Part shown: positions 1 to 64,000 of the stretch, one piece after another
How positions within the stretch are numbered: position 1 is the stretch's first letter
Layout: every line of letters starts with the position of its first letter
DNA from: Xiphias gladius
Lineage: Eukaryota; Chordata; Actinopteri; Istiophoriformes; Xiphiidae
Length of the DNA: 64,000 bases
Direction: 5' to 3'
Assembly: GCF_016859285.1 (NCBI RefSeq)
Contig: NC_053413.1
Span: forward strand, 22,870,001-22,934,000
Made by a program: the position numbers and the translations under genes
Notes under the pieces: model-generated
What the model was told of the DNA's origin: nothing
The model's input: only the letters and a program-made list of their open reading frames with translations
Databases searched by the model: none

Positions 1-471
1 ATTTAAACGTGACCTACTAGAGACCGTGAGAAGTACAGTCGGGCTGTCTACCTACCAGGAAGAAAAGCGGTGTCACCACCACGACGACGAAACCGACACC
101 GGGATTTTTTATCTGCCACACAGTTCAAACGAACATCAGTCACGGTGTTTTCCTTGGGAGCCCGCTGCGTTGCGGTGACTCACGAGAGTTCCCGAACTGC
201 AGGCGGGGCGAAGTCAGCCGTGAGCAACCGGATGAGACGGAGGAGAGAAAACTCACCGCGGAAGCCACAGCTTTGGCTCCGCAGGCGCGGAGCGCTGACC
301 CCGAACAAACGGCTAACCACTTGTGTACCACTTGTGTACCACTTGTGTTACGTCTACACTACGCCGAAGTAGCCTAGTGGGGCTAAATGCGGCTCCTGAC
401 TTACACTGCGTTTCCTCACGCAGCCGTCGGAGAGCTCTGATTGGTCAGTTTTTCCTGGACTTTTTTTTTTT
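1..471. other. Left-edge non-coding stretch, moderately GC-rich
   Basis: No convincing exon is visible. The part from about 130 to 310 is GC-rich, and a reversed CCAAT-type box (gattggt) lies near 437, so promoter DNA of a gene outside the window is possible but unproven. A 12-bp unit (ccacttgtgtac) occurs three times in tandem near 317-350. The open frames here have no family resemblance. Confidence 0.35.
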
Positions 472-1045
472 TCCTTACCGTAATTGTGCATATTCGGGGG
501 CCGACCCTCAAAAATCGCCCCCTAATATTAAAGGATAAGGCTGGCGTTATTTTTTATTTATTTTAATTTTACTTATTGTCAGAACATCCAATAACAAGAT
601 AAAAATCAACGATGTCTCACTCCATCCAAGTTCACTGGTTCCTACTAAAGACGTAACTCCTTTAAAAAAAGTTAGAGTTACAAATATATAAATATATATA
701 TATATATATATAGGAGTGTCACAAATTTATAGTTTCCATTTTTTTAATGTTTTTTTTTTTTTTTTTTAACCGTAATTATGCATATTCGGGGGCCGACCCT
801 CAAAAATCGCCCCCTAATATTAAAGGATAAGGCTGGTATTATTATTATTATTATTTTTTTTTTTACTTATTGTCAAAACATCCAATAACAAGATCAAAAT
901 CAACGATGTCTGACTCCATCCAAGTTCACTGGTTCCTACTAAAGACGTAACTCCTTTAAAAAAAAGTTAAGGAGTTACAAATATATATATAATATAAATA
1001 TAGGAGTGTCACAAATGTATAGTTTCCATTTTTTTCATGTTTAAA
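472..1045. repeat. Tandem duplication of a roughly 290-bp AT-rich unit
   Basis: The block beginning near 472 (gcatattcgggggccgaccc and the following 250 bases) returns near 768 with small differences. Both copies hold the same order: the GC-rich start, a run of T or TTA, a segment around catccaataacaagat, an AT dinucleotide run and a poly-T end. The second copy ends in a poly-A run near 1042-1066. No coding content is seen. Confidence 0.8.
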
Positions 1046-1188
1046 AAAAAAAAAAAAAAAAAAAAAGACTAAATAATTTCCTGAAAACACTGGGCACTGC
1101 AGTTTTCAGTAAACATTACCGAGTCAGGAGTAAACAGTGTGCTTGTTGGGGGGACTATTGTCAGTCGCGCATTTATACACAGGCTCCC

Positions 1189-2700
1189 CGAGCACTTTAT
1201 CAGGAACCCCTGTGCTCCTGCTGGTTCCTGCAGTTGTCCAGTCAGCCGGTCACCTGGCAGCGGTGCGGCGCATAAAATCCCGCAGACGCAGGTCTGGAGC
1301 TTCAGTCAATGTTCACATCAAACCTCAGGGGGAAGGAAAAAAAAGAAAAAAGAAAAGTGTGCTCTCAGTGACTCTGACCGTGGGATGGTTGTTGGTGCCA
1401 GACAGGCTGGTTTCAGTGTTTCTGAAACTGCTAATCTCCTGGGATTTTTCACACACACACGACAGCCTCTAGAGCTTACTCTAGAAAATAGTCAGAGACG
1501 TTATAAAACAGAGGAGACAAACCACTTAGAGCATTCTGAGTAGAGAAGTCCCCAACGCCAAAGATGGCGGCTGTATGACATATAGAAGAAGCCAAACCTT
1601 TGAAGCACTTTTTGTCAGATTGGACTGGGGATTCTATACATGCAGTTTTTATGTCCCAGTGACCATTGAAAGTGCAGTTTCGGCTCTCTCCCCATTAATT
1701 TAGATAAGGGGCCTGGTCTTGTTAGCCTGGAACAACTGGCCGGGGGGGGGGGGCATTTCCAAGATGACTACTGAGTGTTGAGACTTCCCTATAAGGACTT
1801 TGCAATAGTCCCAAAAACAAAACAAAAAAAAACATCCAGTGAGCTGCGACTTATTGATGAGAGAGGTCAAGGGAGAAGGGCCAGACCGGTTGGAGCTGAC
1901 AGAAAGGCCTCAGTAACTCAGATAACCACTCTGTACAACTGTGGCGAGCAGAAGAGCATCTCAGAATGCTCAACACGCCCAGCCCTGAGGCGGATGGACT
2001 ACAACAGCGGAAGACCACGTCGGGTTCCGCACACCTCAGCCAAGAACAGAAATCTGAGGCCGCCGTGGGCACGGGCTGCACCGAAAACTGTACAGTTGGG
2101 CTCTGGAAAAACACGGCTTGGTGTGATTGAACCCGGCTTTCTGCGGAGGCAGCAGATGGTTGGGGTCAGATTTTGGCATCATCGCCCATGAATCCACAGA
2201 TCCAACCTGCCTTGCGTCAACCGTCCAGGCTGCTGCTGCTGGTGGTGGTGTAATGGTGTGGAGAATGTTTTGTTGGCACACTTTCTGCCCCTTAATACCA
2301 ATCAGTCACGGTCTGAATACCGCAGCCTGTCTGAGTAATCGTTGCTGACACCATGTGCATCACTTTATGCGCCTCAATTTACCACCTTCTGGTGGCTACT
2401 TCCAGAAACCGGTTCTGGAAACTGGTTTTCCTGAACATGGCAGTGGCTTCAGCGAACTTCAGAGGCCTCTCCGGTCCTCAGATCTGAATCCGGCAGGACA
2501 CCGTGGGGATGTGGTAGGACAGGGGGACTGGCAGCATGGATGTGCGGCCGGCGCATCTGAAGAAAGGACGTGATGAGACCAGAACGGACCAGAATCCCGA
2601 GGGACTGTTTCCAGCATGTTGTGGGATCGGTGCCACTAAGAACTGGGAACTGTTTTGAGCGCAAAGGCAGGCCCCGCCGGGTTTTAGCAGAGGACACAAA
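1189..2700 (+). mobile_element. Degenerate Tc1/mariner-type transposon with a nested insertion
   Basis: Pieces of a fish Tc1-like transposase can be followed on the plus strand. A helix-turn-helix part with VVGARQAGFSVSETANLLGF lies near 1385-1445. A middle part with ADRKASVTQITT lies near 1890-1930, and GGGVMVWRMFCWHT near 2245-2285. A C-terminal part with a decayed SPDLNP-like motif lies near 2480. The frame is broken many times. About 1490-1815 does not fit the transposase and includes a GATGGCGGC stretch and a C/G run, so it looks like a later insertion. The terminal inverted repeats are too worn to fix the ends exactly. The element is inactive. Confidence 0.8.
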
Positions 2701-3099
2701 AATTGAGAAATGAGACGAGTCTGTTTTCTGTTGTCCCAAAGTTTAAAGACCACAAGCTCGTCGGTGACGTTACCGTAAGTGTTCGTGTGCGGCTCAAAAG
2801 GAGGAAGCGAAAATGCTGTATTTCCGCTGCAGCAGCGACAACGGGCACGTCAAAAAAAAAAAAAAAAAGAAAATGTGGGCAGTGAGGACGAACTGAGGCC
2901 GGAGAAGGACCTTCGAACTACACACATCTCCTTCTCAGAGCTCTGTTGCCAGGCAGGAGTTATTATTTAAAGTTCCCCACCGAAGATTTGACAGTTTAAG
3001 GGTCGTTTCGAGGTTAACTCGCCGCCGTGCTTTTGTGGTGGTTCGCTTTGAGGAAGCAGCAGCTCGGCTAGCCAGCTGAATTAGCTAGCCCGCTAAGAG
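2701..3099 (+). promoter_or_regulatory. Probable promoter and 5' UTR of the ZNRF-like gene
   Basis: Sequence between the Tc1 remains and the start codon at 3100. CpG density rises from about 2995 and continues into exon 1, as expected of a CpG-island promoter. A purine at -3 (gag atg g) gives the start good context. No TATA box is evident. The transcription start cannot be placed from sequence alone. Confidence 0.45.
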
Positions 3100-6000
3100 A
3101 TGGGGACGAGAGCCAGTCGCTTACAGGAAGACCCGGTTCCCCCTGCTTTCGGAAAAGATGGCACAAAGCGGGATTCCTACCGGCGACCCCGCCTTACCAG
3201 GCCCACAAGTCTCATGGTCGACTTCTCCGGGAGCTTCGAGGACACGGAGGCCAACCGGAGCCGATCGGAGGAAGGTAGCGACTCGGACCTCGGGCAGCAT
3301 GGGGCGAGTGCCGACGGTAGCCCCGCGGACCACCACAGCATCCCCTCCAACATTAGCCAAGCGTCACCCGCGGACGACAACAACAGCGAGGGGAAACCAG
3401 AGGAAGACGGGAATGTGAGCCCGGAGGCTCCCGTCGACGCGGAACATCAGCCCGGAGAGGAGACAGGCCGCACGCCCCACCGCACTTTTTCCGAGCGGCT
3501 GCCCGGGAATCGGCACTCTTCCGCCCGCAGCGTTGGCGCAAGATCCGCCCGCGTCCGGGGGACACACCAGCGGCCAGTGTCAGAGGCTTGGATCGGCCTT
3601 TACCGTGTTAACAACCGCCATGGCAGTAAGTTAACATATTAACACGGGAGAGCCGAGCTTCCTGTACACGAACTTTTAATCATTTGTGCCGCAAAAATAA
3701 CACTCGCGATAATAATTGGCTGGTTCCCCAACACTAGTTGAAGGTTTGTGGTTTTCTTGGGTTCAGGTGTCAAGACCGCTCATATACAGGAACATGACAT
3801 TTTCAGCAGAAGCTGCACGGGTGTTCACGGATGTGTTGGAGCTTGGCAATATGAGCAAAATGAAATTACTCGATGCATCACCATAAAAAAAATGTCACGA
3901 AATATGGTCTATGACAAGCGATGCTTCCACGAGAGAGCTGACATTTAACCGCAGACATGAGTGAGTGACTTGGCTTCAGAGAAAAAAATAATAGCAATAC
4001 AGATATGATGTCCAAGTAGTGGGTGGGGATATCCGTTGTCAACGCTACTCAGCCGTGGCAGCAAAATAAAGTCTGACACTAAATTAATCACTTCACTCCA
4101 GAACAGCTTTTTAAGGCCAAGAAAAGGGATCTAAACGTATCAGGTCACATATCACGCTACAATTTCTGTATCAAAATATCTCCCAGTGCAACCCTCAGTC
4201 TATCCGGTCTTAAATTAAAATGGATTATTTGAGGAATTTACATTCCGGAACAGATGATCTATTTTCCCGTGCTTGCAGGCTGACTCAAATCATCAGAGAC
4301 CCTATTGTAAGAAGCAGAGCTATGGCGTAAAATTGGAAGTGGTGACACACACACAAGCTCTTTCATGTCTCAGTGCCTGTTGACAGTGGTTGAAAGTGGT
4401 AAAACCTGCAGCATGCAAGTTGAAAGCAATAAGCAACCAACCACCTTTTTGCTGGAAGTGCATTTAAAAACAGGAACATGACTTTGCAGAGGAAGCGAAG
4501 CTGCGTGGTCTGTCTGCATTCGATGATCAGAAACGCGGGGACTTAACATTTTGAACCCAAACACAAGAGTGTGGAGGATTTCCCGGGCCAGCCCTCCAGC
4601 AAGCGCGGGGAAATGGGTCACAACTTCGCATGCTCGCTCACTGCTGGCGGCGGCTCATGTAGGAGGAGAATGTAGGGCAGCAAGGCACTGTTTCTGCCTG
4701 TCTGTCCCATCCACAGATGGCTCAGGCCAGAATCTCTGTTTTGCATGGCGCATACAGTCAGATAAAGCTTCAAGCTATTCTGGGCCAGTAACACTCAAGG
4801 TAACATCACTCACACTATCTCTTGCGGTGAGAGCACGGCCTTTACATGGACTGATGATGTTTCAGTCGTCTCTTCGTTTTGCCAAGTCAGCCTGTTTTAA
4901 TCTAGATTTCTAAACGCAGCGACTGTATTAATGTGATGTGCGCATCATCCATCATTTATGCCTCGCTGTGACGCAACACTTTAAACTCAGCTCTGTTGTG
5001 TCACTGCTTTGTGCAGATATCCGCTGTCCTTTCTGCTCGAAGCCTTTCCCGGGGGGTCGGATTGAGGATCACCTGTTGAGCTGCCTCACGTCTCCTCCCT
5101 TACCTTACAATAGTAAGTATCATATCGCAGAAATGCATAAACGGCCTCGCGTTTAAAAGGCTGCAAACAATTAAGGTTGCTTTTTGTGTTTTGTGTTTAC
5201 AGCGGATGTGCTCAGTAAAGATAGTGGGGAGTGCTCCATCTGTTTGGAGGATCTGGTACAGGGAGAGACCATCGCCAGGCTGGCTTGCCTCTGCGTCTAC
5301 CATAAGAGGTAACGAAGATCAGTTAATGTATTTACATTACCATTAAACAGACAGGTGAGACTGAAAAGAAGAGGGTAAAAAAAAATGCAAATGAGAGCAG
5401 GTGAGATTAAAAACAGGCGCTCTACATAGGGTAGGAAAAAAGTTTTTGGCTCCAGATCTAAAAAAGTGTGGTAACTGGGCTAAGGTTTTAGATATCAAGG
5501 AAGCAAAGGTTGTTTTGTACTAGTGCACATAATAATCAGAACAGAGACCTGCTGTCCTTTTCTATGATATGATGGTCTCAAAAGTGATCTTGACAACCAC
5601 TACTGAGCCACCGTCATCAAGAATCATTATTGTGAACATGAGATCGAAACGGAGAAGTGCAGCCTGCTTGTGTTTCTGTCCAACTAACAGTTTATTTTAC
5701 AAGTAAATGATGTGAATATTTCCCAACAGAGCTTCCAAAACTGTAAAAACCGCTGCCTCAGTGTTTCACTTTAATTAGGTCTAAACACAGAGTTTTGAAA
5801 GTGTTTTGAAACTTCAGCTAAGAAAAAGAAACGACCATGAATTTGTTAAAAGGAACACTGGTGTTTATGCATGTTTCATCCCATTTACTACAAATCAACC
5901 GTAAGTCATTCTCATTTACAAAGCCTGCTGTAATGTGCAGCAGTTTTGGTTTTTCCCAGCCTCCAAGGAACTATTGTTTTCCCGTAATTTTGGTATAGTA

Positions 6001-6961
6001 TAGAAAGAGAGCGGCTGAGGCCTGAACTTTTCCAAGATTAGGCAATCTCTCTCTCTTTTTTTTTTTTTTTTTTTGGGTCAAAGTTTCGTCGTCATTGTGC
6101 TTTCGAGCAGTTGTAAGTGCAGACTGAATTTCTACTGTGACTGTTACCCTGAAAACAGTAAAAGCACATATGATGTTTAATTGTGACGGATAAAGTCGAA
6201 GCATGGGACACAAAGTATAAAAGCCAAGTAGGTTAGTTTCAGACAAAGCTGCCGCGCAACACGTCTATGTCATGGTTTGGCCGTTTTGTGCCACAGTTTG
6301 TAGGTGCGTTCGTTTGACTGTGTGACCGACATTCTGATTCACCCGGTAGAGCTACAAGGATTTGGAAAAAGCCTGGATTTTCAGAGGCAAAACGATGACA
6401 ATGAGTTGAAAATAATTCCGCACTACTTCGCCACACACTTCGATTAGTCCAAAGAGAGAGAGAGAAAGCAGGAAATCATCACAGTTTATAGGCTGCACCT
6501 AATAAATGTTTGGCACTTTAATCAATTAATGATTTAAATTGAAATCAATCAAACTATTTGCAAATGATTTTCTGTCAGATGACTTGTCGATTAATTGTCC
6601 AATGGCTTAATCTCTGTATGAGTAATTAAGTCCAATAAAAATAAATACCAGCCCAAAGCACTTCTCACATCTTATCTCTGGTTCCGTTGCATTGAATAAG
6701 CCTGCGAGCCCTTAAACTCACAACCCGCTTCAGTTATTACATTTAGTCTCGTTTCACCTTGTCAGTAAGTGGATTAAGCCTGGTGGGAGACACCACAATC
6801 ACAGTCCTAGCCTACCACTGAGGTCTTAGCATATTGACTTGAGTTAATCAAAATGTAACGTCTCGGTGTCCCCACCCCCCACCTCTGCTCTTTCTCCCTG
6901 TAGCTGCATTGATTCCTGGTCCAAGGTGAAGCCCTGCTGCCCTGAACATCCCTTCGATTGA
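3100..6961 (+). CDS. ZNRF-like zinc finger/RING E3 ubiquitin ligase, 4 coding exons, 261 aa
   Basis: Coding exons are 3100-3625, 5017-5112, 5203-5308 and 6904-6961. All junctions are GT/AG with matching phase and give 261 codons plus TGA. The protein starts MGTRASR, so Gly2 could be myristoylated, as known for ZNRF1/2. Residues 1-175 are Ser/Pro/Asp-rich and look disordered. A C2HC finger follows (C179, C182, H194, C198), then a RING at 218-258 beginning GECSICLEDL, with the ZNRF-type sequence TIARLACLCVYHKSCIDSW and a C-terminal CCPEHPFD. ZNRF proteins are membrane-associated E3 ligases acting at endosomes, lysosomes and the plasma membrane. The C-terminal half matches the family well, but the N-terminal half resembles neither ZNRF1 nor ZNRF2, so the paralogue is left open. 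Family confidence is high; function is by homology. Confidence 0.88.
3626..6903 (+). other. Introns 1-3 of the ZNRF-like gene
   Basis: Intron 1 (3626-5016) and intron 3 (5309-6903) hold no further recognisable exon. Intron 3 contains a poly-T run near 6058-6074 and, from about 6493 to 6616, a worn copy of the ATCGATTAAT-rich repeat found elsewhere in the window. Confidence 0.5.
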
Positions 6962-7350
6962 CTTACGGGTCACATGTTTTCTGCACAGTGACCAAGCTGA
7001 CTCAGGTATGTGCGCGTCAGACTTGCTGGAGGACCAGGACATGCACAACAGTGGCTATTGTCGAGATAGCACGTTAGTAGATTAGCCATGTTTGTGAAGA
7101 AGATCTACCATAGTGTCACCGGAGTAGATAATGGCCGATAGCGCCCCGCTTTTTCTCTTAACAAACACGGGAGAGTAATTAGTCAAGCCACAAGCATAAT
7201 TGTGATCCATTTGATCAATCTGGAATCGGCAAGCTACGGCATATACAAAAACCTGGACCATCGTCATCGCCAGCCCTGGGAAAGTTTACAGAGAATATCA
7301 GAGTACGGTGCTTAGGACCCATCTATAGTATTTTATGTCCAAGTAGGACA

Positions 7351-7715
7351 CAAGAGCTGCAACTGACAATTATTTTCACTGTCCATTCATCTGCCAGTTG
7401 CTTTCTTGATTAATCGATTATTTGTTTGGTCTTTATAAAAAGTAAAAAAAAATAGTGAAAAATGAATTTCCCACACTCTCCATGGTGACGTCTCCGGATG
7501 TCTTGTCTTGTCCGACAAACTGTCCAGAATCCAGAGATACTCGGTTTAGTATCACGTATGACAAAGAAAATAATCCAAACCTCACTTTTGAGAAGCTGCA
7601 ACCAGTTAATGTTTGGCATTTTTGATTTAAATAATTAATCGGTTATCAAAATCGTTGCGGATTAACTTTCCGTTGATCGACCAATTTATTTATCGACTGA
7701 TTTATTGCAGCTGTT
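7351..7715. repeat. Interspersed ATCGATTAAT-rich repeat, near-complete copy
   Basis: It begins gagctgcaactgacaatt and ends with attgcagctgt, so its ends are short inverted repeats (gagctgcaa / ttgcagct). The interior has the family hallmarks ttgattaatcgattatttg and gtccagaatccagag. At least seven related copies lie at about 6493, 11514, 46900, 50030, 52768, 53107 and 59600. It lies inside the UTR intron proposed for the ZNRF-like gene. Confidence 0.65.
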
Positions 7716-9177
7716 TAAGACACACATTGACAACTTGTCAGTTTTCAGCACATAGTGATTAAAAGTGCAAAGACTGAAGAGTCTCGCATGCACGTTCACG
7801 TGGATATAAACATGGTTGTTGGTGTGAACAGTGCTGCATATTTATCGTTATAGACTAGGTTTGGGTAATACTTCAGTATTACTGTTTCTTAAGATTGCAG
7901 TGGAATTGCATTGTGATTCTATTGTATTATCATCTTACATATAATCGCGCTCTCCGCGCGTGTGTCTGTTTTGGAGTATATCAGGCCCTCAGCTGTAATT
8001 AAAATCTAACAAAATGAAGAAAAAGCAAAGTGTTTGGTGTAAAGCACAACAACAGTAGAACAGACACATCACTGAACATTAGTTTAGCTATTTTATGTGA
8101 TTTTGCAAGCATTTGCCATATCATGATATGATATGTTAGAATTATTAATGTGATATTGATTTCTACTATTTGCTCAGCTCTGTTCCAGACTATATTTAAA
8201 TACATTAATTACAATGTGCATTTCTTTGTCTAATGGTCACTCTTTTCTTTTTCTACCTTTTACAGGAGACTACACTGAATCCCAATAAAATCCCAGTAAA
8301 GATGTGTTATTGAACAAATAAAAGCCCCCCCACCCATATTTGAGTGGAAAACCAATGATCCTAAGAGGAAGCTACAGTTAGCGACACCCAGCGCTCTCCA
8401 TGTGAATCAGTCCGTTTGAGCCTGGTCCAGACCATTTCAAGCCAAACGCCAACCAAAAAAAACAACCATCAAACAAACAAAACAAAACAAAAAAAAAAAA
8501 GCAGCTGCTCCGTCTAATCTGTGGTCAAGACCCTTGTTGGAACAGAAATGGAGGCGTTCGCTTTCTATTTCATGGACTTGGCTTGAATACGGAGAACATT
8601 TAAAAAAAAAAAAAAATAAAAAAAAAATAAAGTCAAATAGATATTATCATCCCAGAACGATGGAACTCGCCCCAGAAAGATTCTTGAACTTGGGGAGGAA
8701 CGCAAAAAAAGTCGTCTTAACTGTGACTCTGGATCCAATGTGTATTCTTCTCCCTCCGAACGGGATCGGTCATTTTATCAAGTATTTTGCAAAAAGAGTA
8801 TTGTCCCTTTTCATGCATCGGATGAATGTCTTCTTTCCTCGGCTCACCCTAAATGAACCAACCTCACACTGAAAGCACGAACTGTTACCACATTAACGTT
8901 GCTTTATTTTGAACTAGCTGGAGGTTGAGGGCTTGTTTTTGGTGAATGGGGGGCTGCCGCTACTAGGTGTTTTCTGTTTTCTCTTACCTGTAAACATTTC
9001 AGGGGAAGTTTGGGGGTCAATTGTTTCTCTCAGTAGGTCAGTTTCTTGTAGGTGGTTAGTTAGCGCCGAGTTTAACGTGCTGCTACTTGGTGAGTGTTTT
9101 GGAAGGTTGTAGGTATTTCATAGGGCCATAGTAGCACTGGTGTTGGCACCGATTTGAGCACTTTTGTCCCTCAAGGC

Positions 9178-9287
<110 letters not shown>

Positions 9288-10372
9288 CCCACATAAGGTC
9301 TGGGATAAGGTTTTGTGTTTTTGTGCGAGTGTGTGTATATATGTGTGCTGAGATGATGAACAGGGACAGGAAACGTCCTGAGCCTGACTGTATATTCAAG
9401 AAAGCATGTGAGTGTGTTGCTTTGTGTGTGTGTGTGTTTTGCGTGCGTGTGTTTACTGTAAATTGCCCAGAAGTCTGCTTGGTCAAGCGGGTTAACATTT
9501 AAATTTCTTAGTGCTAGTTCTTAACTACAGTCACGCTGGCAAACATCCTGTTACATGTGGCATTGGTACGAAACATGGCGACTCATGTGGTCCGTTCTAC
9601 TTTGAATGCGGTTCGGGTTTTGCCCCCCCCCCCTCCTCATTCTCAGATATTCTCCCGGGTGCAGTCCGGATATTTTGGACTAGACCCCAAGCGCCAGTTT
9701 CGCCATCTGGTTACATTAATGCCAGATCGGGGAGGGATAAAAGGGACGGTCGGATTGAGGGATGTATTTTTGGGGCATGTTCACACCATGTGGCATTTGC
9801 CTCTCTCCCCAACACTGGAGGCTGTAGACAGCTGATGGTTAATTATTACATAACTATCCCCCCCCCCCCTTTTTAAATTTTATTTTAGGATTTTAGATAT
9901 TATATCATCACATTATGATCCTGATGATTGCTAAAAGTGTTAAATTGCTTTCCCTTGCCCTGTTTTGTGTGTGTTGATTGCCTTTGCCTGGTGACGGGGT
10001 TTCTTGTGCAAGCAGGTATTTGTGGTGTTTTTAGGGGCTGAACTGAAGTGGAGGCACAACAGTACGGCTGCTCGACAGATGCTGGCTGATTACAGGTTGT
10101 GCACAGGCCAGGGGAAAATGGGGGGGGGGGGGGCAAAATCACGAATTGAGTGCTGCTGCTGCTGCCTGCTCAAAAGGCGAGCCTGTACCGTGTGTTACAG
10201 TTTCTGTCCTACAGTGGTATGGATCAGTTAGGAGGTCAGCCCAGTGCACAGGTTTCCCACTGGCTGGTTTGTTCACTCCGGCCTCCGTTTTTTTTTCTTT
10301 TGTGATCTCTGGCGTTCTGCAGTCAGAGGTGCTACGACTTGCCCCGCCACTAGAGGGCAATCCTGTGCATGT

Positions 10373-10422
10373 CTCGCTCTCTCTCTCTCTCTCTCTCTCG
10401 CTCCCTTTTTTTTTTTTTTTTT
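10373..10422. repeat. (CT)n microsatellite followed by poly-T
   Basis: A CT run of about 26 bases and then a T run of about 17 bases, inside the proposed long terminal exon of the ZNRF-like gene. Confidence 0.9.
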
Positions 10423-11159
10423 CTTTGTATTGGAGACTAGAAAACTCATGCCAAAAGTTTGTCTGTGCATTGGGGGGCATTGTGTGAGAGAGTGCGGAAG
10501 ACGCGATGCATCGATCATTAGATGTTACATTTGTTGTGGTAATAAGTTATGATGTTGTATACTTTGGCTGGGAGGGGAGGGGTGGCGGTGTTTGTGTGTG
10601 TGGTGTTTTTTTTTTTTGGGGGGGAGGGGGTGGTGGTGGCGGTGGTTGGGTTGTCGATTAAAAGTAATAGACAATCTAAAACCCCACGTTACCCTCACAT
10701 TCACTTTCTTACCCCCTCTAAGCTGTGTGGTGCAATACCTCAATTTTTACCAATGCTAACTAGTTGCTCTGTGTGTAAACTAGCGCCTCTCCAACCAAGG
10801 ATGGTATTTTGTATAACTGTCCCTAAATCCTTGGTTTTCAATCACAGGGCACCAACTGACCCCCCCCCCCCTCGACCCCCACCGTCTGCCCTGTGCTTTG
10901 AGACCAATGTATTAGATGAGAATGTTTTTCAAAGAGTCACCACAGCAGAATCTGCATCTCCAAGATATGGACAATCTGCCTTTTACTCTGGTATAAAAAC
11001 AAATTGAATTTTATTTATTAAATTGTAAATATGTAATGCAATTCAAGAAAATGGCTTGGTCTTTGTCTGTTCAATATACTGTTTCTAAGCTCCAATCTTT
11101 TGTATGTCTCAGAAATTGTTTTTATATGTATTTTTTACAATAAATATGTGTGAGAGATG

Positions 11160-12949
11160 TTTTGTGAATGTCTGTTTTGTGTCAATGGTGTGTTTGTGGT
11201 TGTTTGTGCCGTTCAGTCCGACCAAAAGCAGGACACACTGTCCTGAAGATCTTTATTTTAATGAGAGCATTTAAATTGCACTTGGCATCACTGAATAATG
11301 GGACAAATGTCATTAAACTACTTTTAAAAGGAACTGTACCCTATTTTATTTAGCAATTAATAAACAGAACAACATTTTCCCCTCTATTTTAGGTGCTGAA
11401 AGGTAAAGATAGGGGAATAGTTTTTTCCTCCCTGTAACTCTTATAATACTGAAGTCTTAAACGAAAGTGTAAAGAAATAGTTACAATTTGGTGAATGTGA
11501 GCTTTAAGTCTGTTAGGGCTCCAACTAATTCCAGTTCTCAGTACTGATTCATCTCCCGATCATTTTCTTGCTTTGTCTGTAAAATGTCTTGGAATTTGTG
11601 AAAATTCCCATTATAATTCCACAGAGCTCAAAATGGCTGCTTGAAATGTCTTGTCCGACCAAGAGTCCAAAACCCGGAGAAATTCAGTTTACAGTGATTA
11701 ATGACAAAGAAGAGGAGAATATCTCATGTATGAGAGGCTGAGTCTAGTTTGGCTTTTGTGCCCGAAAGTGACCGAAACAGTTAATTTTTAAAAACAGTTG
11801 AAGATTAATTTTCAGTCAGTGGATTAAACGACTAATCATTTCATCTCTAAATTCTATATTGGGCCATTATACAAGTTTTAAGTTACAACAATGTGCCAAA
11901 GTGACCTGTCTGATTTTAGATAAATAGTAAAATGTATGTAGTTGAGAAAACAAAAACAAAACAAAAAAAAAAACACGACCACAAAATCCACTAAGTATGG
12001 GAGCTTTCAATGGCATCACATGATCTTCATCAGCCTCGTTCCCTGCTGTTAAAAATGAACTTTCAATCTCAACTTTTATGCGACCATGATCAAAAGTCCT
12101 TAAAGCAGTAGTAATAATAATAATAACTTTAATTATATTGCACTTTAAAAAAAAAAAAAACAAGTTACAAAGAAAGGGCTCATAAAAAATAAAATTTTGA
12201 ATTTTGAACATTTACAATTCCATGACGACTGATGAAGACAGGGCGATGCCATTGAAAGCTCTGGTTAGAGCTACTGAAAGGACCTTGTGGTGAGCTTTTT
12301 TTTTTTTTTTCCCCCCCAAGGTCAAGAGTGGACTTTTAATCTCAAATATAGATCCTCCTTCATGAGGGTTAGAGTGTTTAGTTTTTGTTGAAAATGTTTT
12401 AGAGACATGTTGATTCAACTGTATGATCATTTTTACGGCTGCAGTTTGTGATGCTGTTGGACTGTATTACATTATAAGGAGAGGTGTTTTGTCTTCCCCA
12501 TTTATATCAATGCGGGCAGAAGCAATATTAAAAAACACGCCTTAAATCAACAACTCTCTAAAAACACTTTCAACACAAACCGCACATATTAACCTACATG
12601 AAGGGAGGATTTATTGCAGCGCTCTTGCATTAGACTGCGTTAGTTTTAACTGGGTGTACCTATTAAACTGGTACCTGAATGTATAGCGACTAGTACTTGC
12701 GTGTGAGAGTACGATCCCGACTCTTAAACGACAAACTATACACACTACTTAGCCTGGTGCTGTAATCAGAATGAACTGCCGTTTGGTTTCACTCTCTGTT
12801 TGAACTGCTGGGAAAAAAATAAATGAATAAATAAATAAAAATTGGTGATGTGAGTTTGTTCAGCGCCGGCTCATTGTGCTCAGTTCAGTATAAATGAGAA
12901 CAGAAAACAGAGTTACAACACAGACTACTTGAGATTAAAAAGAAAAAGA
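11160..12949. other. Intergenic DNA between two convergent genes
   Basis: It separates the distal polyadenylation signal of the ZNRF-like gene (11139-11144) from the signal of the minus-strand NLR gene (12950-12955). It holds a copy of the ATCGATTAAT-type repeat (about 11514-11850) and an inverted repeat pair (about 11975-12045 and 12222-12295). No exon is recognisable. Confidence 0.55.
11975..12295. repeat. Inverted repeat, arms of about 70 bp
   Basis: The left arm includes gagctttcaatggcatcaca and cttcatcag. The right arm holds their reverse complement (ctgatgaag ... gatgccattgaaagctc). Outer parts also match around ccacaa and ggtcc. The arms are separated by about 180 bp of AT-rich sequence. 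This could be a worn foldback element or two oppositely inserted repeats. Confidence 0.6.
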
Positions 12950-12955
12950 TTTATT
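12950..12955 (-). terminator. Polyadenylation signal of the NLRP1-like gene
   Basis: On the minus strand this reads AATAAA, about 355 bases past the stop codon at 13309-13311. It is the first canonical signal in that direction. The use is inferred. Confidence 0.5.
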
Positions 12956-13308
12956 GACGTAACATCTGCAGTAGCAAAAATATTCAGTAATTGCACAGCC
13001 GCATTTGTATCAATATACAAATCTTCAACGAGACAAAGCAGGGTAGACTTTCAATTCCAGTACGGAGAACACAGGGTCCACCTCCAAATGACTGTTGTTG
13101 TAATGATGCAATTAGTACTGTGGAAATATACATTACACTGAATTTATCATGTGAACCATGTGCACAGTACAGGTAGCCCCGATTCAGGAGTTTTAAGGTT
13201 TTAACCAAATGTTCTTAATCAATAGAGAAAGAGTTTAAGGGTAAAAACTTCAGAATTCAAAATGGGTTGGTGTGAGACAGAAACACCCGGATACGCACAG
13301 CTTCTGCT

Positions 13309-13748
13309 TCACATCAAGCTCAGCTCTGTCGAAAGGCACGAGTCCTCCTCAGAGAGAGCAGCGATCAGAGCTGAACTGGCTTGTGATCCTTTCCTTCGCA
13401 CCGTGTCGATCACCGCTCGAGCTTTGTCCGCCCTGTTCCGCGTTCCAGCAGACTCCATTTCCCCATCAGTTATCACCCCGAGCTCCAGGAGTCTATCCAG
13501 CAGCTTACGCAGAACGGGTTCAGACACCCTGTCGATAAACTGCGTCCGAACAGACATCAGCTTCTTTTCTGCTGGGACATGCGGAGCCCACGCTGGGACA
13601 TTCAGAGTCCCTGCCGGGACACGCGGAGTGAATGCTGGGACATTCAGAGTCCCTGCCGGGACACTCGGAGTCCCAGCTGTGATATTCGTAGTCCATACTG
13701 GGACACTTCGGTCTGCTTGGACACTAGAAGTCCTTGCTGGACCAGGAC
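13309..13748 (-). CDS. nlrp1-like: NLRP1-like terminal exon: repetitive linker plus CARD
   Basis: The acceptor is cctccag before 13748; the phase fits the preceding UPA exon (ACT G + GT CCT). The exon encodes a Pro-Gly start, a heptapeptide repeat linker (VPAGTLN-type units) and a six-helix CARD. The CARD starts near [16 protein letters not shown], includes [18 protein letters not shown] and [16 protein letters not shown], and ends ELSLM with TGA at 13309-13311. CARDs of this type bind caspase-1-like or ASC CARDs in inflammasomes. Repeat and CARD together form most of the fragment released by FIIND cleavage. The open frame would run on upstream through a CA repeat, which is intron, not coding. 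Confidence 0.9.
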
Positions 13749-13829
13749 CTGGAGGTTGAACAAGAAAAATACTTGTGTTCAATAACCACATGAATAGTAA
13801 CCACCAGTAATGTCTTGAGTAAAGCGCAG

Positions 13830-13910
<81 letters not shown>

Positions 13911-16900
13911 CGACCGATACGGACCACGTGTCAGAGACAAAGCGCTCCCCGGTGCACTCACAGGTTCCACAGTTTCCACCTGCGGTTTAAACAGACTGTG
14001 TTGTACTTGTGTAGACACGTCAGTGATGAACTCGTGTAGACGAGTGAGGGGTTCACGGCCTGCTGAGGTTACAGAATGACCGAAAGCTGTCTCACACACT
14101 CCTGAGCTGTCGTGGTCACTGTCGCTGGTTGACACAAAGACCGACAGGAAGCGGGAGGAGTTCAGTGACCATCCAGTGAGTCCTGGAGTCGGTTTAACAC
14201 TGAGTATGTTCTCTCAGCTTTCAGAGAGATCTGGTGGTACGTCTGGTCAATTATAATCCGAGGGGGACAAATGTACGTATTCACATATTGGCTGGGACAT
14301 CACGGCCCCCGGTGGACTTATCAACAAGCACTCCAGATTCACAGAGTGAAGCGGTACTGTCAACAGGGGGGGGGGCAGGTTTGTTCTGGCCGAACTGATC
14401 GCATTTCGATCCAGATACGTTCCGCTGCATTTGTACCTGCACTAACGCGTTTTTCCTTATGCAGAGAGGATACACAGATACCAGTCCCTCCCCGATACAC
14501 GGAACTGCCAACACTAAACAGGGTCAAGGTGTGGGTCCTTCTTTTCCAACACTGACTGTGATCAAAGTTACTTACAGCTTCTTCACACAGAGCTCCACAG
14601 TCCTACTTTTTACTATTTGGAATTTTGTTGACTCACAGATCAAAGTTTAAAATCCTTTTTTTTTAACTCATTTTTCAAACACTGGCCCCGAAGCTCCATG
14701 GCCAATAAGATCCGTTAAAACTGGTTACAAAGTGGACTGCAGAATAAAAGCAGACAGACGATGATCTGAGGCAGAACAATAATAGAAGCACCCGGGATCG
14801 ATCGACAACTATTACTCCATTTTCTTGTGCTCCTTTCTATCCTACTATCAGGCGGAGCGATGCCGCAGGTGGACGAAGACTTTACCAGTCAGGTCAACTT
14901 CCCGCTCCCAGACATCTGTATTTGTTTGGTCTCGGACAGTTATAGTCGCTTCTTCTGTGTTTATGGGCAGGCGGATCTCAAACGTTGGGTGGTAATTTGG
15001 TCCGAAATCCAGGTCAAAATCTTCTCTCTGAGAACCGGTAGCATCAGTGTCAGTATCTCGATAGCATCCAAAGTAAACTTAAGGTAACCAACAGCAGTTT
15101 TATGAAACGGGTCAGCATGTTCAAAAGCCTTTTATTTGAAATACTCACCTCAGGCTGTATTTTGTAGGCTTTCGGACACTGAACTGTGTAACTTTGATCT
15201 ATGATGAGTTTGCATTTGGAAGGCGCCTGGATGTACTCAGAATTCCGCTGTTTGGCGCTCACCTTAAGAGACACGAGAACATTTTAATTAGAGGGTTCGT
15301 CCTCGGTAGAGCCTGACTGATAAAGCAGCAGGGCCAGGACTACGTCATCGCAGATCTTTTGCATGTACTGCTGCCTCCCTCTGCGCCGGGGCCAGGCTTC
15401 TGGTAACGCCGAGGGACATACTGGGTTAGACTAGAGGGATGGTAAGGACAAGGAAAAAGATAAACACCCCCCCCCCCCCTCAACACCACCACCACCACCA
15501 CATCCTTTCTAGCCCACACCCTCCCACCAATGCATTGCCTTTCTGACAGTCCTTGTCATGTGATCTTAATCCAATTCTTGTCTATCTTTGTCGTATAACT
15601 TAGGTTTTGTCTAGCTTCACTAATAAAATGATAAAAAAAAATTTAAAAAACTTTTAAAAATAGCATTTTGTCAGGTAAGTAACTGGTCCTCGATATGTAT
15701 CACAATGTCTGATGGATATTGATGAGTTTGGACTGAAAGTGAAGCTGTAGCCATTTTTATGAATCCTTACCTCTTCCAGAGGGATGTTGCGTGGCAGGAG
15801 AAACACGTTGAGGTTTTGCCTCTGTGTTTTTGGGTTCAGTGGCCGGAGGAACAGCAAAATTTGGCCGCTAATTGGTTTCATGTTGTTCCAAATCCTCCCC
15901 AAAATCTCCAAAGCCCAGACGAGGCCGAATGCAGACAGATGAGGGACTTTGACGATCACATGGGTGTCTGTGATATCCAGCGGGTCGAGGATGCTCATTC
16001 CGTCATCGGTGATGTGGACGACAGACAGCAGGCCTTCAGAGAGCAGAGCTGCGAAAAACACAGAGGCGTTCAACATCGGTTTTACTGATGTTTTTTAATT
16101 TATTCAGGATCCCCAGATGGTAAATCCTGATGACTTTAGTGACCTCCCGATCTTTCCTCATGCACTATCCTGAGGACACAATTCGCACTTGTGTCTAGAA
16201 TTAGAAGAATTTGATGGGCAGCTTGGCAATAAGTGCACTAAGGAAAAGGGGAAAGACTCTTCTGTTTGCCCTTTTACCAGCCCAACTCTAAACCTGGACA
16301 AATGCTGTGAAATGGACTGATTCTGTGAACAGCTAAAGAGATCGTATTTAAGTATGCTAATTACTTTGCTGTGCACTTGTAAGGTACACCCTATTGCATT
16401 AAAATGCAATTTCTTTCTACCATTAAATGAATTTACTCTCTATACAGTGTGCCACAGTACAAACGTACACAACTTCTGTCCAAAATGCTATGAAACTGCA
16501 GTGTTTATTCATGGTCGCAGAGGATTCCAGTGCCTCTTCTCTAGTGGTCAGGTCTAAAAAAAATCCATTTGTATACAAGATATTGTAGAACAGTCTTATA
16601 TTTCTTATATTTATATATATATATTATGGGACAGCTGTAAAACGCAAATAAAAGCAAGTCCAAATCTCTCCCGATCTCCCAGTAATGCATACCTGCCGGG
16701 ATGCTGCGAGTGCACAGGAAGGTTAGAAGAGAAAACGTCGGTATGAGTGAGTACCAACAGGTATTAATGTAATAAACACAGTGTTTCTCGTAGGCCCGCA
16801 TAGTAGAAACTACATACATATGTAAGATAACAATATTGTCCTCAGGGGTCATTTCGGCTTGCAGTCATTCGTAGTCACGGTTAACCCATGAAATACCTCA

Positions 16901-19900
16901 GCAAAAAAAGTAAAAAGTTCAGGGAAACAAAATCGACTGATATCTGCGGCACTGTAGACTGTCAGCTATAGGCCTAAAAATAATAGGGACCATATGATTT
17001 TAAATTATATTGGTTTTAAACCCCAAAACACCATATGTTCCCTCTTTACTTTCACTAATACTGCAGCCCTATTTATACTGTCATTAGTGTGAGATTATTA
17101 GTAAAATCAGCTTAATATTCTTAATCGAATTTAATACATAATGAACTTAGCACATTTATTACAATTTACTGTGATATATCCAGCCTGTATTTGGCTATTA
17201 CTCGTAATCCCCTTCTCTGTCCGAAGACCTGCACTGTTACATTTTAGACTAAGATAAGGAGAAAGTGATGCAGAGACAAAGGATGATGACACAGACAGCA
17301 GGGAATTAAATTTGCATTTAACGTGCATATGCATTTCCAACAGTTCAGAAGCTGCCCTGGACGGCAGGAAATTGGAAAGACTTTCTCTCCTCAAGCCCCA
17401 CGGCCGCTGCTGGATCTCCGTTAAAAAATGTGTCCAGGCTATGGCCCTCATGTTCCAACATTACCCAGCTATGGCAGAACATCCACAAATGGTTATTAGT
17501 CAATATCAAATGTGTATTCTTCTTAGTGAAAACAATAAGAATGATAAATATCAAATCCTTTTATCAATATATTGGAAAAATGGGTTTGTTCCCTCACAAT
17601 TTTATCAGACAGAAAACTTTCAGCACAGTAGACCCACATGCTCCTAGGCAATTTCATTTCATCGCTTTGTTAATTATATAGCTCCTCACAGTTCCACACT
17701 GATGTTCCTTACTGTAACAGTAATACTGTATAGCTGATAACTTAATTTACTGTATAGAAATAAAACTGTCAAAACATCTGAGCTCCACGGAGCCATGTAT
17801 TCGTTGCCAGGCCAATGGGTGCCCACAGTAACCAAGTGTGCCCCAGTGAGCTCCGATAAACCTTATCATGCTTGAGGTCTTAATGGGCACCGCGACAGGA
17901 ACCGGACGTACGTCACAGTGTGGCTGTTGGGACAGATGTTTGCTGAGGCCGTGGCTGTGACGAACTCCGCAGCCTACAGGGGACACTGACAGAACCATAG
18001 AGTTTCATCATTTCTCAAACAAAGCACATTCATTTGCCTACCATCCCTTGTTTCACAGTGTGGGAGGTGGAGTTGACAGACAGCATCCTCAGGACACTGG
18101 ATATTGAACAGCGGCCCTGCAGCCAACTTGCCAGCTGACTGGAGGAGGCTCTCATCCCACTGGACAGTCCTGTAGAGCAGCTCCGCCTCCTGGGCCATAA
18201 CAAACACCAGTCCAGTCGAAGTACACTGAAACCCACCTGGACCAGGACACCTGAACCTGTAGGACACAGAAGGCTGAATGACCACCACGAACCAGTTAAA
18301 CCCTGAGATGAAAATGTTTTAACTTGGCCTAAAAACAACTGGAGTTCCTACCTAGTTTTGAAATCAAGTCTGAGTCAAAACTAGAACACACATATCAAAG
18401 CGCACCGCGCAGTAAGTGATGATGATGATGAGAGCAAGAAAGGCCCAACCTTCCAAGCACCACTTCATCTTTATCAGAGCTCCCATTGAGAAATGATCTG
18501 CAGGGGTTCTGGCCTCTGCACGGGACTGGCAGCTGCTGGCATACCTGGAGAGGCAGGTAAAGTTCCTCCAGTACATTACTTTCGTCATCCTGAGATCCAA
18601 CCTCGTTCTCTGGTCTGAATTCAGCGGACAAATTATGTTACTGGACCTGACAGGCCCCTTGGGAAGATTGTTTGGATGATGCCTTTGAAAGGCTGGTCAG
18701 TGTCTTTATTACTATAATCAAACTATGATCAATGTGCAAATACAAAGTCCAAACCATCAAAAGACGCGACAGAGCTGTTAAAGCTGACTGACAGCGGATC
18801 CCATCTGGGATCCAGCTGTGCTGTCGTCATCAGAGACTGACGGCGCTTCAGATGACGGTTCAGAGTAAAGGACTCATTTCTGTAAAAAAGTGTTTTCCTC
18901 TATTCCTCTCTCCTCGGGTCTTTTTCTACATCTCTCCTCCCGTCTTCAGTGGGACGGACTACGGCGCAAGGAAAACACGCAGGTGAGGGAAACGTTGGGG
19001 TCTTAACAGTAACACATTGGGCACTGAAAGGAGAGAGGGGGACGGGAGCCGAACATGAGACCACCAAAACAGCAGAGAGCAAATCAGGAGGTTGCTGTGG
19101 CTCAAAAGAGGAAAGCTGTGGGGGAAGAAGGAGGTACTTTGCCGAAAACAGTGTTAAGCTATTTTATTATGATTACCTGTATGAGACTTGTGCAGATTCA
19201 ATTTGCAGTACAGGCGTGAAGCTTGATGGTGGCTGGGATTCAGAAAGGAAAGACGTCAGTTGTTTTACTAGAAATAACCAACTTGTGTTCAGTGAAGCAA
19301 ACAAATATTCTAACGCAGTCCATACTTAAATGAAACACAATGTACAGATCAGAGAGAAAATGAGGTCTGAGTGGACTGATGGTGTGACACAAGTATAAGG
19401 TGCCATGGGAATTATTTACAAATTACATCTGAGTGGTTTGAAGCACAGCAGGTTCTGCAGTCTGCGGAGGGGTTATAACATGACAGCAGAAAAAATGCAA
19501 CAGACGTGAACTTCCGCGTCTGAGAAGGTACAAAAGACGAAGTTTAATAATTTATGAAAGTATAAAAGTCATAGAAATGGCTATGGCAAGGTATTTGGTG
19601 CCACATAGCGTAAAGGTGAATAGCAATAGCTAGAAATGTGTTTGTTGAGGTCACAAACGTGTCACAAACTGGCTCGGCAGTATGAAGACATCCACAAATC
19701 AAGTGGATACTTTCCAAAGCACAAAGAGGGATTTGCATACCGAAAAATACCATAACTTTGGAAGAAATACCACTGCAGTCATATTAAAAACAAGCTCACT
19801 ACAGTTTATAACAGATATTTTGACAGCAGCCGTGTTGTCAGACGTTCGAACTGGTCAAACTAAAGACGCATGACCAAAATTGGCTGACCAGCTAGAAATC

Positions 19901-22900
19901 CACCCGTTCGTCCGAAAGCCATATCGCTGATCGTTCAGGTGATTGATAAGGCATCGTGACCTCAAACTGGACATCAAACAACAACCGATCTCACCGACAT
20001 TTGTCCAGATTCTAGAATTACTCGCGACGACAAATTAAGGGCAAAACCTGGGCTGAATCTGTACAGTGTCTGCCTGTCTTAAAGAAATTACATGGAGTTT
20101 TTTTTTAATTGCCAAATTTTTCAGAAAATTCTCCTCTCACACACAATGCAAAAATCTACACAATAGATGTTTCAGTTTTGTGATCCACAGAGGCACTTGA
20201 CGCATTTCTCTTTCTCCACCCGTACAAAGTGTTGAAGAAGTACCCAGCTAGAGGGGACATTTGTTGAATTCCTTGAATATTTGTTTTCCATTGCCTGCGG
20301 CGTTTTGAGCCCTTAAATCTGTCTGGAATATCGGGATACAAGGGTTTTTCTCTCACCTCCATCAGCTCTGTGTCGTCCTCAGACACACCCAGCTTTGTGT
20401 CTGCTGTGTTCGGGTCCAGTTCAACATCAGAGCCACCTAATGGGAGGAGAAGACACACAGCGGATATCAGAAACCAGCATTTTGCTGTTACTCTCTTCAT
20501 CAGATCTACGACTGGGATGAAGTCAGACAATGAGCAGGGTCCAAAAGCAGCAGCTCAAAGCCACCTGTCACCCCTTTCCTCTCAGATGCACCTGGTTTTC
20601 TATTGGCTGCGTAACAACCTGAGCGGACGTGTCCAAATATCTGCTACTGAGTCAACTTACTCTATAGTGCGGACATGCTAGCTGCTTGTAGCTGCCTTTG
20701 TTACGTGAAAATCGCAGACTGCAGCCATGTTTTTTTTAAATATACGCTCTGGTACACAGCAGAGCTGTACTGTAGAAAGTCAAACCTGGAGAGAATGATT
20801 ATGAGCTTTCCTCCATGTCAGCAGTTCATTTGTTTAGGTATCAGGGTCTTGTTCTGGCATCAGCTGCATTGGCACAACAACGCAGTCGGGCTTATTTAAT
20901 ACTTTTGGATCACAGATCTGCAGCGATACTTTGGCCTAAAGTCTGTTTTTCTCTGATAACAACACACACATTCCCCTTGAAAACACAGGCAAATATTAAA
21001 AAAGCACAATCATCTTCATCGAAGTGATCTGTCAACATTTTCTGTTACCTTTGTTTGACGATGATGGATTCTCTGAGCACAAATCTCTTTCGGCAGCACG
21101 CTGCACACTCACTGAGAATATTTAGAGAGCATGAAGATCGTTTGATTAAAATTCATGTACTGTTTTTTGTTTAAAAACTGTTTTATAGAAAACATGAAAA
21201 AATATCAACTTCATTCTTGTATGCGACTTTCTTACAAATTGGGCTGAGTGTTTTTTTCTGAATGAAGTCACTGATCCTCCAGGTATGCCCCCCCGCTTCC
21301 ATAAAGACCCAACCGGTCTCTGGCAAATTTCATACGTTTATTTTAGACAGACATTCATTATGAACACTGATTGTTAAATTTACTCAATCGTAGTGAGCAA
21401 AATGATCAGCATGAATATCTTTACATTAGCAAACCACAGGGTCTGAAAGCAAATTTAAAGCTTTTTGAGACCTCAACAAAGAACATATCTGACCATGCCG
21501 CTGGTCTGAAGTGCATTTCGAGTGAGTCTGCACCTGTACGATCTTCTTTTGACAGACCCTCTGGAAGATCAGAGCGTATGCAGAGTCAACCAAAGAGGAA
21601 TAACATCATCAATCATGGAGTCCTTGAAGAAACCAGTGAATCATGGCAAGTCACAGAAGCTAAAGTCAAGCCACTGCTTGTTGACAAATTACAAAATTTT
21701 ATCCCATATCAGTGGAAACTGAAAATGCGCATTCGCAGGGGAAAATTTATGAAGAGCAGGACAACAGGTCACGGTCAATTGTGATGAAGTTGCTCAGATC
21801 GAGGGATAAAGAAGTGAATTCGACAGAGAGTATAAACTTAAGGGCAGCAGGATTTTCATTCACCAGGATTTTACAGACAATGTGAGACAAAAACAAACGG
21901 AGCTGCGATCTGAACTTAAGGAAGCACATGATGAGGGACAGACTGCAGATCTCCATTATGATCAAGTCATTGTTCACAAATCGCTTTCTTCGTGAATAAT
22001 TAGATTTTACCTCATGCTTATATTGTTACGACAGCTGCCTCGGTTGTTTTTTTCTTTTGCTCAGTCTGCCCTTCTGTCCCCGTCTCCAGACACTTCACAT
22101 TTTCCAGTCAGATTTTACTGATGACAGGTTGATGAATGGGAGACACTGTTTCAGTACTCACATGTTTTGTCTGTGGAAGCTTTAATCTGCCTGGTGTCGA
22201 CCCTGTAGGGACAAGCAGAACCACAAGTGTTACAAAGTGAGTGGAAAATAATCATATTTGGTTTGAGTTAGCTCTATTAAGGCCTAACAGCGATAATACC
22301 AGGTCAGTCTCACCCAGCTGAATTTTAACCGATCCTGTATTAATAAACCTAATTAGTAGGTTAGTCAGTGGACTTTGGGATCAACCCGAGCTTTACAGTC
22401 TCACTTTTAAGCAGGGTACCACAGTATCATCATGGTAACCAGCCCAGAATCAGGTTGGGTTTAAAGGTCAAATCAAAATGTATAAACAACCTGCCTCTCA
22501 ACCAATCAGATCTCCAGAAAACTAAAGGCATCACTTCTACAGCAAGACTTTTTGGAAGTTCAGGATTTGATCATTCTTGTCCTGATATTCCAGCTGCTGC
22601 ACGTCCTTTTTTTATTTTATCCGCCGCTATACAAGGAGTCATCAAACCCTCTATTATCTCTCTCGTTTTCCTATACTTTATTTTTTCAGAATTATTGCAG
22701 ATCTTGTGTCAGTGTTTTAATACATCCAGTAAAATGGTTTCTCCTTCCTTTGTGTCGGCCTCTGTCTTTCGGCCATTCGCTGTTGTTTATGTTTCTGTTG
22801 TCCCTTCTCCTTCTTTAGATCAGCCAGCTCATGTTTTCTTTCATTCCTAAAGTCTCTTAAATCCCCTCGAAATTCTTTGTGATTTCTCTCAACATTTTGT

Positions 22901-25900
22901 TGATGTAGGATTCCTCCATGGTTGTTTGTCTCTTTACTTCAAATGCTCTCGTTTTTGCTTTTGTCTTCGTCTCTGTGACTGCACCGGAACCAAGATTCAA
23001 TCCTCTTCTGAATTAACGCGGACTAAGGTCTCACTCATCATATGGGGCTCCGAAAGTTGTGTTAACAGTTTTAGGTCACAACCGGAAGCTAAACCCTCTG
23101 TTATCTAAAGTCAAAATTAACCTTAACATCATCCTCTCACTCTTGTGTATCAGCAGTCTGTACAATCTGAGCTCCACGCTTTCACAGGTGATAATGACTG
23201 TTGGGAATCCTACCACATTTTTACTAAATTCACAGTATTTATGAATTGAGTAAATATTTAGCTGCAGTCTGTGCCTCATCATGTCATTTTTTCCATTCAC
23301 TCACATAATGGTTACTTAGCTATCTGTTAAAAAAAAGTTTATCTGATGAAATGGTTCTGTGCTGTAAGAACTTCCTCTTCAGACCAAATTTTCTCTTCAT
23401 TACTTCTAAACTTAATGTGAATGCAGTACTTTGTCCGCATTGGGATCCTGTCTGAATGGTGACAGTGGGATGACGGTGATGCGATGCCTTGAATTGATCC
23501 TGCATTAGAGCAGGTTAGCCGTGAGGCATAGATTATCGTGTTGATCAGCCCATGTTACCATGATGATCTACCACGCCACAAAGTGAGCCAGTGTCTGTTA
23601 GACTGAAAAGTCGGAGTTAGGCCCAAACTTAGCTGACTGACATTCATCTGGCTTCATGAGACAGATTGTTGGTATTCCTGATTACCGCTATCTGATTGGG
23701 CCACTGTTCTCTCACTCTCTCTCTGTCTTCCATCCAATCCTGAAGCCTGTCAGGATTCTCCTCTCGCAGGTTCACTGATGAAAGCAGCTACTGCGAAGGG
23801 TGGAGGTTTACAGGAAATACTGGATCTTTGCTTTGATACTAACTGTGTTTAGTACAATACTGCGGAAAGCAGCACGGACTGACTCTATCCCTCGACTGAC
23901 CTCAGAGTCTCCAGTCTACAGTCTGGACTCGCCAGAGAACCGCACAGCAGCTTCACTCCTGAATCCTGCAGGTTGTTGTCTCTCAGATCCAGTTCTCTCA
24001 GGTGGGACGGGTTGGACTTCAGAGCTGAGGCCAGAGAAGAACAGCTGATCTCTGACAAACTGCAGCCACTCAATCTGAATAATGAATAAAACATGTAGAT
24101 AAAAATCATTTATCATCCAATCAGATATGTCCCTAATCAACAAGCTTTTCTCTGAAATTACTAGAGTGACTCTGTCATTCTGTCAAACTTTAAATATCCA
24201 GTCTTGATCCAGCAAAAAAATGCCTTGCTTGGTCCTGGTCTCTATCCTGCAGATCAGCTCAGGAAATTCTAAACCAAAAACATACTGAATTGAACAGAAA
24301 CGATTTTCATTCCCACATTACAGATGGATGATAATAACAACAATAATAACATTTATTAGTTGGTGACTTTCAAAACACCAAAGGACAACTTACAATACAA
24401 GATTTGTAGTTAATGGACTGAAACTTATGGAAAACCACCAGCGTGGTCCCTTAAACTTTCCTCCTTAACACATTTAACAAGTAAACTTCAAATATTAAAA
24501 AAATAGAAAAAAAATTTTTTTGCTTGTGTTAAAGATCCAAAATATACGCACACAATTTTAGCAGACACACATTAGTCCTGACACTTCACTGAAATTAAGT
24601 GAAAAAAATCTATATTTTTTTTCTGAGTGTATGAGATCTGAAGGTTTGATTTAAGTGAACTGACATTAGTCATGATAACTCACTGAAATGACCTGAAACT
24701 GAAGGAATATTTCTCAGTCTTAGAAAAGATAAGAAAACTGGAAATATGTAACAACGACAATTTAAAATGTAATTAGTTGATTGAAGATATATGGATTAAA
24801 GTTATGTGTGAAGATAAATCAGGTTCAGTTGTGGATTAAAGATATAAGATCTACAACAACAACAGACAGTCAGTGAACTGACCTCAGAGTTATCTCACAG
24901 TAACAGACCAATGACTGTATATAAAGATGGACGACCTGACAGCTCCCGAAAAATGAAGTCAAAACATCTCGATCGCCCCCTGGTGGCTGGCTGCAATACA
25001 GGTAATAAACCCCGCCCCCTCCATGTTAGAAGATGGGACATGGGCCAAACTAAAAAAAAATCGAAGTACAAGTAAAATTAATTTTTCCCAAAGATGGTTT
25101 CTGTCATTTAAGGTTGAGTTGATCACACTGATGTATGTTCAAGTGTTTTCTTTCTGATAAGTTTGGTTATGATTAGATATTTGATATTATTAAAAGGGGA
25201 TGTGACGGCATGATTGACAGCTGCGCTTGTGCTCGCGTTTGAGTCAGGCGGGCGTACGGGCGGGACCTTGACACCACAGCTCGACCCACCGATCACTGCT
25301 GCACAGACTCTGGCTCCAAATGACGTCAAGATGGCAGCGCCCGTATCCAGGATATTTTGGCTTCATTTTCGTACAATGGGACGAAGTGGAGACGCATCGT
25401 CCGTCTTTATAAACAGTCACTGTAACAGACAGTCAGTGGACTGACCTCAGAATCTCCAGTCTACAGTCTGGACTCTCCAGAAAACCACACAGAAGCTTCA
25501 ATCCTGAATCCTGCAGGTTGTTTCCACTCAGCCCCAGTTCTCTCAGGTGGGACGGGTTGGACTTCAGAGCTGAGGCCAGAGAAGAACAGCTGATCCCTGA
25601 CAACCTGCAGCCACTCAATCTGAATAATGAATAAAACATGACTTTGTCATTCTGTAATTGTGGATCATCATCATGTCAGCCTTCTACACACATCATCCAA
25701 ATGTGACCACAACATTCATACATCTATTCGTGTCAACACAGAATAATAACGAGCTGCTGACCTCAGTCTAGTCTGTAAATGTACAATCAATATCAAAAAT
25801 ACGGAAGCCCTAAGAGGCAGGTGAAAAAAATAATTCTGGTGATCCATTTTCTAAGTATGGTCTGAATGTTTTTTTTTCTCTCCTGTGCTTATGATTTAAC

Positions 25901-28900
25901 AAAAGGTGGAAAAAAAAAAGTTAGAGTAAAATTTTACCAGGATAATTTTTTCTGTTCCTTTTTTGGTCACCTGTGAAAACGGGTGGAAAAAAAAAAAAAA
26001 GTTTTGGCAGGTGAAATTTTTTTCATTTTTTTCGTCAAGTATTTGTTGTTGTAGTAAAATACTTAAGTGAAAGCAACTATGACAACTCTGAATGATGCTG
26101 TCTTTTTTCACAGGGGGCATACTGAGACCTACACACTATCGGGGAGAAAATTCAAACCTGATCGGCTTTTAATCTTCATCAGTAAAACATCCCACTCAGA
26201 AGGGGTGACATGTCCCCGTTACCATGGCCACGTTCTAGTAAACTAACATTAGCCATGCAGTCGAGCCATTTGTTAGCCGTGAATGATACGTTTTCACCCG
26301 CTAGCTAGCAGGCTAACGGCTATCGTAGGTATAGCTAATGGTAACGGCAGATTAGAGCTGATTGAACTACATTTCTAGCCAAAAGAAAGACAGTAATGAT
26401 ACATAACTTACTAACACTCAATAAATGTACCTTGTGTTTAGAGTGCAGGGTCAAACAATTAAAAATTACCTGGGATTAAACATGAATGCTTTTAGCTCTA
26501 TCTAGACTGGGGTAGTGGTGGACTTCAGCCTCTTGTGGATGAAATGAGTTTTACAACGACAATCACTTAAAAAAAAAAATGAAAAAAAAATTCACCTGCC
26601 AAAACTTTTTTTTTCCATTTGCTTTCTTTCATGATGAAAAATAAGGAACTTCAGAAAGATTATCGTGGAAAAACCTTTTTAAACCTGTTCTTAAATTATA
26701 AACACATGAGAGAAAAGAATTTAGATCAGACCTAGAAAATGGATCACCAGAATTTTTCTTTGCTCAGGGCTTCCATACAAATAAGATAGGTTGGACTAAA
26801 AACCTAATACAATAATTTTATTGATTACTGAAATGGATCAAACTTTAAATATCCAGTCCTGATCCAGTAAAAACATCTTGCTTGGTCCTGGTCTCAATCC
26901 TGCAGATCAGCTCAGGAAATCCAAAACTAAATACACATTAAACTGAACAGAAACTATTTTAATCCCAAATTACAGATGGATTTAAACCTTCAACTCTGTG
27001 AAAAAAAGGACAATGGGTAGGGACAATTTTCTCGCTTGTGTTAAATATCAAAACACACGCACACAATTTTATCAAACACACATTAGTCCTGACAGTTCAC
27101 TGAAATGAACTGAAAAAAAAGGAAAACATTTTTTCTTCAGCGAGTGAATTTCAATTTATTTGTACAAATATTACTTCTGAGGATGCTTCATATATTATTT
27201 GTGATAAAAACTTATTTTAGTTAACACAACTTACTGAATTTTTTTACAGTTTATTTGAAAAAATTAGTCCCTCCCCCTGACTGTAATGAGTGATGTGTGG
27301 TTCTACAAGTTATCGTAAGGTAAATCCGGTTCAGCTGTGGATTAAAAATAAAATCTACAACAGCAACAGACAGTCAGTGAACTGACCTCAGAGTCTCCAG
27401 TCTACAGTCTGGACTTGCCAGAAAAACACACAGCAGCTTCACTCCTGAATCCTGCAGGTTGTTGTCTCTCAGATCCAGTTCTCTCAGGTGGGACGGGTTG
27501 GACTTCAGAGCTGAGGCCAGAGAAGAACAGCTGATCTCTGACAACCTGCAGCCACTCAATCTGAATAATGAATAAAATCTAACTTTAGAAGATGAAGTTC
27601 ATGATAGAATGAAAACTTAATACAATAATTTTATTAATTACGGAAATGGATCAAACTTAATATATCCAGTACTGATCCAGTAAAAATGTCGTGCTTGGTC
27701 CTGGTCTCTATCCTGCAGATCAGCTCAGGAAAATTCTAAACTAAAAACATACTGAATTGAAGAGAAACTATTTTAATCCTAAATTTCAGATGGATCTAAT
27801 GGTATGCTTTGAAAAATGGTCAGAAAAATGTCAAATAAATACAACTGGATAATAACAACAATAATAACATTTATTAGTTGACGACTTTCAAAACACCAAA
27901 GGACAACTTACAATACAAGATTTGTAGTTAATGGACTGAAACTTATGAAAAACCAACAGCATGGTCCCTTAAACCTTTCCTCCTTAACACATTCAACAAG
28001 TAAATTCAACTCTATGAAAAAAAGAGAACAATTTTTACACTTGTGTCAGACATCAAAACACACACACAAAATTTTAGTGAACTGACATTAGTCATGATAA
28101 CTCACTGAAATGACCTGAAACTGAAGGAATATTTCTCAGTCTTAGAAAAGATAAGAAAACTGGAAATATGTAACAACGACAGTTTAAAATTTAATTAATT
28201 AATTCAAAATGAATGGACTAGTTATATGTGAAGATAAATCAGGTTCAGTTGTGGATTAAAGATATAAGATCTACAACAGCAACAGACAGTCAGTGAACTG
28301 ACCTCAGAGTCTCCAGTCTACAGTCTGGACTCGCCAGAGAACCACACAGCAGCTTCACTCCTGAATCCTGCAGGTTGTTTCCACTCAGCCCCAGTTCTCT
28401 CAGGTGGGACGGGTTGGACTTCAGAGCTGAGACCAGAGAAGAACAGCTGATCTCTGACAACCTGCAGCCACTCAATCTGAATAATGAATAAAACATGTAG
28501 ATAAAATTAATTTATCGTCCAATCAGATATGTCCCTAATCAACGAGCTTTTCTCTAAAATTACTGTCATTCTGTTATTGTGGATGATCATAATTTTAGTC
28601 TTCTACATCATCCAAATGTCACCATAACATTCATACATCTATTCATGTCAATGCAGATTAAAAACATGCTGCTGACCTCAGTTGAGTCTGTAAATATAGA
28701 ATCAATATCAAATCAGATATGATAGATTAAAAACATACTACAATAATTTCATTGTCTTGGTCTCTATCCTGCAGAACAGCTCAGGAAATCCGAAACTAAA
28801 CACACATTAAACTGAAACTATTTTAATCCCAAATTACAGATGGATTTGATTGAATGCTTTGGAAAATGGTCAGAATGGTTAAATAAATGCAATATGTCAA

Positions 28901-30790
28901 TCTGAAGGCTGCATCTTCACAGAGCTCCCGCTCCTATCCTACTATTATCGACTTAAAGTGGGTTTTCCAGACTGATGTTACGTTCACGCCACTACAACAT
29001 GGCAACAAAATCCGGCGGACAGTCACAGAGAGAAATATAGCTCCAAGCGGCAGTTTGTGGGTTCTAACCTTTGCGCGCTCAACAGGAGGAAGCAGCTCAA
29101 TCGCCCAAAACTAAAGCTACAAGCAACATCGAGTGGGTTTCAGGCTTCACAAAGCTGAGCACACTGAAGTCACTTCAGCTAGTTTGATTCTGTTTAAAGA
29201 AGGAGTGAGACCAATCACACGCTTGTTTCATCATCACAGTTTATGCAGAGAAAAAAAAATTATAAATTCAACAAAGTGTCCATGTAGTAAATAACATCTT
29301 ATCTTGTCTACCATATATTGAATGCATTGGGGAGCTCACTGATGAAAAAAATCTACTTCAGTGCTGTTTATTAACATTTTCCTCCAAAAAGAATTAGCAA
29401 AAGTAAATACATAGACTGGAGTTAATGAAAGGCTTATCAAAGCTACAATTGATCTAGGTTGTGTGTTATGTTGGATTTATTGTTATTTTCCACAAGTGTA
29501 TAACTTAAGTGTTAAGCATATTGGTGTGTACGTTCAGGACGCAGTGCCGGATGTCCCCACTGAATTTAATCAGGATTGATCTAAGGCAACTTGAGTTATG
29601 GCCAAGTTTTTTGATTGATGGCGGCCATGTTTTTTGACCAATCTTGCTCATTTATGACAGAATCGTGTATCTGACTGCCACAAGACCGTATACCAAATTT
29701 GGTGTTAATAGAGCCGGAATCCAAAAAGCCTATGTCATATTACTGTTTCTCACATTATGTAAATTAGCAAAAAAAACATCAACATGATTTTGGACTGATC
29801 TTGCCCATTTATAAAAGAAGTGTGTATCTCAGTCACGCAAGGCTGTATACCAAATCTGGTGTTGATAGAGTTGAAATCCAAAAAAAGTTTAATGTTCTTT
29901 TACTATGTTTTACATTATGTAAATTAGCTAAAAATCCATCATGGTGACCTTTATTGTCCAAGAGGCTTTTTGTAGGGTATACTGAGTTGTACATGTGAGT
30001 CAAAAATTGTTACTGGTTTCACATTATGCAAACTAACACAAAAAAAAAAAATCTATCGGCTGACTTTTATGGTCCGAGAGGCTCTTTAAGCTATGGTTGT
30101 GGCCGTGTTTCAAGTGCAAGAACGTGATAACTCTACAAAATTAGTATGCAAAAGACTGCCAGGTGATTCGTTCTACACACGGTAGTTTCGTATTTCCATT
30201 CCCTCTTGACACTTGCAGGATATTTAAAAACAGCAGAAAGGAGAAATAAAATTGTGAATCTTTTTTTTGTAAATCAATATAGTGATCATTTTGATAATTC
30301 AACACTGAACCTACCACTATCCCTGCCCCTAACTCTAACGTCTGCTATGACAAGCCCGCTGTCTATCTAGCAGTAGCTTTTCCATGTTTGGACTTGAGCT
30401 GATGATGAGAGAGGTAGACTGTCTGCCATCTTTACACATCCCGTGTGAAATAGAAGAATAGCAATATGTAGGCGCAAACGGTGCACCAATGAACAAGCTC
30501 TATTCTTACCACATTCTCAGGTACCGAGTTCTCAGCAACTGACATACCTCAGGTTTTTTTTTTGTAGAGCATATTGAGCGGGAGCTTTATTTCAAATGTC
30601 AAGTGAATTTGACTTGCGGTTTAAGTAGTGTGGCCCTTCCAAAATTGCATTTTTGGGACTTAATTACAGCGCCACCATCTGGCTGACTGGCCTCATGTTT
30701 CTTGGAAAGCATACATCGTTTCCAGTTATTAAGCCTAGTTTCATGTTTCTAGCTCATACCAGCTCATGGTAATTTGAGCCGCTGCAACAG

Positions 30791-30858
<68 letters not shown>

Positions 30859-33800
30859 CTGGCACAAACACAATAGGATTCTACCCCTTTGGGTTTTGAA
30901 CTGTAAAAATCCACAAAACAGAGGCAAACTCAGATGGAGACCAAACTCCACCACTCAAAATGGCGTCGCCACCTACGGCAGAAACAAACATAATGGAAGT
31001 AAGTGCTATGGATAGGTCCGAGCTGGTGCAAGAAGTAACCCAAAAGGAACTGTCTAACCTCTTCGACGCCTTGGACAAAATGAGCTGAAACTGAAGGAAT
31101 ATTTCTTAGTCTTAGAAAAGAAAACTGGAAATATGCAACAGCGACAATTTAAAATGTAATTAATTACTTCAAAACGAATGGATTAAAGTTATGTGTGAAG
31201 ATAAATTGGGTTAAGCTGTGGATTAAAGATATAAGATCTACAACAGCAACAGACAGTCAGTGAACTGACCTCAGAGTCTCCAGTCGACAGCCTGGACTCT
31301 CCAGAAAACCACACAGCAGCTTCAATCCTGAATCCTGCAGGTTGTTTCCACTCAGCTCCAGTTCTCTCAGGTGGGACGGGTTGGACTTCAGAGCGGAGAC
31401 CAGAGAAGAACAGCTGATCTCTGAAAACCTGCAGCCACTCAATCTGAATAAAGAATAAAATCTAACTTTAGAAGATGAAGTTCATGCTTGAAACTATTCA
31501 ATGTTTCATAATCTGTTCAGAGCTGAAGACGGTTTATAATGTAGAAGTTTAGAAAATGGAAACTCCAAACTCCTGAACCCAACAGGATGCAGGTTAAAAA
31601 CAGCAAAATACAAAAATTTAAAAAAGGCTGTCATTATTATTAATGTCAATATGCTGCTGCTTCAGTAAAAACGTAGTTATTTACCCCCCTTTGCACCAAC
31701 ACAAACCTAGTGCTAGTTCTGGGCTGGTACTAGTGCCGGTTAGGAGCCTGTTCAACTTGCAAACCTTGTAAGAACCGGTTTGCTTTCCACGGGCTAGGGA
31801 ACCACCACAGAGCCATGTCATTACGTCACTGTATACATCCGTATATGTCTCTGCTTTCCCTGCAACGCTAGTGCCAAGCACAACAACAATGTTGTACTAC
31901 AAAAGTCTTTTGTTTCGATTTCACCTCCACACTGGCTCTGGTTTTTCTTCTTCTTTGGATTAGGCAGACTAGATGCTACACTAGCTCTGGTTTTTAAAAA
32001 ATGTTGGTCAAAAAGCTTTAGTTGGTCTTGTTGGTCACGATAATCCTGCCCCCAAGCCCCTGATGTAAGCAGTTCTTGGTTCTAGACCAGCAAAGTGTAG
32101 GTGCTGCTCTTGAACCAGTTTTCCTGGACGAGAGCCAGTTCTTTGGCTTTTGAAATGCTAAGACCTGGTTGAGACTAGGCAACGGCTCCATTCAACCCCT
32201 CGAACTGCCTTAGTGGAAAAGGGGTAAAAACTGCCAGCTCCATCAGTGGCTTCATCTATACAAACTCATGTTGTGCAGCCAAACACGAATTAAAAAAAAA
32301 AAAAAAAAAGAAATATGTTTGAGATTCTATGTTTCCAAAGATACCAAATATGTCAGGCTGGATTTTTAGGTGGTGGGGATCAATCAGTGCGAGGTGAGTA
32401 TCAGTCCAGCTACCGTCATTTCAATCGACATAGAAGCTCGGTTTCTGGGAGCAGTTAATGTAGAGGAAGTAATATGTCGATTTAGGAAATATTATTTCTG
32501 TAACTCCACCTAACAACCCTTACAGCTGCAAACATCTCATCCACACTTGGAAATCTAGTAGAAAAATGTAGGATTTTGGAGTTTCCTCAACATTGCTCTG
32601 GGAACAGTCACTGGACCAAACCATAGAAGGAGAAAATCGACTTTACCATTAAGATACTCAGTGTGGATCAGTATAATATCACCCCTATGTCTGCAGTTTT
32701 GTGTCACCACAACTTTCACATTATATTAATCTAAGCACAGAACTAAAAAATGGTGTCTGACCTCAGAGTCTCCAGTCTACAGTCTGGACTCTCCAGAAAA
32801 CCACACAGCAGCTTCAATCCTGAATCCTGCAGGTTGTTTCCACTCAGCTCCAGTTCTCTCAGATGGGACGGGTTGGACTTCAGAGCTGAGACCAGAGAAG
32901 AACAGCTGATCTCTGACAACCTGCAGCCATTCAATCTGAATAAAGAATAAAACTTGTAACTTCAAAAGACACATTTCCTGCTTGAAACTATTCAATGTTT
33001 CATAATCTGTTCAGAGCTGAAGAAGGTTTATAATATAGAAGTTTAGAAAATGGAAATCCAAACACCTGAACCCAACAGGATGCAGGTTAAAAACAGCAAA
33101 ATACAAAAAGTGAAAAAGAGATATTAATGATAGCAAGCTGCTGCTGCTTCACTAAAAACGTAGTTATTTACCCCCCTTTGCACCAACACAAACCTAGTGC
33201 TAGTTCTGGGCTGGTACTAGTGCCGGTTAGGAGCCTGTTCAACTTGCAAACCTTGTAAGAACCGGTTTGCTTTCCACGGGCTAGGGAACCACCACAGAGC
33301 CATGTCATTACGTCACTGTATACATCCGTATATGTCTCTGCTTTCCCTGCAACGCTAGTGCCAAGCACAACAACAATGTTGTACTACAAAAGTCTTTTGT
33401 TTCGATTTCACCTCCACACTGGCTCTGGTTTTTCTTCTTCTTTGGATTAGGCAGACTAGATGCTACACTAGCTCTGGTTTTTAAAAAATGTTGGTCAAAA
33501 AGCTTTAGTTGGTCTTGTTGGTCACGATAATCCTGCCCCCAAGCCCCTGATGTAAGCAGTTCTTGGTTCTAGACCAGCAAAGTGTAGGTGCTGCTCTTGA
33601 ACCAGTTTTCCTGGACGAGAGCCAGTTCTTTGGCTTTTGAAATGCTAAGACCTGGTTCGAGACTAGGCAACGGCTCCATTCCAACCCCTCGAACTGCCTT
33701 AGTGGAAAAGGGGTAAAAAACTGCCAGCTCCATCAGTGGCTTCATCTATACAAACTCATGTTGTGCAGCCAAACACGAATTAAAAAAAAAAAAAAAGAAA

Positions 33801-36800
33801 TATGTTTGAGATTCTATGTTTCCAAAGATACCAAATATGTCAGGCTGGATTTTAGGTGGTGGGGGGATCAATCAGTACGAGGTGAGTATCAGTCCAGCTG
33901 CCGTCATTTTCAATCGACATGGAAGCTGCGGTTTCTGGGAGCAGTTAATGTAGAGGAAGTAATATGTCGATTTAGGAAATATTATTTCTGTAACTCCACT
34001 TACAACAACCCCTTACAGCTGCAAACATCTCATCCACACTTGGAAATCTAGTAGAAAAATGTAGGATTTTGGAGTTTCCTCAACATTGCTCTGGGAACAG
34101 TCACTGGACCAAACCATAGAAGGAGAAAATCGACTTTACCATTAAGATACTCAGTGTGGATCAGTATAATATCACCCCTATGTCTGCAGTTTTGTGTCAC
34201 CACAACTTTCACATTATATTAATCTAAGCACAGAACTAAAAAATGGTGTCTGACCTCAGAGTCTCCAGTCTACAGTCTGGACTCTCCAGAAAACCACACA
34301 GCAGCTTCAATCCTGAATCCTGCAGGTTGTTTCCACTCAGCTCCAGTTCTCTCAGATGGGACGGGTTGGACTTCAGAGCTGAGACCAGAGAAGAACAGCT
34401 GATCTCTGACAACCTGCAGCCATTCAATCTGAATAAAGAATAAAACTTGTAACTTCAAAAGACACATTTCCTGTGACTATTCAATGTTCATAATCTGTTC
34501 AAGAACTGAAGAAGGTTTATAATATAGAAGTTTAGAAAATGGAAATCAAACACCTAGACAACAGGATGCAGGTTAAAAACAGCAAAATACAAAAAGTGAA
34601 AAAGAGATATTAATGATAGCAAGCTGCTGCTGCTTCACTCGACACGTATTGACTTCACCTCTTAAACTCTGCCAGCTCTACCGGTGGCTCCAACAATACA
34701 AACTCATTGTTGTGCAGCTAAATGTATTTGAGATTTGACTATATCTACAACATCCTCAAGTTTTCAAAGATAACAAACATGTCAGGCTGAATTTTCCCTA
34801 AAATCCCTGGAGTGACATTGTCATTGTGTTATTGTGGATCATCATCATGTCAGCCTTCTACACACATCATCCAAATGTGACCACAACATTCATACATCTA
34901 TTCGTGTCAACACAGATTAATAACATGCTGCTGACCTCAGTCAAATCTGTAATTAGAAGATAAATATCAAATCAGACATGTTGGACAAAAATTCAGTTCA
35001 TTGTTTAATTCATTACGACCTTCTTCTTCCTGTATTTGGTAGCTTAAACAATGTTAAAAGTAAAGATGGGTCCTGATAGCCAATTCCATTTTTGATCCTG
35101 TTCTGCGGCCAACAAATCCCTTATCAAAGATTTCATTCATGTTCTCTGTTTAGTCTCCGTTGCCTCTCTCTGACACGACAGGCATCAGTAAAGAAAAATA
35201 AAAGACTGATGACGTAAGCAAACATGTGATAACCCGGCAAACAACAAACATGGCTGACCCAGTATTCATGTTAAATGACGTTTCGACCTGTCAATGGGTT
35301 CTGCAGTGGGTATCAGGCCATGCCGTCATAAATCTTCTGGGGCATGACAGGAAACACCGTTCTCAACCCCTGATCTAAACTGACCTAACAGATTTTAAGC
35401 TGCTTTTAACTCCTACCCTCACCCAAGACAAGGCCTTATATCTGCACTGTAGCGGCAGAGGCTAAGATGCTATGGCTGACCCCACTGGCTTGAGGGGCAG
35501 TTTCGTCTAAATGCCACGGCCTGCTCAGTGATCCAGGTGTCACCCCTACTTATCTTGCTCCACTAGTCCTACAACTACTTTCCCGTTATATCAGAAAATG
35601 AGCACTCTTTGACCCTGTGCACCTTTAAAGTGTTCTTTAATCCCATCCTCGATGAAGCTCTTCAGGCATCTCAGAAACAAATGCACAGCCGAAATACGAA
35701 AGGCTAAAACTAATTAATATTTGCTTTTAATTCCCAATTCATATTCAAATCCATCAAAATTCTGGAAGGCAGTGAATTCTCTTAACCTGCAGTCTTCACT
35801 CTCATTCTCTCCTGTCACTTCAGCAGATGGATCCATAATATCAGATCATAATGAGATTTGAGTTGTTTTTTATAAACACTTTCTAGCTGCTGGCAAACTC
35901 TTTGAAGAAACGCATGTGAAATAAACTGGAACCTTAGAAACCTTTTATTTTTCCCAAAAAGCTCACATTTGATAAATTGTCATTCGCCAATCAATGAATG
36001 ACACTGCATCCTATTCTATCATGTGACTTCCCAGTTAAGGTGCAATATTTGTTTGTTGAAGAGAGATGCAGGTTTTGTCATGTTTAAGGAGCAGGAGTAC
36101 CAGAATATCTGTTAGTTTGTTCATAAAGTTTCTTATTTCAAGACAAAAAGAATATTTTCAAAAACTATATATACGTCTGTACTACCCTAAATCAAAAAAA
36201 CTATGACTGAATCTCAAGCTTTCTCTGAGGTCCATTCTCTTCACCAACTTATTTAAAAAAAAAAAAAAATCCCCACACACAAATCAAAATAATGTATGTA
36301 CTGCCAATGAAAAGACCGAAAGTTTTGAATTTGAATTGATTTGAAGCCGAATATATACAAAAGAAAACTACAATAGCAACCCAGTCCATGAACTGACCTC
36401 AGACTCTCCAGTCTCACAGTTTGGACTCTCAGTCCAACAGACAGCAGCGCCGCTCCTGAATCCTTTAGATTGTTCCCACTCAGGATCAGTTCTCTCCAGA
36501 TGGGAGGATTGGACTTCTGAGGCTGAGGCCACACTTACTTCACAGTGAGTCTCTGCGAGAGCCTCACACAGCACAACAGAGATCTGTGATTAGAAATGTA
36601 TGTACCAATCTGCTACTAGGAATAAAATCAGACAATTTAGTAATAAAAAAATACACTCTCTGCATTTGATAACAAAACATGACATAATGATTAACATCTA
36701 TTCTTCACATTAAGTGGTTGAGCTAATCTTATTTTATATTGTTTGCAGCAACAATATTCCTCATCACTAAACTCTCATATACTGCAGACCTTTAGTGAGG

Positions 36801-39800
36801 AATCATTGTTTTACTTTAATATTACCCCGGGTGAAGGGAGGAAAGAGGAAGTTAATTTTCAGCTACCCATAATGTGATACTTGGAGTCCCCAGAGTCAAA
36901 ATGAAGCCATCTTGTTTAGAAAAACATTTTTATTTTTTCCACTATTTCTAAATTGACTCCAGAGGCATTGCTTCTGAGAGTTTAACTCAGAGATCTTCTT
37001 GCTAGTTTTGCTTGCTAAATTGTTTTCACAAAATGTCATGAGAAAAAACATAACATTGACCTTTGGTGCGTATAAGAAGTCTGAGTTCTCCCATTCTATC
37101 TTATATATTCAGACTTTCTCTTCTTGGCTGATGCATTTTTCCTGTTACTACTCTCCTCTACAGAACAGAGAAAACACCTGAGTTTTCTGTCTAATTTAAC
37201 TGAATATTTTGGAAAAGGGCTTTTAAAAAGCCAGTTCATGAAACTTAAAAAAACTATCCTAGGCACTCTTCAAAGTGAAAGAAGTTTAATTCAGAAACAG
37301 TATCTCTGGGTCTGGTATGACCAGTACTTTATTGATCATGGCTAATCTGAATGTTTCACAGAACTTTGAAAGATTGTTGTGTAAAAATGACGTTACTAGT
37401 CAGTTCAGTGATTAGATGACTAATGCTACTTGTGCAACTGTTACACTATTTTAAGTTTAACCTTTATCTCATAAGTGTTTGTTGTTACCACGGGGCTGTT
37501 CAGCAAAGTTATACTCACTTAAATGTTGAAAGTAAAACAATGTTAGTACTTTACCTTTTACTTTAGCGGGCATTTTTTATTTCATTTGATTTAAAGGGGG
37601 TGAGTGCCCTGAAGACATCCTCCGTATATTATGACTTCAGCACTCTTGTTACACTGTCAGGCGTGTAAAGCTGATACCCGTAGACAGAGCTATCATCTTC
37701 TTCTTATTTCAAGACAAAAAGAATATTTTCAAAAACTATATACATTATGTACTACTCTAAATCAAAAAAACTATGACTGGTCTCAACTTTCTCTGAGTCC
37801 ATTCTCTTCACCAGCTTATTTAAAAAAAAAAAAAAAAAATCTCCACACACAAATCAAAATAATGTATGTACCAATGAAAGACCGAAAGTTTTGAATTTGA
37901 ATTGATTTGAATTGAATATATACAAAGAAAACTACAATAGCTCCAGTCCATGAACTGACCTCAGACTCTCCAGTCTACAGTTTGGACTCTCCAGTCCAGC
38001 AGACAGCAGCTTCGCTCCTGAATCCTTTAGATTGTTCCCACTCAGGATCAGTTCTCTCAGATGGGAGGGATTGGACTTCAGAGCTGAGGCCACCACTTCA
38101 CAGTGAGTCTCTGAGAGCTCACACACAGCAAGTCTGTGATTAGAAAATATGTACAATCTGCTAGAATAAAATCAGACAATTTGTAATAAAAAAATACACT
38201 CTGCATTTGATAACAAAACATGACATAATTTGATTAACATCTATTCTTCACATTCGTGGTTGAGCTAATCTTATTTTATATTGTTTGACAACAATATTCC
38301 TCATCACTCGCTCTCATACCTGCAGACCTTTAGTGGGAATCATTGTTTTACTTTAATATTGCAGGTGAAGGGAGGAAAAATGAAGTTAATTTTCAGCTAC
38401 CATAATGTGATATGATCCCCAGAGTCAAAATGAAGCCATCTTGTTTAGAAAAACATTTTTATTTTTTCCACTATTTCTAAATTGACTCCAGAACATTGCT
38501 TACGAGTTTAACTCAGAGATCTTCTTGCTAGTTTTTTGCTAAATTGTTTTCACAAAATGTCATGAGAAAAACATAACATTGACCTTTGGTGCGTATAAGA
38601 AGTCTGAGTTCTCCCATTCTACTCTTATATATTCAGACTTTCTCTTCTTGGCTGATGCATTTTCCTGTTACTACTCTCCTCTACACGAACAAGAGAGAAA
38701 ACACCTGAGTTTCTGTCTAATTTAACTGAATATTTGGAAAGACTTTAAAGCCAGTTCATGAAACTTAAAAAAGAAACATCACAATTTCACTCTTCAAAGT
38801 GAAAAGTTTAATTCAGAAGCAGTATCTCTGGGTCTGGTATGACCAGTACTTTATTGATCATGGCTAATCTGAATGTTTACGAACTTGAAAGAGATTGTTG
38901 TGTAAATGACATTACTGAGTCAGTTCAGTGATTAGATGACTATTCTCTGCTTGTGCAACTGTTACACTATTTTTAGTTTAAACCTTTATCTCATAAGTGT
39001 TTGTTGTTACCACACCGGACGCTGTTCAGCAAAAGTTACATACTCACTTAAATGTTGAGAAGTAAACAATGTAAAGTAGCACCTTTACTTTAAGCGGGGC
39101 ATTTTTTGTTTCATTTGATTTAAAAGGGGGTGAGGTGCCCTGAACATCCTCCATGCTCATTATGACTTCAGCACTCTTGTTACACTGTCAGACGTATTAA
39201 AACTGATACCGCGGAACCAGAGCTATCATCTTTCTTATTTCACACATTCCTCTTCCTTGGCAAAACCTGTTGTCTACACTAACTACGATGCAACTGAACC
39301 GCCAAAACTTGGATGTTAGATTGGAGTGGTTTATGCTGCTGGGTGCTAATGTAGCCTGCAGCAGAGATGAGGGTGGGGGGCTACAGAGGTCTGGTAAGTT
39401 CCCTTCTTTCTAACTCCACACCCGGGCATTTTTTTAATTTTCAAACTTGTAGACTTCAGATCCAACTGACGCTGACTCAAATAACATCACTTGAGGACAT
39501 TTATCAAATGTCATATAGCTCCCCATGGAGACACTCACGGCTTTATACCATTTTTACTCATATGCAGTCGTATTCCCCAACACTTTGAACCACATTGCGT
39601 TGTGAAATAGGTGGAGTCCCGATCTAATTTGTTTTACCAGGTTTGCATAAACCCAAAAAGACCAGAAACAACACAGGTAGAATAATAACAAATAAATGTA
39701 GCATCTAACAAATCTCATTATTAAACAAAAAAATAGCCTTGTTTATTTTCTTAAAGGCAATAATCACAACTGACTGAAAAATCTTCAACCTGGCGCTCAC

Positions 39801-42800
39801 AGTATTTACAACACCTCAAGAAAAAAAACACAAACTAAGAATAATGAGAATAATTTAATACTGTGTATATATGAATTTGACTAAACCACTAATCTAATTT
39901 ACTTATCAATAATTCTAATGCTCATGTCTGGACTTACTGAGCCTTTCTGCAGTTCCTCACAGCTGGGATCAGTCTCAGTCGTCCCTGGTATGATGTGTTG
40001 TACTTGTTCAGGTCCAACTCATCCAGAACCTCCTCTGACATCTGCAGCATGTAGGCCAGAGCCGAGCAGTGGATCACAGAGAGTTCCTTCTCTGATCTGT
40101 TCTCTGACTTCATGAACTCCATGATCTCCTGATGTACTGAGTGGTCGTTCATCTCCATCAGACAGTGGAAGATGTTGATGCTTCTGTCAGGAGAGATTTC
40201 GTACATGTTCATCTCCTTCAGGTTGTCGATGGCTTTCTGGATGATTTCTGGACTGTTCTCTGTCTGACCCAGCAGGCCTCCTAAGAGTCTCTGGTTGGAC
40301 TCCAGAGAGAGGCCATGAAGGAAGCGAACAAACAGGTCCAGGTGGCCACTGTTACTGTCAAGGGATTTCTCCATGGCTCTCCTCAGGAAGACATCCAGAG
40401 ATGGATAACGGCTATCATGGTTTCCAAAAATTTTAGATATCTTCTTGAGAAAAGAGTTTGGGTTTGAGTCTCTATGTTTGTAGTCTTTTCCCCGGAAAGC
40501 CTTCAGGACTGTTGTGTTACTGTTGAGATAACAGTGAAACATGTAGACCGCAGCCAGAAACTCCTGAATGCTCAGATGAACAAAGCAGTAGACTGTTTTC
40601 TGGAAGATCACATGCTCTCTTTTGAAGATCTCTGTACAAACTCCTGAGTACACCGTGGCCTCTGTGACATCAAGACCACACTGCTCCAGGTCTTTTTGGT
40701 AGAACAAGATGTTTCCTTTTTCCAGATGTTTAAACGCCAGCCCCCCCAGCTTGAGAAGAACTTCCCTGTCAGCGTCCATCAGCTCCTGTGGACACATCTC
40801 ATTCACCTCATCATACTTGTGCTTCTCCCTCTTTTTCTGAACCAGCAGGAAGTGTGAGTACAGGTTAGTCAGGGTCTTAGGCAGCTCTCCTGTCTGGTCT
40901 GTGGCCAACATGTCCTCCAGAACTGTAGAAGTGATCCAACAGAAGACTGGGATTTGACACATGATGTGGAGGCTCCTGGATGTCTTGATGTGCGAGATGA
41001 TTCTGCTGGACAGTTCTTCATCACCGAATCTCTTCCTGAAGTACTCCTCCTTCTGCGCGTTAGTGAAGCCTCGTACTTCTGTTACTCTGTGAACATATGT
41101 AGGAGGGATCTGATTGGCTGCTGCAGGTCGGGAAGTTATCCAGACAAGAGCCGACGGAAGCAGATTTCCCTGGATGAGGTTTGTCAACAGCACGTTGACT
41201 GATGATTTCTGCGTGACATCAGACACAACTTTTCTTCTGTCAAAATCCAGTGAAAGTCTGCTCTCATCCAGGCCGTCAAAGATGAACAAAACTTTACAGA
41301 AAGCGAGCTTCTCTGCTGTGACCTTCTGCAATGTTGGATGGAAAACATGGAGCAGCATGAGAAGACTGTACCACTCATCTTTGATCAAGTTCAGCTCCCT
41401 AAACGAAAGTAGAATCAGCAGACTGATATCTTGGTTTTCAAAGCCCTCTGCCCAGTCCAGAGTGAACTTCTGCACTGAGAAGGTTTTTCCAACACCAGCG
41501 ACGCCGTTCGTCAGAACAACTCTGATGTGTCTCTGTTGGTCAGGTAAGGCTTTAAAGATGTTGTGGCACTTGATTGGAGTGTCATGGAGGGTCTCCATCT
41601 TTGAAGCTGTCTCAAGCTGCCTCACCTCATGTTGGGTATTTACCTCTTCACTCTGTCCCTCTGTGATGTAGAGCTCAGTGTAGATCCTGTTGAGGAGGGT
41701 TCCTCTTCCTGTTTCAGCAGTTCCTTCAGTCACCTGTTCACATCTCCTCCTCAGACTTATCTTATGTTCATCTAAAACCTCCTGCAGACCACTACTTACT
41801 GAAAGAGAAGAAAAAAAAAAAAGCATGGTAAGTGCTGCAACACAACAAGTCCTGTTTTCAGAAATGAGGACATCAGCAGAGAGATATGCAGTCCTACTTT
41901 GTACAGTGCTGGTCGGACTGGCTGTCTGCAGTTGAGGTCTTGCTCTGGATCCTTGTCCACGCTGGGGACAAAAGGAGTCTCCTGATGAACCAGACTGGTT
42001 CCGGTTTGAGGTGATGCACTGTCTGCAGAACGAGTGTCCACAGCTGGTAGAGACTGGCTCCTTCGGCACGTGCAAAGCACACCAGGACAGCTGCTCCTCC
42101 ACAGAAGTCCTGTTTTCAGAGCATGGGGTGAGTTACTACCTAAAATATAACTTTTCTGTATCAAGCTTCTCAGATTCGAGTAAAAGGTGGTACATGTGAA
42201 TGGTAAAGCTCTAGTCATGACTGATGCACTCTTGAGCCTTTGATCTGTAATGAACCATTACAGATCCTGACAGAAAAGGAGGAGTTTGAAAGTGTCATCC
42301 AGTTGGTGGTTGACTGCATTCACACACGGCTGCAGCAAAAACAGCAAAAACTGTGCCAAATGTTGATTGAGTTTGTATAAAAAGCTGTCCAAAAAAAGAG
42401 GAACTACCAACTCAGCTTAAACCATAACACATACACCAAAGTGATCGCTGCTCTACTGGGGGCTGCTAATGAAGGGGAGGACTGTTCTTATAGAAAGTTT
42501 AAAGACTGAGATGTTGGACACAGTGCAGGGTGGACATAGGCAAGCAATCTGGTGGCTATCATAGAGTACAGATAGAGAAAGACTTGTGACGCAGTGTGAC
42601 TGTATAATAGTCAGCCCCATGCCCTGACCTTCTCACGGGAAGGAGTCTGGAGTCAGGACTTGTAACACAACTCAGAGACTCAGATAAAAGTTTATAGAAT
42701 ACGACTCTGCTGTTGTAAACTGTGCTGCTGTGCAGAACTAAATAAAGCAGTTAACAAGCGTGACTTCACGTGGTGTTAGATTTTTTGCGCTGACAAGTTT

Positions 42801-43490
42801 GTCCCAAAGGAAAAGTACAACAGTCTGGAAGCGACAGCACTGCGGGATTTAATCCCCCGACAAACTCTGCCTGGGATAAACCTGCCGAGTGCCCCAACTG
42901 AAAACAGCAGTTTGAAAGACGCAGAGTCGCAACCAAACTCAAAGAACTGCCAAGTGGTGCGGTGCTGGCGAGGTGCCTCATCTATACAATGGGTAGCGAA
43001 GCAGAGAACATTTACAAGTTGTTTCAGGTTGCTGAGGATGGAGACCGAAACAGCGTAGTGGTGCTGGGAAAGTTTGATGAGCACTTCATCCCAAGAAGAA
43101 ACATCATCCACGAATCAGGACTTTGAGTATTTAGATCAAATAGCTGGTGGATATAAAGTGTAAAAGTTTTTTTCTAACCTCATGGTCAACAAATAGTCTC
43201 AGTTAAGCGTTTGAATTTTAACTGAAAGCTAAAACAACTTAGATTTGAAAAGGGATTAGACTACAAGATTCAGATTCAGTATGTAGACTGGATAAAATGC
43301 CATCGAACCCCAACCCTACTCATATCAAGTCTTTTCTGCATACAGTAGAAACGGTGTCTTACTTTGTGTCTGAGGGTCCAGGTTCATTACTGAGGCCCAG
43401 AGGATCTTCTTTGGACCAGTCACTCTTCACAAATGGATGGCTGAATACTGGAGACTCTACTCTGCCCTCCTTTTTCTCTAAATCACTCAT
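13309..43490 (-). CDS. nlrp1-like: NLRP1-like NLR gene: RING-relic, FISNA-NACHT, LRRs, FIIND, CARD
   Basis: Exons in transcript order: 43363-43490, 41898-42109, 39938-41798; LRR cassettes 37960-38133, 36398-36583 (broken), 34255-34428, 32762-32935, 31270-31443, 28303-28476, 27387-27560, 25446-25619, 23901-24074; FIIND 18042-18256, 15771-16048, 15149-15262, 14886-15027; CARD 13309-13748. With 174-nt cassettes the phases close and give about 1,650 codons. The order NACHT-LRR-FIIND-CARD is that of fish NLRP1, a cytosolic inflammasome sensor. There FIIND self-cleavage leaves a C-terminal UPA-CARD that recruits caspases or ASC once freed. Joining every exon into one transcript is inference: a linker exon before FIIND may be missing, and a fusion of neighbouring NLR fragments is possible. 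LRR number may vary between alleles. Confidence 0.75.
13571..13738 (-). repeat. Coding 21-bp minisatellite (heptapeptide repeat) before the CARD
   Basis: About eight consecutive 21-bp units are visible, for example gctgggacattcagagtcc and its variants. The last two in plus-strand order are degenerate. On the minus strand they encode heptads such as [21 protein letters not shown] and VPAWAPH. Units 2 and 4 are identical, which points to recent slippage or unequal exchange. As 21 is a multiple of three, copy changes keep the CARD in frame. Confidence 0.88.
13831..13909. repeat. (AC)n microsatellite, 79 bp, in the last intron of the NLR gene
   Basis: An uninterrupted AC run lies between the last UPA exon and the CARD exon. 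Long Cys/Val or Thr/His reading frames through it are not genes. Confidence 0.97.
14886..15027 (-). CDS. nlrp1-like: NLRP1-like UPA exon, C-terminal part
   Basis: The acceptor gttctcag precedes 15027 and the donor gtaaag follows 14886. The exon reads [20 protein letters not shown] and then a stretch ending [10 protein letters not shown], the typical end of the UPA half of fish FIIND domains. UPA oligomerises the freed C-terminal fragment in mammalian NLRP1 and CARD8. Phase in is 0 and phase out is 1, fitting both neighbours. Confidence 0.85.
15149..15262 (-). CDS. nlrp1-like: NLRP1-like UPA exon, middle part
   Basis: A 38-codon exon with phase 0 at both ends. The acceptor tctcttaag precedes 15262 and the donor gtgagt follows 15149. 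It encodes [19 protein letters not shown] and continues to YKIQPE, a signature stretch of the UPA part of FIIND in fish NLRs. Confidence 0.88.
15771..16048 (-). CDS. nlrp1-like: NLRP1-like FIIND exon: end of ZU5, self-cleavage motif, start of UPA
   Basis: The acceptor gtttttcgcag precedes 16048 and the donor gtaagg follows 15771. It encodes [18 protein letters not shown], then [11 protein letters not shown], and ends RNIPLEE. In mammalian NLRP1, CARD8 and PIDD, self-cleavage occurs before the Ser of an HFS motif. The matching position here is His-Leu-Ser, codons 15941-15933. Phase (2 nt in, 0 out) fits the neighbouring exons. Confidence 0.9.
18042..18256 (-). CDS. nlrp1-like: NLRP1-like ZU5 exon (N-terminal half of FIIND)
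   Basis: It encodes [20 protein letters not shown], then [14 protein letters not shown] and [19 protein letters not shown], the classic start of fish FIIND/ZU5. The donor gtaggc follows 18042. The acceptor gtgtcctacag before 18256 fits the phase of the last LRR cassette (AG + G). The frame stays open upstream through VSYRF, which often belongs to this domain, so the true 5' edge could lie further up, near 18311. A possible linker exon lies near 18556-18630 (donor cag|gtatgc), but its frame is not settled. Confidence 0.85.
18257..23900 (-). other. Large intron between the LRR and FIIND exons
   Basis: It holds a PRY-domain relic at 20309-20436. There is also an unexplained open stretch at 18364-18640 containing a hydrophobic segment ([14 protein letters not shown]). 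No other recognisable exon is seen. The long plus-strand frame at 22368-22850 is low-complexity and resembles no protein known to me. Confidence 0.5.
20309..20436 (-). pseudogene. PRY (B30.2) domain exon relic
   Basis: After a good acceptor (cctcccattag before 20436) the minus strand reads [20 protein letters not shown] and, a little later, [10 protein letters not shown]. This is the LDPNTA ... YPD.P.RF pattern of PRY domains found at the C-terminus of many fish NLRC3-like and TRIM proteins. The rest of the B30.2 (SPRY) domain is absent: after 20309 the frame runs into a Lys/Arg-rich sequence with no similarity and stops at 20156. It lies on the NLR strand, between the LRR and FIIND exons. 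Confidence 0.7.
23901..24074 (-). CDS. nlrp1-like: NLRP1-like LRR cassette 9 (last)
   Basis: A 174-nt exon, 58 codons, phase 2 in and out, acceptor attattcag, donor gtcagt. It encodes [20 protein letters not shown], then [20 protein letters not shown]: two ribonuclease-inhibitor-type leucine-rich repeats. Last cassette before the FIIND exons. Confidence 0.88.
24909..25422. mobile_element. MITE with 8-bp target site duplication (hAT-like)
   Basis: The left end reads caatgactgtatataaagat. The right end, reversed, reads cagtgactgtttataaagac, so terminal inverted repeats of about 25 bp are visible. The 8-bp sequence taacagac flanks both sides (24901-24908 and 25423-25430), the target size of hAT elements. 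No transposase is inside, so it is non-autonomous. The interior is CpG-rich near 25220-25290. It sits beside the donor of LRR cassette 8. Confidence 0.85.
25446..25619 (-). CDS. nlrp1-like: NLRP1-like LRR cassette 8
   Basis: A 174-nt exon with phase 2 at both ends, acceptor attattcag, donor gtcagt. It reads [20 protein letters not shown] and [20 protein letters not shown]. The hAT-like MITE ends 15 bases beyond its donor region (target duplication at 25423-25430). Confidence 0.88.
25803..26774. mobile_element. Non-autonomous DNA element with long inverted ends
   Basis: The left end reads ggaagccctaagaggcaggt and continues through attctggtgatccattttct. The right end is the inverse (agaaaatggatcaccagaat ... 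agggcttcc). The inverted arms are about 55-65 bp with small differences. The 4-bp sequence atac flanks both ends (25799-25802 and 26775-26778). There is no open frame of transposase type. It lies in an LRR intron of the NLR gene. Confidence 0.8.
27387..27560 (-). CDS. nlrp1-like: NLRP1-like LRR cassette 7
   Basis: A 174-nt exon, phase 2 in and out. It reads [40 protein letters not shown] and [14 protein letters not shown]. Flanking intron sequence (acagacagtcagtgaactgac) is shared with cassettes 5, 6 and, in part, 8. Confidence 0.88.
28303..28476 (-). CDS. nlrp1-like: NLRP1-like LRR cassette 6
   Basis: A 174-nt exon with the same splice signals and phase. It reads [20 protein letters not shown] and [20 protein letters not shown]. 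Confidence 0.88.
28890..31090. other. Repeat-rich intron between LRR cassettes 5 and 6
   Basis: No exon is recognisable. It includes two tandem copies of a unit of about 155 bp (about 29635-29790 and 29791-29945; shared ctgtataccaaat and tttacattatgtaaattagc) and an ATA microsatellite at 30791-30857. Confidence 0.55.
30791..30857. repeat. (ATA)n microsatellite
   Basis: An uninterrupted trinucleotide run of about 67 bases in an LRR intron. A poly-Ile reading frame through it is an artefact. Confidence 0.96.
31270..31443 (-). CDS. nlrp1-like: NLRP1-like LRR cassette 5
   Basis: A 174-nt exon, phase 2 in and out. It reads [20 protein letters not shown] and [20 protein letters not shown]. The cassette is the LRR exon next to the recent tandem duplication at 31444-34428. 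Confidence 0.88.
31681..32227. mobile_element. hAT-like MITE inside the duplicated LRR intron (copy 1)
   Basis: Starts ttacccccctttgcaccaac and ends cttagtggaaaaggggtaa, so imperfect inverted ends TTACCCC..TTT..CAC are visible. The second copy at 33168-33715 arose with the tandem duplication, not by a new insertion. No transposase and no clear target duplication are seen. Confidence 0.6.
32762..32935 (-). CDS. nlrp1-like: NLRP1-like LRR cassette 4
   Basis: A 174-nt exon, donor gtcaga, acceptor ctttattcag. It reads [20 protein letters not shown] and [20 protein letters not shown]. The encoded peptide is identical to cassette 3, as expected of the tandem duplication. Confidence 0.88.
33168..33715. 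mobile_element. hAT-like MITE inside the duplicated LRR intron (copy 2)
   Basis: Nearly identical to 31681-32227, with the same imperfect ends and the same neighbours on both sides. Confidence 0.6.
34255..34428 (-). CDS. nlrp1-like: NLRP1-like LRR cassette 3
   Basis: A 174-nt exon with the same signals and peptide as cassette 4. If the two 1.49-kb copies are an assembly duplication, one of the two cassettes is not real. Confidence 0.85.
36398..36583 (-). pseudogene. Broken LRR cassette 2 of the NLRP1-like gene
   Basis: Its splice signals (acceptor taatcacag, donor gtcagt) and overall sequence match cassette 1, but it is 186 nt long with several small insertions (for example tctcacag for tctacag). 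In the cassette phase it meets an in-frame TAA soon after the acceptor. Pieces such as [12 protein letters not shown] survive. It may be a true pseudo-exon or a sequencing error; the noisy surroundings favour error. Confidence 0.7.
37960..38133 (-). CDS. nlrp1-like: NLRP1-like LRR cassette 1 (first after NACHT)
   Basis: A 174-nt exon, phase 2 in and out, acceptor taatcacag, donor gtcagt. It reads [20 protein letters not shown] and [20 protein letters not shown]. It differs more from the other cassettes, as the first LRR exon often does in fish NLRs. Confidence 0.85.
39938..41798 (-). CDS. nlrp1-like: NLRP1-like FISNA-NACHT exon
   Basis: A single 1,861-nt exon, acceptor tctctttcag before 41798, donor gtaagt after 39938. 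It begins with the fish-specific FISNA region ([31 protein letters not shown]). The NACHT ATPase follows: Walker A GVAGVGKT (about 41482-41505), Walker B with [10 protein letters not shown], and [14 protein letters not shown]. Helical regions follow ([39 protein letters not shown]), ending PAVRNCRKA at the junction to the LRRs. NACHT domains bind ATP and drive oligomerisation. Nothing essential is missing. The open frame also runs through intron 2 upstream, which is chance. Confidence 0.95.
41898..42109 (-). CDS. nlrp1-like: NLRP1-like degenerate RING exon
   Basis: Acceptor ctgaaaacag, donor gtagga. It encodes [20 protein letters not shown], then CGHSFCRQC and later FCPQRGQGS. Many fish NLRs carry a RING-like finger before FISNA, of the form CxxC ... 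CGHxFCxxC ... CPxC. Here the first CxxC has become C-A-L-H with a short deletion, and the last CPxC has become CPQR. At least two zinc ligands are therefore gone. Phase 2 in and phase 1 out fit the neighbouring exons. Confidence 0.8.
42593..43130 (+). mobile_element. LTR-retrotransposon fragment with part of a gag gene
   Basis: On the plus strand, about 42985-43120 reads as a gag-like piece, including [12 protein letters not shown] and [15 protein letters not shown], a pattern of Ty3/gypsy-type gag proteins. The upstream part is frame-broken. Further upstream, 42593-42756 starts TG, ends CA and has an AATAAA, so it may be LTR-derived. No pol or second LTR is seen. It lies antisense in the first intron of the NLR gene. 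Confidence 0.55.
43363..43490 (-). CDS. nlrp1-like: NLRP1-like first coding exon
   Basis: ATG at 43490. It reads [20 protein letters not shown], then [12 protein letters not shown] and ends GPSDTK at the donor gtaaga after 43363. The MSDLE...SP....VKSDWS...P...EPGPSDTK layout is the usual opening of fish NLRC3/NLR-C proteins. The 128-nt length leaves phase 2, which fits the RING exon (AA + G). An acceptor-like tttacccctcag lies just before the start, so a non-coding first exon probably exists further upstream. Confidence 0.82.
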
Positions 43491-44524
43491 CTTCAGTCAG
43501 TCTGAGGGGTAAACCTGTAACACTGGGGGAGACACACACACAATAATCACTTTTGGGGGGGATTCAAAGAAGTGGGGCACATTTGGGAAATGAGAAAAAG
43601 ACAGAAAGTCAGAGCCCTGGTTCTTTTGGTTGTTGGCATAAATGAACTGTCCATTGTTTATAGTCGCACTCTTTATTCAGGGTAATAAATGAATATAAAC
43701 AACTTCAAATATTATATGAAATAATAAAAATTAAAGGCTTGTACTTGTAACTCAAAATATCCTACAGTGACCAATTGTTTATCAGACAACAGGCCCCTGG
43801 CCAAAGATATGTGAAAGGGCCCCCCACACTCCTACGTAGGAGCAACACCTCCAGACCGAAAGAGACAAAAAAAAAAACATTTTGTGACACCAGTCATTTG
43901 TCTCTGTATCAGCTAATGAAAGGAACTAAAGTTTATGACAAAGTGTAAACGGATGTAAGAATCCTAATTGGATTCGGCTGTAGCACGAAGTGCTGCAACA
44001 TGTCAGTAACATTTGCACTATGGCAGCGGCACACGATTGTTTGTGATCTGGCTGCTCTTCATTATTTCTACCACCGTGTGTCTCTAAATCAAACAACTGT
44101 GTTAAACGAGGCTTAGGGGTTAACGAGTCTGTTGGCGATAGGACTGGCTGCGAAGTTTTCTCCATCGCTAATGAATGAATAAGAGAACGTAAGGGAAGCC
44201 ATGAGGGGTAAATACGACAGATCGAATTCACAAGTTATTATATGAATATTTTAATATTAGCAATGAGCTGCTAGAGTGGGGTGTTTCAAGTATTTTAGGC
44301 TCAATGTAAGTTACTAAACTGTACCATATATGTTCTAAGTCTGGTAAAAGAGATTATAGGAATATTGTACAAGCCTTAAAATGATAAATTGCAAACTAGT
44401 GTGGCAATTTTTTTTTTTTTTGATTCAGCAGGCTGACTTTTGGCACTTTCTATACTGTTTTTATGAACGGTATCACTGATTATATTATTGAGTGACTGGA
44501 AAAGGAGGACACACAAACGGAGTT

Positions 44525-44579
<55 letters not shown>

Positions 44580-44845
44580 GTCAGTCAGCAGGCCTGTTCG
44601 CATTGCATGAATTGAAAATGCGTGAAATCAGAGTTGTCTGGTCCTGTCCGCGGGTCTGAAATCAACACGTCTCATTTTATAATTGTTGGTGCTTCTCGGT
44701 TGTAACCGGGTTTAACAAATCTACGCAGCCGGGTCAAAAGCATTCGCAAAAAGCAAAAAAAAACCCAAAACAAAACAAAAAAACAGCAACAACAACAACA
44801 ACAAAACTTATCTAAAATATTACAAAAACAAAAACAAAGCTATAG
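43491..44845. other. Intergenic DNA between the divergent NLR and lifeguard genes
   Basis: No exon is recognisable. It should contain the NLR promoter and 5' UTR, but no clear core promoter is seen. A (TC)n(AC)n microsatellite lies at 44524-44578. Confidence 0.5.
44524..44578. repeat. Compound microsatellite (TC)n(AC)n
   Basis: A TC run at 44524-44542 is followed by an AC run to 44578. Confidence 0.95.
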
Positions 44846-44859
44846 GTGATCACTAAGAG

Positions 44860-45120
44860 AAGACCAGTGTTTCCGGGATCTCTGAGCCGCCCGCCTCCGT
44901 CTCCGTCTCCTCTCGCTCTGTGCGCCTTTCCGCACGCTCGCACATCGGTCGGTTTAACGGGAGATGTGCCGGACGTAACGCGGGAACAACTCACACGCTT
45001 CCTCTGGCGGGAGAAAACCTTTTACGGTTTCGGTCGACGCCTTCCTCTCGTCCCCGACCCTGCGGCTTCGTCAGGTGAGTGCGGCGCCGCGCCCAGCGTC
45101 GTCGCGGGAGCGCGCACGGC
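44860..45120 (+). promoter_or_regulatory. CpG-rich promoter and 5' UTR exon of the lifeguard gene
   Basis: CpG density is high here (gccgcccgcctccgtctccg and onward). A strong donor, tcag|gtgagtg, lies at 45074/45075, so a non-coding first exon ending at 45074 is likely. The protein-coding start is at 47293. Which acceptor the UTR exon joins is not clear. Orientation is inferred from that donor and the downstream gene. Confidence 0.5.
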
Positions 45121-47292
45121 CAAAAAAAAAAAAAATAAAAAAAAAAAAAAAAAGCGAGAACGGCCGGACGCTGTAGTGATTTCCAAAGAAAAAAAAAATC
45201 AAGTTTTAGAAAGAACACAATCTTCCATGTCGGATGATAAATGACCCGAGGTCCACAGTATGTGGGCGTTTCGGAAGTCGTCGGTCGCAACCGGACTCGG
45301 CAGAGGCGGCATGTGTTTGATAGGACGGTTTCCCCGGTTCATCTCAGGTGTCTCCGAAGCTGTCCGGGAGCGGCCTGCGCGCTCCTCAGCGCAGTTACGG
45401 CTCCTGCTGGGCAACAGGCCGACGCAAATGGTTCCTTAAAGTGTTCGGGTCAAGCGTTCACAGACACAAATTAGAGACGCATGTGTCCCAAGTAGCCTCA
45501 GATTTTTACGAATTTCGCCCTGAAGCATACAGTATGCATGAGCACAATCCATTCGTACAGTGTACTAGACTTTCACTGGAAGTCCCTGGACCCGAGTTTG
45601 ACAACCCCCCCCCCGATCTTGTCTGAGGTTAACAGAAGGAAGTTCTCACAGACAGGGATTTTTTTCTTTTTCTTCATCACCTCGCTTCGCTTAATCAACC
45701 GCCTGGAAGTGGGGCGCAACGCCACAGAGTAAATGACAAACATCACCACCCCAGTGCGTTTTGTGTGGCCGCCTCACACTGTGTGGTGTTGGACTGTCAT
45801 CGGTCTCTGAAACAGGTGTCATCCAGCAGAGAGGGTAAGATCATTCTCTTTTATTCTCATTTATGGAACTAAAGTACTTTATGTGATTAAAAAAAAATAA
45901 AAAAAAATCCTCCTTGCGACCCTACTACATTTTTATTTGCTTTTATTTTTTACTGGTACTTAATAGACAGCAAACATTATTTAGTATAATAACAATCCTT
46001 CAAAGAGTGTGTTCACTCAAATCACAAAAAAAGGTATTTAGCCATTTTCCCCCACTACTCAGTTTCGGTTTTATTTGCTGAGGATTTGAGATCTCCGGCA
46101 GCAAATGCCTGAGTGATGGAAACCTCAAAACATCTGCCAAAAAAAAATAAAATAAATAATAATAATAATAAAATAAAAATTCAGATGTAGCAACTCCTGT
46201 CAGGGCGTCTTCAAAGTAATTAGCAACACTTGTGTTTTTCTTGCTTCGATGAGGCCAAATGTCTGCCAGGAAAGAGGCCTGCTACTTCTGTTATTTCTGA
46301 AATTTGAAATTAGCACTACACCTGTGTTTCCCAGTACCGAATGACAGAACACACAAATGCCATTTTTTTTTTAAACTAAAAGACGTGAGAGTAAAAAGGG
46401 TTTCCCGCAATGCTTCCTGCCTGCAGGAGAAGTGGCCCCACAGCTCAAGTTGTGTTTCCTAACGTTTAATTACGCTCTTGGGCAACAAGACGGCAGCGCG
46501 TCTGGTTGCGTTTAAACACTCGGATCTGATGTAAGCGGCCCTTGTACGTGCTGGCAGGCAGTTACTGGAAACAAAAAAAGGTTGACACTGAGAGTCAGGA
46601 GAAGACCGGAAATGTGGAGGGCAGCCTGCTGTTTGGGTCTCCCTCTACACTCCTTTTCTCATCAGGGTTCGACCACTAGTGATCGAATGAATCGGGATCA
46701 TCGTCTCACTGCACTTACACTCGGGGGGACAGCTCGCCGACGATATCAACCACAGTCATCTCCAACCTTTTCAATGTATCAAAAAAAAAAAAAACCACTG
46801 GCTGACATGGCCCCGGTGGAAACGCCCTTCCCAGTAGTTCAGACACCGAAGTTAATGAGCAAATCATACATTCACTCTAATTACAGCGGCAGACAGTAGT
46901 CGATTAAACGCTCAACAGAAACATTTATCAGCAACTATTTCGATAATCGATTGATCGTTAAAGTATTTTTTTTTTAAAGCAAAAACTTCCAAATACCTGC
47001 GAACGATCTGCCTTCCTCTGTTTTATATCATTATTGATTAAATTAGGATAAATGTCCTCGGGCTTTGTGCTGTTGTGAGACAAATAAAAGAAATTATTTG
47101 AAAAATTATTCAAAATTCAGTTCTTTGATTAACTGAAAATATAATCATTAATCGATGATGAAAATAATTGTTAGTTGCAGCTCCACCTGTGAGTATGTAA
47201 AACACGGACTGCCCACTTCTGCTTCTCTGCATTTTGTATGCAACACCTTTAATTTGACCGAACACTGTCTTTGGCCCCAAGTTTCCTCCGCA
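45121..47292 (+). other. Probable 5' UTR intron of the lifeguard gene
   Basis: It holds A-rich runs near 45122-45155, a worn copy of the ATCGATTAAT-rich repeat (about 46900-47185) and no recognisable coding exon. Confidence 0.45.
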
Positions 47293-50200
47293 ATGTCAGA
47301 CACAGCCGACCCCGCCGCATCCACACCGGCGCAGGACACTCCTGGCTCGGACATGTCCTCAACACCGCCGCCATACCCCTACCAAGGGCAGCAACCGCCA
47401 CCCTACTCCGCGGCCCTAGCAACGTACTCTCCACCCAAGACCGAGATAACCTGCACCTCTCAGCCTGGCACCGGGCACGAGTCGCCCCGCGACATCAGCC
47501 CAGAGGCCCCGGTGGAACCGACTTCCCTTATGGCCTCGTCTTCTTTTGACGACGAGACGGTGAGAAGAGGGTTTGTTAGAAAGGTACGTATTGTGAGTTT
47601 TTTTTTGTTTTGGGGGGGGGGGGCGGGGTACTGACTTCAGGAATATCTGCATTCATTCAAAAATCTCATTGTGACCGGTGACAAATGATCCTCGTGAAAT
47701 ACATTTTACTGGTAAACGTTATTCGGGATGTGTTCATGTCTTGTCACGAGTGCTGTTTCGTGAGATGTTATCCTACACCAGAATTTCCCAGCCCGGGGTC
47801 AGGTCACTCCTCAAGAGAAGAAGGCAGAAAAATGTTTTATTTCTGCAACACAAGATTATTTTTTTTCTAGACTTTGCCCTTATCTTTGTTTTTGTTTTTT
47901 TTGCTGTATATTAATGGATGATTTTCCCTCCTCGGGCCTCCAGAAATGATTAAGATTAAATCAGTCTGAGAAGGAAAAATTACTCATGAGACACATGCAA
48001 CCGGTGAAAAGAGGCCTGTAAATCGTTTTCAGGGGTCAGAAGCCAAAAAAGCTTCGGAACCACAGTCTCACGCAAATTTGAGCCAGAATCCTGAAATGAA
48101 ACCAACTCTGTTTTTTCAGTGCCGCAGTCATCTCTAGCCTAATGTTAGTCGACATAAACGTGGATCCGATCGCGGCAGATTACACGGATTTTCGGTTTGT
48201 ATCAGATCAGCACTTGGTATTTGCAGACGTCCCTAGTTCAGGTCCGGAAATCGGCATCGGTGCATTCCGAGTCAAGAGGGGACTCTGGAGGGTTAACCGT
48301 TAAGTGTCGTGCATGGTTGTAAAGTACCATAGTAAATGTTTGGACGTGAAAGTGTTTTCCCATCCAGAAATGGTCACAAATCATGCGCGTCATTCTGAAA
48401 TCAACGCTGTTTACCTCAGTTCTTCAAACCCACGAAAAACTGAAAACACTAAGGAGATACATATATTCATAACCTGACAGGTTAATTTTGACGAAATCAT
48501 TTGTGTACACCTGTGGCATCACTTTGTTTTTCTAAATTTTGCCACAAGGGGCCTCGGGGTGCAGTTCATTCGGTGATAAAGCTCTTAATTTGTATAAACA
48601 CTATTTTTTTTTTTCCTTCTCTCCCCGTGCAGGTCTTCAGCATCCTGACTCTCCAGCTGCTGTTCACCTTCGGTGTGGTGTGTGTGTTCACCTTATCCAG
48701 CGTGGTCAAAAAGGCGGTGCAGATCAACCTGTGGGCCTACATCAGCTCCTTCATCGTCTTCGCCGTGGTCGCCAGCACCCTCAGCTTCTGCAAGTCCTTC
48801 AGTCGCCGTCACCCCTGGAACATTGTGGGACTGGTGGGTTAGAAATGCAGGGGAAAAAAAACAAACAAAAAAAAACCTCAAACATCTAACGGGCATCTTA
48901 AAATTGATATCGACATTACCGTTACACAAAACACATAGTGAAAAATGACATATTTAACAAAGAGTTAACCCTTATTGTGGAACGAAAGTATTAAAAGAAT
49001 AGCAGTTTGCAGTTTAAAAAGAAAACTACGTTGGATGTCAAACACCGTCACTTCGCACAGTCACATCCTGGACAGAGACGTGATGTGCGCTGGTCAAGTA
49101 GGCTGCTGCTGCTGCCACAGCTACACGTTGCTCAATAAAGGAAAAAAAACAAAACAAAACACACCCACCCAAGCAGGTACAGTATTAAACGGTATTAAAT
49201 CTAATTTATAAGAAAAGAAAAAAAAAATGTGTACATGGAAAACATGTATTCCAGTTCAGTCTGGACATAAAAGAAGTGATGCTAACAGATTTTTCTTGGT
49301 ACGGAATCGAATGAAAATGTTCCAAGGGGCCCCAGATTCAGACCGAGCCGCCGAGGTTTTCTTGGTTTGTTGGGGTTGCGTAAGACAGGCCCTTTCCTGT
49401 TTTGTAAATACGGTACACTTTGCAGAGCATCGCACAAACACCGCCAAGGGGTAGCGGTGCAAACCCACCAGGGTTTCTGGTGGGGGAAAAACAAAAAAAA
49501 AACCCATGTCTGCACTTGAATGAAGTTTTCAGTAAAGACTATAATTATTTAAAACTAAACATAAATGACGTGTATCATAATATACCAGTGAGGGGGGGGG
49601 AGAATAAAGATTTTCAAATGATATGATGTTTAATACCCTGAATTTTGGGCCCGCAGGTTGTGGTCACCCTGAGCTTGTCATACATGGTGGGAGCCATCGC
49701 CTCCTTCCACAAAACCAACGCCGTGCTCGTCACCATGGGAGTAACGCTGGCCGTTTCTCTGGCAATCATCGCTTTCTCGGCACAGGTTAGTCGAAAACCG
49801 GGGGGGCCTCGGGTCGACCAAACCCCGGTCGACTAAATGGTCGACCGGGGTTTCAAAACGTCTCCTGTAGACGCCTGTCGTGATCTGGGTTTTATCTGAA
49901 CGTGAAAGTGGAGCGCGGACTTTTTCGGGTGCTCTGTCAATCAGCCGTGAACTTCTGGCACTCAACTCTCTCTTTTAAAGGAAAACTGATATCCGACTTT
50001 AAGACGGTGCGATTTGCGGTCGCTGGAAAAAAATGTGAACGTGGAGATGAAATGACCAGTTGAATAATCAACTGGTCAGCTGTCAGAAATTTGGATGGTG
50101 ACTATTTTGACGATCGCTTAATTGTTTTTAAAGAACGAAAAATTATTTGGTTCCAGCTTCTCCAATGTAAAGACTGGATCGTTTTCTCTTTTTATATCAT

Positions 50201-51555
50201 GGCGAACACTGATTTGCATTTGGGGATTGCCGGACGACAGAAACAAGACATATAAAAATATGTCACCTTGTGCTCTGGGAGAAAGGGAAGGACATGTTTC
50301 ACTTTTTTCTGACATTTTGTGGACTTAAATGATCGATGGAGAAAATAGTCTACAGATTAGTTAAATATTAAAAGTATCGGTAGTTGCAGCTGTCTCTACA
50401 GTAAATGTGTACCCTATTACAGCTGTTATTACTTAGCTCTAAAAGTGTGAACTGTGAAAACAACAGCTATACTCTGACAGAACAACACAACCAACATCCA
50501 AGGACATACAACAGTATGTCCTTTTGTAATTGCAGCTCCTGCTGAATTTAAGTATTTTAATGTATGTATTAGTGAAATGAATGACTAACGTCTCTCTCTG
50601 TGTTATCTGCAGACTCGTTATGATTTCACTATTTTTTATGGTATTCTGCTGGTTCTGGCTGTGGATCTGATTATGTTCGGGTTCTTCTGCACCTTCTACT
50701 ACTCCTACATCGCCGATATCGCCTACGGATGTCTGGGAGCTCTGCTGTATTCACTGGTACGGGGAAAGAAGAACAATGTTTACCATGATAATAATACCTC
50801 TCTATAAAGGGATGACACATGAACTAGACTTACACAGGACTTCTCTTACTATAAAACAGACCGAGACAAATTCATATAGAACACAGGTACTTTTGTTGTC
50901 CTGACTTTTTAAAACCTCTTTGATGGCACACAGAAGGCAATTTTATTCCCTTTTGATGTTCAATAATTTATTCATTTCACTTTTTGGTTACAATTTACAC
51001 TTGGCCATTAAGAGTAGTTTAGAGCCACTGTAGCTAGGATACAAAGTTGTAACTAATATTACTGTCAATGGCAGGTGGGAAAAAGAAAAAAAAAACCTTC
51101 AAAGGCCTTTTTTCCTTTTGGAAGGAATTGAATTCAGTGCTTTTGAATATTTGCAGATACTGCCCCTCAAGTAGAAATCCAGGTGGTGTGGTGGGCGCCA
51201 AAGTGAACTTGTCTGCCACTGCAGCCACGAACAAATTCATCCGTCATTAATTTTATCATTTACACCTCTGCCTTTCCTACTGTGACATGTTAAAATGCCT
51301 TCCGTGAAAAGGGCCTACTATTAAAATGTGTCACAGTAAACTAGCGGTTACCTGGTGATATTTTCTCACCCTGCCCTTCAACCTCCGTCTCCTCCTCCTC
51401 CCCCTCCCCGTCTGTCTCAGTTTCTGATGATCGACTGTCAGCTGATGATGGGGATGATGAGCTTTCGTCTGGACCCCGAGGAATACGTCAACGCCGCCCT
51501 CTTGATCTACCTTGACATAGTCATCATCTTCCTCTACCTATTGGGGAGGAGGTGA
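47293..51555 (+). CDS. TMBIM/lifeguard-family membrane protein, 5 coding exons, 299 aa
   Basis: Exons are 47293-47583, 48633-48833, 49657-49785, 50613-50756 and 51421-51555. All introns are GT/AG in phase 0; 299 codons plus TGA. Residues 1-90 are Pro-rich with PPPY motifs (SSTPPPYPYQGQQPPPYSAA), as in lifeguard proteins. RRGFVRKVFSI then leads into seven hydrophobic helices at about 98-118, 128-148, 160-182, 185-206, 211-236, 241-262 and 277-295. D260 and D287 fit the conserved aspartate pair of the Bax-inhibitor/YetJ fold. The end DPEEYVNAALLIYLDIVIIF is typical. Lifeguard proteins sit in Golgi/ER or lysosomal membranes and reduce calcium-driven or Fas-driven death. The branch (LFG1, 2 or 3) is not decided here. 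It converges on PARP2. Confidence 0.92.
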
Positions 51556-51580
51556 AGCTGTACACACAACACACACACAT

Positions 51581-51582
<2 letters not shown>

Positions 51583-51636
<54 letters not shown>
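51583..51636. repeat. (AC)n microsatellite in the lifeguard 3' UTR
   Basis: A pure AC run with interrupted AC-rich flanks (51561-51658), starting a few bases after the stop codon. Confidence 0.95.
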
Positions 51637-51643
<7 letters not shown>

Positions 51644-51808
51644 AAAAACACACAGACACTCCACACTGCACCCATAATGACAATGTCCTTTATTATTATT
51701 ATTATTATTATTATGTATATAACTGCATCCTGTTTTAAGTGACAAAAAAAGTCAATGAATGTTTATCAGTGTTTACACATACTCTTGACTTTGTCTCAGT
51801 TTTACATA

Positions 51809-51814
51809 AATAAA
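51809..51814 (+). terminator. Polyadenylation signal of the lifeguard gene
   Basis: AATAAA about 254 bases after the stop codon, the first canonical plus-strand signal. More AATAAA-like copies follow to 51845. Confidence 0.6.
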
Positions 51815-52320
51815 AATAAAAGTTCAGTCAATTAATAAATAAATAATAAGACATTTATGTACTGAATTTGTTGTTTTGGGTTGCATGTTAACCCATTTGA
51901 CCCAGCTGTTATTGAAACAATCAAAAACATTCCACTTCTAGTTTTTTGACATTAATGAGACACCTTCATAAAAACCGTGGCAACCACTCAGCATTAACGC
52001 TCATGTCAAATCTGCCTCAAGAAATTCCAAATCATTTTCTTTATGTAACACACAGCAACAAAGCAGAAAACAAAAATGCAATAGATGTTGCCAAATGCAA
52101 CACGCAATGCATCTTATATTGATATGAGGATGTTCGCAATATAAGGCAACATAGAAAGAAATATTGCTAAATGTTCTGCATATTTTCTTGATATCACATA
52201 CATCCATCCTCACTTTTTTATATATACGGTATCTAGCTGTACACGAAGAATGAGTAAGTGACGTATCGTCCCTGCTTCGCCGGGAAGCAATTCCTTTTAA
52301 GCTGCAGTTTTTGTGCAGCC

Positions 52321-55300
52321 TCACCACAGTGAAGAGTAGTTGAACCGGATCCGCAGCAGGTACCTCATGCGAGTCTGGGCAGGGTTGTAAACGATAAACT
52401 CGTTGTAGAGAAGGGAGTAACCGCTGTTTTTACCCAACCCAGTCTCCACCCCAGGCCCCATTGGCACTGTGACGCCATCCCTGAGAAAGAGAGAAGTGGA
52501 TATAGTTCTCGTTCTGATGGTTTAAACACATCAAGTACAAATTGCGTTTCCTTTACATCACTTCTCACTGTCCAAACATTGCATACGTTTTTTGACGGGT
52601 TCACAACTTTTCAGACAGTTACTTGTTTGCGTTCTTGCCATCATGATATGAAAATTAACTTGAAGAGACTTAGGATGTGGTTGAGATGAAGTGAAACCAG
52701 TTGCTGTCTAAGAGATGGGAATTCTTTGGGAATAACATAAAAAATATTTCCAGAAATATATCATTCATAGATCAGGGCTGCAACAAAGGAGTATTAATAG
52801 TAGGATAAATTACTCTGATGCTTTTCTCTATTAATTGATTAATCGCTGGCTCCATAAAATGTCAAAAAATGGTTAAAAAAACACTTGTCCCAGTTTCCGA
52901 GATGCCAGGATGTTGTTTCAAATGACCTGTTTTATCCAACCAGAGTTTACAATCATAGAAAACTAAGGAAACCAGCAAATATTCACATGTGGGAAGCTGG
53001 AACCACAGAATTTTGGCATTTCTACTTAAAAAAAAAACCACTAAAACGATCAATCAATCAAAACTACCACAGGTTAGTTTCACATCGATTGACTATTCGA
53101 TCACTTACCAGGGTTGTAACTAATGGTTATTTTCATTATTGAGCCAATTAATTTTCGCAATTAATAGTTTTGTTTATAAAAAATCACAGAACATTGAAAA
53201 CTGTCCATCACAACATCATACAAGGCTACATAATCAAATGTCTTGTTTTTTGCCACCAACAGTCCATATACCAAAAATATTCAATTTACTATAATGCAAG
53301 ACCAAGAAAAGCAACAAACTCTCGCATTTGAGAGCCTGGAACCATCAAATGTTTGTCATTTTTGCTTCAAAATGACTTAAGCTAATATCAGAATAGTTCA
53401 AATTTTTTAATCAAATTTGTTTTCGATCAACTTATCGATTAATCAACTAATCATTCAAGCTCCAGCTAAAACATAAACTAACAACTACCATTGTCTATTC
53501 AGGTAGATCAGACTTTGATTCCAAGGCTAAATAAAACCGCTAAATACTATGTAAAATTACGGCTCTGTAGAATAAAACTGTGGGAGAGAAGGCAAAACGA
53601 ATAAGGAAAAGGAAAAGTCAGTCCGTTAGTGTTTGAGGCAATACAGAGCAAAAAGAGTTCAGCATTTAGTATTTTGACTTTCATTTAAGTAGTTGAAATC
53701 CAAACTGCCTCTTTCCGGAATAAAACCATCTGACATTTCTATGGGGCGCTTGAAAAAAATGACCCTCAACTAGTAGGTCTACATAGACAAAATAAACAGC
53801 CTGGGTAACTAGCCAAGCACTATAAGGACAAAGGCATCTCTGAGTTAAATGGATTCCTTGTTCCTGGTTGTAGTAAAACACGCTGACAGTTACACAGAAT
53901 AGAATAAAACATAACCAAAGTGTATGCATTAGTTTGTTAAGTTAATAAGAAAAATGTTATAGTTATTATTTCCGCAAACATCCTGAATTTATCAAATTTT
54001 TCTACCCTTTACAGACATGTACATATAGCAAATTAGAAAGTAAATTATTCTACCTTTAGCAGAATAGGACACATCACGTGACACCAGTGATGATGGTTGT
54101 TCTGACACTGTTTTAACAGATAATTCATAGTCTTTTAAAGAGAGATGTCTTTAAAGCCAGTACAGATTTGTCAATAGCATCATGCAAATGGGCTATTATA
54201 CATATTTTAAACTGCTTTCACACGTGCACTGCAACCCTGACCTTTTCTAGACATTACCTGGAGGAGCAGTGTGTGTGAACGCAAATTAAACGGACATTAA
54301 ACGGACTTTACCCTGCCAGCCCCCTAGTGCTAAGTCCTTGTAATGTCCCAACGTGTGAATGGAGCAGGTCACTGTCCAGAGAATTCACAGCGAGCGAGTG
54401 GGCGAGTTGATGACGTTTCTACCCTGCCTCCTGCACGTTCTACCCAGGCGCCGCCCCTCGCCTAAACCAAACCGAGTATTTCCGGTAGGTGTGAACGTGT
54501 CTCACACGGACAATCTCCGGTTGTTTGCCGCATGTGTGAAAGGGGCAACTCCTGCATTTTTTCTTTGCCAGTGTAATTAAAAAAACTCTTCCCCCTCAGA
54601 CAATGCCACGTTTTCTGTTGTGTAGCAGTTGAGCACAATTAAGACAATGTTTGGCTTGTATGAAATGTATCAGTGTGATGAGACAGACTAACAGTGTGAC
54701 GGAGTTCCTGGGGTCAGGTCCGGTCTGTCCCAGGCCCTTGGTGCTGTGTTTTCCGGCAGGCAGATTGCTGGCCTCGTAGTCGGCGTCCAGCAGCTCGTTA
54801 CAGTCTCCCAGAGCGACCTGCAACCACCCACAGACACACAAAGCGTGGACACTGAAACAGCGCCGCACCACATCTGGGCCATGCATGTAATGTGATGTTT
54901 AAATCACGTTGGTTTTATTGTTAATATGAGCTGTGGACTTGTACTGGCAGGTCTACAGGGTCTGAAATAAACAGCCTCTAAGCACCACAAGTTGTCGCTG
55001 GACGATATGTCAAGAGGTTTAAAAAGAAAATCTACTCTATAAATGAGTCTGCAATTTCTGAGGAAAAAATTCTCTCACCTTGTTCAATGTTTTACACACT
55101 TGCCTAACTCAATGCGCACAATTGTGCCCTTAGATTGATAAACGCCCAAATAAATTACAGTATATGAGTTACACTGGATGGCAAAATTGTTTCTTGGTAG
55201 GTAAATTTTCTTTACCAAAATAAAACTTTTGCTCACTCTTGATCCCTGTTTCAGTCTGCTCGACCTTCATCGGGTAAAAGCCCCGCAACAGATATATAGA

Positions 55301-58300
55301 TAGATATATAGAAATAGATGTATAGAAGTTGGATAAAGCCAATCAGAGGACCAATGAAATGAGTCCACTTGGTGAAGGAAACACTGCCATGAAAAGGAGG
55401 GGAGGTTTCTTCGTTCAAAACATCCAACAATCAAAAGAGTAGAAAATTATTGGAAAACGACGATGGAAAATATGGGCAAAAGTGCCAATGTACATCATAA
55501 ATCTTTTCAATTCCTGACATGACTCGATACGTGTTCAAGAAAAAATACATTATCAGTGCACAAAAGACAAATCCCACAAAATGTATCCAAAAATGCCATT
55601 GATGTCTGATGGCATTTTGTTGTAAGAAAATATATACATATATATCTAAGAAAGAGCAATACAGCACAATAAGACAAGACTATAAAAATTCTATATACGA
55701 TGTTTAAATAGCCAAAATTTCATCTGATAAAATTTAATAGACCCCAAAGATTGACTAGACTAACTAGCCACATCACAGGAAAACATTTCAAAGAGACAAC
55801 AAATTTCAACGAATCGAAAAACATCACAGACAAAGGGTCAAAATGTTGCATTTTCAGACAAGTACATATTTTGGGAGTCAGAATCCAGTGTGCAGACACT
55901 GCGCTTTTTTTCATCCCTTTAATCTGTTGTCCCGCACCCAGCCTAAATACGGGATGTCCACACAACTACCTACATTTTCCTTACGAGCCGTCCAACAGCC
56001 ACTGGCAGGTGAGACAAAACATTTAATATGGCCACAGAAAATAGCTTAGTCAGTCAACTCACCTCACACAGTAGCAGCAGTCCAACATGATTATGTTGAC
56101 TGGCAAAGCAGTAGTTAGCACTCTTTGACGACATGTCAGCAAAGTAGATGCCCTTACCAAACTGGATGAAAGAAAAACAGGGAAATTATTGTCACGATAA
56201 TAAAAAATATTGCTGTAATGACAGATCCCTTGCAGTTTATAGACAGTGAAGTATGTGTTTATTATTCCAAACTGCAAAGTATCTTCATCTGTTGAGAAGT
56301 GTAGAAGTTTTAGATCTAAAAATTACGTTAGGTGGTTCTTAGCCCCTGCATTGTCCATTGTGATCATGGAACGTATGACTCGTTGGTTCATAACTATCAG
56401 ATAAATGTTTTAATAAAGCCAACAACATGAATTTCCAAAATTCGTTTAATGTTATGAATTTATTTTATTTATTTTTTGAATTTTTTTCTTTTTTTAAAGC
56501 AGAGGACTTGGTTTTGAGACAAACATAAAAAAGAATCAAGTGTCAAAGCAGTATATGCATGCATTTTTCTATCCATCCACCCATCCATCCTACCATGTAG
56601 CCAGTGACGGGAGCTTCAGGTGGGGCCACTCTGAGCCCCCGACTGAGGATGCTGACCCAGTTAGACAGGCGGGAACCATGCCACAGCAGAGTCCTGGCAG
56701 ACAGACAAGCAGACAAACACCGTAGGGTATTTTAAGAGGAATTAATTGTCAAGAAAATAAAACACTATTTTCTGTGGCATAATTTTCAGATTTTATTCGG
56801 GCAAATATGGACGACACACACGACACCTGAGGCAAAATAAACCGATAACGGTACCCATCCTGTATTACCTGTTGTGTAACTGTGAGATGAAGTTGTTGCT
56901 CTCCCCGTCTCTGTCCACCGCGAAGATGTCCATGATGGTCATGGTGTAGTCACAATGGGTGGGGGCGTGAGTGGACTGCAGATACTTTTCTATCAACTTC
57001 AAAACGTAGAGATGAGGAGAGTTTACACAGTCTTCCCTACGCTTGTTGCTTGCAGGCGTATAAACACGGCTAGTTCTTGAAAATTTACAGTCACACAAGT
57101 TATTCCAAGTATGACTTGTATTCTCGTGTATTGCGGCAGCTGCCAGTGGAGAAATTTTTTTTCCTCTTTGCCTCTTGTACATAGGATTCCTCTCCCTGTC
57201 TATTGGCTGAAATTTCACTAAATTGGTTAGGTACTTATTTACAGCACACAGACCTTGTACTCATGGCTGCTGGAGTCCAGAGGCTGCAGTTTGCACTGGA
57301 GAGAGCGGTACTGTCTGTCCAGAGGATGTTCGTCACTGTCTTCACTGGACTGGACCATTTTCACCGCTATCTGGATGTCACTCAGTGCCTGGAAAAAAAA
57401 AAGAAAAAAAGAAAAAGAAATACTAGGACCACAGATTTCAGTGAAGACATAAACAGAATAATTGTAGATCAAATTTAATTCTGTAAATTAAATGAGAAAC
57501 CACTTTACCTCCAGCAGTGCAATTTTTTCCTTCAGCTCATCCTCATTGCGGATGATTGGGGGAGTTTTCAACCTGGAGAATTACATCTTTTAAGTACAGC
57601 AAGATTGAGAGCAGTGTGAAACACTCTGAAAGCCTGTCATCATTCAGACATCAATTCTCCGACAGCATTAGTGCACCCCCTCCTTACCCAAAGTCATGAG
57701 GGATGCGGGTGTAGAACTGGTTGCATGCCTCCAGCAGCTCTCGGTTGCTGCCCTTCTTCTTCAAACACGCCTCGATTCTCTTCAGTGCAGTGTAGCCTCC
57801 ACGGATCTGCTCTGACGTCAGTTTGCCTGCAGGTAGAAAAATAGATAGATAAATACCGAATTTGAAATATGAAGCACAACAATGAAAGGTCTGAAAACGC
57901 CGATCACTTGTCACCAGCTGAATCTACTCATGTAGTCAGACGGCACAACTTCATGTGCGCTACATTAAAATCTGATTAAATGTGGGAATGTAGAAATTTA
58001 GTAGAAATTTAAAAGAGCATAACCTTACATTTCTGCTTTGACTGATCCTCTCAGACTCACCGAGAGGAGCTTTCCGGGTGTCAAACTTCATCTCCAGCAC
58101 ATACTCCTCCATGGCTTTAAGGTCACAGATGAACTCTAGGAGAGACTGGATCTTCGCATCCAGCCTGGAGGTCCTCTTTTTGGGTACAGTGCCCACTGTG
58201 GTCTGGTTCTCCTCCTGGAACAGTGAAATACATCTATTTACATAATAGACCCTATCCTTAATTCAATGGAGATTCCTGTCACCGAGTTGTTCGGTGCTAA

Positions 58301-61300
58301 TTACAAAGATACCGAGGAGATACATGAGTTGTTTCTTTATCTTTAAACGTACCTTTTCATTTGCCCTGTAATCCATGAACACTATGTCATATTTTCCAGG
58401 CACCTTCTCAAAACTTGCCCGCTGTTCCCACTCATTCTTGGTCTTGTCCAAGAATCTGTGGCAAAAGAAACAAGTTCAAGAATTTCATTGAGCCCACTTC
58501 CATGTGAGACATCAGGAACTTTTTTTTTTTTTTTTTTTTCAAATACATAATCTCACTTTTTCTTGAAGATATTTTTGGCTTTCAGCAGATCTCCACCACA
58601 GGCTGTAAGGCTGTTTTGACCCACTTTACCCACTGATGAAACAAGGGAGACAACGCCCAAATACAATCATTATATTGAGTAGTTTCATCAATCGGTCTAG
58701 GTTTCATAAAAGACGTAACTTCTGTTAATCTCCTGCATAAATACAAACATTTACATTTATCAAATATGAATAAGAATCGTCAGCACAGAGTAAACTTACC
58801 TCTGCCCCATCTCATCCACACACTGTAAACCTTGGAGCTGTCGTCTTTTAGCAGCTGGATCAGGTAGTATTTGTTGTTGTTAAACTGAAGATTTGTCTGC
58901 AAAGACAGAAAGTATTTGCGGCATTTGGGCCTTTACTCAATTCCTGTTTTTCAGGTGTCATTTAAGAAACAACTTAGTGAAATAAAATCTAGTCTAAAGT
59001 CTAAAATCATCAATATCTGAAACCATGGTGAATAATTGTGATTATAATATCTCTGATATTATTCATAATTGCTATTTTGGTCAGTCAGCACTACTCAATT
59101 TGAAAAAAGACTCTAGCTTTTGATTTGATGAAAATAGACTTTGCAGACCCATTTAAGTCAATTTCTAATTATTATCATTTATTATTTTACCTGGTTTAAC
59201 ATCACGTCGTAAACATCATTTCCTTCACTGTAAACATGAGCCTGAAAGAGAAGTTAAACAATTAGTTGTATTAAGGTAGGTGACTGCACCTGACCAGCAT
59301 CCTTTTACGTTGCATGTGTTGTTTTATGTAGTTTAAGACAACAATTGTTCAGGAAAATGCTCATACAAAAAAAAAAAAAAGTAAAAAAGTGCAATTTCAT
59401 AGGTTGAAAAACAAGAACACTACAGGACAAAGGTTGAAAATACTTTACAAGAAACTACAGATAAACATGCGACTAAAAATGAGTATTTATGACCATTATT
59501 TTTTTTAACAGTTTCCTGTGAAATGCAAAAAGAAAGTAGTGAAAAACACCCATCAGAACTTAGAAAAGCCCAAAGCGACGTCCTGAAACTGCTTGGTTTG
59601 TTTGGCGAACAGCCCAGAACAAAACCTTAGTACTAACTATCATACATGACTAAGGCAACCAGTAAATCCTCATATATGAGAAGCTGGTTTATGCCAAATA
59701 TGTGACATTTTTGCATTAAAACGATTAATCAATTATCAAAATTACTTACAGATTACTTTTGTTTCAAAGGACTAATCGATTAATCAACTATTTGTTTCAG
59801 CTCTAGCTGTCTGTGTTGGTATGGCAGTGTTATAACAAAAAAAACAAAAAAAAAAAAAAGATACATAATAGTGACTGGTAATTAAATCCCAAGAGGAATT
59901 AACTACAGTTACAAATCCCATATTCATTAGCATATTGGATGTTTTTCTCATGTAACAGTGATAACGTTGATGAACAATTTGTTTTGAACAACTTTTTTGC
60001 CATCAACAATTAGACAATAGAAACTACATTTTTTCATTTTCAAGAATCAAACTCAGCCTGGCCAACCTACATAGTCCACTGTTGCTGTAAATAAATATCA
60101 ATAACTGCAGTGAAATTTTTTTTAATATCTATTGCCTATCCATTGAGTGCTTGCTGGACCTGCGCAACGAAATGTACATTTCTGACCAGCTGCTCTGGGT
60201 AAAACAACCATTTACAGGATTTAAACTGCAAATCGAGTTCGATTTTTGATTGATTTAAGACCATACAAAAGAATAGTAACAAACTCATGTATAATAAACC
60301 ACAAACAGGGTCATTCTAACAAGGGGAACTGTAACTGGAGCAATGCTTTGCAAAAAACCTCCTAACAGGTGTCAGACCACAAACAGAACCGATGTCAACC
60401 ATGAGTTTCATATCTTGTGTGGACGTGGAATCTGTACCTTTCCGAGTTTGGCTTTGCATTCAGGGTCCACTGGAGCTTTGCCCTTCATGACAACTGTCCT
60501 CACAACCTCTGCACAACATCCACAGATGAGAAACGAAACGTCATTGAGATCAACAGACATCTAATAATAAACAAGTTCCTAGTAGAGAAAATCTAACGAA
60601 ACGACTAGGACAACTTTTTTTTGTTTGTTACAAGTTGGATTTGTTGACTGCAGACGATAAGACACGGATCAGAAACAAAACATTAATGAGATCAATTGAC
60701 ATGTAATAATAAACACAGGCAATAAGAACATGTCCTGTTATCCTGTATAAACTGATGTGTTTAGAAACAGATAGAACAAAAACCACTTGATGATAATGCC
60801 AATGTTACTACGCCACATTTGTCACCAGTCACCTCAACAGCTTCAAAATCGTATTTCACTCTGTAACTGCATTACATATACAACATTTATGAAAATTAGA
60901 GGCACGTCACCTTCACTTTTCATTGCTTCTTTGGGCATTTCTTCAGCTTTTGTCTGACTCTTGCTTTGCCCTCTCCTCCTCTTAGCTGCAGGTTTCTCCT
61001 CCTCCTCCTCCTCCTCCTCCTCTTCCTCTTTAACTCGAGCTGGCCTCCCACTGTGAGCAGCCGAGTCCCCTGCTTCATTCAGACTTTCTGGACAAAAGGA
61101 TAACAGAAGGAAACATTTTGAATGCACTCAGTGATTTATGTTTTTTTTTTTTATTTGAAAATACATAATTCAAAAAATACAAAGGCTTTGTAAGAACACT
61201 ACAGCCTGCATGGACAATAAATACATTTAATATAAAAAAAATTAATTTTCCTGCTGCGTTCAGTAAAGTACCGTGTGCTGAGATGGCGCGGTCACGGAGG

Positions 61301-61407
61301 CTAGCTAACTCATACTTCCAGCGGCACAACACACCTGTTTTTGACCGGACTTCTTCATTTTCTGCTGAACTCCGACTTTTATTTCTCGACCCTCTTGTTC
61401 GCCTCAT
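52321..61407 (-). CDS. parp2: Poly(ADP-ribose) polymerase 2, 16 exons, 583 aa
   Basis: Exons: 61335-61407, 60911-61087, 60438-60508, 59191-59241, 58800-58896, 58557-58632, 58353-58455, 58061-58214, 57688-57826, 57509-57572, 57254-57388, 56869-56996, 56594-56693, 56063-56161, 54693-54817, 52321-52480. Every junction is GT/AG and the phases close at 583 aa, the human PARP2 length. A basic N-terminus with poly-Glu and KRRR precedes the WGR domain (W154-G155-R156). A helical autoinhibitory domain (about 225-360) and the ADP-ribosyltransferase domain follow. The catalytic set is intact: H428 in TLLWHGSR, Y462 in [21 protein letters not shown]558 in [13 protein letters not shown]2 is nuclear; it binds 5'-phosphorylated breaks through WGR and makes poly(ADP-ribose) from NAD+ in single-strand break repair. 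Neighbours: convergent with the lifeguard gene, head to head with METTL17. Confidence 0.97.
52768..53465. repeat. Two adjacent copies of the ATCGATTAAT-rich repeat in the last PARP2 intron
   Basis: The first starts gggctgcaacaaaggag near 52768. The second starts gggttgtaactaatgg near 53107 and ends cgattaatcaactaatcatt near 53455. They lie head to tail. Confidence 0.6.
54212..54550. mobile_element. Probable MITE in the last PARP2 intron
   Basis: Left end ctgctttcacacgtgcactg; right end gccgcatgtgtgaaaggggc, whose inverse shares CTTTCACACrTGC with the left end. The interior is GC-richer than the surrounding intron and contains acgtgtgaa repeats. No target duplication was made out. Confidence 0.5.
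60995..61032 (-). repeat. Coding trinucleotide run (poly-Glu) in PARP2 exon 2
   Basis: The plus strand has a CTC/TCC run; the minus strand reads GAG/GAA codons giving about eleven Glu between VK and KPAAKRRR. It lies in the disordered N-terminal region, where length should be tolerated. Confidence 0.9.
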
Positions 61408-62005
61408 AGTCGTTTATTGAGAAAACGTATCAGCGAGTTAGTAATTCAAGGGACCACAGTGACAACAGACACGGCGGCAAACTTAAAACCCTGCCCGCTG
61501 CCGTCTCGTAGTCGGCGCCCCTAAAGATCCCTTGGTACGAAGATGAGTCACTCCGTCCTTTAAATAAAAAAAAAAAAAAATTAAAAAAAACATTTTGCCA
61601 CGCATGCGCTCTACACCCAGCATAGCCGTTACCAAAGCAACAATTTTAGCCCATACCTGATACACGGTTGAGCGTGAACGTTTAAAGTTAATCGCAAACG
61701 CTCTACCTTCAAATCTGGTTTTCACTTACTTTAGTCCATATAATCCTGAGGTGAAATCTATGAAAAGTAAGGCGCACTTCGGAAAGCGTCGACCGTGCCC
61801 GAAAACAAGCGCAGAGTGAGCGCTCCTCTGCTCTCAACCGGGGAACAGAGCTTAGGTGCCAAAGGTTCCACCTTGACCGACGGTCGGAGTTATTTTGTTG
61901 AAGGGTCGGCGAGCGTCTGGTGCGGTGCTCCGTGCTCGTCGCGGTGCGGATGAAAGTCAAAGCTAAAAACAAAGCTTTTTTGAATACGGTTCGGACACCG
62001 ACGAC
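61408..62005. promoter_or_regulatory. Bidirectional promoter between parp2 and mettl17
   Basis: 598 bp separate the two start codons. The half nearer METTL17 (about 61760-62060) is CpG-rich; an A/T run lies at 61563-61590. No TATA box is obvious. Shared control is inferred from the head-to-head layout. Confidence 0.6.
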
Positions 62006-62324
62006 ATGGCATCACGGAGCTACGGTGCCCGTGTCCTCTGCCGGAGGGTGGGGGTCGCGAAGGTGATGTGCAGGGTGAGTGTCGTCGAGCGCAGCATCTT
62101 GACCATGCAGGTCAGACAGGTAAACTCTTAAACAGGACTGAGTTAAATAAACCGTTTGCTATGGTCACAGGATTAAGCGTAATATTCTTATTCATTCATT
62201 TATCATCTTTTTTTCATCTGTGAACTAGCAGTCTCATCCTTGTTAAATACATTTGCCTGTTCTCTGTGTGATGTGACACCTCCTTTTTGACTGGGAAATT
62301 TTGGGGTCCCCGAAACGTTGGACA

Positions 62325-62357
<33 letters not shown>

Positions 62358-63665
62358 CTTTATCTCTGTAGAACCTTTCAAAACCAGAGTTACAATGTCC
62401 TTCTGAAAAGACACTACCATGCAATGTAGGAGCAAAAATAGCAAAAATCTACAAGAACATCATACATAAAAACAGGGACTTCAAGAGGTGAGAGATAAAA
62501 AGAAAGATTTTTTTAAAATCCTCCTACTGTCTCAGTTCTTGCGAATCTGCATATTTATGTACATCTTTTCTGCAAAAAAAACCTCTTAAGTGCATCTCCT
62601 CAATACAGTCACTCAACTATCTAAAGCAACTATCTAACAGAACAAACCAGCTTCTGAAACACCATTTTCTTGATGAGTTTTTTTTGGTGTTGGAATTGTG
62701 CTGCTGATTTCACTGCGCTCTTCATGTGCAGTTGTAGGGTTGGGTAATTCAGATAATATCAATTGATACAGAATATGTATTGTATATGGAAATAGGAATT
62801 TACATCATGATCTTGTGAATTTCATATAAATCCAATTTGAAACTGTGTATACATGAAATGGCCATTAATCAGAGTAACTCAGTGAACAAATCAGAAAAAA
62901 AAAATGATGGTCTAAGATTTTAAATCGAATACCAAAAGTCTCAGCTCTGAAACTATCTAATTGTATTCCTTGTTTGTCTTTTACTTTGCTTTACTCTTAG
63001 ACCAGAAGAAGGTTGGGTACCATTAACCCTCTAGAGTTTAAAGAGTTTTTTTTTTTTAAATCCTCAGGGAATGAGTGCAGCTGCGCAGCCACAGTCCCAG
63101 GTAGATTTCCTAAAAGGAGAACCGCACAGGAAGCACCCAGGTGTGACCAACCTGAAAACTCTGCGCCTACCTGAGGAACTCCAGACGGCTGCACGGTCGA
63201 TTATTACCAGTGGGTTCAGTTGCGATCGTGGCTGTCGGCCGACACGCCAAATATTTCCTTCAGCGTCACTGACAAAATTGCTGAGCAACTCTCGAATCTC
63301 TCCACCTGTAGGGGCGCAGGTGAATCGCCTGAGCGACCGCACCCGCAACCTCACAAACTTCCTGTGGAGCAGAAAACGAGCAGTTGAGGATGTGACCCTG
63401 AGAAAGAAAGCTGTGAGCCTGGAGAAAGAGCTCTGGGAGAAAGCGATGGAGAAGAGAGGAGGTGGGCGACATACTGTATATATCCAATATTTAAAGAGGA
63501 TGTACAGGTATAGTAACTGTAAAGAGATTATATGATGCAGCAGCTGAAGGAAAAAGTAACTGTCCTTTATATTGCAGATATAGATGAGGAAGCACTGGAA
63601 GACCGCATCAGGAAGAAAGTCTTCTCAGAGCTCAGAAGAACAACATATCACTGGACTACTATGAA
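62006..63665 (+). CDS. mettl17: METTL17, mitochondrial methyltransferase-like protein 17, exons 1-4 (partial)
   Basis: Exons: 62006-62074, 63068-63209, 63312-63461, 63578-63665. The gene runs off the right edge. The start MASRSYGARVLCRRVGVAKV is basic and lacks acidic residues, as expected of a mitochondrial presequence. FLKGEPHRKHPGVTNLKTLR matches the vertebrate METTL17 pattern PHRxHPG, RTRNLTNFLWSRKRAV matches its LTSYLWSR region, and RRTTYHW matches LRKTTYHW. All phases fit (0, 1, 1, 2). METTL17 is a mitochondrial-matrix factor needed for small mitoribosomal subunit assembly, with a methyltransferase fold and an Fe-S site; both lie downstream of this window. In human, METTL17 and PARP2 are both at 14q11.2, which supports the call. 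Confidence 0.9.
62075..63067 (+). other. Intron 1 of mettl17
   Basis: An (AAT)n microsatellite at 62325-62356 and nothing else recognisable. Poly-Tyr or poly-Ile frames across the microsatellite are artefacts. Confidence 0.6.
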
Positions 63666-64000
63666 GTAACACTTGCTTTATCTACATGTTCTTTTATAAG
63701 GATACTAGTCATGAATTTATTGGATTTTTTAAATTATGGATGTGTTCAGCAATGCTCTCAGTTAATTCCTCTAAAGCGTCCTTTACCCAATTTACCTAGA
63801 CAAGAAGTAGGTCTGATATGTGCAAGTGAAAATAAACTTTAAACCCTTTATGGCCTTAAGGTACACTGGAAACCGTTTTTTATCATATTGACTCTGAAGT
63901 TTAGAAACGTAATTTCATTCCATTTTGGAGCTTATATCTGGGGACTTCTCCTGTTTGAGCCCGAGATGTAGATGAGTTTGTTATACGGCCCGCTGTCTGT

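What the first reader, a model, noticed from the sequence alone, without database searches (positions are those of the whole stretch)
13309..43490. Large fish NLRP1-like sensor: RING relic, NACHT, LRR cassettes, PRY relic, FIIND and CARD on one strand
The sequence shows all these blocks on the minus strand with compatible splice phases from start codon to stop. Fish NLRP1 with NACHT-LRR-FIIND-CARD is known. The N-terminal RING-type exon and the PRY trace in the intron are marks of the fish NLRC3/NLR-C group. The locus may therefore be a hybrid: an NLR-C body joined to a FIIND-CARD tail. It is the best candidate here for an unusual immune system component.
Basis: partly seen in the sequence, partly recalled or inferred. 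Interest (0 to 1): 0.72.

Follow-up and report, generated by a model that had tools for sequence, protein, structure and literature searches.

The report
Fish NLR-C gene with NLRP1-type tail
This is a mostly intact fish immune-sensor gene whose body is of the fish NLRC3-like kind and whose tail is the self-cutting FIIND-CARD module known from NLRP1; the combination has been reported in outline in other fish, so it is ordinary apart from some details.

Summary
On the minus strand, 16 exons (43490 to 13309) join at GT-AG borders in matching phase into one 1593-residue frame: start exon, degenerate RING, FISNA-NACHT-WH-HD2, eight LRR cassettes, FIIND (ZU5-UPA), CARD. A PRY stump before FIIND cannot be spliced in frame from the last LRR exon. 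The "hybrid" idea is sound but known in outline: Walker A (GVAGVGKT) and large-exon end ([11 protein letters not shown]) fit NLR-C group 6, and some round goby group 6 genes have a C-terminal CARD (PMC6988351). RING, PRY/SPRY and CARD are reported among black rockfish NLRC3 genes (PMC10648357), FIIND-CARD tails in fish NLRPs (PMC11508797). Details found here: the cleavage site reads HL|S instead of SF|S, with catalytic His and Ser kept; the RING keeps 5 of 8 zinc ligands; 36130-37711 is probably an unpolished assembly duplicate; a likely linker exon (19232-19177) shows that the LRR-FIIND joint is incomplete. No transcript and no related fish sequence could be tested.

The parts
43363..43490 (-). 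exon 1, start codon, donor phase 2
41898..42109 (-). exon 2, degenerate TRIM-type RING (5 of 8 zinc ligands in place), phase 2 in, 1 out
   Evidence: splice scores weak
39938..41798 (-). exon 3, FISNA-NACHT-winged helix-HD2; Walker A GVAGVGKT, end [11 protein letters not shown] (NLR-C group 6 motifs)
   Evidence: motif table seen
37960..38133 (-). exon 4, LRR cassette 1 (a different LRR type from cassettes 2-8)
36130..37711 (-). probable assembly duplicate of 37701-39242 (indel-rich near-copy) holding a scrambled LRR exon at 36583-36398; not counted in the gene model
34255..34428 (-). LRR cassette 2
32762..32935 (-). LRR cassette 3 (protein identical to cassette 2; 1.49 kb apart)
31270..31443 (-). 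LRR cassette 4
28303..28476 (-). LRR cassette 5
27387..27560 (-). LRR cassette 6
25446..25619 (-). LRR cassette 7
23901..24074 (-). LRR cassette 8
20309..20436 (-). PRY stump (profile positions 1-39 of 49), no SPRY found after it; acceptor fits phase 1, not the phase 2 of LRR8
19177..19232 (-). probable FIIND linker exon, phase 0 in, 2 out; its upstream partner exon was not found
   Evidence: found with a peptide recalled from memory
18042..18256 (-). FIIND exon a (ZU5 part)
15771..16048 (-). FIIND exon b: catalytic His, predicted cleavage bond HL|S (residues 1307|1308), start of UPA
15149..15262 (-). UPA exon c
14886..15027 (-). UPA exon d
13309..13748 (-). last exon: linker with 21-bp coding minisatellite, CARD, stop codon

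Best explanation
It is a protein-coding fish NLR gene of the NLR-C group 6 kind with an NLRP1-type FIIND-CARD tail. Inferred working: the NACHT-LRR body and the ZU5 part hold the C-terminal UPA-CARD piece silent; the FIIND cuts itself once (predicted between residues 1307 and 1308) and the two pieces stay together; loss or degradation of the N-terminal piece frees a 286-residue UPA-CARD fragment, whose CARD seeds ASC or caspase-1-type filaments. Shown here: gene anatomy, open frame, domain homology, conserved catalytic His and Ser. Inferred from mammalian NLRP1 and CARD8: cleavage, release and signalling.
For: 16 exons in phase with GT-AG borders and a single open frame. Domain hits. Walker A and exon-end motifs match the group 6 row of Table 4 of PMC6988351, which also reports C-terminal CARDs in some group 6 genes. 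FIIND aligns to CARD8 and NLRP1 chains with the catalytic His (H1186 of human NLRP1) and the nucleophile Ser (S1213) in register (roles seen). CARD is closest to caspase-1 CARD among solved chains (9.1e-9). For several pairs of LRR cassettes 2-8 the similarity (92-96%) covers the exon and few flanking bases only, for example 25441-25640 with 32757-32956, as expected for homogenised or selected coding exons; other pairs extend into introns.
Against: The cleavage site departs from mammals: Leu for Phe at P1 and Leu at the column of E1195. [quoted passage not shown] No transcript seen. The linker exon suggests that the LRR8-FIIND joint of the model is incomplete. Group 6 was assigned by two short motifs, not by a tree, and the exon-end motif also fits the group 3 pattern. 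One probable assembly defect lies inside the gene.
Confidence: 0.75

Rival explanations
1. Two transcription units: an NLR-C gene (RING-NACHT-LRR) ending before FIIND, and a separate CARD8-like FIIND-CARD gene that starts in the 23.9-18.3 kb interval.
For: The interval is 5.6 kb long, holds a PRY stump, 5 AATAAA and 5 ATTAAA motifs (expectation not computed), and the linker exon 19232-19177 takes phase 0, which LRR8 (phase 2) cannot supply.
Against: LRR8 and FIIND exon a are phase-compatible (2 to 2) and keep the frame, which by chance happens one time in three. On the minus strand the Pfam scan (E up to 0.1) shows in 15.5-23.9 kb only PRY, FIIND and UPA pieces, and on the plus strand none at E up to 1 in 15.5-24.1 kb. 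The order NACHT-LRR-FIIND-CARD is in print for carp and zebrafish.
Confidence: 0.15
2. A decaying or non-functional copy: broken RING, PRY stump, scrambled LRR exon and altered cleavage site are steps of pseudogene decay.
For: RING ligands lost, scrambled LRR exon, P1 Phe replaced.
Against: The 1593-residue frame has no internal stop; Walker A is intact; FIIND, UPA and CARD score well above Pfam cut-offs.
Confidence: 0.15
3. A side question, independent of the others: the scrambled LRR exon and the LRR tandem copies are real duplications, not assembly noise.
For: The 31265-34648 tandem copies include perfect runs of 464 and 505 bases, and LRR duplication to varying degrees is reported for zebrafish NLRs (PMC4852459 passage). 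Two of the four control pairs also have more indel bases than substitutions.
Against: For 36130-37711 a near-unit-cost alignment gives 44 substitutions and 124 indel bases (82 extra, 42 missing), ratio 2.82, found throughout its length (2 to 21 differences per 100 columns); the four control pairs gave 0.30, 0.44, 1.23 and 1.85. The contrast is graded, not absolute.
Confidence: 0.2

Closest known systems
NLR-C group 6 genes with C-terminal CARD (round goby, PMC6988351; passages seen)
   Same: Walker A GVAGVGKT, exon end L(I/V)P(A/V)VRNCRKA, no PYD, no B30.2, C-terminal CARD
   Different: That paper's text does not use the word FIIND (0 occurrences in the listings) and has no whole word RING; here ZU5-UPA links LRR and CARD, and a RING exon and a PRY stump are present. 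Its supplements were not seen.
Zebrafish and carp NLRP1 (Li 2018, Zhao 2022; not seen, known through section 5 of the review PMC9978379, read)
   Same: NACHT-LRR-FIIND-CARD order, no N-terminal PYD
   Different: Orthology not testable here; the NACHT exon here carries NLR-C group 6 motifs; a RING exon is present here and is not mentioned in that section
Black rockfish NLRC3 genes (PMC10648357; one passage seen)
   Same: FISNA, NACHT, LRR and RING in NLRC3 genes; some with PRY, SPRY or CARD
   Different: That text has no FIIND (0 occurrences in the listing); which domains occur together in one gene was not seen
Mammalian CARD8 and NLRP1
   Same: FIIND with catalytic His and Ser, UPA, C-terminal CARD
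   Different: SF|S there, HL|S here; the E1195 column is Leu here; NACHT nearer NLRP3; CARD nearer caspase-1

Membership tests
NLR-C group 6 (teleost) | FISNA-NACHT with winged-helix and helical domains on one large (about 2 kb) exon | tested here: met
   1861-nt exon with these domains
NLR-C group 6 (teleost) | Walker A GVAGVGKT and exon end L(I/V)P(A/V)VRNCRKA | tested here: met
   GVAGVGKT at residue 212, [11 protein letters not shown] at the exon end against Table 4 seen; the end also fits group 3, the Walker A does not
NLR-C group 6 (teleost) | no PYD, no B30.2 | tested here: met
   no PYD hit at E up to 0.1; only a PRY stump without SPRY
NLR-C group 6 (teleost) | clusters with group 6 NACHT exons in a tree | not testable with these tools
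   no fish NLR collection on hand; the genome search was asked 9 times and not answered; scans of viral contigs (NACHT) and genome contigs (FIIND-UPA) found no relative
NLRP1 | NACHT-LRR-FIIND-CARD order | tested here: met
NLRP1 | FIIND autocleavage residues (His, Ser, Phe at P1, Glu) | tested here: inconclusive
   His and Ser kept, P1 Phe is Leu, Glu column is Leu; activity not testable
NLRP1 | NACHT closest to NLRP1 (a similarity yardstick, not an orthology test) | tested here: not met
   NLRP3 3.3e-41, best NLRP1 chain 2.2e-19 among solved chains; fish NLRP1 not available
NLR-B30.2 genes | C-terminal PRY-SPRY | tested here: not met
   39 of 49 PRY positions only, no SPRY found, out of phase with LRR8
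RING E3 ligase | eight zinc ligands C3HC4 | tested here: not met
   5 of 8 ligand columns in place; the first holds Trp and the last Arg in the TRIM25 alignment, the second Ala in all three alignments shown. Against this, two Pfam RING models still score above their cut-offs, and a Cys and a His stand near the lost pair

The most novel reading that the evidence does not exclude
NLR-C genes that gained a FIIND-CARD tail may already have carried a TRIM-type RING at the other end. An active RING there could ubiquitinate its own N-terminal piece and so fire the sensor by degrading itself; copies with a broken RING, like this one, would instead depend on foreign or host proteases and ligases. A related possibility is that the HL|S site marks a FIIND kind that cuts by other rules, or not at all.
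Probability: 0.07. Interest if true: 0.7.

Novelty: new member of a known kind. Interest (0 to 1): 0.27.

Why it matters
It gives the exon map of an NLR-C gene with a FIIND-CARD tail and shows that a C-terminal CARD on such a gene can come with a whole ZU5-UPA module, so such genes may work by release of the tail and not by simple oligomerisation. It also warns that LRR counts in such genes can be inflated by assembly noise. It does not change the known picture of fish NLRs.

Tried and rejected
Rejected: a possible SPRY piece at about 16.7 kb (AGMHYWEIG) had no Pfam match at E up to 1. A coding PRY exon: direct splicing from LRR8 meets a stop at the third full codon. The LRR copy at 36583-36398 as a real exon: scrambled reading inside an indel-rich duplicate, although its length is a multiple of three. 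Exon candidates of phase 2 to 0 in 23.9-19.25 kb: none in a strict scan, two in a looser one, neither convincing. MAFFT counts alone (133 substitutions and 50 gaps, against 50 and 16, and 23 and 2, in two control pairs) did not separate noise from age well, so a near-unit-cost alignment was used; even there two of four control pairs have ratios above 1.

Led nowhere: scans of viral contigs and genome contigs for stray fish relatives. Pfam coverage is partial outside the gene: minus strand, two of three frames of 1-13251 and three frames of 43500-63501; plus strand, 1-9999, 15500-24100 and 43500-53499. The third minus frame of 1-13249 was not scanned because one search failed.

Full report
What was checked. 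Read-through frames of the minus strand from 13252 to 42251 were scanned with Pfam at E up to 0.1. They gave, from high to low coordinates, RING, FISNA, NACHT, NOD2_WH, NLRC4_HD2, LRR_6 in several places, PRY, FIIND, UPA in three pieces, and CARD. On the assembled protein the values improve: FIIND 2.5e-44, UPA 8.9e-35, CARD 1.3e-12, FISNA 1.6e-29, NACHT 7.3e-30, HD2 5.1e-31, WH 6.2e-19, RING (zf-C3HC4) 1.1e-6.

Gene model. Exon borders were placed by motif and checked for AG/GT and phase. Sixteen exons join into 4782 nt with one stop, at the end (1593 residues). Exon lengths are 128, 212, 1861, 8 x 174, 215, 278, 114, 142 and 440. Skipping the RING exon would join a phase-2 donor to a phase-1 acceptor, so the exon is needed for the frame although its splice sites score weakly. 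Its RING is degenerate: of the eight ligand columns the first holds Trp and the last Arg (TRIM25 alignment), and the second Ala (TRIM30, TRIM5 and TRIM25 alignments). Two Pfam RING models still score above their cut-offs.

The LRR array. A protein query of both LRR types found eight intact 174-nt exons and one scrambled one. The scrambled exon lies in 36130-37711, an indel-rich near-copy of the adjoining 37701-39242. With near-unit edit costs the pair differs by 44 substitutions and 124 indel bases, 82 of them extra in the suspect copy; four other repeat pairs of the locus gave indel to substitution ratios of 0.30, 0.44, 1.23 and 1.85 against 2.82 here, and differences occur throughout (2 to 21 per 100 columns). 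An unpolished long-read segment is the simplest reading, not proven. The 1.49-kb tandem copies around LRR2 to LRR4 differ in parts by short length changes and in other parts not at all, so even the count of eight is uncertain.

Between LRR and FIIND. A PRY match (2.2e-6, just over its cut-off) covers 39 of 49 profile positions at 20425-20309. A recalled SPRY query found nothing better than E 0.11 in the whole window. The PRY acceptor fits phase 1, and splicing from LRR8 soon meets a stop. A recalled linker peptide led to a 56-nt exon at 19232-19177 with good splice scores (acceptor 5.9, donor 3.1) that runs in phase into FIIND exon a, but its entry phase 0 does not fit LRR8. So the true transcript probably has one or more exons that the model lacks; a direct LRR-FIIND joint is possible but not established.

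The tail. The assembled FIIND aligns to CARD8 chain 7jkq (5.7e-11), NLRP1 chain 7crw (6.3e-9) and NLRP1 chain 6x6c (2.8e-8) (the species of these chains are recalled, except that 7CRV is named rat). By the numbering of 6x6c, the His of VVHITDDGM lies under H1186 and the Ser of PHLS under S1213; F1212 is Leu, and the E1195 column is Leu with Asp next to it. Roles of these residues: PMC9700037 passages (triad E1195, H1186, S1213; cut between F1212 and S1213), PMC8081665 passage (loss of autocleavage when the His is mutated), PMC3210808 passages (SFS motif completely conserved in its alignment of mammalian proteins, F296H of CARD8 severely defective). The CARD is nearest caspase-1 CARD (9.1e-9), then ICEBERG (5.1e-6) and a CARD-only protein (3e-5); CARD8 follows at 0.012, and no NLRP1 chain appears among the 28 matches up to E = 10. 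Between UPA and CARD lies a coding 21-bp minisatellite.

What it is. The body is of NLR-C type: the NACHT exon is nearest NLRP3 (3.3e-41) and far from NLRP1 (2.2e-19) among solved chains (no fish NLR among them was recognised). GVAGVGKT and [11 protein letters not shown] match the group 6 row of Table 4 in PMC6988351 (passages). The exon end alone also fits group 3, whose Walker A differs (GIAGIGKT) and which has B30.2. That paper states that some group 6 genes have C-terminal CARDs, with 12 C-terminal CARDs annotated in round goby, and that miiuy croaker NLRs cluster with groups 5 and 6. PMC10648357 (one passage) lists RING in black rockfish NLRC3 genes, and PRY, SPRY or CARD in some. PMC11508797 (passages) states that some fish NLRPs end in B30.2 or FIIND-CARD. 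PMC9978379 section 5 describes carp and zebrafish NLRP1 as NACHT-LRR-FIIND-CARD without PYD.

Against full familiarity: another passage of PMC9978379 lists at least 8 NLRC3 or NLRC3-like architectures without RING or FIIND, and PMC12436146 (passage) says that the structure of the FIIND in fish NLRP1 has not been identified. I did not find a paper that describes RING, an NLR-C group 6 NACHT and FIIND-CARD in one gene; the searches were made, in an open-access library, from which I saw listings and passages of a few papers and no supplements. The hybrid is thus plausible and known in outline.

How it most likely works. By analogy with NLRP1 and CARD8: constitutive self-cutting in FIIND, a held-together pair, removal of the N-terminal piece, release of a 286-residue UPA-CARD tail, ASC and caspase-1 recruitment. 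For zebrafish NLRP1, ASC dependence is reported (review); whether functional degradation operates in fish is called unclear there. Shown here are only the parts and their conserved residues. The Leu at the cut site makes the first step uncertain.

Limits. No transcript, no fish comparison sequence, no tree; the genome search tool did not answer in nine requests. The species is unknown; groups 5 and 6 are reported as absent from Otocephala, so a spiny-rayed type of fish is likely (inference).

Noticed in passing
window 52342-58899, minus strand: Pieces of a PARP gene with WGR, PARP regulatory and PARP catalytic domains, upstream of the NLR gene on the same strand.
   Followed up: no
window 36130-37711: Indel-rich near-copy of the adjoining 37701-39242, probably an unpolished read or gap filling in the assembly.
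   Followed up: partly
window 13569-13711: 21-bp minisatellite in the coding frame between UPA and CARD, giving a VPAGTLN-like repeat that may vary in length between alleles.
   Followed up: no
window 1889-2074, plus strand: Weak match to a Tc3-type transposase helix-turn-helix (E 0.002, below its cut-off), possibly a transposon remnant.
   Followed up: no
window 13831-13909 and 30791-30857: Pure AC and ATA microsatellites in introns of the gene.
   Followed up: no
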